Source of the DNA: Streptomyces hygroscopicus
Lineage (GTDB): Bacteria > Actinomycetota > Actinomycetes > Streptomycetales > Streptomycetaceae
Reading direction: 5' to 3'
DNA: 64,000 nt
NCBI GenBank assembly: GCA_002021875.1
Contig: CP018627.1
Span: 10,044,001-10,108,000 of the forward strand
The notes beneath the pieces are model-generated. The model made no database searches. It was not told where the DNA came from and worked only from the letters and a program-made list of their open reading frames with translations. This document shows, one piece after another, positions 1 to 64,000 of the stretch (position 1 is the stretch's first letter; every line of letters starts with the position of its first letter). The position numbers were made by a program, and so were the translations under genes.

Positions 1-1
1 C

Positions 2-1978
2 GGCCAGGAACGCGCGGCCCGGGCCATCACCATCATGAACTCCGCGGGACTGCTGGAGGACGGACGTTTCCGGCACCCCGCGGCGCGATACGCCACGCTG
101 GAGACGCTGCCCGCGGAGGACCGGGCCCGCCTCAGCGCGAAAGCGGCCGAACTTCTGTATGCCGACGGGGCCGACCCGATCGCGGTGGCGGAACTTCTGG
201 TCACCGCCGATAAAACGCCCGACCAAAAAGGCGTCACAGTGCTCTGGCACGCGGCCCAGAAGAATCTCGACCACGGCCGTACGGAGGAAGCGATCGCCGG
301 CCTGCGGCTCGCCGCCCGCGCGGACCTCGGCCGGCGGGAGCACATGGACATTCTCATGGCGCTGGTCGGGGCGTTATGGTCCAGCAATCCGGCGACCGCC
401 GAACCCGAACTGGACCGCCTGTTGGCCGCGATACGGGAGGAATTCCCCGCCGACATCCCCGAGCGGTATCTGTGCTTCCTGCTCTTCATGGTGCTGTGGT
501 TCGGCCGGTTCAGCGATGGGGAAGAAGCCTTCAAGTGGCTGTCGGGCGGTGGTGACACCGATAACGCGTCCAGCATGGCCGCTCTGCGGGTGACCCGGCA
601 GTGGGCCACCTTCCTTAAACCGACCCTGATCCATGACTTCCCCGACCAGCCTCTCTCGGACGGGGAAGTCGACGGGCTGTGGGCGGCCAACCTGGAGCAC
701 GGTCTGCAGCTGTCCGTCGGCGAACTGGGCATGGAGATCGGGCATTTCCAGGATCCCCGGCAGGTGGCGGACTTCTCTCCCGATGCCATGCATCTGTTGT
801 CGCCCTCCAATCACTTCTGGTTCGCGTACGCATACGCCTGCCGGATGGTCTGGGCATTAGCCGCGAGAGGAGAAGCGGAAACGGCGGACCGGCTGTGCGG
901 CGCGCTTTTCACCGCGGCCGACAAGCTGAACATGAAGACGCCCGGCGCCGTCGCCCTGTCCATGCGCGCCTACATCAGATGCCGCCGTGGGGACTTCACC
1001 TCGGCCATCGATTTCGCCGGCACCGCACTGAATTCCATCCCCCCGCGCGGATGGGGCGTCGCCATCGGATTGCCGCTCTCCGTTCTGGTGGCGGCCCACA
1101 CCGCCATCGGCAGACTCGATGAGGCCGAGCGATATCTGCGTTACTGGGTGCCGAAGGAAATGTTCGACAGCGTTGTGGGATTGGAGTACCTCCGGGCTCG
1201 CGGACAGTACTGTCTGGCCACCAACCGCTCCTATGCCGCGCTGAGCGATTTCATGGTGAGCGGGATGCTGATGGACCAGTGGCCCGTGGACTTCGGCGAC
1301 CTGGCGCCCTGGCGCATCGACGCCGCCGAGGCGTATCTGCATGTCCAGGAGCCGGCGGAGGCCAAAAGACTCGCCCTGGAAGAGCTCAAGCTCTCGCCCG
1401 ACCGCCCCTTGAGCACCCGTGGCCGAGCGCTGCGCGTTCTGGCCATGGCCGAGGACCCGGACAAGCGCAGGCTGCTCCTCTATCAGTCCGCCAAGTGTCT
1501 GCGCGAGCACGGCGACCGTTTCGAACTCGCCCGTACGCTCGCCGAGCTCAGCCAGGACTTCCTCAGCACCGGAGAGACCCAACAGGCTCGCACCACCTGG
1601 CATGAGGCGCAGAAGCTGATGGACGAGTGCGGGATCAGCGCCCAGCACGAGAGCCGCAGGGACCTGGTCGTGGACGGCGCCGAGAGCTCCGTGGACGCTC
1701 GACTGTCGGAAGCCGCCGGGGAGTCCGAGGAGAGAGAGCCCGGCGCATCGGCCGAAGGCGCAGAGCAGCCCGTTATCTCGGAGGCCGAGTGGCGCGTGGC
1801 GACCCTGGCCGCGTCGGGGATGTCCAACCGGCAGATCGCCAAGAGCCTCTACATCACGGTCAGCACCGTGGAGCAGCATCTGACGCGCATCTACCGCAAG
1901 CTCTCCGTGGGAAATCGGCAGGAGCTGTCGCGTCGTCTGTGGCTGCTCATCGGAGCCACCGGATCGTCCTCCTGCTGA
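2..1978 (+). CDS. gdmRI: LuxR-family LAL transcriptional activator, 5' truncated by window edge
   Basis: Large pathway-specific activator of the LAL type. The reading frame is open from base 2, and the residues before the first ATG (position 35) are already typical LAL sequence. The N-terminal ATPase part therefore lies outside the window and the ATG at 35 is not the real start. What is visible is the helical TPR-like middle and a C-terminal LuxR helix-turn-helix (residues about 590-640 counted from 35, with the NRQIAKSL...STVEQHL pattern). It is a paralogue of the LAL gene at 4985-7765, sharing the GWGVAIGLPL and PWRI.AAEA blocks. Two in-frame TTA leucine codons (374-376 and 857-859) suggest bldA-dependent translation. 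The symbol follows gene order in published geldanamycin clusters. The LAL call is secure and the exact symbol less so. Confidence 0.9.
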   Translation, partial: GQERAARAITIMNSAGLLEDGRFRHPAARYATLETLPAEDRARLSAKAAELLYADGADPIAVAELLVTADKTPDQKGVTVLWHAAQKNLDHGRTEEAIAGLRLAARADLGRREHMDILMALVGALWSSNPATAEPELDRLLAAIREEFPADIPERYLCFLLFMVLWFGRFSDGEEAFKWLSGGGDTDNASSMAALRVTRQWATFLKPTLIHDFPDQPLSDGEVDGLWAANLEHGLQLSVGELGMEIGHFQDPRQVADFSPDAMHLLSPSNHFWFAYAYACRMVWALAARGEAETADRLCGALFTAADKLNMKTPGAVALSMRAYIRCRRGDFTSAIDFAGTALNSIPPRGWGVAIGLPLSVLVAAHTAIGRLDEAERYLRYWVPKEMFDSVVGLEYLRARGQYCLATNRSYAALSDFMVSGMLMDQWPVDFGDLAPWRIDAAEAYLHVQEPAEAKRLALEELKLSPDRPLSTRGRALRVLAMAEDPDKRRLLLYQSAKCLREHGDRFELARTLAELSQDFLSTGETQQARTTWHEAQKLMDECGISAQHESRRDLVVDGAESSVDARLSEAAGESEEREPGASAEGAEQPVISEAEWRVATLAASGMSNRQIAKSLYITVSTVEQHLTRIYRKLSVGNRQELSRRLWLLIGATGSSSC

Positions 1979-2021
1979 GTGTCCTGCCGCCGAGGCAAGG
2001 GGGGATACCTGCCCTCAAGCC

Positions 2022-2054
2022 AAGGGGGCATAGGGGAGTGGTTAGGGGAGTGGG
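2022..2054 (+). promoter_or_regulatory. AGGGG repeat array upstream of gdmP
   Basis: In the 156-bp gap between gdmRI and gdmP lie three G-runs, each preceded by A: AAGGGGG at 2022 and TAGGGGAG at 2031 and 2043. The last two form a 12-bp tandem repeat. The array ends about 80 bp before the gdmP start, and the G-rich strand is the gdmP coding strand. The same element recurs before three other transcription units in this window, so I infer a regulator-binding site, most simply for one of the LAL activators. No clear -35/-10 pair is visible here. Confidence 0.45.
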
Positions 2055-2134
2055 GAGCGGGTGCGCGGACCAGACTTGTCCATCCGTAGGGCGGCGCAGT
2101 GGTGGCGACGAAGCGACGGACAGGACGGACAGGC

Positions 2135-3328
2135 ATGGACGAGATACGCGACTACCCCGAATCGCGGGCTGCTGCATGCCCGTTCTCACCCCCGCTGGGA
2201 TACGAGGAGTTGCGCGAGCGGTCCGCCGTCACGCGGGTGCGGATGTGGGATGGCAGCACCCCGTTTCTCGTCACCGGCTATCACGAGGCGCGGGCCGCGC
2301 TCGGCGACAGCAGGTTCAGCGCCGACGGCACGCACAAGGCGATGCCGCGCTTCGTGAAGTTCGAGGTGCCGGCCGAGGTGTTCAACCTCGGGAGGATGGA
2401 CGATCCGGAGCACGCCCGGATCCGCCGCATGCTCACCGCGAACTTCACCATCCGGCGCACCGAGGCGATGCGGCCGATGATCCAGGGCATCGTGGACGGC
2501 CTCCTGGACCGGCTGATCGCCCAGGGGCCGCCGGCCGACCTGGTGGCCGACTTCGCCTTCCCCCTGCCGTCCCAGGTGATCGGTGTGATGCTGGGGGTCT
2601 CGGACGCCGACTTCGCGGAGTTCCAGCAGGCGTCGCAGGGCGTCATGGACTTCACCGCGTCGGCCGAGGAGATGGGCGCCGCGCTCGGCGTCATGGTGGA
2701 CTACGTCGCCCGGATGTGCGCGGCCAAGCGCGCCGACCCGGGAGACGATCTCCTCAGCCGGCTCATCGTCGACCAGGAGCTGACGGGCGGGCTCACCCAG
2801 CAGCAGGTGGTCGCCACCGCCCTGGTGCTGCTGCTGGCCGGGCACGAGACCACCGCCAACATGATCGCCCTGTCCACCGTCCTGTTGCTGAGCCACCCCG
2901 AACAGCTCGCCCGGCTGCGGGCGGACGCCGGGCTGATGGGCAACGCGGTGGACGAACTGCTCCGGTACATCACGATCGTCCAGGAAGGCACGGGACGGGT
3001 GGCCACCGAGGACGTCGAGGTCGGCGGGGTGCTCATCCCGGGCGGTGAAGGGGTGATCATCAATCTGCCCAGCGCCAACCGCGACCCCCACTTCGCGGAC
3101 GCCCACGAACTGGACCTGAGCCGGCCGAACGCCCGCGAACATGTCGCGTTCGGCTTTGGAGTGCACCAGTGCCTGGGGCAGACCCTCGCCCGGGTCGAGC
3201 TCCAGATCGCCCTGGAGACCCTGCTGCGCCGGCTGCCGACGCTCCGCCTGGAGGTCCCGTTCGACGACCTGGCGTTTTTGTACGAGTCGATGAACTTCGG
3301 CGTCGCCCGTGTGCCCGTCGCCTGGTGA
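2135..3328 (+). CDS. gdmP: Cytochrome P450, post-PKS desaturase/oxidase
   Basis: Soluble bacterial class I P450 of 397 aa. The I-helix oxygen-binding motif AGHETT is at residues 235-240. The heme loop FGFGVHQCLG has the axial Cys at 346. A GTG at 2099 would add 12 residues. I prefer the ATG at 2135, which is preceded by a purine-rich GGACAGG and gives a normal N-terminus (MDEIRDYP). The gene is followed 39 bp later by a ferredoxin, its likely electron donor. In geldanamycin producers the P450 of this position (GdmP/Gel16) introduces the C4-C5 double bond. That fits the PKS here, whose module 6 carries DH and ER and would leave a 4,5-dihydro product. Family assignment is certain; the reaction is from known clusters. 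Confidence 0.93.
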   Translation: MDEIRDYPESRAAACPFSPPLGYEELRERSAVTRVRMWDGSTPFLVTGYHEARAALGDSRFSADGTHKAMPRFVKFEVPAEVFNLGRMDDPEHARIRRMLTANFTIRRTEAMRPMIQGIVDGLLDRLIAQGPPADLVADFAFPLPSQVIGVMLGVSDADFAEFQQASQGVMDFTASAEEMGAALGVMVDYVARMCAAKRADPGDDLLSRLIVDQELTGGLTQQQVVATALVLLLAGHETTANMIALSTVLLLSHPEQLARLRADAGLMGNAVDELLRYITIVQEGTGRVATEDVEVGGVLIPGGEGVIINLPSANRDPHFADAHELDLSRPNAREHVAFGFGVHQCLGQTLARVELQIALETLLRRLPTLRLEVPFDDLAFLYESMNFGVARVPVAW

Positions 3329-3367
3329 CCGCGGAACGGATGACAGAAGGATGATGAGGGGAACACG

Positions 3368-3565
3368 ATGGTGAAGGTCTCGGTGGATCAGGAGAAGTGC
3401 TGCGCGGCCGGGCATTGCGCGCTGGCGGCGCCGGAGGTTTTCGACCAGCGGGAGGAGGACGGGACAGTGGTCCTGCTGGACCCGCGGCCGCCGCTCGCGC
3501 TGCGCGACAGCGTCGCCGAGGCCTCGTTCCTGTGCCCGGCCGCCGCGATCGCGGTCGAGGACTGA
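3368..3565 (+). CDS. [3Fe-4S] ferredoxin
   Basis: Small 65-aa ferredoxin of the type paired with Streptomyces P450s. Cluster ligands visible are the N-terminal CCAAGHC (Cys11/12 and Cys17) and the C-terminal Cys in FLCPAAAI, with the usual APEVFDQ segment between. The start at ATG 3368 has a GAGGGG ribosome-binding site. It lies just downstream of gdmP in the same direction, so it most likely shuttles electrons from a ferredoxin reductase, not present in this window, to GdmP. Confidence 0.93.
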   Translation: MVKVSVDQEKCCAAGHCALAAPEVFDQREEDGTVVLLDPRPPLALRDSVAEASFLCPAAAIAVED

Positions 3566-3590
3566 AAAGGGCTCCGCACGCACCCGATTC

Positions 3591-3623
3591 CGGCCCCGGC
3601 GAGACGGCTTCTCGCCGGGGCCG
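3591..3623 (+). terminator. Strong hairpin between ferredoxin gene and gdmO
   Basis: A perfect 13-bp GC-rich stem (CGGCCCCGGCGAG paired with CTCGCCGGGGCCG), extendable by one A-T pair to a 5-nt loop, fills most of the 80-bp gap between the ferredoxin stop and the gdmO start. There is no obvious U-tract, which is usual in Streptomyces. It could end or attenuate the gdmP-ferredoxin transcript, or stabilise a processed mRNA end. Function is inferred. Confidence 0.6.
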
Positions 3624-3645
3624 CGCCAGCGATGGGAAAGCAGTC

Positions 3646-4710
3646 TTGACCACGTCGACTTCCAGTCCGGCCGCCAGTTCCGCTTCCCCCGCCCGACAGG
3701 TCGTCGTCGGGCTGGCCGAACGCTCCTACACCGTGCACATCGGACACGGTGTGCAGCGGCTGCTCCCACAGGTGGTGGCCGCCCTGGGCGCGCGCAGGGC
3801 GGTGGTGGTCACCGCGCGGCCCGCCGAGCAGACCCCCGACCCAGGAGTGCCCTCGCTCGTCGTACCCGCCCGCGACGGGGAGGCGGCCAAGGACCTGGCC
3901 GCCGTGACCGATCTGTGCCGCCGGTTCGTCGGATTCGGACTGACCCGCTCGGATGTGGTGGTGTCCTGTGGCGGCGGCACCACGACCGACACGGTGGGCC
4001 TGGCCGCCGCCCTCTACCACCGGGGCACCCCGGTCGTACACGTGCCGACCTCGCTGCTCGCCCAGGTGGACGCGAGCGTCGGCGGGAAGACCGCGGTGAA
4101 TCTGCCCGAGGGCAAGAATCTGGTCGGCGCCTACTGGCAGCCCGCGGCCGTGCTCTGCGACCTCGAACATCTGAAGACCCTGCCCGAACGGGAATGGCGC
4201 AACGGCCTCGGTGAGATCGCCCGCTGCCACTTCATCGGCGCGCCCGATCTCGACGGGCTGCCGCTGCTCGACCAGATCTCGGCCAGTGTGACGCTCAAGG
4301 CGGGCATCGTCGCCGCGGACGAGCGCGACTCGGGCCTGCGCCACCTCCTCAACTACGGACACACGTTGGGGCATGCGCTGGAACGTGCCACCGGGTTCGC
4401 GCTGCGGCACGGGGAGGGAGTGGCCATCGGCACGGTTTTCGCCGGCCGGCTCGCCGGCGCGCTGGGGCGCATCGGCCCGGAGCGCGTGGCCGAGCATCAT
4501 GACGTGGTCGCCCGCTACGGCCTGCCGACCGCGCTGCCCCCGCATGTCTCCGTGTCCGAGCTGGTGGAGCTGATGCGCCTGGACAAGAAGGCCACCGACG
4601 GGCTGACGTTCGTCCTGGATAGCCCCGCGGGGCCCGGACTGGTGCGCGGGATCGCCGAGGACACCGTCGGCGCCACCCTCGCGGCGATGCCCCGCGCGCC
4701 CGCATGGTGA
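3646..4710 (+). CDS. gdmO: 3-dehydroquinate synthase-like protein (aminoDHQ synthase) for AHBA supply
   Basis: 354-aa member of the dehydroquinate synthase family, RifG-like. In the aminoshikimate route this enzyme cyclises aminoDAHP to 5-amino-5-deoxy-3-dehydroquinate on the way to AHBA. NAD-binding GGGTTTDTVG and the VDASVGGKTAVN active-site block are present, as are the metal-ligand motifs LNYGHTLGHALE and HGEGVA. The frame is open upstream to 3397, overlapping the ferredoxin gene, but that extension is not protein-like. The TTG at 3646 is preceded by GGGAAAG at suitable distance and gives an N-terminus of family length. It is the only AHBA-pathway gene visible here. A primary-metabolism aroB role is less likely in this context. 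Confidence 0.9.
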   Translation: MTTSTSSPAASSASPARQVVVGLAERSYTVHIGHGVQRLLPQVVAALGARRAVVVTARPAEQTPDPGVPSLVVPARDGEAAKDLAAVTDLCRRFVGFGLTRSDVVVSCGGGTTTDTVGLAAALYHRGTPVVHVPTSLLAQVDASVGGKTAVNLPEGKNLVGAYWQPAAVLCDLEHLKTLPEREWRNGLGEIARCHFIGAPDLDGLPLLDQISASVTLKAGIVAADERDSGLRHLLNYGHTLGHALERATGFALRHGEGVAIGTVFAGRLAGALGRIGPERVAEHHDVVARYGLPTALPPHVSVSELVELMRLDKKATDGLTFVLDSPAGPGLVRGIAEDTVGATLAAMPRAPAW

Positions 4711-4756
4711 CGCGTCACGGTATCCGAGCCGCCTGGACGTTTCTCCGCATACGTTT

Positions 4757-4811
4757 TAGGGGCGCACGGACTCGATAGGGGGTTGACCGTGCGGCGCCCG
4801 CCACGGATAAC
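4757..4811 (+). promoter_or_regulatory. Candidate distal gdmRII promoter with TAGGGG sites
   Basis: Two TAGGGG elements (4757 and 4776, 19 bp apart) precede a sigma70-like pair: TTGACC at 4783-4788 and GATAAC at 4806-4811, spacer 17 bp. The second TAGGGG ends one base before the -35 box, the place expected for an activator that contacts sigma. The gdmRII start is at 4985, so the leader would be about 165 nt. Prediction only. Confidence 0.5.
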
Positions 4812-4851
4812 TGACGGCGCGATGAAGAGAACGAGATGTGGTGGCGCCGGT

Positions 4852-4906
4852 TAGGGGGCGGAGGTTCCGGTAGGGGTTGAGGCGGGCGGGGGCGTGCTGA
4901 TGGAAT
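4852..4906 (+). promoter_or_regulatory. Candidate proximal gdmRII promoter, same architecture as the distal one
   Basis: TAGGGG occurs at 4852 and again at 4871, once more 19 bp apart. The second copy abuts TTGAGG (4877-4882), with TGGAAT 18 bp further on (4901-4906) as a weak -10. The arrangement repeats the element 95 bp upstream. Together the pair looks like a duplicated, co-regulated promoter. Prediction only. Confidence 0.42.
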
Positions 4907-4984
4907 CGTGTCCCGATCAACAATTTGGTCTGACTCAAGGGCCGCGAGTCCGTATTCCGTCGACCTCGATCGGGGACCATCACC

Positions 4985-7765
4985 ATGCCCTACAGCTATG
5001 CCATGCCGTTGAATACCGAGTCGAATTCCCGTCCGATGGGCGGGGTATTGCATACCGCGGCGTACCTCGGACATCCATTCGGTGACTCTTTGGTGCGGCC
5101 CGGGCAGGCTCTTCTCGTGGACGGACCGCTGGCATGCGGGAAGACGACCCTGCTCCGGTCGTTCGCCGAGCGAGCCTCCGAGGCCGGCTATCTCACCGTC
5201 ACAGCGACGTGTTCCCCCAGCGAGCGGGACCTTCCCTTCGGGGTCGTCTCACAATTGGCCCGCGGCGCCTGGAAATCACCGGGCGGGCTGCCCGAGGTAC
5301 CGGGGCTGCCGGACATCCTCCGCGCGGCCGGCGATCCGCTGGACCAGGCCGGGATCGCCCGGCTGTGCCACCGGCTGTGCACCTCGCTGATCGACCACGC
5401 GGAACACACGCCGCTGCTCGTCGCCGTGGACGATGTCCGGCACAGCGACGCGGCCTCCGCACACTTCCTCCTGCAACTGGTGCGGCGCCTGGACTCGGCG
5501 CGCATCGCGGCCGTATTCACCGACGACTTGAGCCTGCCGTCGTCCCTGCCGCTCCGCTACGAACTGCTGCGCGCCCAGCACCTGCGCCGCATCGGCCTGG
5601 GCCCGCTCTCCCCCGGCCAGGTGGCCGAAGTGGTCGTGGCGGAGCTGGGGGAGACCGCGCGCCGCCACGTCGGCGACATCTGCGCCGCCACCGGTGGCAA
5701 CCGGCTGCTGCTGCACACTCTGCTGTCCGACTATCGCGAACACGGCGAGGCCAGCCAGGCCGGCTACGGCCAGTCCTTCCTGAGCTGCCTGCACCGCAAT
5801 GAGCCGATCTTCCTGGACGTGGTGCGCGCACTGGCCGTGGTGGGATCCGCCCTGCCCGCCGCCGACCTCGCCTGGATGACCGGACACGAGCCCGAGCCCA
5901 TCAGCCAGGTGCTCGCGGCGCTGACCGGGGCCGGACTGATGGACGAGGGCGAGTTCCGGCAGGAGGCGGCGCGGTTGAGCGTGCTCAACGACATGCCGGC
6001 ACAGGCCCGCAGGACCCTGCACCAGCGGGCCGCGCGGCTGCTGCACGACCAGGGCAGGCCCGCCACCGCGATCGCCCGTCATCTGGTGCGGGCCGGGCAG
6101 ATCCCCGACTCGTGGTCGGCCGAGGTGCTTCTGGAAGTGGCCGAGCAGGTGGCGGTGGGCGAAGAGGCGTCCATCGCCGTCGACTTACTGGAGCAGTCCT
6201 TCGAGCAATGCCCGCACGAAGAGCGCCGTGCAGCCCTGCAGGCGAAGCTCGCCGGGGCGGAATGGAAGATCAATCCGTCCACCGCCACGCGGCACCACGC
6301 ACCGCTGTACGCCGCCGTCCGCGCCGGCCGGCTCGGCCTCCCCGACAGCGTCACCCTGCTCATGCAGCTCCTGTGGAAGGGGGGACTGAGCGAGGTGGAG
6401 GGGCTGCTCGCCCACCTGCGCGAGGACCCCGCGGCCACGGACCAGCTCCATGCCATCGAGGCGGCACTCACCTGCACCTATCCCTGGCTGGCGGAGCGGC
6501 GGGCGGCCCCGGCACACCACGGTGGCTCCGCGGCGACACGGGCGGCGGTGTGGCCCCGGGCCGGCACCGTCCTGGCCGACGTGCTCACCGGCGGGCAGAC
6601 CCATGACACCGTCCGGCGGGCCGAGGAGGTGCTGCGCGAACTGCAGCTCGGGCACGACCCGGCATGCCACGAGCAGGCGGGGCTGTTCGCCCTGCTCGCC
6701 CTGGTCTACGGCGGCCGGAACGACCTGGCGTCCGCCTGGTGCGAGGGTGCGCTCGGCGAGACCGGTGGGGGACCGCACGTCCCGATGCGGCAGGCGGTGC
6801 TGTCGGCGGCCAGGTCCGAGATCGCACTGCGCCGCGGTGACCTCGCCGAGGCCGCGGAGCAGTCCCGCGCCGCCCTCACCCACGCCTCCCCCGGCGCCTG
6901 GGGTGTCGCGATCGGGCTGCCGCTCGGCGCCCTCATCCTGGCGTGTACGCGGATGGGGCGGCACGAGGAGGCGGGGTTCCATGTCGCGCAGACCGTGCCC
7001 AACGCCATGTTCAAAAGCTCCTACGGGCTGCACTACCTGTACGCGCGCGGCCACTACTTCCTGGCGGCCGGCCGGCACCAGGCCGCGCTCGCGGACTTCC
7101 TGCTGTGCGGTGAACTGCTCACCGACTGGGGGCTGAGCAGCGGCTGCGACCCGGTGCCGTGGCGGATCGGGGCGGCGGAGGCATGGCTGGCGCAGGGCAA
7201 CCACGACCAGGCCCGGATCCTGGTGTACCAGCAGCTCAGCCGTCCGCACACGGACGGCGCCCGGGCCCGCGGGCAGTCGTTGCGTCTTCTGGCGGCCACC
7301 AGTTCGGCGAAGCGGCGGCCGCAGTTGCTCAACGAGGCGGTGGGCCTGTTCACCGAGCAGGAGGACAAGTACGAGCTGGCCCGCACGCTGTGGGACCTCA
7401 GCCAGGCGTACCACGCGCTCGGTGAGAAGAAGCAGGCCCGCCGGACCATGCGCCGGGCCTGGCATGTGGCGAAGATGTGCGACGCGGCGTCGCTGTACGA
7501 GGAGTGGCTGCCGGCCGACGACCAGCACCATGCCACCGCACCAACGCCGAAGTCGGACACCGCGATCGAGCGGCTGACGCACTCCGAACGGCGTGTCGCG
7601 TCGCTGGCCGCGATGGGCTACACCAACCGGGAGATCGCCGGGAAGCTGTACGTCACGGCCAGCACGGTGGAGCAGCATCTGACCCGGGTGTTCCGCAAGC
7701 TGGACATCAAGCACCGGGAGCAACTGCCCACCGAACTGTACGTCGACCGGCCGGAGTTGGCGTGA
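4985..7765 (+). CDS. gdmRII: LuxR-family LAL transcriptional activator, complete
   Basis: 926-aa LAL regulator and likely pathway activator. The N-terminal AAA-type ATPase has Walker A GPLACGKTT at residues 47-55 and a Walker B-like LLVAVDD near 147. A long helical repeat region follows, and the C-terminus carries a LuxR HTH (about 860-915, with TNREIAGKL and STVEQHLTR). It is paralogous to the LAL gene at the left edge. One TTA codon (6185-6187, Leu401) suggests bldA control of translation. Its own upstream region carries four TAGGGG elements and two candidate promoters, so autoregulation or control by the other LAL is plausible. It converges on gdmG, with a strong hairpin between them. Confidence 0.94.
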   Translation: MPYSYAMPLNTESNSRPMGGVLHTAAYLGHPFGDSLVRPGQALLVDGPLACGKTTLLRSFAERASEAGYLTVTATCSPSERDLPFGVVSQLARGAWKSPGGLPEVPGLPDILRAAGDPLDQAGIARLCHRLCTSLIDHAEHTPLLVAVDDVRHSDAASAHFLLQLVRRLDSARIAAVFTDDLSLPSSLPLRYELLRAQHLRRIGLGPLSPGQVAEVVVAELGETARRHVGDICAATGGNRLLLHTLLSDYREHGEASQAGYGQSFLSCLHRNEPIFLDVVRALAVVGSALPAADLAWMTGHEPEPISQVLAALTGAGLMDEGEFRQEAARLSVLNDMPAQARRTLHQRAARLLHDQGRPATAIARHLVRAGQIPDSWSAEVLLEVAEQVAVGEEASIAVDLLEQSFEQCPHEERRAALQAKLAGAEWKINPSTATRHHAPLYAAVRAGRLGLPDSVTLLMQLLWKGGLSEVEGLLAHLREDPAATDQLHAIEAALTCTYPWLAERRAAPAHHGGSAATRAAVWPRAGTVLADVLTGGQTHDTVRRAEEVLRELQLGHDPACHEQAGLFALLALVYGGRNDLASAWCEGALGETGGGPHVPMRQAVLSAARSEIALRRGDLAEAAEQSRAALTHASPGAWGVAIGLPLGALILACTRMGRHEEAGFHVAQTVPNAMFKSSYGLHYLYARGHYFLAAGRHQAALADFLLCGELLTDWGLSSGCDPVPWRIGAAEAWLAQGNHDQARILVYQQLSRPHTDGARARGQSLRLLAATSSAKRRPQLLNEAVGLFTEQEDKYELARTLWDLSQAYHALGEKKQARRTMRRAWHVAKMCDAASLYEEWLPADDQHHATAPTPKSDTAIERLTHSERRVASLAAMGYTNREIAGKLYVTASTVEQHLTRVFRKLDIKHREQLPTELYVDRPELA

Positions 7766-7800
7766 CCGCGGCGCGGCGCGCCTGACAGCGGAGCCGCGCG

Positions 7801-7839
7801 GACGGCCATGTCCCGGGAGACCCCCGGAACATGGCCGTC
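7801..7839. terminator. Bidirectional terminator between gdmRII and gdmG
   Basis: A near-perfect inverted repeat: GACGGCCATGT at 7801-7811 pairs with ACATGGCCGTC at 7829-7839, and the stem continues after one C-A mismatch with CCGGG/CCCGG to a 5-nt loop. It sits in the 124-bp gap between two convergent genes, so it can stop transcription from both sides. Confidence 0.8.
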
Positions 7840-7886
7840 AGACGTTCAGACGTTCAGACGCTCAGCCGCGCAGACGCTCAGCCGCG
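7839..7886. repeat. 8-bp tandem repeat tract after the gdmRII/gdmG hairpin
   Basis: Six consecutive 8-bp units of the form AGACGTTC / AGACGCTC / AGCCGCGC fill the space between the hairpin and the gdmG stop codon. Units 1 and 2 are identical, and units 3-4 are repeated almost exactly as units 5-6. It looks like replication slippage. No function is evident. Confidence 0.6.
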
Positions 7887-7889
7887 GAC

Positions 7890-8546
7890 TCAGCGTTTGA
7901 CCGCGAGCGTGATGCCGTCCCCCACGGTGAGCATGCTGATCTCGACGCGGCCATCCTCCCGGAGCAGCTTGTTCACCTCGCGCAGGGCGGCGGTGTCGGC
8001 GTCCTGCGCGGCTGGGTCGGTCACCCGGCCGAAGAAGAGGGTGTTGTCCAGGACGATGAGCCCGCCACGCCGCAGCATCGCCAGCGACTCCTCGTAATAG
8101 TGCGCGTATCCGGTCTTGTCCGCGTCGATGAAGACCAGGTCGAACTCCCGGCCCTCCCGCCGCAGTCCGGCCAGTGTCTCCTTGGCGTCGCCGATGCGCA
8201 CGTCGATGCGGTCCGCCACGTCGGCGCGCTCCCAGAACGGGCGGCCGAGCCCCGGCCACTTCGCCGTGATGTCGCAGGTCACCAGCGTGCCGTCGGCCGG
8301 CAGGGCCCGCGCCATGCACAGCGTGCTGTATCCGGTGAAGGTGCCGATCTCCAACACCGAACGGGCGCCGACGAGCCTGACCAGCAGCCCGAGGAGCTGG
8401 CCCTCCTCGGGCATCACCTGCATGGCCTGCGCGGCGGGCAGACCCGCGGTCTGTGCCCGCAGCCCGGCCAGAATCTCGTCATCGCGCAGGGACAGTTCCC
8501 GGACATATCCGAGAATTTCTTCGGTCACATCGACTTGCTGAGCCAT
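7890..8546 (-). CDS. gdmG: SAM-dependent O-methyltransferase, methoxymalonyl-ACP pathway (FkbG family)
   Basis: 218-aa catechol-OMT-like methyltransferase. The SAM-binding motif [12 protein letters not shown] is clear, as is the metal-binding FIDADK and the C-terminal [10 protein letters not shown] loop. In the FkbG-K type pathway it methylates the 2-hydroxyl of the ACP-bound C3 unit, giving the methoxymalonyl extender that modules 2 and 5 use here. The start (CAT at 8544-8546, [10 protein letters not shown]) matches the family N-terminus; the frame is open further upstream but not protein-like there. It is transcribed divergently from gdmK across a 243-bp intergenic region with AGGGG repeats. 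Confidence 0.92.
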
Positions 8547-8671
8547 TGGATTTCCGCACCCCGCAAAGCTGAAAAGGGAAGGTTCAGGGAAAGGCAATGC
8601 GGCCCATGCTAAGAATCCGTCGATGCGCCGCGCAATGGCGTCTTCCAGAATGCTGGAACTCATATTCCGGC

Positions 8672-8702
8672 TGAGGGGGGTATAGGGGGGATCCTTAGGG
8701 GA
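8672..8702 (+). promoter_or_regulatory. AGGGG repeat array in the gdmG/gdmK divergent region
   Basis: Three G-runs, TGAGGGGGG, TATAGGGGGG and TTAGGGG, have their A residues at 8674, 8684 and 8697 (steps of 10 and 13 bp). They lie 90-115 bp before gdmK with the G-rich strand as the gdmK coding strand. The spacing resembles the arrays before gdmP and gdmA1. I infer an activator site serving gdmK and perhaps also divergent gdmG. Confidence 0.45.
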
Positions 8703-8789
8703 TTTGGGTGACCGCCCGGAGAATACCGTGAACGCGGAAGCGCGTGTCATGGTCGGCACGTTGTTCACAACGCGCTGCGGAGGCGATTG

Positions 8790-9656
8790 ATGAGCGGAGA
8801 TGCGGAAGCGCCGCGGCTCACGGTGCTGGGCGCAGGAACGATGGGACTGGGAATCACCTCTCTCGTCGTCGGGCACGGAATCCCGGTGACGGTCGTCGAG
8901 GTGGACGAGGCCAAGGCCGGCCGAACACGGGCCGCGGTCACCGAACGGCTCCGCATGGCGCAGCTCATGGGAGCCCTGCCGGCCGGTCGCCCGCAGGGCG
9001 AGCTGACGGTCACCGCGTCCCTGGCCGACGGCCGGAACGCCACCGCCGTGGTGGAGGCCGTCACCGAGGACACCCCCACCAAGGCCAAGGTGCTCGAAGC
9101 GGTCGCCGGGCTCACCGGAGCGCGGGTGCCGCTGATCTCGAACACCTCCTCCATCCCGATCGACGAACTGGCCGGTCATATCGCCGATCCGGCACGGCTG
9201 GTCGGCACCCACTTCATGAACCCGCCCTATCTGATCCCGACGGTGGAGGTGATCCGCGGCCCCCGTACCGGGGAAGCGGTGATGACCGCCGTGACGGATC
9301 TGCTGCGTGCGCTGGAGCGCAAGCCGGTCGTCGTCGGCGACGGGCCGGGGTTCGTCACCAGCCGGGTGCTGCACCCGATGATCAACGACGCGATCCGGGT
9401 GGTGCAGGAGGGCACGGCGACGGTGGAGGCCGTGGACGTACTCATGCGGGACTGCCTGGGCCACCGCACCGGGCCGCTGCGCACCGCGGACCTGATCGGC
9501 CTGGACAACCTCGCCGACTCGCTGCGCGTGCTGCAGCTACGTACCGGCGACGCCCGGTGCGCGCCGTGCGAACTGCTGCTGAAGAAGGTCCGCGACGGCC
9601 ACCTGGGCCGCAAGTCGGGCCGCGGGTTCTACGCATACGGGAAGGAACTGGCGTGA
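8790..9656 (+). CDS. gdmK: 3-hydroxyacyl-CoA dehydrogenase-like enzyme, methoxymalonyl-ACP pathway
   Basis: 288-aa NAD-dependent dehydrogenase of the 3-hydroxybutyryl-CoA dehydrogenase family (FkbK type). The dinucleotide-binding GAGTMG is at residues 14-19, followed by the VVEVDE acidic end of the fold. The family [14 protein letters not shown] and GFVTSRVL blocks and the C-terminal [11 protein letters not shown] are present. It oxidises the glyceryl-ACP intermediate toward the hydroxymalonyl state, together with GdmI. Start ATG 8790 has GGAGG 7 bp upstream; the overlapping TTG at 8787 is a worse choice. The stop overlaps the gdmJ GTG by 4 bp, indicating translational coupling. Confidence 0.92.
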
Positions 9657-9928
9657 CCATCTCATCCGAGCCGGGCAGCCACACCGCCGAGACGGTGGCG
9701 CAGGAGGTGCAGCAGTTCCTCGAACAGCGCACCAAGCAGACCTGGGACCCGGACACCGACCTGTTCGGCACCGGCGCCGTGTCCTCGATGTTCGCCATGG
9801 AGCTGGTCGTGCACCTGGAGTCGACCTTCGACGTGGTGATCACCGGCCCCGACCTGGCGCTGGACAACTTCCGCACGGTCAACGCGATGACCACGATGGT
9901 CCTGCGGCTGCGCGGGGCACAGCCGTGA
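9653..9928 (+). CDS. gdmJ: Discrete acyl carrier protein for methoxymalonyl
   Basis: 91-aa ACP of the FkbJ type that carries the glyceryl-derived extender while GdmH, K, I and G build it, then delivers it to the AT domains of modules 2 and 5. The phosphopantetheine site is in GTGAVSSMFAMEL, probably Ser45, where the family has SSM/SSL instead of the DSL of PKS ACPs. The GTG start overlaps the gdmK stop, and the gene's own stop overlaps the gdmI GTG by 4 bp, so three genes are coupled. Confidence 0.92.
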   Translation: MTISSEPGSHTAETVAQEVQQFLEQRTKQTWDPDTDLFGTGAVSSMFAMELVVHLESTFDVVITGPDLALDNFRTVNAMTTMVLRLRGAQP

Positions 9929-11037
9929 CCGACGCCGCCACCAGCCATACGGAGCTGGTCAGCGGGTTGATCGGGGACCGGGCGGACGCCTGGGACCTGG
10001 CCGGGGAGCTGCCCCGCGACCTCCTGGTCAAACTCGGCGCCTCCGGTGTGCTGTGCGCGCAGGTCGGCGCCGAGCACGGCGGCACCGGACTGGACAGCCA
10101 TGCCAACGGGGAGCTCACCGCGGCGGTCGGCGCCCGGTGCAGCTCGCTGCGCAGCGTGATGACGTCCCAGGGCATGGCGGCATGGACCGTACGGCGGCTG
10201 GGCGGTGCGGAGCAGTGGGGCACCTTTCTGCCCCGGCTGACCTCCGGTGACCTGGCGGCGGTCGGATTCAGCGAGCCCGGGGCGGGCAGCGACCTGGCGG
10301 CGATGGAGACCGAGATCGCCGACGACGGCACACACGTGGTCGTCACCGGGCGCAAGGTGTGGATCACCGCCGCCCACTACGCCGACCTGCTGGTGGTGTT
10401 CGGGAAGTACCGCGGCGGCGCCGCGGCCGTGGTCGTGCCCGCCCAGGCCCCCGGCGTCCGCATCACGCGGGTGCCGGACCCGCTGGGCTGCCGCGCCGCC
10501 GGCCACGCGGACATCACCCTGGACGCGGTCCGGGTACCCGCCGGCCACGTACTCGGTGGCACCGGACTGCCGCTGCCCCTGGCGACCACCGCGGCGCTCA
10601 CCTACGGGCGCATGTCCGTGGCGTGGGGGTGCGTCGGCATCCTGCGCGCCTGCCTGGACGCCGCCGCCACGCACACCGCCAGCCGGGAACAGTCCGGCCG
10701 CAAACTCGCCGAGCACCAGCTGGTGGCCCGGCACCTGGCCGAACTGTACGTCGCGGAGCGGCACGCCACCCGGGCCTGCGAACACGCCAGCGCCTCCTGG
10801 GACACCGGCTCGCCCGACATGGCGGTCGACGCGGTGCACGCCAAGTACGTCGCGTCCCGCGAGGCCGCCGAGGGCGCGGCACGCGCCGTACAGCTCCTGG
10901 CGTCGGCCGCGGCATCCGACGGCCATGTGGTGGCCCGGGCCTACCGCGACGCGAAGCTGATGGAAGTCATCGAGGGCACCAGCGAGATCTGCCAGCTCGT
11001 CCTCGCCCAGCACACGCGGAAGAAGGTGCAAGCATGA
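9925..11037 (+). CDS. gdmI: Acyl-CoA dehydrogenase-like flavoenzyme, methoxymalonyl-ACP pathway
   Basis: 370-aa acyl-CoA dehydrogenase homologue (FkbI type). Recognisable are the FAD/substrate motif GFSEPGAGSDLAA and the C-terminal EVIEGTSEICQL block. In this pathway it acts on the ACP-bound C3 unit, not on a fatty acyl-CoA, and helps convert the hydroxymethyl carbon to the carboxylate of hydroxymalonyl-ACP. Starts at GTG 9925 inside the gdmJ stop and overlaps the gdmH ATG by 4 bp at its end. Confidence 0.91.
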   Translation: MTDAATSHTELVSGLIGDRADAWDLAGELPRDLLVKLGASGVLCAQVGAEHGGTGLDSHANGELTAAVGARCSSLRSVMTSQGMAAWTVRRLGGAEQWGTFLPRLTSGDLAAVGFSEPGAGSDLAAMETEIADDGTHVVVTGRKVWITAAHYADLLVVFGKYRGGAAAVVVPAQAPGVRITRVPDPLGCRAAGHADITLDAVRVPAGHVLGGTGLPLPLATTAALTYGRMSVAWGCVGILRACLDAAATHTASREQSGRKLAEHQLVARHLAELYVAERHATRACEHASASWDTGSPDMAVDAVHAKYVASREAAEGAARAVQLLASAAASDGHVVARAYRDAKLMEVIEGTSEICQLVLAQHTRKKVQA

Positions 11038-12146
11038 CGGAGGGGAAGCCCGTGAGCGAGCCGCCGACGGCCGTCAAATGTCTCGTCTGGGACCTGGACA
11101 ACACACTGTGGCGCGGCACCCTGCTCGAAGACGGCGAGGTGCTGCCGTTCGAGTGGGTGCGCGATGTCATCACCACCCTCGACGAACGCGGCATTCTCCA
11201 GTCGATCGCCAGCAAGAACGACCACGACCACGCCTGGGAGCGCCTGGAAGCGCTGGGCCTGGCCGAGTACTTCGTACTGCCGCACATCGGCTGGGGCCCC
11301 AAGTCCGCATCGCTGCGCGCCATCGCCGATCGGCTGAACTTCGCCGACCGCGCCATGGCGTTCGTCGACGACCAGCCCGCCGAACGGGCCGAGGTCACCT
11401 ACCGGCTCCCCGAAGTGCGCTGCTACGCGGCCGAGGACCTGGCCGGGCTCACCCGGCTGCCCGAGTTCAGCCCCGCCGTGGTCACCGTGGACTCGCGGCA
11501 GCGCCGGAACATGTACCAGTCCGGGTTCCGCCGTGACGCCGAGCGGGCCGAGTTCAGCGGCCCCGACGAGGACTTTCTGCGCACCCTGGACATACGCATG
11601 GGCATCTCCCGCGCCACGGAGCGGGAGCTGTCCCGGGTCGAGGAACTGACCCTGCGCACCAGCCAGATGAACGCCACCGGTGTGCATTACCCCGACTCCG
11701 CACTGCGCGGACTGCTCACCGACCCCGCACACGAGGTGCTGGTCATCACGATGGCCGACCGGTTCGGTCCGCACGGGGCCGTCGGCATCGTGCTGCTGGA
11801 ACGGCACCCCGCGGTGTGGCATCTGAAACTGCTGGCCACCTCGTGCCGCGTGGTCTCCTACGGCGCCGGGTCCACCCTGCTGAGCTGGCTGGCCGATCAG
11901 GCGGCGCAGGCCGGGGTGCACCTGGCCGCCGACTTCCGGCGCACCGATCGCAACCGGATGATGGAGGTCGCCTACCGCTTCGCCGGGTTCGCCGACACCA
12001 CCTGCGCCTGCACCGTCGCCCTCGCGGTCCCCGACGAGGAGGGGGTCGAACGCCTCCACCTCACCCCCGCGTGCCAGCCGGCTCCGACGACGCTGCGGCT
12101 GACGGCGCCTGAGCTCGCCGACGCGGCGCTGCCGCGCTCCCGGTGA
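11034..12146 (+). CDS. gdmH: FkbH-like HAD-fold glyceryl transferase/phosphatase
   Basis: 370-aa FkbH-type enzyme. It recruits the three-carbon unit from 1,3-bisphosphoglycerate, dephosphorylates it and loads it on the ACP (GdmJ), the first step of methoxymalonyl-ACP synthesis. The HAD motif DLDNTLW has nucleophile-type aspartates at residues 20 and 22, and the second half is acetyltransferase-like ([17 protein letters not shown]). The frame extends upstream to 10359 but this overlaps gdmI and is not protein-like. ATG 11034 overlaps the gdmI stop and is clearly right. Confidence 0.93.
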
Positions 12147-12207
12147 CCGGCGGGCGTCTTCCGCCCCGCATCCTCGCGTTCGCCTCCGACTGGTTTGGGT
12201 GATCACT

Positions 12208-14256
12208 GTGCTTGTGCTCGGGCTCAACGGCAACTTCTCCGCCGCGGACACCGATGTGGTGCCGCAGCTCGGAGAGGTGTTCTTTCATGACTCGGCGGCT
12301 TCCTTGATCCGCGACGGCGAACTCGTGGCCGCCGTGGAGGAGGAGCGGCTCAACCGGATCAAGAAGACAACCAAATTTCCCCTCAACGCGGTCCGTGAGT
12401 GCCTGGCCCTGGCCGGTGCGCGGCCCGAGGACGTCGACGCGGTGGGCTACTACTTTCCCGAGAACCACATCGACACCGTCCTCAACCACCTCTACACCGA
12501 ATATCCGAGGGCGCCCCTGCGCTACTCCCGGGAGCTGATCCGGCAGCGGCTGAAGGAGGGCCTGGGCTGGGACCTGCCGGACGAGAAGCTGGTGTACGTG
12601 CCGCACCACGAGGCGCACGCGTACTCCTCGTATCTGCACTCCGGCATGGACTCCGCACTGGTCCTGGTGCTGGACGGCCGTGGCGAACTGCACTCCGGCA
12701 CCGTCTACCGCGCCGAGGGCACGCGGCTGGAGAAGCTGGCCGACTACCCGGTGCCCAAGTCGCTCGGCGGGCTCTACCTGAACGCCACCTATCTGCTCGG
12801 CTACGGCTTCGGCGACGAGTACAAGGTGATGGGTCTGGCCCCCTGGGGCAACCCGGAGACCTACCGCGACACCTTCGCCAAGCTCTACACCCTCCAGGAC
12901 AACGGCGAGTACGAGCTGCACGGCAACATCATGGTGCCGAACCTGGTCAGCCCGCTGTTCTACGCCGAGGGCTTCCGGCCGCGCCGCAAGGGCGAGCCGT
13001 TCACCCAAGCGCACCGCGACTTCGCCGCCGCGCTCCAGGAGACGGTCGAGAAGATCGTGCTGCACATCCTCGAATACTGGGCGAAGACCAGCGGCCACTC
13101 CCGCCTGTGCTTCGGCGGTGGCGTCGCCCACAACTCCAGCCTCAACGGGCTGATCCTCAAGTCCGGACTCTTCGACGAGGTGTTCGTGCACCCCGCCTCG
13201 CACGACGCGGGCGCGGGCGAGGGCGCCGCCTACGCCGCGGCGGCGAGCCTTGGCACGCTGGAGCGCCCGGGGAAGCGGCTGCTCAGCGCGAGCCTCGGCC
13301 CGGCACTGGGCGGCCGGGAGCAGATCAGGGCACGGTTGGCCGACTGGGCGCCGCTGATCGATGTGGAGTTCCCGGACGACGCCGTGGAGACCGCGGCCGG
13401 ACTCCTCGCCGAGGGACAGGTGCTCGGCTGGGCGTACGGCCGCTCCGAGTTCGGCCCCCGCGCCCTGGGCCACCGCAGCATCGTCGCGGACGCACGCCCC
13501 GAGGAGAACCGGACCCGCATCAACGCGATGGTGAAGAAGCGCGAGGGCTTCCGGCCGTTCGCCCCGGTGGTCACCGCCGAAGCCGCCCGCGACTACTTCG
13601 ACCTCTCCGGCGCGGATGGCAACCACGAGTTCATGTCCTTCGTGGTGCCGGTGCTGCCGGAGCGGCGTACGGAACTCGGCGCGGTCACCCACGTGGACGG
13701 CACCGCCCGGGTACAGGTCGTCTCCGCCGAGTCCGGCGAGCGGTTCCACCGCCTGGTGCGGCGATTCGGCGAACTGACCGGCACCCCCGTGCTCCTCAAC
13801 ACCTCCTTCAACAACAACGCCGAACCCATCGTGCAGAGCCTCGACGACGTGGTCACCAGCTTCCTGACCACCGACCTGGACGTTCTGGTGGTGGAGGACT
13901 GCCTGGTACGCGGCAAAGCCTCGCCCGACCTGGGCGTTCTGGTGCCGCGGTTCCGCCCGGTGACCCGGCTGGTCGAGCGCAGGACGGCCGGTCCGGACGC
14001 CTCGGCGGGAGCCAAGACCCACGAGATCCACCTCGACTACGACGGCGGCCCGTCCGCGAAGGTGTCGCCCGAGCTGTACGAACTGCTCGGCGCGGTCGAC
14101 GGCACCACCACCCTCGGGGATCTGGCCAAGACCGTGGGCGGGCTGTCGGACGCACTGGCCACCGAGGTGTTCGCCCTGTGGGAGCAGCGGTTCCTCACCC
14201 TGGCCCCGGCCGGGGACATAGGGCCGTTGGCCGACGACGGTACGCGGGGGCACTGA
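12208..14256 (+). CDS. gdmN: O-carbamoyltransferase (NodU/CmcH/TobZ family)
   Basis: 682-aa ATP- and carbamoyl-phosphate-dependent carbamoyltransferase; in geldanamycin it modifies the 7-hydroxyl. The Kae1-like N-terminal domain shows HHEAH (His133/134 and His137), the DGRG loop and the FGGGVAHNS nucleotide-binding motif. The YrdC-like part contains [13 protein letters not shown] and [12 protein letters not shown] chose GTG 12208 because it gives the family start M-LVLGLNG and is preceded by GGGTGATC; GTG 12199 would add three residues. The last 100 or so residues (after [13 protein letters not shown]) form an extension with a PqqD-like look that simple family members lack. It follows gdmH after 61 bp in the same direction, probably cotranscribed. 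Confidence 0.95.
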
Positions 14257-14260
14257 CCCG

Positions 14261-14557
14261 ATGGCGGCGGACCCGATCACCGAAGCGCACCGGGATATCA
14301 CCCGGCTGCTGACGAAACTGGGCCGATCCTCCGGCACACGCCCGGACGCCCTCGTGGAGGCGTGCGTCGCCTGCCTGGAGGCCGCCCAGTGCACCTCGGC
14401 CGCCGTCACCGGCCAGATACACCCTGACACCGGCGCGCAGGAAGCGTTGCACGCGGTCAACGCGGCGGCCCTGGCCATCAGATACGCCCTGGTCAAGGCG
14501 GGCGACGAACGCCGCCGCGCGGCGGGGACGGGGGAGAGCGTCACTTCGGACACCTAA
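14261..14557 (+). CDS. Small hypothetical protein downstream of gdmN
   Basis: 98-aa protein that I do not recognise. It starts 4 bp after the gdmN stop, so it is very likely translated in the same operon. The composition is that of a soluble helical protein: several amphipathic stretches (DITRLLTKLG, ALVEACVACLEAAQ, NAAALAIRYALVKAGDERRR), two cysteines, no signal peptide, no membrane segment and a polar tail. Codon use fits Streptomyces coding sequence. A carrier, chaperone-like or partner role for GdmN is conceivable only from position. Confidence 0.6.
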   Translation: MAADPITEAHRDITRLLTKLGRSSGTRPDALVEACVACLEAAQCTSAAVTGQIHPDTGAQEALHAVNAAALAIRYALVKAGDERRRAAGTGESVTSDT

Positions 14558-14599
14558 TCGCTCCGGTGGATATGACCTGACCTGCCGTCGATCTTCCGC

Positions 14600-14892
14600 G
14601 GCGCCGTCGTGGCTGGTCGCGCCCACCCGGCGGAGCCGCACATCGACACAGCCCCGCGCCCCTTGCTGGCGCCTCACCCGAGGTGCCATCAGACCCCGCC
14701 CCCGGCCGCGAAGCCGGATGCGGGGTCTTCGCACGCCACCGCGTGTGCTTCTGGTGCGCCGAGCTGCCGCGAAACGCCGAGCGACCCGGCGATGTCGCCC
14801 CAGGACCAGCCGAGTTCACGCGCCCGGTCGACCTGAAGCGCCTCCATCTCGTCGACGAGCCTCCGCAGCGCTCGTACGGCGGCCGGCGCCAT
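14600..14892 (-). pseudogene. Frameshifted remnant of a small helix-turn-helix protein gene
   Basis: Reading from ATG 14892 on the minus strand gives a clear amphipathic helix plus HTH (LRRLVDEMEALQVDRAREL, then GWSWGDIAGSLGVSRQ), typical of a small Streptomyces DNA-binding family. After SRQ the frame turns into low-grade sequence. Shifting by one base at about 14760-14766 restores the expected continuation (SAHQKHTRWRAK). This looks like a one-base insertion in a formerly intact gene, whose restored frame would run to about 14541. A sequencing error or a still functional short peptide are alternatives. It bears no obvious relation to ansamycin synthesis. Confidence 0.45.
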
Positions 14893-14973
14893 CAGCCCGG
14901 AGGCCGTGCGCCGCATGCCGGAAGCCGCGCGGGGCTCCTTGAGGCTTCGACGGCCGCAGGGCCGTGAAAGCAA

Positions 14974-15012
14974 CTGGTCCCTTCCCTCAGGGAACTTGGG
15001 GGAAGGGACCAG
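14974..15012. terminator. Terminator at the end of the PKS operon
   Basis: A 13-bp perfect inverted repeat (CTGGTCCCTTCCC at 14974-14986 with GGGAAGGGACCAG at 15000-15012), extended by a G-U and two further pairs. It begins 21 bp beyond the gdmM stop on the minus strand. It is well placed to terminate the 45-kb gdmA1-gdmM transcript and can also act on the convergent strand. Confidence 0.82.
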
Positions 15013-15033
15013 CCATGCCCAGGCAGGGGAGCC

Positions 15034-16671
15034 TTACGAAGGAGTGGGTGACGGGCTCAGCTGGGTGGCCAAGTCGTCTACGAGAGAGAGGAGTTCGCCC
15101 TCGTCCTCCGCGATGCCGAACAGGTAGAAGTCCGGGCGTACCAGTACCGCCAGCGCGTCCATCTCCGACAGATAGGACAGGTACCGGTCCTCCACGTCCA
15201 GCGCGTCCCGTGGCCCCAGGGCGGCCGGGGGCGTGTCCGCGGGGACCATGCGCACCAGTCGGGTGCCGATGCTGTCGAGGAATGTCAGCCGCCGCGCGTC
15301 CAGCGCGGGGAACACGTCCTCGGCGTAGAGGAGGACGAAACCGGTGCCCACCACGTCGTCGAACAGGCCGGTGGTTCCCGCGCGGCACACTCGCCACTGG
15401 GGGCCCGCCTGGCCGGCGTACGGTGCCGGGCGGCCCTGACCGTCCTGCCGTAGCAGCCCGTCCACGAGCGGCCTCACCACGGAACGGCGGGCGGCACTCG
15501 GGCCGATGTTGCGTTTGCGCGCGGCCAGCATCGCCGCGTCACGGTCCGCCGCCGCGGCCGGGTCCGCCATGCACACCACCCGGCCCAGGCCCACCGACAT
15601 CTCCACCGCGTGCCGCACGTGTGCCCGCCGCTCGGTGGTGTAGGTGTCCAGCAGCGTCGGCGCCGCGTGTCCGCCCAGGACCAGGTCCAGTTTCCAGGCC
15701 AGATTGGCCGCGTCACGGAATCCGGAGCACATGCCCTGCCCCGCGAACGGCGGCATGAGGTGTGCCGAGTCCCCGGCCAGCACCATCCGTCCGGTCCGCC
15801 AGCGCTCCGCCCAGCGGGCCTGGAAGGTGTAGACCGCGTGCCGGTCCAGAACGCCGTTCTCGGGCGTCACATCGAACAGCCGCAGCAGCTCCCAGGCGCT
15901 CTCCACGGTGCCGAAGTGTTCGGGGTCGTCCGCGGGCACCCGCATGAACTCGTACCGCCGGTGGCCAGGACCCGCGGACACCGCCGTCCGGGGGCGCGCC
16001 GGATCGCAGATCTCCAGGTTGTTCGGCCGGAACTCGCGGTGCTCGTGCAACCGCACATCGCAGATCAGCCAGTCGTACGAGAAGTCGAGGTCCGTCATGG
16101 TGGTGCCGACGCCCGTCCTTACCAGGCTGTTCGCGCCGTCGCAGCCGACCACCCACAGCGCGGTGAGGTCCGTCTTCTCCCCGTCCGGGCCGACCACGGT
16201 CAAGGTCACATGGTCGCCGTCGTCCGCGAGTCCCACCGCCTCGTATCCGCGCAGGATCCGCAGCGGCGGCAGCGTCTCCCCGTGCTCGATCAGCGCGGAC
16301 TCCAGGGCGGGCTGATACGCCGACAAAGCCTCCGGCCAGGTGCAGTGCCCCCGGTCGGCCACCTCGTGGTCGATCAGCGTCTCGCCCTTCGTGTTCTGCC
16401 AGGCGTGGTCCCGCGCGGGTTCGGTGAACTTGTCGAGCGAGTCGCCGATCCCGGCCGAGGCCAGAAGGCGCGCGGCCTCACTGTCGAACCCGACCGCCCG
16501 GGGGTGCCGGTACGGCTCCGGCCAGCGCTCCACGACCGTCACGCGCCGCCCGCGCTGGGCCAGTAGCACCGACAGTAGCTGGCCCACCGGTCCGTAGCCG
16601 ACGATCAGCACCTCGGCCTCGAGGCTGTCCGTTTCCCGCGCGGTGTCCACTGCCGCCTCCTTCCCGGTCAT
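15034..16671 (-). CDS. gdmM: FAD-dependent aromatic monooxygenase acting on the ansamycin ring
   Basis: 545-aa flavin monooxygenase of the phenol/MhpA hydroxylase class, like Orf19 of the rifamycin cluster. FAD-binding motifs: GYGPVG at residues 25-30, the VVGCDGANSLVR loop, and LAGDSAHLMPPFAGQGM near residue 300, followed by RDAANLAWKL. The C-terminus (LVRPDFYLFG) is the thioredoxin-like tail of the family. Its ATG overlaps the gdmF stop by 4 bp, so it is coupled to the amide synthase and is the last gene of the PKS operon. In geldanamycin producers loss of this enzyme leaves the benzenoid ring unoxidised, which makes it the first post-PKS oxygenase. The exact carbon oxidised cannot be read from sequence. 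Confidence 0.93.
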   Translation of the reverse strand: MTGKEAAVDTARETDSLEAEVLIVGYGPVGQLLSVLLAQRGRRVTVVERWPEPYRHPRAVGFDSEAARLLASAGIGDSLDKFTEPARDHAWQNTKGETLIDHEVADRGHCTWPEALSAYQPALESALIEHGETLPPLRILRGYEAVGLADDGDHVTLTVVGPDGEKTDLTALWVVGCDGANSLVRTGVGTTMTDLDFSYDWLICDVRLHEHREFRPNNLEICDPARPRTAVSAGPGHRRYEFMRVPADDPEHFGTVESAWELLRLFDVTPENGVLDRHAVYTFQARWAERWRTGRMVLAGDSAHLMPPFAGQGMCSGFRDAANLAWKLDLVLGGHAAPTLLDTYTTERRAHVRHAVEMSVGLGRVVCMADPAAAADRDAAMLAARKRNIGPSAARRSVVRPLVDGLLRQDGQGRPAPYAGQAGPQWRVCRAGTTGLFDDVVGTGFVLLYAEDVFPALDARRLTFLDSIGTRLVRMVPADTPPAALGPRDALDVEDRYLSYLSEMDALAVLVRPDFYLFGIAEDEGELLSLVDDLATQLSPSPTPS

Positions 16672-17441
16672 GCGCCCGCCAGGATCAGGTCGACCACGTC
16701 TTGGAATTCGTCCGCCTTCACCAGCACCTTGGTGCGCTCCACCCCGTCCTCGACGGTGAAGTAGCGCCTGCCGATCAGCACGATCTTCCCGTTGTCCGTG
16801 GCCCGGCTGCGGAAGGTGGTCCCGGCGAGCACCGAGTCCTGTGCGTAGTCGTCCAGGCTGTCCAGCCGCACCGCGTCCCAGCCGGACGGATCGGCCAGCT
16901 CCGGCCGGAACCGGTACACCGGCTGCCAGTCGCTCCCCTTGGGCCGCCGTTCCACCACCCGGTAGCCGTCGTGTTCGGTCACGCGGTACGAGCAGCCGTA
17001 CTGGTGCTGCTCTTCTTCGGACAGGTACAACGGCTCCGAATAGGACGGCCCGGGGAAGCCCACGTCCACGAGGTGGGTCCGGCCATCGAGGTGGACCAGG
17101 TCGAAGGTGTGCTCCCGCTCCGGGCCGAAGGTCCCGTTCGCCTGCCGCACCGCCGCCGCCACCATGCGCACGTCGTAGCCGAGCTCCGCCAGCAGCGTGT
17201 GGAACAACCGGTTGAGCTCGTAGCACACTCCGCCATGGCCCTCGGTCACCACATGCCCGAACACCAGGTCCAGCGGGACGTTCGTCAGATGCCGCGAGGC
17301 CGGGAGCCGGTCGGGGGCTGTGGAGTTGTCGTACGGGACCGCCATGAGATGCCGTTTGTGCAGATGACGGAGGGTGTCGAGGGTCGGTGGGGGCGTCCCC
17401 TCCACCCCGATGCGCCGCAGATACTTCGCCACGTCGAACAT
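16668..17441 (-). CDS. gdmF: Amide synthase (arylamine N-acetyltransferase fold) releasing the macrolactam
   Basis: 257-aa RifF/NAT-family enzyme. It takes the finished chain from the last ACP of GdmA3 and closes the macrolactam with the amino group of the AHBA starter, replacing the missing thioesterase. The catalytic triad lines up with RifF: Cys73 in GHGGVCYELN, His111 in REHTF and Asp126 in LVDVGFP. The start at CAT 17439-17441 (MFDVAKYL) lies 8 bp after the gdmA3 stop. The upstream extension of the frame overlaps gdmA3 antisense and is not protein-like. Confidence 0.96.
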   Translation of the reverse strand: MFDVAKYLRRIGVEGTPPPTLDTLRHLHKRHLMAVPYDNSTAPDRLPASRHLTNVPLDLVFGHVVTEGHGGVCYELNRLFHTLLAELGYDVRMVAAAVRQANGTFGPEREHTFDLVHLDGRTHLVDVGFPGPSYSEPLYLSEEEQHQYGCSYRVTEHDGYRVVERRPKGSDWQPVYRFRPELADPSGWDAVRLDSLDDYAQDSVLAGTTFRSRATDNGKIVLIGRRYFTVEDGVERTKVLVKADEFQDVVDLILAGA

Positions 17442-17449
17442 GCTTTGTC

Positions 17450-20400
17450 TCACCTCTCCGTGCTCTGGTCGTCGTCTTCCGCCGCTTCCCGGGCCGCCAC
17501 GTGTGTTTCCGTGGTGGCCGCGTCCAGCGCGAGCTGTTCCTGGAGGTGCTCGGCGGCCATCGACGGGGTTGGGTAGTCGAACAGCATCGCCGCGGCGAGC
17601 TGGAGGCCGGTGGCCGCGTTGAGGCGGTTGCGCAGTTCCACCGCGGTCAGCGAGTCGAACCCGATCTCGAAGAGGGCGTCGTCCGGCCCCACCGCGTCCG
17701 GGGTGGGGTGTCCGAGGACGGCCGCGGCTTCGGCGCGGACAAGCGCGGTGAGGCGCTGGTGCCGCTGGGTCGGGTCGAGGGCGGCCAGCTGCTCGGCCAG
17801 GGACGGGGCGTCGTCCTCGGGCTGGGCTGTGGTGTGGGCGGTGGGGCGGTGGTGGCCGCGTATGAGGGTGCGCAGCAGGGGCGGGAGGGTGTGCGGGCCG
17901 GTGTTGTTCTGGAGGGCGGCGAGGTCGAGTTCGAGGGGGACGAGATGAGGGTGGCGGGTGGCGAGCGCGGTGTCGAGGAGGCGCATGCCGTCGGCGTCGG
18001 TCAGGGGAACGACGCCGCTGTCGCGGGTGCGTTGCTGCTGGGTGGCGGTCATGCCGGCGGTGAGGCTGCTGGTGGTTTCCCATAGGCCCCAGGCGAGGGA
18101 GGTGGCGGGGAGTCCGGTGGCGTGGCGCTGGTGGGCGAGGGCGTCGGCGTAGGTGTTGGCGGCGGCGTAGTTGGCCTGGCCGGGGGTGCCGAGGGTGCCG
18201 GTGGCGGAGGAGTAGATGACGAAGGCGGTCAGGTCGTGGTCGCGGGTGAGGTCGTGGAGGTGGGTGAGGGCGTCGACCTTGGGGCGGAAGACGGTGTCGA
18301 GGCGCTGCGGGGTGAGGTCGGTGAGCAGGGCGTCGTCGAGGGTTCCGGCGGTGTGGACGACGGCGGTGAGGGGGTGGGCGGCCGGGATGTCGGCGAGGAG
18401 GGCGGCGAGTTGGTCGCGGTCGGCGGTGTCGCAGGCGGTGATGTGGACGGTGGCGCCGAGTTCGGTGAGTTCGGTGGTGAGGTCCGTGGCGCCGGGCGCG
18501 TCGGGGCCCTGGCGGCTGACCAGGAGGAGATGGCGTGCGTGATGGTGGGTGATGAGGTGGCGGGCGGTGAGGGCGCCGAGGGTGCCGGTGCCGCCGGTGA
18601 TGAGGACGGTGCCCTCGGGGTCGAGGGTGAGGGGCTCGGGCGTGGTGGCGGGTGCGGGCGTCAGATGGGGGGTGTAGGCGGTGGCGTCGCGGAGGGCGAG
18701 TTGGGCCTCGGTGGTGGCGAGTGCGGTGGGCAGGGCCTGGTGGGAGTGGTCGTCGATGTCGATGAGCCGGATACGGCCGGGGTGCTCGGACTGGGCCGAG
18801 CGGACCAAGCCCCAGACGGCGGCCGCGGCCGGGTCGGTGACCTCGGCGGTGTCGTGGGCGGCCATGGCGCCGTGGGTGAGGACGACCAGGTGGGTGTCCG
18901 CGAGTTCGCGCCGGTCCACCCATTGCCGCAGCAGATCCAGGACCCGGGCACAGAGCGCGTGCGTACGGTCGATGGGTCCGGTCTTCTCCGGAACCCAGGC
19001 GGACACGTCGGCGACGAGCACGGCGGGCCGCTCTCCGGCCTCCGCGCTTTCCACGGCCTCCACAGCCGTGGAGAGATCGGGGTAGCTCGGCGGGGAATCC
19101 GGGAGCCGACTCTCCCCGAGCGTGGCCCACCGCGCTTCCGTGGCATCGAGCCCGCACTCGGCCCAGTCGACCGCCCACAGCGCATTGCCGCCCGATGCGG
19201 CGGACAGGGCGCGCAACTGGTCGGGTGTGGTCTCCCGGAGCTGGAGGGAGCCGATCGTGGCGACCGGTACGCCCTGCGGATCGGAGATCCGTACGCACAG
19301 CCCGTCCCCGTCGGACACCGTCGCCCGCACCCGCACGGTGGTTGCGCCCACGGCGTGGAGCCGCACATCGGTCCATGCGAACGGCAGCATCGTGGGCCGC
19401 TCACCATCGGACTGGAAGCAGAAGTTCCCGGCGTGCAGGGTGGCGTCCAGCAGCGCCGGGTGGATGCCGAACCGCCCGGCGACCCCGGTCTGCTCCTCCG
19501 GCACGGACACTTCGGCGAACACCTCGTCGTCCCGCTTCCACACCGCCCTCAGACCGCGGAAAGCCGGGCCGTACTCGTACCCGACCTCGGCCAGATGCTC
19601 GTAGAATCCCTCGAGGGCGACGGGCTCCGAGCCCTCGGGCGGCCACGGCTGAGCGGCCTCGGGCGGCGGGGCCGTGGCCCCTGCGGTCAGGGTGCCGGTA
19701 GCCCGTCCGGTCAGGGTGCCGGTGGCGTGCTCGGTCCACTGCCGTGTGCCCTCCGGGCGCGAGTAGACCCCCACCTTGCGGCGCCCGCGGTCCTCGCCAC
19801 CGACGAGCACCTGGACGTGCAGAGTGCCCTCGTCCGGCACCGTCATCGGCCGGCTGATGACCAGCTCTTCCAGGGTGGAGGTGTCCGCCTCGTCCCCGGC
19901 GCGCACCGCCAGCTCGACCATCGCCGTACCCGGGAGCAGGACGGTGCCGGAGACGGCGTGGTCGGCCAGCCAGGGGTGGCTGCGCAGGGAGAGACGTCCG
20001 GTGAGCAGCACACCTCCGGTGTCGGGCACGCTCACCACGGCCCCGACCAGCGGATGGCCGGTGTCCTCCAGCCCCACGGCACGGACGTCGCCCGGACCGC
20101 CGCGGTCCAGCCAGAACGTCTCGTGCTCGAAGGGGTAGGTGGGGAGCGGGATTTGGGAGGGTTGTGATCCGGTGTACGCGGTGGGCCAGTCCATTGGTGT
20201 TCCCCTGGTGGACAGTTCGGCGAGGTGGGTGAGGAAGCGGGTGGGGGTGTCGTCGTCGCGGCGGAGGGTGCCGGTGATGGTGGTGTTGGGGGTGTCGTTG
20301 GCTTCGAGGGTTTCTTGGATGGCGGTGGTGAGGACGGGGTGGGGGCTGATTTCGATGAAGGTGCGGTAGCCGTCGTTGGCGAGGGTGTGGATGGTGTGCT

Positions 20401-23400
20401 CGAATTGCACGGTTTGGCGGAGGTTGCGGTACCAGTAGCCGCTGTCGACGGTGTCGGGTTCGATCCACTGTCCGGTGACGGTGGAGAGCCAGGGGATGGT
20501 GCCGGGCTCGGTCGTGGTGTCGGCCAGGGTCTGGTGGAGTTGGTTTTTGATGGTGTCGACGTGTCCGGTGTGGGAGGCGTAGTCGACGGGGATGATGCGG
20601 GCCCTGATGCCCTGGTCGGTGTAGTGGGTGTGGAGTTGGTGCAGGGCGTCGGTGTCGCCTGCGATGACGGTGGCGTTGGGGCTGTTGTGTGCGGCGATCC
20701 AGAGTTTGCCGTGCCACGGGGTGAGGGCTTCCTCGACCTGTTCCCGGGAGGTGAGGACGGACATCATGCCGCCGTGTCCGGCGAGGTGGTGGGCGATGGT
20801 CTGGCTGCGGAGGGTGACGATTTTGGCGGCGTTGGTGAGGGTGAGGTGTCCGGCGACGCAGGCGGCGGCGATTTCGCCTTGGGAGTGGCCGATGACGGCG
20901 TCGGGGTGGATGCCCACGGATTGCCAGAGTGCGGCGAGGGAGACGACGACGGCGAAGGTGGCGGGCTGTACGACGTCGACACGCTCGAGCGAGGGAGCGT
21001 CGGGCGTGCCGGTGATGACGTCGATGAGCGACCAGTCGGTGTACGGGGCCAGGGCCGCGGCGCATTCGTGGAGACGTTCGGCGAAGACGGGGGAAGTCTT
21101 GAGGAGTTGGGCTCCCATGCCCACCCATTGGGCGCCTTGGCCAGGGAACACGAACACTGTTTTGCCGTGGGTGGTGGCGTGGCCGGTGGTGAGGCGGGGG
21201 TGGGGTTGTCCGGTCGCGAGGGCGGTGAGAGCAGCTGCGGCTTCGTCGCTATCGGCTTCGGTGTCGGTGATGACGACGGCGCGGTGGTCGTGGAGGGTGC
21301 GGGTGGTGGCGAGTGACCAGCCGATGTCCACTGGGTGTGCGTCCATGTCGGATTCCAGATGGTCCAGCAGGCGTCGGGCCTGAGCCCGCAGAGCTGCCGG
21401 GGTCTTGGCGGACAGCACCCAGGGGGTGGTTCCGCCGGTGGTGACCAGCCCAGGGGTGTCCGTGCCCTCGTCCGCCTTCGATGCGGGCTCGGGCTCGGGC
21501 TGAGGTGCCTGCTCCAGGATGAGATGGGCGTTGGTGCCGCTGACTCCGAAGGAGGAGATCCCGGCACGGCGGGGGTGGCCGGTCTCCGGCCAGGGGCGGG
21601 CATCGGTGAGCAGGCACACCGCACCGGACGTCCAGTCCACCTGGGTGGTGGGTTCGTTGATGTGCAAGGACCGCGGAAGCGTGCCCTGCCGTATCGCCAG
21701 CACCATCTTGATGACGCTGGCCACGCCTGCGGCCGCTTGGGCATGCCCGATGTTGGACTTCAGCGAACCGAGCCACAGCGGTTCGTCCCCCGGCCGGTCC
21801 TGGCCGTAGGTGGCCAGGAGTGCCTGGGCCTCGATGGGGTCGCCGAGGGCGGTGCCGGTGCCGTGGGCCTCGACCGCGTCCACGTCGGCCACCGTCAGCC
21901 CGGCGTTCGCCAGCGCCTGCCGTATCACTCGCTGCTGGGAGGGTCCGTTGGGCGCGGTGAGGCCGTTGCTCGCGCCGTCCTGGTTCACCGCCGTGCCACG
22001 GATCACGGCCAGCACCTCGTGGCCGTTGCGGCGGGCGTCGGAGAGCCGTTCCAGCAGCACCAGACCAACACCCTCGGACCAGTTGGTGCCGTCGGCGCCC
22101 TCGCCGAAGGACTTGCAGCGGCCGTCGGACGCGAGACCGCGCTGGCGCGAGAACTCGACGAAGGCGCCGGGCTGGCCCATGACGGCGACGCCGCCGGCGA
22201 GTGCCATCGTGCATTCGCCGGAGCGCAGGGCTTGCGCGGCGAGGTGGAGGGCCACCAGCGAGGAGGAGCACGCCGTGTCCACCGTGACCGCCGGACCGGT
22301 CAGGCCGAAGGTGTACGACACCCGGCCCGATGCCACGCTCGTCGCACCGCCGACCCCGAGATAGCCCTCCAAGCCTTCCGGCGCCGCGCCCGGGCCGGTG
22401 CCGTACCCCTGGCCACTGGCCCCGACGAAGACCCCGACCTCCTGTCCGCGCAGTGACGTGGGAACGATCCCGGAGCGTTCCAGGGTCTCCCACGCGGTCT
22501 CCAGCAGGACGCGCTGTTGCGGGTCCATCGACAGGGCCTCGCGTGGGGAGATGCCGAAGAACGTGGCGTCGAAGCCGCCCGCGTCGGTGAGGAAACCGCC
22601 CTCGCGTACGTAGGACTTGCCCTGTGCGTCCGGGTCGGAGTCGAAGAGCCCGGCCAGGTCCCAGCCCCGGTCCTGCGGGAACGGCCCGATCGCGTCGGTT
22701 CCGGTGGCGATCAGCCGCCACAGGTCCTCGGGGCTGCGGACGTCGCCGGGCAGGCGGCAGCCCATGCCGACCACGACGACCGGATCCTCGGCCCCGTCCG
22801 GAGCCGACCGGTCACGCCGGGCCGGGCGGGGCGCCGCCTCGACCGCGCGCCCGCCCAGTTGATCCCGCAGGAACTCGGCGGTGGCCAAGGGGCTCGGGTG
22901 GTCGAAGACCAGCGTTGCGGGGAGCCGTAGCCCGGTGGCCGTGTTGAGGCGGTTGCGCAGCTCCACCGCGGTCAGCGAGTCGAACCCCATGTCGCGGAAC
23001 GCCTGCTCCGGCCCGATCGGGTCGACCGTGGGGAACCCGAGCACCGAAGCGGCCTGTTCGCGGATCAACTCGATGAGCAGACGCTCCTGTTCGGCCGCCG
23101 ACAGCCCGGCCAGCCGTTCGGCGAGGCCGCCCTCACCGGCCTTCGGCACCGGCCGGGCCGTACGCCGGGCCGGCCGGACCAGACCCCGCAGCAGCGGCGG
23201 CGGTTCCGCGGCCTCCGCACCGAGGGCGGCGATGTCCAACCGCAACGGCACCAGCAGGGACAGCCCGGACGCCACCGACCGGTCGAACAGGTCCAGGGCC
23301 TCCGCCGTGGACAGCCCGACGATGCCGCCACGCCGCACCCGGTGCAGATCGCCGGAGCCGAGCCCGGCCGTCATGCCACTGGTCTGCGCCCACATGCCCC

Positions 23401-26400
23401 ACGCCAGCGAGGTGGCGGGGAGCCCGTGCGCACGCCGCCACTGTGCGAGTCCGTCCAGATAGGCGTTGGCGGCGGAGTAGTTGCCCTGGCCGGGCCCGCC
23501 GAGGACTCCGGCGGCGGACGAGTACACCACGAACGCCGCCAGGTCGTGGTCGCGGGTGAGGTCGTGGAGATGGGTGACGGCGTCGACCTTGGGGCGGAAG
23601 ACGGTGTCGAGGCGGTCCGGGGTGAGCGCGGTCAGGACACCGTCGTCGAGGGTCCCGGCCGTGTGGACCACGGCGGTGAGGGGGTGGTCGGCGGGGATGT
23701 CGGCGAGGAGCGCGGCGAGTTGGTCGCGGTCGGCGGTGTCGCAGGCGGTGATGCGGACGGTGGCGCCGAGTTCGGTGAGTTCGGTGGTCAGGTCTGTGGC
23801 GCCAGGTGCGTCCGGTCCCCGGCGGCTGACCAGCAGCAGATGGCGTGCGCCGTGCTGGGTGAGAAGGTGGCGGGCGATCGTGGCGCCGAGGGTGCCCGTG
23901 CCACCGGTGACCAGGACGGTGCCGTCCGGGTCCAGGGCGCGTGGCAGGGTGAGCACGATCTTGCCGGTATGCCGCCCCTGACTCATCCAGCGGAACGCCT
24001 CGGGGGCGCGGGTGATGTCCCACTGCCGTACCGGCAGCGGCTCGATCCGGCCCGCCTCGAACAGCTCCACCAACTGGTGCAGCAACTCCCGCACCCGCTC
24101 CGCGGGGGCCTCCCCACCGAGATCGAACGCCCGGTAGGTGACCTCCGGATGCCGCGCCCCGACCTCGCCGGGCTCCCGCAGGTCGGTCTTCCCCATCTCC
24201 AGGAACCGGCCGCCGGGGTTGAGAAGTCCGAGGGAGGCGTCGATGTGCTCGCCGGTGAGGGAGTTGAGGACGACGTCGGCGGTGGGGAAGGTGTCGGCGT
24301 AGGCGAGGTCGCGGCTGGAGGCGAGCCGTTCGGCGGGAACGCCCAGCCGGTGGAGTGCGTGGTGCTTGGAGGGGTGGGCGGTGCCCAGGACGGTGGCGCC
24401 GAAGTGCTGTGCGAGCTGGACGGCGGCCATGCCCACACCGCCCGCGGCGGCGTGCACCAGGACCGTCTCGCCCGGCTGGACCCTCCCGAGGTCCTGCAAC
24501 GCGTACAGCGCCGTCAGATAGGCCACCGGCACCCCGGCCGCCGTGCCGAACGACCAGCCCTCCGGCATCCGGATCACCGTGCGCGCGTCGGCGGTGGCCA
24601 GCGGTCCGAACGAGCCGGAGAACAGGCCCATCACCCGGTCGCCCACGGCCAGGCCCGTGACGCCCGGACCGACTTCGGTCACCACACCGGCGCCCTCCGT
24701 GCCGATCACCGACCGGCCCGGATACATGCCGAGAGCCACCAGGACATCCCGGAAGTTGAGCCCGGCGGCGCGGACCTCGATCCGCACCTGACCGGCCGCC
24801 GGCGGTGCGGGCTCGGCCTCGTCGGGCAGCAGCGCCAGATTGTCCAGGGTGCCGTACTCGGCCGAGTCCAGATGCCACGACGCCTGCGCGGGCACGCGCA
24901 GGCCGGGCTCGACCCGGGTGAGGCGTGGCACCCACACGGCGCCACCGCGCACCGCCAGTTGGGGCTCGTCCCCGGACCACACCCCGGCGGGCAGTTCCTC
25001 GCACGCTCCGTCGGCATCCACCAGGGCCACCCGCCCCGGGTGTTCGGCCTGGGCCGAGCGGACCAGGCCCCAGAGCGCGGTGGCGGCCGGGTCGGTGACC
25101 TCGGTGTCGTCGTGGACCGCGACCGCGCCGCGGGTGACCACGGCGAGCCGCGTCCCGGCCATGGCGTCGTCGGCGACCCACCGCTGGATCTCCTCCAGCA
25201 GGCGGCCGGTGAGCTCCCGGGCCCGCGCGGTCGGCGGTCCGGTGAGGTCTTCGGCCCAGGCGCGCGTATCGGCCACGAGGACGTCGGGAAGCGCGCCCCC
25301 TGGGCCTCCGCCGTCCCCTGTGGCGCCGTAGCCCCCGGTTGCCCCGGTGGCCGACTCGCCGAGCGGGGCCCAGGAGACCGCGCCGTCCGGCAGCGAGGTC
25401 TCGCTCCAGCGGACCGTCCACAGCGCGTCGTCGGCCGTGCCGATCTTGAGCTGGGCCGGGTCCACCGCCCGCAAGGTGAGCGAGTCCACCGAGGCCACCG
25501 TCTGGCCCGAGCCGTCGGTCAGGCGTACCGAGAAGGCGTCGTCGCCGACCGGGCGGACATGCACCCGGACCGCGGACGCGCCGCCCGCGTGCAGACGCAC
25601 GGTGTTCCAGGCGAACGGCAGCAGGGTCACCTGTCGCGCCGGGTCGGAGGGCAGACAGAAGCTGCCCGCGTGCAGTGCGGCGTCCAGCAGCGCCGGGTGG
25701 ATGCCGAACCGCTCGGCCTCCGCGACGGACGCCTCCGGCAGCGCCACATCGCCGAAGATCTCACCGTCCCGGCGCCACGCGGCGACGAGCCCGCGGAACG
25801 CCGGTCCGTACGCGTATCCGGCGTCGACGAGCGAGCGGTAGAAGTCCTCCACGGGGATCGGCTCGGCTTCCGCGGGCGGCCACTCGACGGCGGCCCCGCC
25901 CGCGGCCCCGTCCAGCGGTGCCGGGCCCTGCGCCGCGAGCGTGCCGGTGGCGTGCTCGGTCCAGTCGGTGCCCCCGTCGGTACGGGAGTAGATCCGCACC
26001 GTACGCCGCCCGCCCTCGTCCGCGCCCACGACGACCTGGACACTGAGGGCGGTGTCGCCGGGCAGCACCATCGGCTGCCCGATCACCAGCTCCTCCAGCA
26101 CCGGGGTGCCGGTCTCGTCCCCGGCGCGGACGGCCAGTTCCACCATGGCGGTGCCGGGCACCAGCACCGCCCCGGAGATGACGTGTTCGCCCAGCCAGGG
26201 CTGGGCCCGTACCGACAGCCGCCCGCTGAGCTGCACCCCGCCCGTCTCCGGGAGCTGCACCACCGCGCCCAGCAGCGGATGGCCCGCCTCGCCGAGCCCC
26301 ACCGCGCCCACGTCGCCGGAGCCGGCGGCCCGCTCCAGCCAGTAGTGCTCGTGCTGGAAGGCGTACGTGGGAAGGGCGACGGGCCGGGCGCCGGACCCGG

Positions 26401-29140
26401 CGAACATCGCGTCCCAGTCCACCCGCACACCCCGTACGTACAGGCCGGCGAGCCCGGCCAGCACCGCGTGCGGCTCCTGGACGCCCGGACGCAGGGACGG
26501 CACGAACGCCGCGTCCGCCTCGGGCAGACAGTCCTGCCCCATCGCGGTCAGCACCCCATCCGGGCCGAGTTCCAGATGGGTGCGCACGCCCTCGTCGGCC
26601 AGTGTGCGGACACCGTCGAGGAACCGCACCGCGCCACGTGCATGCCGTACCCAGTACTCGGGGGAGCACAGCTCCTCGGGATCGGCGACCGCGCCGGTGA
26701 GGTTCGACACCACGGGTATCCGGGGTGGCGCGTAGGCCAGCCGCGACGCCACCTCGCGGAACGCGTCCAGCATCCCGTCCATGTGGGGGGAGTGGAAGGC
26801 GTGCGAGACCACGAGCCGCTTGGTCTTGCGGCCCTGCCGCGCCAGCGTCTCCGCCACCGCCGTGACCACGTCCTCGTCACCGGAGACGACCACGGAGGCC
26901 GGGCCGTTGACCGCGGCGATGGAGACCTTGTGCTCCTTCCCCGCGAGCAGCGGCGCCACCTCGTCCTCGGCCGCCTCCACCGCGACCATCGCCCCGGTCG
27001 CGGTGAGTTGCTGCATCAGCCGCCCGCGCGCCCGCACCAATGTGCAGGCGTCCGGCAGGGACAGGACCCCGGCCACATGGGCCGCCGCCACTTCGCCGAT
27101 CGAGTGGCCCAGCACATACGCGGGGCGCACTCCCCACGACTCCACGAGCCGGAACAGCGCCACCTCCAGCGCGAACAGCGCGGGCTGGGTGAACTCGGTC
27201 CGGTCCAGCAGCGCTGCCGTCGCCGACCCCTCCTCGGCGAAGATCACCTCGGCCAGCGAGACCTTGTCGTCCCCGTCGCGCAGGTCGCCGAACTGGGCGC
27301 ACACGGCGTCGAAGGCCCGCGCGAACACCGGGTGGGCGCCGTGCAGTTCGCGGCCCATTCCGGCCCGCTGGCTGCCCTGCCCGGTGAACAGCACCGCCAC
27401 CTTTCCGGAGGCCACGGACCCGGTGACCGCCGACCGGGCGGACGTGCCCGAGGCCACCGCCTCCAGCCCCGCGACGGCCTGCTCGGCATCGGCGCACAGT
27501 ACGACCGCGCGGTGGTCCAGCCGGGTCCGGGTGGTGGCCAGTGACCAGCCCACGTCCCGCGGACTGTCGGAGGGCGTCTCGCGCACCTGGGTCAGCAGCC
27601 GGGCGGCCTGGGCACGCAGCGCCTCCTGCGTATGGCCCGAGAGCAGCCACGGCACCACGTGGCCGGTGGCGACCGGGCCGGGGTCGGCGGACTCCGCCGA
27701 GCGTACGGGCGGTTCCTGATCGGCGGTGTTCTCCCCGGTCGCCTCGGCTTCCTCAGGGGCCTGTTCCAGGATGACGTGTGCGTTCGTCCCGCTGACGCCG
27801 AAGGAGGAGATCCCGGCGCGGCGGGCGTGTCCGGTCTCCGGCCACGCCCGCGCCTCGGCGAGCAGGGACACCGCGCCCGACGTCCAGTTCACCTGGGAGG
27901 TGGGCTGTTCGGCGTGGAGGGTCTTCGGCAACCGGCCGTGGCGTAAGGCCATGACGGTCTTGATGACACTGGCGATGCCCGCTGCGGCCTGCGCGTGGCC
28001 GATGTTGGACTTGAGGGAGCCGAGCCACAGCGGCCGGCCCTCCGGGCGGCTTTGGCCGTAGGTGGCGAGAACGGCCTGGGCTTCGATGGGGTCGCCGAGG
28101 GCGGTGCCGGTGCCGTGGGCCTCGACGGCGTCCACGTCGGCCACCGTCAGCCCGGCGTTGGACAGGGCCTGGCGGATCACCCGCTCCTGGGAGGGGCCGT
28201 TGGGCGCGGTGAGTCCGTTGGAGGCGCCGTCCTGGTTGACCGCGGTGCCCCGGATCACGGCCAGCACTTCGTGGCCGTTGCGGCGGGCGTCCGACAGCCG
28301 CTCCAGCAGAACGAGCCCGACACCTTCGGACCAGGTGGTGCCGTCGGCGCCCGCGCCGAAGGACTTGCAGCGCCCGTCGGGCGCCAGGCCACGCTGCCGG
28401 GAGAACTCGACGAAGGCGGTGGGCTGGCCCATCACGGCGACACCACCGGCCAGCGCCATGGAACATTCGCCGGACCGCAGCGCCTGCACGGCGAGATGGG
28501 CGGCCACCAGCGAGGACGAGCAGGCGGTGTCCACGGTCACGGCGGGACCGGTCAGCCCGAGCGTGTACGACACGCGCCCGGAGATGACACTGCCGGAAGC
28601 GCCGACCCCCAGATAGCCCTCCAGGCCCTTGGGCGCCTCACCCGGACCGCCGCCGTACCCCTGGCCGCTGCCCCCGGCGAACACCGCGATGTCCCGGCCC
28701 TCCACCGACCGCGGATCCATCCCCGCCCGCTCGAAGGTCTCCCACGCGGTCTCCAGCAGCAGCCGCTGCTGCGGGTCCAGCGACAGGGCCTCGCGCGGCG
28801 AGATGCCGAAGAAGGCGGCGTCGAATCCGCCCGCCCCCTCCAGGAACCCCGCCTCGCGTACGTAGGACTTGCCCACGGCGTCCGGATCGGAGTCGAACAG
28901 GGTCTCCAGGTCCCAGCCGCGATCCGTGGGGAACGGCCCGATCGCGTCCCGCCCCTCGTCCACCAGCTCCCACAGCGACTCCGGGTCGGTCACCCCACCC
29001 GGCAGCCGGCACGCCATCGCCACGATCGCCACCGGTTCGGTGGACTCGGCGATCAGCCGGTCGTTCTCCCGCTTCAGCCGCTCGGCGTCCATCAGCGAGG
29101 TACGCAGCGCCTTGACCAGGTCTTCCCGGGACGCAGCCAT
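17450..29140 (-). CDS. gdmA3: Type I PKS, extension modules 6 and 7
   Basis: 3896-aa bimodular PKS. Order: docking helix (1-35); module 6 = KS (active Cys about 207), AT (GHSIGE about 680, HAFH: malonyl), DH (HVISGAVLVP), ER (HAAAGGVGM about 1567), KR (GGTGTLG about 1747, LDD: B-type), ACP about 2052; module 7 = KS (about 2290), AT (GHSQGE about 2752, YASH: methylmalonyl), DH (HAVSGTVLLP), KR (about 3517, LDD), ACP about 3827. No thioesterase follows. The start ATG at 29140 has GGAGAGGAG upstream; the frame extends only 6 codons further. Products expected are C5 to C3 fully reduced and a C2=C3 enoyl with a C2 methyl, as in progeldanamycin. It contains one TTA codon (27944-27946), rare in such genes. 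Confidence 0.97.
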   Translation of the reverse strand: MAASREDLVKALRTSLMDAERLKRENDRLIAESTEPVAIVAMACRLPGGVTDPESLWELVDEGRDAIGPFPTDRGWDLETLFDSDPDAVGKSYVREAGFLEGAGGFDAAFFGISPREALSLDPQQRLLLETAWETFERAGMDPRSVEGRDIAVFAGGSGQGYGGGPGEAPKGLEGYLGVGASGSVISGRVSYTLGLTGPAVTVDTACSSSLVAAHLAVQALRSGECSMALAGGVAVMGQPTAFVEFSRQRGLAPDGRCKSFGAGADGTTWSEGVGLVLLERLSDARRNGHEVLAVIRGTAVNQDGASNGLTAPNGPSQERVIRQALSNAGLTVADVDAVEAHGTGTALGDPIEAQAVLATYGQSRPEGRPLWLGSLKSNIGHAQAAAGIASVIKTVMALRHGRLPKTLHAEQPTSQVNWTSGAVSLLAEARAWPETGHARRAGISSFGVSGTNAHVILEQAPEEAEATGENTADQEPPVRSAESADPGPVATGHVVPWLLSGHTQEALRAQAARLLTQVRETPSDSPRDVGWSLATTRTRLDHRAVVLCADAEQAVAGLEAVASGTSARSAVTGSVASGKVAVLFTGQGSQRAGMGRELHGAHPVFARAFDAVCAQFGDLRDGDDKVSLAEVIFAEEGSATAALLDRTEFTQPALFALEVALFRLVESWGVRPAYVLGHSIGEVAAAHVAGVLSLPDACTLVRARGRLMQQLTATGAMVAVEAAEDEVAPLLAGKEHKVSIAAVNGPASVVVSGDEDVVTAVAETLARQGRKTKRLVVSHAFHSPHMDGMLDAFREVASRLAYAPPRIPVVSNLTGAVADPEELCSPEYWVRHARGAVRFLDGVRTLADEGVRTHLELGPDGVLTAMGQDCLPEADAAFVPSLRPGVQEPHAVLAGLAGLYVRGVRVDWDAMFAGSGARPVALPTYAFQHEHYWLERAAGSGDVGAVGLGEAGHPLLGAVVQLPETGGVQLSGRLSVRAQPWLGEHVISGAVLVPGTAMVELAVRAGDETGTPVLEELVIGQPMVLPGDTALSVQVVVGADEGGRRTVRIYSRTDGGTDWTEHATGTLAAQGPAPLDGAAGGAAVEWPPAEAEPIPVEDFYRSLVDAGYAYGPAFRGLVAAWRRDGEIFGDVALPEASVAEAERFGIHPALLDAALHAGSFCLPSDPARQVTLLPFAWNTVRLHAGGASAVRVHVRPVGDDAFSVRLTDGSGQTVASVDSLTLRAVDPAQLKIGTADDALWTVRWSETSLPDGAVSWAPLGESATGATGGYGATGDGGGPGGALPDVLVADTRAWAEDLTGPPTARARELTGRLLEEIQRWVADDAMAGTRLAVVTRGAVAVHDDTEVTDPAATALWGLVRSAQAEHPGRVALVDADGACEELPAGVWSGDEPQLAVRGGAVWVPRLTRVEPGLRVPAQASWHLDSAEYGTLDNLALLPDEAEPAPPAAGQVRIEVRAAGLNFRDVLVALGMYPGRSVIGTEGAGVVTEVGPGVTGLAVGDRVMGLFSGSFGPLATADARTVIRMPEGWSFGTAAGVPVAYLTALYALQDLGRVQPGETVLVHAAAGGVGMAAVQLAQHFGATVLGTAHPSKHHALHRLGVPAERLASSRDLAYADTFPTADVVLNSLTGEHIDASLGLLNPGGRFLEMGKTDLREPGEVGARHPEVTYRAFDLGGEAPAERVRELLHQLVELFEAGRIEPLPVRQWDITRAPEAFRWMSQGRHTGKIVLTLPRALDPDGTVLVTGGTGTLGATIARHLLTQHGARHLLLVSRRGPDAPGATDLTTELTELGATVRITACDTADRDQLAALLADIPADHPLTAVVHTAGTLDDGVLTALTPDRLDTVFRPKVDAVTHLHDLTRDHDLAAFVVYSSAAGVLGGPGQGNYSAANAYLDGLAQWRRAHGLPATSLAWGMWAQTSGMTAGLGSGDLHRVRRGGIVGLSTAEALDLFDRSVASGLSLLVPLRLDIAALGAEAAEPPPLLRGLVRPARRTARPVPKAGEGGLAERLAGLSAAEQERLLIELIREQAASVLGFPTVDPIGPEQAFRDMGFDSLTAVELRNRLNTATGLRLPATLVFDHPSPLATAEFLRDQLGGRAVEAAPRPARRDRSAPDGAEDPVVVVGMGCRLPGDVRSPEDLWRLIATGTDAIGPFPQDRGWDLAGLFDSDPDAQGKSYVREGGFLTDAGGFDATFFGISPREALSMDPQQRVLLETAWETLERSGIVPTSLRGQEVGVFVGASGQGYGTGPGAAPEGLEGYLGVGGATSVASGRVSYTFGLTGPAVTVDTACSSSLVALHLAAQALRSGECTMALAGGVAVMGQPGAFVEFSRQRGLASDGRCKSFGEGADGTNWSEGVGLVLLERLSDARRNGHEVLAVIRGTAVNQDGASNGLTAPNGPSQQRVIRQALANAGLTVADVDAVEAHGTGTALGDPIEAQALLATYGQDRPGDEPLWLGSLKSNIGHAQAAAGVASVIKMVLAIRQGTLPRSLHINEPTTQVDWTSGAVCLLTDARPWPETGHPRRAGISSFGVSGTNAHLILEQAPQPEPEPASKADEGTDTPGLVTTGGTTPWVLSAKTPAALRAQARRLLDHLESDMDAHPVDIGWSLATTRTLHDHRAVVITDTEADSDEAAAALTALATGQPHPRLTTGHATTHGKTVFVFPGQGAQWVGMGAQLLKTSPVFAERLHECAAALAPYTDWSLIDVITGTPDAPSLERVDVVQPATFAVVVSLAALWQSVGIHPDAVIGHSQGEIAAACVAGHLTLTNAAKIVTLRSQTIAHHLAGHGGMMSVLTSREQVEEALTPWHGKLWIAAHNSPNATVIAGDTDALHQLHTHYTDQGIRARIIPVDYASHTGHVDTIKNQLHQTLADTTTEPGTIPWLSTVTGQWIEPDTVDSGYWYRNLRQTVQFEHTIHTLANDGYRTFIEISPHPVLTTAIQETLEANDTPNTTITGTLRRDDDTPTRFLTHLAELSTRGTPMDWPTAYTGSQPSQIPLPTYPFEHETFWLDRGGPGDVRAVGLEDTGHPLVGAVVSVPDTGGVLLTGRLSLRSHPWLADHAVSGTVLLPGTAMVELAVRAGDEADTSTLEELVISRPMTVPDEGTLHVQVLVGGEDRGRRKVGVYSRPEGTRQWTEHATGTLTGRATGTLTAGATAPPPEAAQPWPPEGSEPVALEGFYEHLAEVGYEYGPAFRGLRAVWKRDDEVFAEVSVPEEQTGVAGRFGIHPALLDATLHAGNFCFQSDGERPTMLPFAWTDVRLHAVGATTVRVRATVSDGDGLCVRISDPQGVPVATIGSLQLRETTPDQLRALSAASGGNALWAVDWAECGLDATEARWATLGESRLPDSPPSYPDLSTAVEAVESAEAGERPAVLVADVSAWVPEKTGPIDRTHALCARVLDLLRQWVDRRELADTHLVVLTHGAMAAHDTAEVTDPAAAAVWGLVRSAQSEHPGRIRLIDIDDHSHQALPTALATTEAQLALRDATAYTPHLTPAPATTPEPLTLDPEGTVLITGGTGTLGALTARHLITHHHARHLLLVSRQGPDAPGATDLTTELTELGATVHITACDTADRDQLAALLADIPAAHPLTAVVHTAGTLDDALLTDLTPQRLDTVFRPKVDALTHLHDLTRDHDLTAFVIYSSATGTLGTPGQANYAAANTYADALAHQRHATGLPATSLAWGLWETTSSLTAGMTATQQQRTRDSGVVPLTDADGMRLLDTALATRHPHLVPLELDLAALQNNTGPHTLPPLLRTLIRGHHRPTAHTTAQPEDDAPSLAEQLAALDPTQRHQRLTALVRAEAAAVLGHPTPDAVGPDDALFEIGFDSLTAVELRNRLNAATGLQLAAAMLFDYPTPSMAAEHLQEQLALDAATTETHVAAREAAEDDDQSTER

Positions 29141-29166
29141 GTGTACTCCTCTCCGCAACCGCGGCG

Positions 29167-39474
<10,308 letters not shown>

Positions 39475-39531
39475 CTGGACCTCGCCAAGAGCCTCGTGGG
39501 TGAAATCGGTGAGCGGAGACGAGACGGGGAA

Positions 39532-42500
39532 TCAGTCCACGCCGAACTCCTGGTCGATGAAGGCGAACACGTCGTCGGCGTTCGCCGTGTCGAGTCGTTC
39601 GGTGACGGTGTCGCCGCCCGTGCCGACGGCCTCGATCTCGGCGACCTTGGTGGTCATCCGCTGGAGCCGCGAGGTGATCCGGGCGCGTTCGATCTTCTCC
39701 TTCGGCAGCGCCGCCAAATGTGCTTCCAGCCGCTCCAGCTCGGCCAGCACCGAGTCCACCGACGAGGTGTCGGTATGGCCGAGTTCGGTGCGGATACGGC
39801 GTGCCAGCACACTGGGCCGCGGGTGGTCGAACACCATCGTCGCGGGCAGCCTCAGCCCCGTGCTGGCATTGAGGCGGTTGCGCAGCTCCACCGCCGTCAG
39901 CGAGTCGAATCCGATCTCGCTGAACGGACGGTCCCCGGTGGCGTCGGCGCTCACGTGTCCGAGTACGGCCGCGGCCTCGGCCTGCACCAGCTCGGTGAGC
40001 AGCCGCTCCTGATCCTCGGGGCTCAGTCCGGCCAGCCGTGCGATCAGCTCCGTCTGTCCCGCGCTGTCCTCGGGTGCGTCCTCGGTCAGCAGGTCGATGA
40101 CATCGGGCAGTCCCCGCAGCAGGGGCCGGAACCGGGCCATGGTGTAGCCGGGGGCGAACCGTTCCCAGTCGATGTCGGCCACCACACCGTGGGCGGTGCC
40201 GCTGCCCACGGTGTGTGCCATCGCCAGCGCCGCCAGCCGCGGGTCCATGGTCATCAGACCTGTACGGCGCCACTGCGCGCCCATCATCTCGTCGATCGTG
40301 CCAAGGCCACCGCCCCAGGCGCCCCACGCCACCGACGTGGCCGCCAGCCCCCGTGCGCGGCGGCGCTGCGCCAGCCCGTCGAGGTAGGCGTTGCCGGCGG
40401 CGTAGGCGCTCTGGCCGCCGCTGCCCCAGGCCGCCGCTCCGGACGAGAACAGGACGAAGGCGTCCAACTCCCGCTCCCCCAACAGGTCGTCGAGATGCCG
40501 CGCACCGGCGATCTTCGCCTGGCCGATGTCGGCGAACTCGGCGAGTGTCATCTTCGACAGCGGCTTCTCCGGCAGCGCCAGCCCCGCGGCGTGGACCACG
40601 CCCGACAGTGGCGCGTCATCCGGGATCTCCGCCAGGACGGCCGCTAGCTGGTCCCGGTCGGTCACATCACACGCCGCGATGGTCACATCCGCGCCCAGTG
40701 CGCTCAGCTCGGCCTCCAGCTCCGCCGCGCCCGGCGCCTGCGCACCCTGACGGCTGAGCAGCACCACACGCCGGGCGCCGTGACCCGCGGCCCAACGGCC
40801 CACGTACGAACCGAGCCCGCCGGTGCCACCGGTGATCAGCACCGTGTCCCGTGGCTGCCACGCCGGTGCCGACGTCACCGGTTCGCGCCGCATCCGCCGG
40901 GCGAACACCCCCGACGCGCGCACCGCGACCTGGTCCTCCGCGTCCACTCCGGCAAGCACCGAGCACAACCGGACAAGGGCCGTCTCGTCCGGCGTCCGCG
41001 GCAGATCCACGATCCCGCCCCAGGTGGACGGCTGATCCAGCCCCTGCACCACGCCCATTCCCCAGGCCAGCGGCTGGAACTCGCTGGTCACCTCGGAGGG
41101 CTCACGCACGGCGACCGCGCCACGCGTCAGGCACCACAGGGGAGCGGCGAGCCCGATCTCCTCCACGGCCTGTATCAGCGCCACCGTGGCCGCCACGCCC
41201 CGGGAGAGCGTGCCGGGTTCGTAGCTCCGCTCGTCCCACGCCAGCAGGGACACCACTCCGGCGTACTCGTCATCGGAATCGGATATCCGCTCCCGCAGGC
41301 GCGCGGTCACCTCCGCCTGTTCCACCGTGTCGACCTCGACCACCACGGGATCGGCACCGTGCGCGGCCAGTGCGGCCACCACGTCCGTCACCGCGGCGTC
41401 GCTCGCCTGCGGTGAGGCCACGGCCACCAGCCACGCTCCCGGCAGTACGGGCGCCTCTCCGGTCGCCACCGGATCCCAGGCGATGCGATACGACCAGGTG
41501 TCCACGGTGGACTGGTCCTGGTTGCGGCGCCGCCACGACGTCAACCCCGGCAGCACGGGCTCCAGCGTCTTCTCCTCGACGCCGAGTGAATCGGCCAGGG
41601 AGGCGAGGTCGCCCCGCTCCACGGCGTCCCAGAACACACCGTCGGCCACCGCCTCCGGTACCTCGGACGGCGTGAGCCAGTAGTGGTGGTGTTGGAAGGC
41701 GTAGGTGGGGAGGGGCGTGGGGCGGGGGTGGGTGGCGGAGTAGAGGGCGGTCCAGTCGGGGGTGTGGCCGTGAGTGGTGAGGTGGGCGAGGTGGGTGAGG
41801 AAGCGGGTGGGGGTGTCGTCGTCGCGGCGGAGGGTGCCGGTGATGGTGGTGTTGGGGGTGTCGTTGGCTTCGAGGGTTTCTTGGATGGCGGTGGTGAGGA
41901 CGGGGTGGGGGCTGATTTCGATGAAGGTGCGGTAGCCCTCATGGGCGAGGGCGGTGATGGCGGTGTGGAACTGCACGGTTTGGCGGAGGTTGCGGTACCA
42001 GTAGCCGCTGTCGACGGTGTCGGGTTCGATCCACTGTCCGGTGACGGTGGAGAGCCAGGGGATGGTGCCGGGCTCGGTCGTGGTGTCGGCCAGGGTCTGG
42101 TGGAGTTGGTTTTTGATGGTGTCGACGTGTCCGGTGTGGGAGGCGTAGTCGACGGGGATGACGCGGGCCCTGATGCCCTGGTCGGTGTAGTGGGTGTGGA
42201 GTTGGTGCAGGGCGTCGGTGTCGCCTGCGATGACGGTGGCGTTGGGGCTGTTGTGTGCGGCGATCCAGAGTTTGCCGTGCCACGGGGTGAGGGCTTCCTC
42301 GACCTGTTCCCGGGAGGCGAGGACGGACATCATGCCGCCGTGTCCGGCGAGGTGGTGGGCGATGGTCTGGCTGCGGAGGGTGACGATTTTGGCGGCGTTG
42401 GTGAGGGTGAGGTGTCCGGCGACGCAGGCGGCGGCGATTTCGCCTTGGGAGTGGCCGATGACGGCGTCGGGGTGGATGCCCACGGATTGCCAGAGTGCGG

Positions 42501-45500
42501 CGAGGGAGACGACGACGGCGAAGGTGGCGGGCTGTACGACATCGACACGCTCGAGCGAAGGGGCGCCGGGAGCGCCGGTGATGACGTCCATCAGCGACCA
42601 GTCGGTATACGGGGCCAGGGCCTCGGCACATTCGTTCAAGCGAGCCGCGAAGACGGGTGAGGTGTTGAGGAGTTGGGCTCCCATGCCCACCCACTGGGCC
42701 CCCTGACCAGGGAAGACGAACACGGTCTTGCCGTCCGTCCCGGTCTGCCCGGTGACCAGGAGCGGGTCAGGCCGTCCCTCCGCCAGGGCGCGGGCGGTGG
42801 CGATGCCGTCTTCGGTGTCGGTGGCGAGGATGACCGCGCGGTGTTCCAACGCCGCTCGGGTGGTGGCCAGCGTCCAGCCCACGTCCACCGCACGCGGAGC
42901 GTCCCCGGATTCCAGGTGGCTGACCAGACGCTCGGCCTGGGCCCGCAGCGCCGCAGGGCTCTTGGCGGACAGCGCCCACGGCACCACGCCGCCCGTGGCC
43001 ACCAGCCCAGGAGCGCCCGCGTCGCGCGCCTCCGTTGCGGGCACAGCCACCTCCGGCCCCTGCTCGAGGATCACGTGTGCGTTCGTCCCGCTGATGCCGA
43101 AGGAGGAGATTCCGGCGCGGCGGGGGTGTCCCGTCTCCGGCCAGGGCCGGGCCTCGGACAGCAGCGACACCGCGCCCGACGTCCAGTCGACCTTGGTGGT
43201 GGGTTCGCCGGCGTGCAGGGACCGCGGAAGCGTGCCCTGCCGTATCGCCAGCACCATCTTGATGAGGCCCGCGATGCCCGCGGCGGCCTGGGTGTGCCCG
43301 ATGTTGGACTTCAGCGAACCGAGCCACAGCGGTTCGTCCCCCGGCCGGTCCTGGCCGTAGGTGGCCAGGAGTGCCTGGGCCTCGATGGGGTCGCCGAGGG
43401 CGGTGCCGGTGCCGTGGGCCTCGACCGCGTCCACGTCGGCCACCGTCAGCCCGGCGTTCGCCAGCGCCTGCCGTATCACTCGCTGCTGGGAGGGTCCGTT
43501 GGGCGCGGTGAGGCCGTTGCTCGCGCCGTCCTGGTTCACCGCCGTGCCACGGATCACGGCCAGGACCTCGTGGCCGTTGCGGCGGGCGTCGGAGAGCCGT
43601 TCCAGCAACACCAGACCGATGCCCTCGCTGAAGGTGGTGCCGTCGGCGCCCTCGCTGAAGGACTTGCTGCGGCCATCCGGCGCGAGCCCGCGCTGGCGGG
43701 AGAAGCTGATGAAACCGCCGGGCTTGGCGATCACCGTCACGCCACCGGTGATGGCCATCGAGCACTCGCCCGCCCGCAGCGCCTGCACGGCCAGATGCAG
43801 CGCCACCAGCGACGACGAGCACGCCGTGTCCACCGTCACCGCGGGGCCTTCGAGGCCCAGCAGGTAGGCCACTCGGCCGGAGGCCACACTCGTGGTGCTG
43901 CCCGTCATCAGGTAGCCCTCCAACTCCGGCGGAGGGGCCTCGGAGTGGGCGATGTATCCCTGGTCGATGACCCCGGCGAACACCCCGATGGCCTGTCCGC
44001 GCACGGACACCGGGTCGATGCCCGCCCGCTCGAACAGCTCCCATGAGGTCTCGGCGAGCAGTCGCTGCTGCGGATCCATCGCCAGCGCCTCACGCGGCGA
44101 GATGCCGAAGAACTCGGCGTCGAAGTCGCCGGCGCCGGTGAGGAAACCGCCCTCGCGTACGTAGGACTTGCCCACGGCGTCCGGATCGAGGTCGAACAGC
44201 GTCTCCACGTCCCAGCCGCGGTCCGTGGGGAACGGGCCGATCGCGTCCCGGCCCTGGGACACCAGATCCCACAGCTCCCCGGGGCCGGTGACCTTGCCGG
44301 GCAGCCGGCAGTTCATCGACACGATGGCCACCGGGTCGTCCGCCGGGGCCACCGCGGAAGCGGGCGCCACCGCCGACGTCGACGGGGAGGCAGGGGCGGC
44401 CGTGTCTCCGGCCACCACGGACCGCAGATGCCCGGCCATCGCCTCCGGTGTCGCGTAGTCGAACACGACCGTCGCGGGCAGGCGCAGCCCGGTCGCGCCG
44501 GCGAGCCGGTTGCGCAGTTCCACCGCGATGAGCGAGTCGACCCCGATCTCGCTGAACGCGCGCCTGGCGTCCACGGCGTCCTTCCCGGCGTGCCCGAGTA
44601 CGGTCGCAGTATGGTCCCGTACCAGGTCCAGCAGCAGCCGGTGCTGGTCGGCCTCGGACAGCGCCGCCAGCCGGGCCGTGAGACCGCCTTCGCCGGATTG
44701 GCCCGCCGTGGACCGCAAGGTGCGCCGGGTCGGCCGGAGGAGGCCGGTGAGCAGCGGCGGCACAGCGCCCGCGGCGGACTCGTGCGCGCCCGGGTCCAGC
44801 TTCGCCGGTACCACCAGGGACAACCCCAGGCCGAGCGCGGAGTCGAAGAGGCTCAGGGCGTGCTCGGTGGCCATCGGGCGGACGACACCGTGTTGGGTGC
44901 GATCCCGGTTGGCCGTGATCAGCGCGGCCGACAGGTCGCTGGTCTCCGCCCACAGGCCCCAGGCCAGTGACAGCCCGGCGAGCCCCGCCGCGCGCCGCCG
45001 CTGTACGAAGGCGTCGAGGAAGGTATTGGCGGCGGCGTAGTTGGCCTGACCCGCGTTCCCGAGGATTCCGGCGGCGGAGGAGTACACGGCGAAGAGGGCC
45101 AGGTCCTGGTCGCGGGTGAGGTCGTGCAGGTGGGTGACGGCGTCGACCTTGGGGCGGAAGACGGTGTCGATGCGGTCGGGGTCGAGTGTGGTGAGGGTGC
45201 CGTCGGCCAGGGCGCCGGCGGTGTGCACGATGCCGGTGAGGGGGTGGTCGGACGGGATGTCGGCGAGGAGCGCGGCGAGTTGGCCGCGGTCGGCGATATC
45301 GCAGGCGGTGATGCGTACCTGTGCGCCCAGTGCGGTCAGTTCGTCGTGGAGGTCGGCCGCGCCGAGGGCGTTCGGCCCCTGGCGGCTGGCGAGGACCAGG
45401 TTGCGTACGCCGTGGTGGGTGACGAGGTGGCGGGTGATGGCGGTGCCGAGGGTGCCGGTGCCGCCGGTGATCAGTACGGTGCCCTCGGGGTCGGGGATGC

Positions 45501-48500
45501 GGGGGAGGGTGAGCACGATCTTGCCGGTGTGGCGGCCCTGGCTCATCCAGCGGAATGCGTCGGGGGCGCGGGTGATCTCCCACGGCCGGGTGGGCAACGG
45601 AGGGATCAGGCCCTGCTCGAACAGGTCCACCAGCTCGGCCAGCAGCTCCTGGATGCGGTCCGGCCCAGCGTCCGCGCCCAGGTCGAACGCGCGATATGTC
45701 CGGTCCGGATGGGACGCGCGCACCTCGTCCACGTCCCGGATGTCGGTGCGTCCCATCTCGATGAAACGGCCGCCGGGGGCCAGGAGCCCGAGGGAGGCAT
45801 CGATGTGTTCGCCGGTGAGGGAGTTGAGGACGATGTCGGCGGTCGGGAAGGTGCGGGCGTAGGCGAGGTCGCGGCTGGAGGCGCGTCGTTCCGTGGGCAC
45901 CCCGAGCTGTTCCAGGCTGTGGTGTTTGGCCGGGTGGGCGGTGGCGAGGACGGTGGCGCCGAAGTGGTGGGCGAGGTGTACGGCGGCCATGCCGACACCA
46001 CCGGCGGCGGCGTGCACCAGCACCGTCTCACCCGGCTGGACATCGCCCAGATCCCGCAACGCGTACAACGCGGTGAGATAGGCGACCGGCACCCCGGCCG
46101 CAGCCGTGAACGACCAGCCGCGCGGCATCCGCACCACCGTCCGCCGGTCCGCCACCACCAGCGGCCCGAACGAACCGGGCAACATGCCCATCACGCGGTC
46201 GCCCACGGTCAGGTCCGCCACGCCCGGGCCGACCTCGGTCACCACGCCGGCGCCCTCGGTGCCGATCTCCGCCTCGTACATGCCGAGGGCGATGAGCACA
46301 TCGCGGAAGTTCTGGCCGGCGGCGCGCACCGCGATCCGCACCTGGCCCGCCTCCAGCGGTGCCTCCGCCCGGGGATGGGGCACCAGGGCGAGGTTCTCCA
46401 GCGTGCCGTGTTCGGTGACGTCCAGATGCCACGCCACGGCCGCCGGGACCGCCAGTCCCGGGCGCGCTCGCACCAGGCGGGGCACCCACGCGGTTCCGCC
46501 CCGCAGCGCGAGCTGGGGTTCCTCCGTGGCCAGCGCGGCGGTCAGGGCCTCGGCCGACCGGTCGTCGATGTCGATCACGCACACCCGGCCCGGGTGCTCG
46601 GCCTGCGCGGCGCGCACCAGGCCCCACACCGCGGCGGCGGCCGGGTCGGTGACCTCGGTGTCGTCATGCACCGCCATGCCACCCCGGGTGAGCAGCGTCA
46701 GGCGGCTGTCGGCGAGTGCGTCGTCGCTGATCAGACGCTGTATCGCGGCCAGTGCCCGGCCGGTCAGCTCACGGGCGCGCTCCGGTAGTTCGCCGTCCTC
46801 CTGCAGTCCGCCCTCGTCCGGCAGTCCGCCGCCCTGCGCGGCGAACGCCCGGGTGTCGGCGACGACCACCGGCGGCCACGTATCGTCGTCCTGCACGGCC
46901 TCCAGCGCCGCCCACGCCACCTCGTCCCGGGCCAGGGGATGTTCGGTCCACTCCACGGTGAACTGGGAGTCCGCGGCGGACGTGGCCGATGTGGTGCGGA
47001 GCTGCTCCGCGGTGGTCTCCCTGAGCACCAGCGAGCCGACGGTCACCACGGGCACCCCGTGCGGATCGGTCGCGTGCAGGGACAGATTGTCCGGCCCGGT
47101 GGAGGTGACCCGCACCCGCAGGGCGGTGGCGCCGTCGGCGTGCAACTGCACGCCGTTCCAGGAGAACGGCAGATACGTCCCGCCGCCGGGCTCGTTGCCC
47201 GGGCAGAAGTTGCTCGCGTGCAGTGCCGCGTCCAGCAACGCCGGATGGATCCCGAAGCGGCCCGCGAGGTCGTGCTGGTCCTCGCCGAGGGTGATCTCGG
47301 CGAACACATCATCGCCGCGGGTCCACGCTGCGGTGAGCCCGCGGAACACCGGACCGTACTCATAGCCTGCCTGGGCCAGGCGGTCGTAGAAGCCCTCCAG
47401 GACAACGGGCTCCGCCCCGGTGGGCGGCCACTGCCGCTCTGCCTCGACAGGAACGAGCGCGTGCGCGGACAGGATGCCGGACGCGTGCTCGACCCACGGC
47501 TCGGACTCGTCGCCGCGGGAGTAGACACGCACCGCACGGCGCTCGTCGTCCTCGGCAGCGCCGACCAGGACCTGCACCTGAAGCGAGCCGTCCTCGGGGA
47601 GAAGCATCGGCTGGCCGAGGACCAGCTCCTCCAGCACCGGCGTGCCCGTCTCGTCCCCGGCCCGTACGGCCAGTTCCACGATCGCCGTACCCGGCACCAG
47701 GGCGACGCCGGACAGCATGTGGTCGGCCAGCCAGGACTGCGCCGACGGTGCCAGCCGCCCGGTGAGCAGCACCCCTCCGGTGTCCGGCACGCTGACCACG
47801 GCCCCCAGCAGCGGGTGCGCCGCGTCGCGCAGTCCCACGGAGCCGACATCCCCGTGGTGGCCGGTGGCGGCCAGCCAGTAGTGCTGGTGCTGGAAGGGGT
47901 AGGTGGGCAGGGGGACTTGGGAGGGTGTGGTTCCGGCGTACGCGGTGGGCCAGTGGACCGGAATTCCGGCGGTGGAGAGCTCCGCGAGGCTCGTGAGGAC
48001 GCGGTCGGGGCCACCGTCGTCGCGGCGGAGGGTGCCGGTGATGGTGGCCCGGACCTCGGGGAGGGTTTCGGTGGTGTCCTGGATGGCGGTGGTCAGGACG
48101 GGGTGGGTGCTGATTTCGATGAAGACGCGGTGGCCGTGGGTGAGGAGGGCTCGGGTGGCTTCTTCGAAGCGGACGGTGTCGCGGAGGTTGCGGTACCAGT
48201 AGTGGGCGTCGATGTGTGTGGGGTTGGCCCAGTCGGCGTCGACGGTGGACATCCAGGCCACGGTGCCGGGGGAGGCGGTGACGCCGTCGAGTACGTGGTG
48301 TAGCTGGTCTTTGATGGTGTCGACGTGTCCGGAGTGTCCGGCGAAGTCCACCCCGGGCAACTGCCAGCGGTAGACCTTCGCCTTGGAGAGGGTGACACCG
48401 AATTCGGCGAGTGCGTCGGGGTCTCCGGAGACGGATACGGAGGCGGGGCCGTTGACGGCTGCGATCCACAGGTGTCCGTGCCAGGGAGCCAGTGCTTCTT

Positions 48501-51500
48501 GAACCCAGGTGTGGGAGGCGAGGACGGACATCATGGCGCCGTGTCCGGTGAGGTGGTGGGCGATGGTCTGGCTGCGCAGGGCCACGATTTTGGCGGCGTC
48601 GGTGAGGGTGAGGTGTCCGGCGATGTGGGCGGCGGCGATTTCGCCTTGGGAGTGGCCGATGACGGCGTCGGGGTGGATGCCGTTGGCCTGCCAGAGTGCG
48701 GCGAGGGAGACCATGATGGCGAAGGTGGTCGGCTGCAGGACATCGACGCGGTCGAGCGAAGGGGCGTGGGGTGCGCCGGTGATGACGTCGATGAGGTTCC
48801 AGTCGGTGTAGGGGGCGAGGGCGTCGGCGCATTCGTGGAGGCGGGTGGCGAAGACGGGTGAGGTGTCGAGGAGTTGGGCTCCCATGCCTTGCCATTGGGC
48901 GCCTTGGCCGGGGAAGACGAAGACGGTCTTGCCGTGGGTGGTGGCGTGGCCGGTGGTGAGGCGGGGGTGGGGTTGTCCGGTCGCGAGGGCGGTGAGGGCG
49001 GCTGTGGCGTCACCGCCCTCGGTGTCGGTGAGGATGATGGCGCGGTGGTCGTGGAGGGTGCGGGTGGTGGCCAGGGACCAGCCGATGTCGAGGGGGCGGT
49101 CGGTCACCCCGGATTCCAGGTGGTCCAGGAGTCGTTGAGCCTGAGCCCGCAGGGCCGTGGGGGTCTTGGCGGACAGCACCCAGGGCACGCTCCCGCCGGT
49201 CGCCACGAGCCCTGGGGTGTCCATGCCGCCGTCCGCCTTCGGCGCGGCTTCGGGCTCGGTCTCGGACTGGGGCGCCTGCTCCAGGATGAGGTGGGCGTTG
49301 GTGCCGCTGATGCCGAAGGAGGAGATCCCGGCGCGGCGTGGGTGGCTCGTCTCCGGCCAGGGCCGGGCCTCCGTGAGCAGGGACACCGCGCCCTGGGACC
49401 AATCCACTTCCGGCGTGGGCTCGTCGGCGTACAGGGAGCGCGGAAGCGTGCCGTGCCGCATCGCCAGCACCATCTTGATGACGCTGGACACGCCTGCCGC
49501 GGCCAGCGTGTGCCCGGTGTTCGACTTCAGCGAGCCGAGCCATACGGGCTCGTCTCCCGGCCGGTCCTGGCCGTAGGTGGCCAGGAGTGCCTGGGCTTCG
49601 ATGGGGTCGCCGAGGGCGGTGCCGGTGCCGTGGGCTTCGACGGCGTCGATGTCGGTGGCCGACAGCCCGGCGTTCGCGAGTGCTTGCCGGATCACCCGCT
49701 GTTGGGAGGGGCCGTTGGGGGCGGTGAGGCCGTTGCTGGCGCCGTCCTGGTTGACCGCCGTACCGCGGATCACGGCCAGCACCTCGTGGCCGTTGCGGCG
49801 GGCGTCGGAGAGCCGTTCCAGCAGCAGTACCCCGACACCCTCGCTGAAGGTGGTGCCGTCGGCACCCGCGCCGAACGCCTTGCACAGGCCGTCCGGCGCC
49901 AGGCCACGCTGGCGCGAGAACTCCACGAACGCCGACGGCCGCCCCATCACCGTGGCACCCCCGGCCAGTGCCATCGAGCACTCGCCCTGGCGCAGCGCCT
50001 GTACGGCCCAGTGCATGGCCACCAGTGAGGAGGAGCACGCCGTGTCCACCGTCACCGCCGGGCCCTCCAGGCCCAGCACATAGGCCACCCGGCCGGAGGC
50101 GACACTCGTCGCCGAGCCGGTGAGCATATAGCCCTCAAGGTCCTCGGGAGCGGGCCCGCTCCGCACGCCGTAGTCCTGGTTGATGACGCCGGCGAACACG
50201 CCGATGTCGCCGCCACCCACCGTCGTCGGGTCCATGCCCGCCCGCTCGAACACCTCCCAGCAGGCTTCCAGGAACAGCCGTTGCTGCGGGTCCATCGCCA
50301 GCGCCTCACGTGGCGAGATGCCGAAGAAGTCCGCGTCGAAACCGGCCGCGTCCTCGAGGAACCCGCCGCGCAGCACATAGGAGGTGCCACTCCGGTCCGG
50401 GTCGGCGTCGAACAGCGCCTCCAAGTCCCAGCCCCGGTCGCGGGGGAAGTCGGCGATGCCGTCGCGCTCTTCGAGCAGCAGGTTCCACAGCCCGTCCGGG
50501 TCGGTCACCCCGCCCGGCAGACGGCAGCTCATCGCCACCACGGCGATCGGCTCGTCAGCGGCGGCACGCACGGTCACCGGGGCCGCCGCGGCGGGTGCCG
50601 GGCCGCCGCCCAACTCGGTATGGAACAGCTCGGTGAGAAGAGCCGGAGTCGGGTGGTCGAAGAGCAACGTGGCGGGGAGCCGCAGCCCGGTCGCCGCATT
50701 CAGCCGGTTGCGCAGTTCGACCGCCGTCAGCGAGTCGAAACCCATCTCCTTGAACGCCACGGTCGGCTCGATCGCCTCAGGACCGGCGTGGGCGAGGACC
50801 ACCGCGGCCTCCGCCCGCACCAGGTTGAGCAGGAACTCCCGCTGCCCGGCGGGGGACAGCCCGGCCAGCTGCCCCGACAGACCACCGGCCGCCGGGGCCG
50901 CGGTGCGCGCGGTGCGGCGCGCCGGACGGGCCAGTCCGCGCAGCAGCGGCGACAACTCGGCGTCCGGCGCGCGCAGGGCGGTGAGGTCGATCTTCGCGGC
51001 CACCAGCGCGGGCCGCCCGGACCGCAACCCGGTGTCGAACACCCGCAGCGCCTCGGCGTTGTCCATGCCCAGCACCCCCGCCCGCCGTGTGCGGCGTACG
51101 TCGGTGGCGTCCATCGTCGAGGTGAGCGTGCTGGTGTCGCTCCACAGCCCCCACGCCAGCGAAGTGGCGGGCCGGTGGCGGGCGTGCCGCCACTGGGCGA
51201 AGGCGTCGAGGAAGGCATTGGCGGCGGCGTAGTTGGCCTGCCCCGCGTTGCCGAGCGTTCCGGCGGCGGACGAGTAGATGACGAACGCGGCCAGGTCCTG
51301 GTCGCGGGTGAGGTCGTGGAGGTGGGTGACGGCGTCGACCTTGGGGCGGAAGACGGTGTCGAGGCGGTCCGGGGTGAGCGCGGTCAGGACACCGTCGTCC
51401 AGGGCGCCGGCGGTGTGGATGACGGCGGTGAGGGGGTGGGCGGCGGGGATGTCGGCGAGGAGCGCGGCGAGTTGGTCGCGGTCGGCGGTGTCGCAGGCGG

Positions 51501-54500
51501 TGATGCGGACGGTGGCGCCGAGTTCGGTGAGTTCGGTGGTGAGATCGGTGGCGCCGGGGGCGTCGGGACCCTGACGGCTGATGAGGAGCAACTGGCGCGC
51601 GCCGTGGTGGGTGACGACGTGGCGGGCGATGGTGGCGCCGAGGGTTCCGGTGCCACCGGTGATCAGGACGGTGCCGTCCGGGTCCAGGGCTCGGGGGAGG
51701 GTGAGCACGATCTTGCCGGTGTGCCGCCCCTGGCTCATCCACCGGAAGGCCGTCGGCGCCTGGGTGACGTCCCAGTGCCGTATCGGAAGCGGCTCGATCC
51801 GGCCCGCCTCGAACAGTTCCACCAGCTCCGCGAGCAGCTCCCGGATCCGGTCAGGGCCCGCGTCACCTCCCAGGTCGAACGCCTGATAGCCCACACCGGG
51901 ATGTGCTGCGGCGACCGAGGCGGGATCGCGGATGTCGTTCTTGCCCATCTCCACGAAACGGCCACCCGTGCCGAGCAGCCCCAGCGAGGCGTCCACATAC
52001 TCGCCGGTGAGGGAGTTCAGCACCACATCCAGCGCGGGAAACGCCGAGGCGAAACCGAGGTCGCGGCTGGACGCCAGATGCCCCTCCGGCACCCCCAGCG
52101 CGGTCAGCACATGGTGCTTCGACGGGTGGGCGGTGGCGTACACGGTGGCGCCGAAGTGCCGCGCCAACTGGACGGCGGCCATGCCCACACCGCCCGCGGC
52201 GGCGTGCACCAGCACCGTCTCACCCGGCTGTACGGTGCCCAGGTCCCGCAGCCCGTACAGTGCCGTCAGATAGGCCACCGGCACCCCGGCGGCCGTGGCG
52301 TACGACCAGCCCTCGGGGATCGGCGCGACCGTGCGCGCGTCCGCGATGGCCAGCGGGCCGAACGAGCGCGGGAACAGGCCCATCACCCGGTCGCCCACCG
52401 CCAGGCCCTCGACCCCGGGCCCGACCTCGGTCACCACCCCGGCACCCTCGCCGCCCAGACCCTCCTGACCCGCCACGCCGCCGAGCGCGACGAGTACGTC
52501 CCGGAAGTTCTGACCGGCGGCGCGGACCTCGATCCGGACCTGACCGGTGGCCAGCGGCGCGGTGGCCTCCGGATCCGGCCGCAGCACCAGGTTCTCCAGG
52601 CTGCCCTTCTCCGAGACGTCGAGGTACCAGTGCTCGTGCGCGGGTACGGCGAGACCCTGCGGCGACCGCACCAGACGAGGCACCCACAGCAGCCCACGGC
52701 GCAGCGCCACTTGCGGCTCGCCGGCCGCCACCGCCTCGGGCAGCGCCTCCCGCGACACGTCGTCGGTGTCCACCAGGGCGATCCGGCCCGGGTGTTCGGA
52801 CTGGGCGGAGCGGACCAGGCCCCAGATCGCGGCGGCGGCCGGGTCGGTGACCTCGGCGGTGTCGTGCACGGACACCGCCCCACGAGTGAGCAACACGAGC
52901 CGGACGTCGGCGAGTTCGGGTCGGCCGACCCACCGCTGCACCAGGTCCAGCGCGCGGGCGGCCAGATCCCGGGCCCGCGCGGGCAGGCCGGTGTCCCCGG
53001 CGGCCCAGGCCGCGGTGTCGGCGACCACGGCCCCGGGCCGGTCCTCTCCCGCGATGAGCGCGTCCACGTGGGCGTCCACGTCGGTGTGGGCATCGCCGAG
53101 GGTGGCCCAGGAAACCTCGGTCCCCAGGGCGGTGGGGTGCTCGGTCCAGTCCAGCGTGAACAGCGCATCAGCGGACCGACCGGCACCGCCGGAGGCGGCA
53201 GCGAGCTGCTCGGGACTGATCGCCCGGAGCACCAGGGAGTCCACCGAGGCGACGGGGGAGCCGGTGCTGTCGAACAGGCTGATCGTGAACGAGTCCGTGC
53301 CGGTGGCGCGGGCGCGCACACGGACGGCCGTGGCTCCCGCCGCCAGCAGCCGTACGCCGTTCCACACGAAGGGGAGGAGCGTTTGGCCCGGGGCCGGGGG
53401 CACACAGAAGTTGCTCGCGTGCAACGCGGCGTCCAGCAGCGCCGGATGGATACCGAACCGGCCGGCGACGTCCGTCTGCTCCTCCGGCAGCGCGGCCTCC
53501 GCGAACACCTCGCCATCGCGCTTCCAGACCGCCTTCAGCCCGCGGAAGGCGGGCCCGTACTCATACCCGGCCTGGGCGAGGTCGTCGTAGAAGTCATCCA
53601 GAGCGATCGGCTCGACACCGGGCGGCGGCCACTCGGGCATGCCGTTCTCCATGCCGCCCTCGGCCGAACCGTCCGGCTGCGTGGCGAGTGTGCCCGAGGC
53701 GTGCTCCAGCCATTCCTGTTCCTGGGCCGCGTCGGGGCGAGAGTAGATCCGCACCCCTCGGCGCCCGTCCTCCACGCCGCCGACCAGTACCTGGACATGT
53801 AGTGCACCGTCTTCGGGCAGTGTCATCGGCTGGCCGATGACCAGCTCTTCCAGGGTGGGGGTGTCGGTCTCGTCTCCGGCGCGGATGGCGAGTTCGGCCA
53901 TCGCGGTGCCCGGCAGCAGCACCGTTCCGGAGACGGCGTGGTCGGCCAGCCACGGGTGGGTGGCCACCGACAACTGCCCGGTGAGCAGCACACCCCCGGT
54001 GTCGGGCACGCTCACCACGGCCCCGGCCAGCGGGTGGCCCGTGCCCTGGAGGCCCACGGCACTCACATCGCCTGCGCTGGTGTTGCGGGGGAGCCAGTAG
54101 TGGTGGTGTTGGAAGGGGTAGGTGGGGAGGGGGATGCGGGTGGGTTGGGTGCCTGTGAAGAGGGTGGGCCAGTTGACTGGTGTTCCGTTGGTGGTGAGGT
54201 GGGCGAGGTTGGTGAGGAGGCGGGTGGGGGTGTCGTCGTCGCGGCGGAGGGTGCCGGTGACGATGGTGGTGTTGGGGGTGTCGTTGGCTTCGAGGGTTTC
54301 TTGGATGGCGGTGGTGAGGACGGGGTGGGGGCTGATTTCGATGTAGGTGCGGTAGCCCTGGTCGGCGAGGGTGTGGATGGTGTGCTCGAATTGCACGGTT
54401 TGGCGGAGGTTGCGGTACCAGTAGCTGTCGCCGACGGTGTTGGGTTCGATCCACTGTCCGGTGACGGTGGAGAGCCAGGGGATGGTGCCGGGTTCGAGGG

Positions 54501-57500
54501 TGATGCCGTCGAGTACGTCTTGTAGCTGGTTTTTGATGGTGTCGACGTGTCCGGTGTGGGAGGCGTAGTCGACGGGGATGATGCGGGCTCTGGTGCCCTG
54601 GTCGGTGTAGTGGGTGTGGAGTTGGTGCAGGGCGTCGGTGTCGCCTGCGATGACGGTGGCGTTGGGGCTGTTGTGTGCGGCGATCCAGAGTTTGCCGTGC
54701 CAGTTGGTGAGGTCGATGGTGTCGGCGGGGGTGGCGAGGGACATCATGCCGCCGTGTCCGGCGAGGTGGTGGGCGATGGTCTGGCTGCGGAGGGTGACGA
54801 TTTTGGCGGCGTTGGTGAGGGTGAGGTGTCCGGCGACGCAGGCGGCGGCGATTTCGCCTTGGGAGTGGCCGATGACGGCGTCGGGGTGGATGCCCACGGA
54901 TTGCCAGAGTGCGGCGAGGGAGACGACGACGGCGAAGGTGGCGGGCTGTACGACGTCGACACGCTCAAGCGAGGGAGCGTCGGGCGTGCCGGTGATGACG
55001 TCGATGAGCGACCAGTCGGTATACGGCGCTAGAGCATCGGCGCACTCACGCAGGCGGGCGGCGAAGACGGGTGAGGTGTTGAGGAGTTGGGCTCCCATGC
55101 CCACCCATTGGGCGCCTTGGCCGGGGAAGATGAACACGGTTTTGCCGTCTGTTCCGGTCTGTCCGGTGACCAGGAGCGGGTCAGGCCGCCCCTCCGCCAG
55201 AGCCCGCGCCGTCGCCATGCCTCCTTCGGCATCCGTCGCCAGGATGACCGCGCGGTGCTCCAACGCCGCCCGGGTGGTGGCCAGCGACCAGCCCACATCG
55301 ACCGGGTTGGCGTCGCTCCCGGACTCCAGATGGCTGACCAGACGCTCTGCCTGAGCGCGCAGCGCCGCAGGAGTCTTGGCGGACAGCACCCACGGCACTA
55401 CGCCGCCCGTGGCCACGAGCCCAGGAGCGCCCGCGTCGCTCGCCTGTGTTTCGGGTGCAGCCGCTTCCAGGGGTGCCTGTTCCAGGACCACGTGTGCGTT
55501 CGTCCCGCTGACGCCGAAGGAGGAGATTCCGGCGCGGCGGGGGTGTCCCGTCTCCGGCCAGGGCCGGGCCTCGGACAGTAGCGACACCGCACCTGACGTC
55601 CAGTCGACCTTGCTGGTGGGCTCGTCGGCGTGGAGGGTTTTGGGCAGTACGCCGTGCCGCATGGCCTGGACCATCTTGATGACACCGGCCGCGCCCGCCG
55701 CCGCCTGCGCATGCCCGATGTTCGACTTCAACGACCCCAGCCACAGCGGCTGATCCTCCGGCCGCTCCTGCCCGTAGGTGGCCAGGAGTGCCTGGGCCTC
55801 GATCGGGTCGCCGAGACTCGTGCCCGTGCCGTGGGCCTCGACCGCGTCCACATCGGCCACCGTCAGCCCGGCGTTCGCCAGCGCCTGCCGGATCACCCGT
55901 TCCTGGGACGGGCCGTTGGGCGCGGTCAGGCCGTTGCTGGCGCCGTCCTGGTTCACGGCGGTGCCACGGACGACGGCGAGCACCTCATGCCCATTGCGGC
56001 GGGCATCGGACAGCCGCTCCAGCAACACCAACCCGACACCCTCGGACCAGTTGGTGCCGTCGGCGCCCTCCGCGAAGGACTTGCAGCGGCCGTCGGGGGC
56101 GAGGCCACGCTGGCGGGAGAACTCGATGAACGACGTCGGCCTGCTCATCACCGCGACACCCCCGGCGAGCGCCAGCGAGCATTCGCCCGTGCGCACCGCC
56201 TGAACCGCCAGGTGCAGCGCTACCAGGGAGGACGAGCAGGCGGTGTCCACGGTCACCGCGGGCCCGGTCAGGCCCAGCGCGTAGGCCACCCGCCCGGAGA
56301 CGACGCTCCCCGCGCTGCCCACGCCGAGATGCCCCTCCAGGCCCTCCGCCGCCGTCCCGGCGTCGGCCCCGTAATCGTGGTACATCACTCCGCTGAACAC
56401 ACCGACGTCGGTGCCGTGCAGCGAACCCGGGTCGATTCCGGCATTCTCGAAGGTCTCCCACGCGGTCTCCAGCAGCAACCGCTGCTGCGGGTCCATCGCC
56501 AGCGCCTCACGGGGCGAGATGCCGAAGAATGCGGCGTCGAATCCGCCCGCGTCGGTGAGGAAACCGCCCTCGCGCACATAGGACTTGCCCACGGCGTCCG
56601 GGTCGGAGTCGAAGAGCCCGGCCAGGTCCCAGCCCCGGTCCTCCGGGAACCCGGCGATCGCGTCCCGCCCGTCGGCCACCAACCGCCACAGGTCCTCGGG
56701 CGTCGCGACCTCGCCCGGCAGGTGGCAGCCCATCGCCACGATCGCCACCGGCTCGTCGGACACGCCGCGCGCTCGCACCGGCGCCTGCACGCCGCGCCTC
56801 CCGGTGATCTCCCGCACCAGATGCCGCGCCAGCCCGGCAGGGGTCGGATGGTCGAAGACCACCGTGGCGGCGAGCCGTGCCCCGGTGGCCGCGTTCAGCC
56901 GGTTCCTCAACGCGACCGCGGTCAGTGAGGTGAAGCCGAACGCGCTGAATGCCTGGCCGGCCTCGACCGGGTCGGCCGAGGCCAGCCCCAACGTCGCCGC
57001 GGCGTGCTCGCGCACCAGCGCCAGCGCCATGCGCTGTCGGCCGGACTCGCTCTCGGCGGCCAGCCGCCGCCGGAACTCCGCGACGGCGGGTTCGTCCGAC
57101 GCCGGTACGCCGGACGGCGCGTCCACCAGATGACGCAGCACCGCGGGCACCGGCTCGCCACCCGGCAGCCCCGTCGTGCTCGGCCTGAGCAGCACGAGCG
57201 GCCCCTGACCAGCCGTCAGCGCCGCGTCGAACAGGGCCAGCGCCTCGGGCAGGGGAACGGCACCGGCCACCGGCGCCGTGCCATGCTCGCCCGGCAGCGG
57301 GCCCCAGGCCAGAGCCAGCCCGCCAAGGCCAAGCGCCCGGCGCCGCCGCACCAGGGCTTCGCCGAACTGGTCGGCGGCCGCCCGGTCCGGGCGGCCAGGC
57401 GAGCCCAGCACCCCGGCGGCGGAGGTGACGACGACGAACAGTGCCGGGGCGGCCCCCCGGGTCCGTTCTTCCAGGTGTGTCATGGCGCGCAGCGACGTGT

Positions 57501-60060
57501 CGAGCGACCGTTCCGGGCTCGGCTCCTCGATGTGTACGGCAGCGGTCACCGGCCGGGCCTGTGCGTCCAGCACCGAGTCCAGCGCCGTCCGGTCGGCCGG
57601 GTCGCATACGGCCATCGAGACCTGGGCCCCGTCCCGCGCCAACTCGGTCCGCAACGTGGCCGCCGCCTCTTCCGGCAGGCCATTCGCGCTGAGCAGCAGC
57701 AGGTTACGGGCGCCGTACGCGGTCACCAGATGGCGGGCCAGCGCGGTGCCGCGGGTGGTGTCGCCACCGGTGATCACGACCAGTCCGCCCGCGTCCAGGG
57801 TTGGGGCGGGCCCCGGCTCCGCGGGGAACGAGATCCGGGTCAGGCGCGGGACCAGCAGTACTCCGCCACGGATCGCCGCCTGGTCGTGCCCGCCCTGGAC
57901 GGCCCGCAACAGCGCGGCCTCCCGACCGTCCTCCCCGGCCCCGTCCCCGGCCCTGTCCCCGGCCCCGTCCAGGTCCACGTCCACCAGCGTCAGTCGGCCG
58001 GGGTAGGCGGCCTGCAGCGAGCGCACCACACCCCACAGCGCGGCCGACAGCGGCTCCGGTGCGTCCTCCTCGGCGCCGGTGGCCACCGCGCCCGTGGTGG
58101 CCACCACGAACGTCGTCCCGGCCAGCCGGTCGTCGGCCAGCCAGGCGCCAAGGCGGGCCGCCAGCCGGTCGGCGCGCTCGCCAACCGTGACCCCGGCCTC
58201 GTCAGGGGCCCCGGTCTCATCCGGGAGGCCCGCCACCGGAGGCGTCACCACGACCACATCCGGGGCCGCACCGTCATCTCCAGCGAGATCGGCCACGGAG
58301 CCTGCCACAAGACCGGCCACGGAGTCGGCCACCGGCTCGCCCACCGGCTCGCCCACCACCCGCGCGTCCACTCCGGCCGCCCGCAGCCCCACCGCGAGCC
58401 CGAGCGCGTCGGCGTCCGCCAGTGCCCAGGTACCGGTCCCGGCCGGGGCGTCCGGCAGCGCGGACTGCGGCACCCAATCCAGCCGCAGCAGCGAGTCGTA
58501 CTGGCCGTCTCCGGCGGCCCGCAGCCGTGCGGGCAGCTCCAGCAGTACGTGCCGGGTGATCTTCCCCGAGGCGGTGCGTGGCACCCGCGCGATCTCGTAG
58601 ATCTCCTCCGGGACCTTGAAGTACGACAGCCGCTCGCGACACGTGGCCAGCAGCGCCGACGGGTCGAAGCCGTCCGGGCCGGGCACCACGAAGGCCACCG
58701 GAACCTCGCCGAGCACCGCATGCGGCTTGCCCACCACGGCCGCGTCCGCCACACCGGGCACGGTGCGCAGCACGGCCTCGACCTCACCGGGGTGGATGTT
58801 CTCCCCGGCCCGGATGACGAGTTCCTTGATCCGGCCGGTCACCGTGCAGAATCCGGCCTCGTCGCGGCGGCCGAGGTCCCCGGTGCGGTACCAGCCGTCG
58901 CGCAGCGCCGAGGCCGTCGCCTCCGGCTGGTTGTGGTACCCGGCCATGATGTTCGGCCCGGACACCCAGAACTCGCCTTCCCGCCCGGCCGGAACGTCGA
59001 CACCGGTGTCCGGGTCCACCAGCCGCACCGTCAGCCCCGGCACCGGCAGCCCGCACGACCCCTCGACCCGCGGGCCGGTTGGCCAGTTCACCGCGATCGC
59101 GCCACAGGTCTCGGTGGAGCCGTAGGCGTCGACGAGTGGCACTCCGAAGGCGGACTCGAACGACCTGACCAGGTCCGCCGTGGCCACCGCCCCGCCCACG
59201 AGCGCGATCCGCAGCTCGGGCGTGGCGAAGTCGCGCTCGCGGGCCGCCTCGATCAGGTGGTGGTAGAGCGTCGGCACTCCGGCGATGAAGGTCGACCGCT
59301 CCTCGCGCAGTGCGTCCAGCACATCGGCCGTCGACACCCCGTCCACGATCCGGGTGCTGGCCCCGACGGCGGTGGCCGCCAGCAGACACACGATGTGCGA
59401 AAGGCTGTGGAACAGCGGCAGCGGCCACAGCACGCGGTCCTCGGCGGTCAGCCCCGTCACCGGCACGTAGCAGGCGGCCAGGGACCACAGGCAGTTCCGC
59501 TGTGTGGACAGCACGCCTTTCGGCAGGCCCGTGGTGCCCGAGGTGTAGAGCATCCAGGTGATTTCGTCCAGGCCCAGGTCGTCGCGGGCTGCCAGCTGCG
59601 GCTCCGTGTCCGGCAGCGGCTCGAACGCGATGAAGCCCTTCGGCAGCGGGCCGTCCCCGCTGACCACCACCCTCAGCTCCGGGAACTGTTCCCGCAGCCG
59701 GCCGAACTGGTCGGCGTGGGCGACATCGGTGAGCACCAGCCGGGCGCCGCTGTCGGCGAGCAGATAGGAGAGTTCCGCATCGGTCGAACGCGGGTTGACC
59801 GGCACCGCCACGCCGTTCGCCCGCAGGACGCCGAAGTAACTCTCCACCATCTCGACGCGGTTGCCCAGGCAGATCATGGCGCGGTCGCCGGGGTGCAGCC
59901 GCAGCCCGGCGAGATGACCGGCCAGCCGCCGGGTACGGCGTTCGAGTTCGGCATGGCTGACCGTGCGGTGTCCGTCGGAACAGGCCGGCTTGTCACCGAA
60001 GCGATCCGCGTTGGCCCGGAGCAGTTCGGGCACCGGCCGGATCAGGTCAGTCCGTAGCAT
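39532..60060 (-). CDS. gdmA1: Type I PKS: AHBA-loading module plus extension modules 1-3
   Basis: 6842-aa first PKS. Loading part: acyl-AMP ligase (YTSGTTGLPKG about 173, YRTGDLG, ASGKITRH about 500) for AHBA, a degenerate KR-like domain (about 515-990), ACP (Ser1045 in FTSL). Module 1: KS about 1275, AT about 1732 (YASH, methylmalonyl), DH about 2039, ER about 2620, KR about 2804, ACP about 3112. Module 2: KS about 3342, AT about 3802 (FAGH, methoxymalonyl class), DH about 4114, ER about 4684, KR about 4868, ACP about 5168. Module 3: KS about 5414, AT about 5870 (YASH), KR about 6407 (A-type, no DH), ACP about 6719, then a docking tail. This predicts full reduction at C15 and C13 and the 11-hydroxyl, exactly the progeldanamycin pattern. 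First gene of the minus-strand operon. Confidence 0.97.
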   Translation of the reverse strand: MLRTDLIRPVPELLRANADRFGDKPACSDGHRTVSHAELERRTRRLAGHLAGLRLHPGDRAMICLGNRVEMVESYFGVLRANGVAVPVNPRSTDAELSYLLADSGARLVLTDVAHADQFGRLREQFPELRVVVSGDGPLPKGFIAFEPLPDTEPQLAARDDLGLDEITWMLYTSGTTGLPKGVLSTQRNCLWSLAACYVPVTGLTAEDRVLWPLPLFHSLSHIVCLLAATAVGASTRIVDGVSTADVLDALREERSTFIAGVPTLYHHLIEAARERDFATPELRIALVGGAVATADLVRSFESAFGVPLVDAYGSTETCGAIAVNWPTGPRVEGSCGLPVPGLTVRLVDPDTGVDVPAGREGEFWVSGPNIMAGYHNQPEATASALRDGWYRTGDLGRRDEAGFCTVTGRIKELVIRAGENIHPGEVEAVLRTVPGVADAAVVGKPHAVLGEVPVAFVVPGPDGFDPSALLATCRERLSYFKVPEEIYEIARVPRTASGKITRHVLLELPARLRAAGDGQYDSLLRLDWVPQSALPDAPAGTGTWALADADALGLAVGLRAAGVDARVVGEPVGEPVADSVAGLVAGSVADLAGDDGAAPDVVVVTPPVAGLPDETGAPDEAGVTVGERADRLAARLGAWLADDRLAGTTFVVATTGAVATGAEEDAPEPLSAALWGVVRSLQAAYPGRLTLVDVDLDGAGDRAGDGAGEDGREAALLRAVQGGHDQAAIRGGVLLVPRLTRISFPAEPGPAPTLDAGGLVVITGGDTTRGTALARHLVTAYGARNLLLLSANGLPEEAAATLRTELARDGAQVSMAVCDPADRTALDSVLDAQARPVTAAVHIEEPSPERSLDTSLRAMTHLEERTRGAAPALFVVVTSAAGVLGSPGRPDRAAADQFGEALVRRRRALGLGGLALAWGPLPGEHGTAPVAGAVPLPEALALFDAALTAGQGPLVLLRPSTTGLPGGEPVPAVLRHLVDAPSGVPASDEPAVAEFRRRLAAESESGRQRMALALVREHAAATLGLASADPVEAGQAFSAFGFTSLTAVALRNRLNAATGARLAATVVFDHPTPAGLARHLVREITGRRGVQAPVRARGVSDEPVAIVAMGCHLPGEVATPEDLWRLVADGRDAIAGFPEDRGWDLAGLFDSDPDAVGKSYVREGGFLTDAGGFDAAFFGISPREALAMDPQQRLLLETAWETFENAGIDPGSLHGTDVGVFSGVMYHDYGADAGTAAEGLEGHLGVGSAGSVVSGRVAYALGLTGPAVTVDTACSSSLVALHLAVQAVRTGECSLALAGGVAVMSRPTSFIEFSRQRGLAPDGRCKSFAEGADGTNWSEGVGLVLLERLSDARRNGHEVLAVVRGTAVNQDGASNGLTAPNGPSQERVIRQALANAGLTVADVDAVEAHGTGTSLGDPIEAQALLATYGQERPEDQPLWLGSLKSNIGHAQAAAGAAGVIKMVQAMRHGVLPKTLHADEPTSKVDWTSGAVSLLSEARPWPETGHPRRAGISSFGVSGTNAHVVLEQAPLEAAAPETQASDAGAPGLVATGGVVPWVLSAKTPAALRAQAERLVSHLESGSDANPVDVGWSLATTRAALEHRAVILATDAEGGMATARALAEGRPDPLLVTGQTGTDGKTVFIFPGQGAQWVGMGAQLLNTSPVFAARLRECADALAPYTDWSLIDVITGTPDAPSLERVDVVQPATFAVVVSLAALWQSVGIHPDAVIGHSQGEIAAACVAGHLTLTNAAKIVTLRSQTIAHHLAGHGGMMSLATPADTIDLTNWHGKLWIAAHNSPNATVIAGDTDALHQLHTHYTDQGTRARIIPVDYASHTGHVDTIKNQLQDVLDGITLEPGTIPWLSTVTGQWIEPNTVGDSYWYRNLRQTVQFEHTIHTLADQGYRTYIEISPHPVLTTAIQETLEANDTPNTTIVTGTLRRDDDTPTRLLTNLAHLTTNGTPVNWPTLFTGTQPTRIPLPTYPFQHHHYWLPRNTSAGDVSAVGLQGTGHPLAGAVVSVPDTGGVLLTGQLSVATHPWLADHAVSGTVLLPGTAMAELAIRAGDETDTPTLEELVIGQPMTLPEDGALHVQVLVGGVEDGRRGVRIYSRPDAAQEQEWLEHASGTLATQPDGSAEGGMENGMPEWPPPGVEPIALDDFYDDLAQAGYEYGPAFRGLKAVWKRDGEVFAEAALPEEQTDVAGRFGIHPALLDAALHASNFCVPPAPGQTLLPFVWNGVRLLAAGATAVRVRARATGTDSFTISLFDSTGSPVASVDSLVLRAISPEQLAAASGGAGRSADALFTLDWTEHPTALGTEVSWATLGDAHTDVDAHVDALIAGEDRPGAVVADTAAWAAGDTGLPARARDLAARALDLVQRWVGRPELADVRLVLLTRGAVSVHDTAEVTDPAAAAIWGLVRSAQSEHPGRIALVDTDDVSREALPEAVAAGEPQVALRRGLLWVPRLVRSPQGLAVPAHEHWYLDVSEKGSLENLVLRPDPEATAPLATGQVRIEVRAAGQNFRDVLVALGGVAGQEGLGGEGAGVVTEVGPGVEGLAVGDRVMGLFPRSFGPLAIADARTVAPIPEGWSYATAAGVPVAYLTALYGLRDLGTVQPGETVLVHAAAGGVGMAAVQLARHFGATVYATAHPSKHHVLTALGVPEGHLASSRDLGFASAFPALDVVLNSLTGEYVDASLGLLGTGGRFVEMGKNDIRDPASVAAAHPGVGYQAFDLGGDAGPDRIRELLAELVELFEAGRIEPLPIRHWDVTQAPTAFRWMSQGRHTGKIVLTLPRALDPDGTVLITGGTGTLGATIARHVVTHHGARQLLLISRQGPDAPGATDLTTELTELGATVRITACDTADRDQLAALLADIPAAHPLTAVIHTAGALDDGVLTALTPDRLDTVFRPKVDAVTHLHDLTRDQDLAAFVIYSSAAGTLGNAGQANYAAANAFLDAFAQWRHARHRPATSLAWGLWSDTSTLTSTMDATDVRRTRRAGVLGMDNAEALRVFDTGLRSGRPALVAAKIDLTALRAPDAELSPLLRGLARPARRTARTAAPAAGGLSGQLAGLSPAGQREFLLNLVRAEAAVVLAHAGPEAIEPTVAFKEMGFDSLTAVELRNRLNAATGLRLPATLLFDHPTPALLTELFHTELGGGPAPAAAAPVTVRAAADEPIAVVAMSCRLPGGVTDPDGLWNLLLEERDGIADFPRDRGWDLEALFDADPDRSGTSYVLRGGFLEDAAGFDADFFGISPREALAMDPQQRLFLEACWEVFERAGMDPTTVGGGDIGVFAGVINQDYGVRSGPAPEDLEGYMLTGSATSVASGRVAYVLGLEGPAVTVDTACSSSLVAMHWAVQALRQGECSMALAGGATVMGRPSAFVEFSRQRGLAPDGLCKAFGAGADGTTFSEGVGVLLLERLSDARRNGHEVLAVIRGTAVNQDGASNGLTAPNGPSQQRVIRQALANAGLSATDIDAVEAHGTGTALGDPIEAQALLATYGQDRPGDEPVWLGSLKSNTGHTLAAAGVSSVIKMVLAMRHGTLPRSLYADEPTPEVDWSQGAVSLLTEARPWPETSHPRRAGISSFGISGTNAHLILEQAPQSETEPEAAPKADGGMDTPGLVATGGSVPWVLSAKTPTALRAQAQRLLDHLESGVTDRPLDIGWSLATTRTLHDHRAIILTDTEGGDATAALTALATGQPHPRLTTGHATTHGKTVFVFPGQGAQWQGMGAQLLDTSPVFATRLHECADALAPYTDWNLIDVITGAPHAPSLDRVDVLQPTTFAIMVSLAALWQANGIHPDAVIGHSQGEIAAAHIAGHLTLTDAAKIVALRSQTIAHHLTGHGAMMSVLASHTWVQEALAPWHGHLWIAAVNGPASVSVSGDPDALAEFGVTLSKAKVYRWQLPGVDFAGHSGHVDTIKDQLHHVLDGVTASPGTVAWMSTVDADWANPTHIDAHYWYRNLRDTVRFEEATRALLTHGHRVFIEISTHPVLTTAIQDTTETLPEVRATITGTLRRDDGGPDRVLTSLAELSTAGIPVHWPTAYAGTTPSQVPLPTYPFQHQHYWLAATGHHGDVGSVGLRDAAHPLLGAVVSVPDTGGVLLTGRLAPSAQSWLADHMLSGVALVPGTAIVELAVRAGDETGTPVLEELVLGQPMLLPEDGSLQVQVLVGAAEDDERRAVRVYSRGDESEPWVEHASGILSAHALVPVEAERQWPPTGAEPVVLEGFYDRLAQAGYEYGPVFRGLTAAWTRGDDVFAEITLGEDQHDLAGRFGIHPALLDAALHASNFCPGNEPGGGTYLPFSWNGVQLHADGATALRVRVTSTGPDNLSLHATDPHGVPVVTVGSLVLRETTAEQLRTTSATSAADSQFTVEWTEHPLARDEVAWAALEAVQDDDTWPPVVVADTRAFAAQGGGLPDEGGLQEDGELPERARELTGRALAAIQRLISDDALADSRLTLLTRGGMAVHDDTEVTDPAAAAVWGLVRAAQAEHPGRVCVIDIDDRSAEALTAALATEEPQLALRGGTAWVPRLVRARPGLAVPAAVAWHLDVTEHGTLENLALVPHPRAEAPLEAGQVRIAVRAAGQNFRDVLIALGMYEAEIGTEGAGVVTEVGPGVADLTVGDRVMGMLPGSFGPLVVADRRTVVRMPRGWSFTAAAGVPVAYLTALYALRDLGDVQPGETVLVHAAAGGVGMAAVHLAHHFGATVLATAHPAKHHSLEQLGVPTERRASSRDLAYARTFPTADIVLNSLTGEHIDASLGLLAPGGRFIEMGRTDIRDVDEVRASHPDRTYRAFDLGADAGPDRIQELLAELVDLFEQGLIPPLPTRPWEITRAPDAFRWMSQGRHTGKIVLTLPRIPDPEGTVLITGGTGTLGTAITRHLVTHHGVRNLVLASRQGPNALGAADLHDELTALGAQVRITACDIADRGQLAALLADIPSDHPLTGIVHTAGALADGTLTTLDPDRIDTVFRPKVDAVTHLHDLTRDQDLALFAVYSSAAGILGNAGQANYAAANTFLDAFVQRRRAAGLAGLSLAWGLWAETSDLSAALITANRDRTQHGVVRPMATEHALSLFDSALGLGLSLVVPAKLDPGAHESAAGAVPPLLTGLLRPTRRTLRSTAGQSGEGGLTARLAALSEADQHRLLLDLVRDHTATVLGHAGKDAVDARRAFSEIGVDSLIAVELRNRLAGATGLRLPATVVFDYATPEAMAGHLRSVVAGDTAAPASPSTSAVAPASAVAPADDPVAIVSMNCRLPGKVTGPGELWDLVSQGRDAIGPFPTDRGWDVETLFDLDPDAVGKSYVREGGFLTGAGDFDAEFFGISPREALAMDPQQRLLAETSWELFERAGIDPVSVRGQAIGVFAGVIDQGYIAHSEAPPPELEGYLMTGSTTSVASGRVAYLLGLEGPAVTVDTACSSSLVALHLAVQALRAGECSMAITGGVTVIAKPGGFISFSRQRGLAPDGRSKSFSEGADGTTFSEGIGLVLLERLSDARRNGHEVLAVIRGTAVNQDGASNGLTAPNGPSQQRVIRQALANAGLTVADVDAVEAHGTGTALGDPIEAQALLATYGQDRPGDEPLWLGSLKSNIGHTQAAAGIAGLIKMVLAIRQGTLPRSLHAGEPTTKVDWTSGAVSLLSEARPWPETGHPRRAGISSFGISGTNAHVILEQGPEVAVPATEARDAGAPGLVATGGVVPWALSAKSPAALRAQAERLVSHLESGDAPRAVDVGWTLATTRAALEHRAVILATDTEDGIATARALAEGRPDPLLVTGQTGTDGKTVFVFPGQGAQWVGMGAQLLNTSPVFAARLNECAEALAPYTDWSLMDVITGAPGAPSLERVDVVQPATFAVVVSLAALWQSVGIHPDAVIGHSQGEIAAACVAGHLTLTNAAKIVTLRSQTIAHHLAGHGGMMSVLASREQVEEALTPWHGKLWIAAHNSPNATVIAGDTDALHQLHTHYTDQGIRARVIPVDYASHTGHVDTIKNQLHQTLADTTTEPGTIPWLSTVTGQWIEPDTVDSGYWYRNLRQTVQFHTAITALAHEGYRTFIEISPHPVLTTAIQETLEANDTPNTTITGTLRRDDDTPTRFLTHLAHLTTHGHTPDWTALYSATHPRPTPLPTYAFQHHHYWLTPSEVPEAVADGVFWDAVERGDLASLADSLGVEEKTLEPVLPGLTSWRRRNQDQSTVDTWSYRIAWDPVATGEAPVLPGAWLVAVASPQASDAAVTDVVAALAAHGADPVVVEVDTVEQAEVTARLRERISDSDDEYAGVVSLLAWDERSYEPGTLSRGVAATVALIQAVEEIGLAAPLWCLTRGAVAVREPSEVTSEFQPLAWGMGVVQGLDQPSTWGGIVDLPRTPDETALVRLCSVLAGVDAEDQVAVRASGVFARRMRREPVTSAPAWQPRDTVLITGGTGGLGSYVGRWAAGHGARRVVLLSRQGAQAPGAAELEAELSALGADVTIAACDVTDRDQLAAVLAEIPDDAPLSGVVHAAGLALPEKPLSKMTLAEFADIGQAKIAGARHLDDLLGERELDAFVLFSSGAAAWGSGGQSAYAAGNAYLDGLAQRRRARGLAATSVAWGAWGGGLGTIDEMMGAQWRRTGLMTMDPRLAALAMAHTVGSGTAHGVVADIDWERFAPGYTMARFRPLLRGLPDVIDLLTEDAPEDSAGQTELIARLAGLSPEDQERLLTELVQAEAAAVLGHVSADATGDRPFSEIGFDSLTAVELRNRLNASTGLRLPATMVFDHPRPSVLARRIRTELGHTDTSSVDSVLAELERLEAHLAALPKEKIERARITSRLQRMTTKVAEIEAVGTGGDTVTERLDTANADDVFAFIDQEFGVD

Positions 60061-60182
60061 GCCGCCACACCTCTCGGTTCGAAGCAGGGCGCGCGGGAGG
60101 AGCGACCGACCCGCGCGGGATCGCCCCTTGCGCGGGACAGCCGCGCTCCGGTTGCGCGGCCCAAGGGAAAGAAGGCCCGGGA

Positions 60183-60213
60183 GAGAAAGCTCGAACGAGC
60201 TTGAGAAAGCTCG
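60183..60213 (-). repeat. Direct and inverted repeats in the gdmA1 leader
   Basis: GAGAAAGCTCG occurs at 60183-60193 and again at 60203-60213, exactly 20 bp apart (two helical turns). The first copy also forms an inverted repeat, AAGCTCG-AA-CGAGCTT (60187-60202). It lies about 125-155 bp before the gdmA1 start. It could be a protein-binding site or a small hairpin in the leader RNA. Confidence 0.5.
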
Positions 60214-60255
60214 CTGCTGTTGTTGTGATTCTTGTTCCGGCAGCGAGCGGGCCGT

Positions 60256-60283
60256 CCCCTAAACATCCCCCTCATTCCCCCTG
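60256..60283 (-). promoter_or_regulatory. AGGGG repeat array upstream of gdmA1
   Basis: Read on the minus strand, three G-runs preceded by A occur, with the A positions at 60282, 60272 and 60260 (steps 10 and 12 bp). The G-rich strand is the gdmA1 coding strand, and the array lies about 200 bp before its start. Form and spacing parallel the arrays before gdmK and gdmP. Confidence 0.45.
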
Positions 60284-60690
60284 ACCACGGCGGCGGCAGC
60301 GGCTGACAGCGGGAACAAGGGGTCTTCGGCCGCTCCGGCCGCCCGATGGCGTGCGGCGGCCACGTCGCCTCGTCCGGCGGATTTACGGTGGATCGGGCAC
60401 ACGGTTCCGGTACGACACGACCCAGGCCGGCGCACCGGGATCGCTACCACCACGAGCAGGGCCTGACCACACACCGCTGGACGAGCGAGGAGATCTTCCC
60501 CCCGACCTGCTGGAGACATGGCCGGGGTCGGCTCACCCCTGGCCGTTGCCCAACTGCCCTCCATGAGTCCGCCGGTGTGCCGCCTGGGTGCGGTGCTCCT
60601 AGGCGGCGTTCGGCCTGGTCGGCGGTCTTCGACCGGTCCAGACTCGGTCGGGCAGGACAGATCCCCACCCATGGACGAAAGAGGCCCGTC

Positions 60691-61161
60691 ATGACAGCGA
60701 CAGCCGACTACGACAGCCTGGCCCGCCGGCTGCGCGCCCTGGAGGACAAGGAAGCCCTGCGCGCCCTCATGATCCGCGGATGGCGTGCGCTGGACCGCAA
60801 GGACTGGCAGACCTGGATCGAATGCTGGGCCGAGGACGCGGTGCTGGAGTTCGGGCCGTGGGAGAAGATCCACGGAAAAGAGGCGGTCCGGGCCAAGGTG
60901 GAGGAGGTGGAATCACCGTACGCGAGCATGCAGCATCACATCCTCAACATGCACGTCGACGTGGAGGGCGACCGGGCGACGGGGATCGGCTACATGTGGT
61001 TCGTGGCCGTCACCGCACCCGGGAGCACCTCCTCTCCCTACTCCATGGGCGGCCCCTACGACTGGGAATTCCGCCGGGGCCCGGACGGCTGGCTCCTGGT
61101 CCGCCAACGGCTCGGCGTCTGGTGGACCGACGGCGAGGACACCCTGAGGGCCTTCGCGTAG
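60691..61161 (+). CDS. gdmX: SnoaL-like/NTF2-fold protein of unknown role
   Basis: 156-aa small protein of the SnoaL-like domain class: N-terminal helix DYDSLARRLRALEDKEALRALM, then the W.AL...W....CWAEDAVLEF block and a sheet ending in GPDGWLLVRQRLGVWW. Such folds act as polyketide cyclases, dehydratases, hydroxylases or simply bind small molecules; catalytic residues cannot be named here. The start ATG 60691 has GAAAGAGG upstream. It lies beyond the PKS promoter region and is convergent with gdmL. The symbol follows my memory that gdmX is an unknown gene at this position in geldanamycin clusters. Confidence 0.75.
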   Translation: MTATADYDSLARRLRALEDKEALRALMIRGWRALDRKDWQTWIECWAEDAVLEFGPWEKIHGKEAVRAKVEEVESPYASMQHHILNMHVDVEGDRATGIGYMWFVAVTAPGSTSSPYSMGGPYDWEFRRGPDGWLLVRQRLGVWWTDGEDTLRAFA

Positions 61162-61170
61162 GCGTCCTCT

Positions 61171-61210
61171 TTGTCACCCGGCTCAGCGCATTGTCACCTG
61201 GCTCAGGGCA
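61171..61210. repeat. 20-bp imperfect tandem duplication over the gdmL stop
   Basis: TTGTCACCCGGCTCAGCGCA (61171-61190) is followed directly by a copy differing at two positions (61191-61210). The second copy contains the gdmL stop codon (complement of 61203-61205). It is short and imperfect, and looks like slippage. Confidence 0.55.
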
Positions 61211-62705
61211 CCCTCGCGAGGTCGCCGGTGAGCGCGGCCAGCAGGGTGTCGCCGCAGGCGGCGGAGGTGTCCGTAGCCCAGCAGACATAGCCGTCGGGAC
61301 GGATGAGCAGGGCGGCGGCGCCCATGTCGTCGGCGCATGTGGCGCGGACGAGGTCGACTCGTGGCGGGAGCGGGAGGTCGGCCGGGACGGCTCCGGCCAG
61401 GTCGAGCAGGACGGCGTGTCCGGAGCCGAAGAGCGTCGACAGCCGGGTGGTGCCGGTTTCGGTCACCAGATCGGCGTCCGGGATGCGCTCTCCGGTGAGC
61501 GGGTGATCGCCGGGCAGGTCGTAGCGCAGCGAGAGGCCGGACATCAGCCCCGCGAGATGGCGGTTGGTGTCGGGCAGCCGCAGCAGGTCGGTGAAGATGT
61601 CGCGCAGGGCGGCCACGTCCTCGCTCGGGTTCGAAATCGCCAGGACGCGTTGCGCCGAGGTGTGATGCAGGACCTGGGCCGCGACCGGATGCCGTTCGGC
61701 GTGGTAGCTGTCCAGCAAGCCGTTCGGCGCCCGGTCCTGGAGGACCGCGGCCAGTTTCCACCCGAGGTTGAGCGCGTCCTGTACGCCGAGGTTGAGGCCC
61801 TGGGCGCCCAGCGGGGGGTGGATATGCGCGGCGTCCCCGGCGAACAGGACACGGCCCGTGCGGTAGTGCTCCAGTTGTCGCGTGGCGTCGGAGAACCGCG
61901 AGGAGTTGTCCACGGCGCCGAGGGTGGTCTCAGGGCCGTACACGGCCTGCAGCGCGGCCGCGATCTCCTCGTGGGTGACGGGGGTGTCGCGGGCGGTGTC
62001 CGCCTGGTCCGCGTGCCCGAAGGTGAACCGGTACCGGTCGCCGCCGAGAGGGACCAGCATGGACCAGTAGCCGCGCGCATGACGGGTCATGGTGCTCATA
62101 AGTCCCATCTGCCGCGGCACCAGTGAGGATACGGCGGACAGACGGATATCGGCCAGCACCGCCGGATGCGTTCCGGCCCTGCCGGGAAACGGCAGCCCGA
62201 GCAGTTTGCGCACCGTACTGTGGCCGCCGTCGCACGCCACCAGATAGTGAGCCCGCGCCCGCAGGCCGTCCGCCGTGACGACCACACCGTCGTCGTCCGG
62301 CGCGACCCCTGAGACGGCGGTGCCGCGCAGCACCCGCGCTCCGGCGGCGGTCGCCCGCTCCTCGAGCACCTCCTCGATCTCCCACTGAGGGATCCCGATC
62401 GGGAAGGGGTGCTCGGTCCGCCAGGGGGCGCAGTCCAAGGGCACGGGCAGGGCCCCGAAACTGCCGCCCACCGGATCACGCGCAATGGCCCGCCGCAGCA
62501 TCGGCTCCAGCAGGCCGCGGGACTCCAGCAGTTCGGCGGTACGGGGCTGAATCGTGCCGCCCTTCACCTGCTGGATCCGCTGGGGCAGCTTCTCCAGCAC
62601 CAGGGTCTCGACCCCGGCCAGAGCCAGTTCGTACGCCAGCATCAGTCCGGTCGCGCCCGCACCCGCGACAACGACCTCGGTCGTGCTCTCCGTCAACACC
62701 GTCAC
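61203..62705 (-). CDS. gdmL: FAD-dependent aromatic-ring monooxygenase (PheA/TfdB type), second flavin oxygenase
   Basis: 500-aa flavoprotein monooxygenase. Motifs: GAGATG at residues 15-20, the LVACDGGHSTVRKLLG loop, FAGDAAHIHPPLGAQGLNLG near 290, then QDALNLGWKLA. The C-terminal ALLIRPDGYVCWA is the usual thioredoxin-like tail. It is more like oxygenases of aromatic polyketide pathways than like GdmM at 15034-16671. The start at 62705 (MTVLTEST) lies next to a divergent TetR gene across 88 bp, an arrangement typical of repressor-controlled oxygenases. The symbol is by position. As far as I recall, its role in geldanamycin synthesis is not settled, and it may serve another substrate. Confidence 0.85.
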   Translation of the reverse strand: MTVLTESTTEVVVAGAGATGLMLAYELALAGVETLVLEKLPQRIQQVKGGTIQPRTAELLESRGLLEPMLRRAIARDPVGGSFGALPVPLDCAPWRTEHPFPIGIPQWEIEEVLEERATAAGARVLRGTAVSGVAPDDDGVVVTADGLRARAHYLVACDGGHSTVRKLLGLPFPGRAGTHPAVLADIRLSAVSSLVPRQMGLMSTMTRHARGYWSMLVPLGGDRYRFTFGHADQADTARDTPVTHEEIAAALQAVYGPETTLGAVDNSSRFSDATRQLEHYRTGRVLFAGDAAHIHPPLGAQGLNLGVQDALNLGWKLAAVLQDRAPNGLLDSYHAERHPVAAQVLHHTSAQRVLAISNPSEDVAALRDIFTDLLRLPDTNRHLAGLMSGLSLRYDLPGDHPLTGERIPDADLVTETGTTRLSTLFGSGHAVLLDLAGAVPADLPLPPRVDLVRATCADDMGAAALLIRPDGYVCWATDTSAACGDTLLAALTGDLARVP

Positions 62706-62741
62706 TCCATCTCATCTCAACGCTCCGACTCGGCTCACTCG

Positions 62742-62773
62742 GGGTAAATATATACCCGGTGCAGAAATTTACC
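62742..62773. promoter_or_regulatory. Candidate TetR operator in the gdmL/tetR divergent region
   Basis: In the 88-bp divergent gap, GGTAAAT (62743-62749) and ATTTACC (62767-62773) form a perfect 7-bp inverted repeat. Nested inside is GGGTA-N6-TACCC (62742-62757), with an AT-rich centre unlike the GC-rich surroundings. The size and place fit an autoregulatory TetR operator that also controls gdmL. Inferred. Confidence 0.5.
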
Positions 62774-62793
62774 AGGGGCAGTTTTCTGCTACC

Positions 62794-63444
62794 GTGGACG
62801 CCGTGGACGGCAAGCCAGGGCTACGGGAACGAAAGAAGCAGCGGACCCACGCGGCGATCTCCGACGCGGCGATCTCGCTGTTTCTCGAATACGGCTTCAA
62901 CCAGGTCTCGGTGGCCCAGGTGGCCGAGGCGGCCGAGGTGTCCAAGCGCACCCTCTTCGCCTACTTCCCGACGAAGGAAGACCTCGTGGTGCACCGCCTG
63001 GCCGACCACGAGACCGAATCCGCACGCGTCGTGCGGGCCCGCCCGCCCCGTACCGCCCCGCTGACCGCACTGCGCGAGCACTTCCTCGAGGGGCTGCGCG
63101 AGCGGGATCCGATCACCGGGCTGAACGACCAGCCCGAAGTGCGCAGGCTCCACCGCATGATCCTCGACGCGCCCTCGCTGGTGGCCCGGATGGCAGGGTT
63201 CAAGACCGGCGCCGAGCGCGCACTGACTGAGGCACTGCGGGAAACGGCGGACACTCCGGAACTCACCGCGCGGCTCGCCGCCGTCCAAATCGTCGCGGTC
63301 CACTGGGCGTTGGCGCAGGACAACGCCGAACGCCTGGCGTACGGGGAGCCGGCCGACGAGCGCTATGCGGGTGCGGTGGCCGACATGGAACACGCCTTCG
63401 CCCTGCTGGAGAACGGATTGCGGCACCTGCCCCCGCGACAGTGA
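62794..63444 (+). CDS. gdmRIII: TetR-family transcriptional regulator
   Basis: 216-aa TetR regulator. The N-terminal HTH (AAISDAAISLFLEYGF, then VAQVAEAAEVSKRTLFAYFPTKEDLV) is textbook, and the C-terminal part is an all-helical ligand domain of the MftR/ACTII type. The start is uncertain: GTG 62794 or 62803, both with only a weak ribosome site (AGGGGC at 62775). It is divergent from gdmL with a palindrome between them. A TetR protein named GdmRIII, affecting geldanamycin production, has been described in a related producer; I assign the symbol by position and with reserve. Confidence 0.8.
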   Translation: MDAVDGKPGLRERKKQRTHAAISDAAISLFLEYGFNQVSVAQVAEAAEVSKRTLFAYFPTKEDLVVHRLADHETESARVVRARPPRTAPLTALREHFLEGLRERDPITGLNDQPEVRRLHRMILDAPSLVARMAGFKTGAERALTEALRETADTPELTARLAAVQIVAVHWALAQDNAERLAYGEPADERYAGAVADMEHAFALLENGLRHLPPRQ

Positions 63445-63463
63445 ACCTGCCCCGCGACAGTGA
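63425..63463. repeat. Tandem duplication across the TetR gene stop
   Basis: The last 20 bp of the TetR gene (63425-63444, ending in its TGA) are repeated at once at 63445-63463 with one C missing. The copy lies outside the gene. It suggests a recent small duplication. Confidence 0.6.
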
Positions 63464-63493
63464 CTCGCCAGACCCCCGGCCGCTGAGGGCGGG

Positions 63494-64000
63494 TCAGCCG
63501 CCTTGTGCGCCTGCGGTGCTGTATGCGGCGCGCCACGCGGCGGGGGGCAGGCCGGCCTGGCGACGGAAGAATGTGGTGAAGTTGCCGACGTCCCGGAAGC
63601 CGAGGCGTCGGGCGCAGCCGCTGACCGGCAGGTCGGTGTGGGCGAGCAGCCGTTTCGCCTCCAGCAGGATGCGCTGGTCGAGGAATGTCTTGGCGCCCGT
63701 GCCAGTGGCGGCACGCGTTGTCCGGGTGAGGGTGCGTACGTCGTAGCCCAATGCCCGCGCGTAGTCGGCCACATGGTGCCAGTCGGTGAAGCGCTCTTCG
63801 ACGGCGGCCCGATAGGCGCGGAACACTTCGGTAGGTCGGCTGCCGGGGCTTGCCGGGCCGACTGAGGGCGGTGTGCCGGGGAGTGCGCGCAGGATCAGTG
63901 CCGCCAGCAGGTGGGACAGCAGGACGGGGGATGCCAGGCGTGGTGTGTGCACTGCCGTGCTGTGCTCGCGGCCGAGATGTTCGGCCGCGAGCAGGGCGAG
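63494..64000 (-). CDS. AraC-family transcriptional regulator, 5' truncated by window edge
   Basis: The last 168 residues of an AraC-type regulator. The C-terminal double HTH is clear: VADYARALGYDVRTLTR and, after the linker helix, VSGCARRLGFRDVGNFTTFFRRQAGLPPAAWRAAY. The frame is open to the window end, and the residues upstream of the GTG at 63952 (LLAAEHLGREHST) look like part of the family's N-terminal domain, so the true start lies outside. Convergent with the TetR gene, 49 bp apart. It probably marks the edge of the ansamycin locus. Confidence 0.85.
   Translation of the reverse strand, partial: LALLAAEHLGREHSTAVHTPRLASPVLLSHLLAALILRALPGTPPSVGPASPGSRPTEVFRAYRAAVEERFTDWHHVADYARALGYDVRTLTRTTRAATGTGAKTFLDQRILLEAKRLLAHTDLPVSGCARRLGFRDVGNFTTFFRRQAGLPPAAWRAAYSTAGAQGG

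Follow-up and report, generated by a model that had tools for sequence, protein, structure and literature searches.

Direct TAGGGG repeats before four geldanamycin transcription units are probable LAL operators

The geldanamycin (gdm) cluster of Streptomyces hygroscopicus carries direct-repeat arrays built on the word TAGGGG upstream of four transcription units, and on sequence grounds these arrays are very probably activating operators for the LAL regulators GdmRI and/or GdmRII. The arrays are present at non-random positions, share one orientation, are conserved among related clusters and are associated across genomes with LALs bearing the recognition helix STVEQHL, and at part of the sites they stand in a promoter layout.

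Arrays and gene setting in the geldanamycin cluster

The window, the whole 64-kb stretch of DNA that was analysed, is part of a 12.0 Mb single-contig genome, and its gene content matches the geldanamycin cluster. The plus strand encodes the end of gdmRI (LAL), the P450 gdmP, a dehydroquinate-synthase-like gene, gdmRII (LAL), an O-methyltransferase, gdmK (3-hydroxyacyl-CoA dehydrogenase) and gdmN (carbamoyltransferase); three large PKS genes, then an acetyltransferase-fold protein, then a FAD-binding protein are encoded on the minus strand. Gene names follow an earlier sequence-only reading of this DNA and the literature, and the families were checked here. GdmRII (926 aa, 4985..7765, plus strand) ends in a C-terminal LuxR/GerE-type HTH (approximately residues 862-914) that matches solved response-regulator domains including VraR, NarL and GerE. 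Its recognition-helix codons lie at 7661..7687 and those of GdmRI, whose gene begins before the window, at 1862..1888, both on the plus strand; because both helices read STVEQHLTR, the sequence cannot tell which of the two proteins would bind.

AGGGG occurs 77 times on the plus strand and 46 times on the minus strand of the window (123 in total), and same-strand chains of at least three copies with steps of 8-22 occur just three times window-wide, before gdmP, gdmK and gdmA1. The gdmP array spans 2022..2048 on the plus strand (AAGGGG, TAGGGG, TAGGGG, with A at 2023, 2032 and 2044 and steps of 9 and 12), the gdmK array spans 8673..8701 on the plus strand (GAGGGG, TAGGGG, TAGGGG, with A at 8674, 8684 and 8697 and steps of 10 and 13), and the array before the PKS gene gdmA1 spans 60256..60283 on the minus strand (CAGGGG, GAGGGG, TAGGGG, with A at 60282, 60272 and 60260 and steps of 10 and 12). 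The gdmRII gap differs in form, with no three-copy array and two predicted operator pairs on the plus strand, P1 at 4757..4781 (A at 4758 and 4777) and P2 at 4852..4876 (A at 4853 and 4872), each reading TAGGGG-N13-TAGGGG with a step of 19 bp. The distance from array to start codon is 91-227 bp with gdmP starting at ATG 2135; if GTG 2099 is used instead, the gdmP array lies 55-76 bp from its start. The sequence-only reading had reported AGGGG arrays before these same four genes, and all of its coordinates are right. Its further claims, that the G-rich strand is the coding strand of the downstream gene, that the arrays lie about 80-230 bp upstream, and that those of gdmP, gdmK and gdmA1 have three copies with steps of about 10 then 12 bp, also stand, the first for all nine TAGGGG in the four gaps, the second if gdmP starts at ATG 2135 and the third to within 1 bp.

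Window-wide, TAGGGG is not over-represented (11 copies vs 12.5 by chance), so what is unusual is the position of the copies and not their number. The gaps before gdmP, gdmRII, gdmK and gdmA1 contain 9 of the 11, all nine on the coding strand and none on the opposite strand. When these four gaps were shuffled with dinucleotides preserved (n=5000), the shuffles held a mean of 0.40 TAGGGG and a maximum of 4, none of the 5000 reached nine, and none placed the word in all four gaps.

Conservation of the boxes and predicted promoters

In alignments of related gdm clusters, 75 of 90 columns within NAGGGG boxes of the four gaps are invariant compared with 507 of 943 elsewhere (p 2e-8), NAGGGG outside the arrays being scored as a box as well. 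The contrast between box and non-box columns is greatest in the gdmRII gap (24/24 vs 127/250; 8 sequences), with values of 15/18 vs 146/225 for gdmK (8 sequences), 17/24 vs 67/132 for gdmP and 19/24 vs 167/336 for gdmA1. The gdmP boxes are kept in the 7 aligned sequences, window included, except for a middle box that reads CAGGGG in L065, and L066 is two bases shorter within the gdmK array. All three gdmA1 boxes are found in 9/9 aligned sequences, and the stretch common to all nine starts at the array: L194 and L195 diverge just before it, and the other seven share approximately 40 bp more upstream, beyond which they are mostly unrelated. L062 was left out of the gdmP alignment, where it meets a contig edge, and of the gdmA1 alignment. 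Conservation in orthologous clusters had been named in the sequence-only reading as a check on the motif, and in these 7-9 aligned sequences the motif is largely kept. Two TAGGGG also lie 600-700 bp before gdmRI (L079:8486 and 8540), the first kept in 5/7 and the second in 2/7 aligned sequences, own included; on these counts they were excluded from the conserved set, and autoregulation of gdmRI with them.

Predicted promoters adjoin part of these boxes, with a layout of box beside -35 that is clear at gdmRII P1 and P2, likely at gdmK, weak at gdmA1 and not seen at gdmP. The predicted P1 promoter of gdmRII (4783..4811, plus strand) has a -35 TTGACC (4783-4788) that starts one base past the second box (TAGGGGG TTGACC), a 17 bp spacer and a -10 GATAAC (4806-4811). 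In the predicted P2 promoter (4877..4906, plus strand) the -35 TTGAGG (4877-4882) is fused directly to the second TAGGGG and is followed after 18 bp by a -10-like TGGAAT (4901-4906), which would give gdmRII a tandem of operator-promoter units spaced by 95 bp. TAGGGGGTTGACC of P1 is invariant in 8 aligned sequences, and the 13 bp separating the two P1 boxes vary; the P1 -10 reads GATAAC in 6/8, GATATC in L063 and GAAATG in L065. TAGGGGTTGA and CTGATGGAATCGT of P2 are likewise invariant in 8 aligned sequences. Before gdmK, a candidate -10 TACCGT (8724..8729, plus strand), 28 bp past the start of the last box, keeps the form TANNNT in 8/8 aligned sequences with varying inner letters. The -10 before gdmA1, AAGAAT, is weak, and a clear -10 was looked for in the aligned gdmP gap with none seen.

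TAGGGG and the STVEQHL recognition helix across genomes

GdmRII-like LALs (E up to 1e-60) are present in 66 of 150 Streptomyces genomes, and 60 LAL loci of other Streptomyces were fetched, excluding the own genome and gdm orthologues. TAGGGG is the top of 1681 hexamers in their gaps, with N runs set aside (163 copies vs 25 in the background, or 176 at the test loci and 32 or 36 in the background depending on the edge rule), and its enrichment ratio is 5.5, compared with 1.47 for AGGGG and 1.37 for GGGGG. The hexamer background was taken from this genome only and the test loci from other species; genes were called by codon usage, so gap edges are approximate. TAGGGG is absent from the gaps of ten of the 60 loci, one of these ten offering only 358 bp of gap sequence. 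TAGGGG pairs within 60 bp are same-strand in 52 cases, divergent in 13 and convergent in 7 (52 same-strand vs 20 opposite, p 2e-4 with loci taken as independent), and the same-strand steps peak at 9-13 (23/52) and 20-24 (14/52). Within single-promoter gaps, 71 copies run with the gene and 21 against it (p 2e-7, loci taken as independent), compared with 8 and 8 in the background, and divergent gaps contain a further 80 copies and convergent gaps 4. Some test loci carry closely similar LALs (for example L129/L131, L144/L148 and L158/L160/L163), so not all are independent.

The layout seen in the window recurs at part of these sites. Among 106 last boxes at LAL loci, 19 have TTG at +6, against a mean of 0.95 per position, 23 have TANNNT at +29/+30, against a mean of 0.61, and a loose pattern with both fits 20. 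When the 106 boxes are aligned, GGGG appears again 10 bp upstream, T is favoured at +6 and +7, and A+T rises at +29 to +31 and at +34/+35. A recognisable promoter thus appears at fixed distance in a minority of sites, in line with expectation for promoters that depend on an activator.

The enrichment extends beyond the genus. At 25 loci outside Streptomyces, drawn from four further families of the same class, TAGGGG is the top of 1200 hexamers (32 copies in 28 kb of gap vs 29 in 129 kb of background); the gaps of 10 of the 25 lack the word, exact pairs 8-25 bp apart occur at one locus only, and closely similar LALs are again included (for example L214/L215, L218/L219 and L230/L232/L234). In ten other genomes with a LAL and a complete array list, 23 of 85 TAGGGG pairs are at most 10 kb from a GdmR-type LAL where 0.45 would be expected; 10 of these 23 belong to G096, a relative that also carries the gdm cluster, without which the count is 13/69, and three of the ten genomes have no pair near a LAL.

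Within the own genome, the density of TAGGGG in gaps is 2.2-2.5 per kb in the LAL regions at 1.89 Mb and 5.39 Mb and in the gdm cluster, 0.71 per kb around the LAL at 5.23 Mb, and 0.26-0.30 per kb in forty other stretches of 20 kb at chosen round coordinates, with no random draw. Arrays number 11 in LAL regions vs 0 in 129 kb of other gaps. A background comparison had been proposed with the sequence-only reading, and its outcome is that the motif is far commoner in the four gaps than in either the shuffles or these 40 stretches. The genome holds 17 TAGGGG pairs compared with 29 for the reversed control, so the pair is rarer than its control. Thirteen of the 17 map no further than 25 kb from the three PKS clusters in which a GdmR-type LAL is encoded; one 27-KS block has such a LAL on either side, at 5.23 and 5.39 Mb. 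In the whole-genome list, seven PKS clusters without a GdmR-type LAL (5 to 20 KS domains) hold no TAGGGG pair, and the arrays were accordingly rejected as a mere mark of PKS clusters; clusters were counted as the 10 with at least 5 KS after 150 of 195 KS candidates had been scored, so the list may be incomplete. Of the four pairs away from the three LAL-bearing PKS clusters, one at 1.69 Mb precedes a type II thioesterase gene and is present in G096 too.

The box tracks the recognition helix of the LAL, as it should if the helix reads the box directly. STVEQHL is found in 60/60 test LALs and at all 25 outside-genus loci, compared with 0/19 other-type LALs. Nine control stretches, one from the own genome and eight from 35 listed places, surround LALs with the helix RTVEMHL, RAVEKHL or similar; their gaps contain 4 TAGGGG in 17.4 kb, like background, and no TAGGGG pair at any of the nine loci, so that the idea that any LAL brings TAGGGG was rejected. 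A LAL-specific step between boxes was rejected as well, within-cluster agreement being no better than shuffled (1156/5000 strict, 2655/5000 loose).

This association with LAL type, across genomes and families and with background levels near LALs of other helices, makes it unlikely that the arrays serve another regulator such as a SARP, the TetR protein GdmRIII, PhoP or a PAS-LuxR protein of the PimM type. The PimM operator consensus is an inverted repeat, CTVGGGAWWTCCCBAG; palindromes of this type have three matches in the window at three mismatches (3.5 by chance) and none at the arrays, whereas TAGGGG pairs at the 60 loci are mostly same-strand. Nor does TAGGGG resemble GTTCACCCGCC, the PHO unit published for S. 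hygroscopicus. SARP operators are similar in form, their heptamers being direct repeats of similar period, 11 bp or about one helical turn apart, that normally overlap the -35, as described in the available text of PMC3367932, but they differ from the TAGGGG arrays in sequence and in protein family. Loss of GdmRIII reduces gdm gene expression (PMC5500506, in the text available), and its site, for which PMC6627628 quotes the published sequence ATNGAGGAC, occurs at one mismatch 62 times in the window where 35.3 are expected. However, no match with at most one mismatch falls within the arrays, the nearest lying beyond them at 4962-4977, and in the EMSA reported in the accessible part of PMC5500506 GdmRIII bound gdmM and gdmN and not gdmA1, gdmK, gdmP or gdmRII.

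An effect of the G runs as a DNA structure (G-quadruplex or similar) on promoter opening is very improbable. Although gdmP has at least four coding-strand G runs close together, the gdmRII pairs have two each, T and A are kept in most boxes, part of the boxes stand at fixed distance from -35 and -10, and, judged by k-mer ratios, the enrichment is far stronger for TAGGGG than for GGGGG or AGGGG. That the arrays arose merely by chance in G-rich DNA between genes is extremely unlikely because of their conservation and LAL association, to which the shuffles and the array-free 129 kb of other gaps may be added, even with TAGGGG at chance level in the window and genome pairs below the reversed control.

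A proposed LAL mechanism, knock-out data and known operators

The sequence evidence thus supports the interpretation, put forward in the sequence-only reading, that the arrays are LAL operators. They are G-rich boxes in direct repeat, as in LAL (MalT-type) operators, and the gdm cluster itself encodes the presumed cognate LALs, GdmRI and GdmRII. We infer that a LAL would bind as an ATP-dependent oligomer whose C-terminal HTH domains sit on the direct-repeat TAGGGG boxes. Box spacings of one or two helical turns (approximately 9-13 or 19-22 bp) would bring the copies to about the same face of the helix, with the last box against the -35 of a standard sigma-70/HrdB-like promoter. There the regulator could contact RNA polymerase and offset a weak promoter. 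MalT, which has a C-terminal LuxR-type HTH, is thought to aid polymerase likewise at the E. coli MalT boxes. Under this reading the arrays would activate gdmA1-A2-A3 with later genes (gdmF- and gdmM-like), gdmP, gdmK to gdmN, and gdmRII, and the array before gdmRII would create a cascade from GdmRI to gdmRII to the remaining units. Unlike the MalT system, the arrays lie in polyketide clusters, and we know of no sugar inducer for the geldanamycin LAL arrays. Li et al. in 2019 reportedly described a NemR operator in the nemadectin cluster with the consensus TGGGGTGKATAGGGGGTA, that is, TGGGG and TAGGGG 9 bp apart; it would be the same element in a different cluster.

Published knock-outs bear on this activating role in both directions. 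According to the available text of PMC6784220, expression of gel14 and of the PKS genes in strain JCM4427 depends on gel17 and gel19, while gelA, gel8 (carbamoyltransferase) and gel16 (P450) require gel14, and loss of gel14 leaves gel17 normal. Gene order and Pfam suggest that gel14 is gdmRII, gel17 gdmRI, gel8 gdmN and gel16 gdmP. With these equivalences, and with gdmN in the run after gdmK, the four JCM4427 targets would be the four array-bearing units, and the normal gel17 after gel14 loss fits the missing conserved array before gdmRI. The account of strain 17997 in the same text is counter-evidence to array control of the tailoring genes, as inactivation of gdmRI or gdmRII there had no effect on post-PKS genes and the two had none on each other's expression. 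The box layout makes this conflict between JCM4427 and 17997 directly testable.

The arrays would join the LAL operators, an already known class, with both likenesses and differences. The MalT box consensus of E. coli and Klebsiella is GGGGA(T/G)GAGG, and in the available text of PMC7567727 these boxes are, like the arrays, repeated and G-rich; they lie at the -35, as part of the array boxes are predicted to, and are bound by an ATP-dependent activator, the predicted binder of the arrays being a LAL. The MalT core GGA(T/G)GA differs from the array core TAGGGG, such that a MalT-like function is possible but the array is not a MalT box. In Actinoplanes sp. SE50/110 the MalT-like activator has a conserved site that overlaps the -35 at 17 starts, but this site is an inverted repeat, TCATCC-5-GGATGA, whereas the arrays are direct repeats (same text of PMC7567727). 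FkbN, the LAL of the polyketide cluster for tacrolimus, binds several fkb promoters, and its predicted site has two 7-nt inverted repeats and is PimM-like, in contrast to the direct repeats of the gdm arrays (PMC6022917, in the part available). The inverted-repeat sites of FkbN (predicted) and of the Actinoplanes activator count against reading the arrays as LAL operators. SCO6993, a footprinted LAL of S. coelicolor, has a LuxR-type HTH and an ATP motif as do the gdm LALs, but, as described in the accessible text of PMC9628970, it is a repressor of 606 aa that binds short, unlike palindromes.

It is conceivable, though we would lean slightly against it, that TAGGGG repeats at the -35 are a general code of STVEQHL-LALs in actinomycetes, with cross-activation of clusters by LALs and stray targets. 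With a common helix and box, LALs of different clusters in one cell may cross-activate, and the type II thioesterase gene at approximately 1.692 Mb could be an example of a stray target. Since step lengths do not separate clusters, specificity would be left to the protein level or to co-factors. Neither the breadth of the TAGGGG rule nor its tie to STVEQHL was found in the open-access literature searched on LAL sites, which is a weak negative. The word lies beside most examined GdmR-type LAL genes and may help to predict LAL-switched antibiotic genes. A sequence-readable layout of box and promoter would predict which transcription units are under LAL control and which units of a silent cluster answer LAL overexpression, and would give parts for promoter building.

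The remaining three of the 17 TAGGGG pairs in the own genome are found at gene ends: two at 0.73 Mb, which overlap each other, at a gene's 3' end, and one at 3.17 Mb that runs over the stop codon of a gene similar to spoIIE.

Boxes upstream of gdmA1 and related PKS genes

TAGGGG pairs, the predicted operator of GdmR-type LAL regulators, also occur upstream of a PKS gene paralogous to gdmA1. In two relatives (L201 and L202), this paralogue has a start 61% identical to that of GdmA1 and carries a TAGGGG pair with a step of 11 bp, roughly 160–175 bp upstream of the matched start. The pair is absent from L196–L200, which represent paralogues closer to GdmA1 than those of L201 and L202. L195, one of the nine sequences in the gdmA1-promoter alignment, has a second array upstream of gdmA1 in the opposite orientation (given on the coding strand of gdmA1, CCCCCTAAACATCCCCCTGGCTCCCCCTGACC), as though a divergently transcribed gene possessed an operator copy for itself.

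Candidate sites elsewhere in Streptomyces genomes

On the 12.0-Mb contig that contains the window (G000:C1), a block of 27 ketosynthase (KS) domains at 5.228–5.388 Mb (stretches L072, L073, L077 and L082–L084) has a GdmR-type LAL gene at either end. At about 1692256–1692281 (L078:7256–7281), a TAGGGG pair with a step of 20 lies upstream of a type II thioesterase gene, with a lone KS at 20 kb and, at 28 kb, a PKS block that has no GdmR-type LAL. The relative G096 has the same pair as this locus, and the thioesterase gene is possibly a stray target of some LAL.

Exact matches to TAGGGGGAATCCTAGGGG recur among several Streptomyces genomes (contigs G022:C190, G033:C9, G033:C29, G073:C373, G114:C264, G115:C2 and G141:C2); among the listed matches to GdmRII-like LALs in Streptomyces genomes, none of the GdmR-type lies on these contigs.

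GdmRIII motif and genes beyond the gdmA1 promoter

Across the whole window, the GdmRIII motif ATNGAGGAC, allowing at most one mismatch, has 62 matches against 35.3 expected. Most are intragenic, and the excess perhaps stems from codon usage.

Three genes or ORFs occupy 60691–63444 of the window, past the gdmA1 promoter: a SnoaL-like gene, assigned by Pfam, and two ORFs whose resemblances were judged by eye only, one on the minus strand (501 aa) similar to FAD monooxygenases and one on the plus strand (217 aa) similar to TetR regulators.
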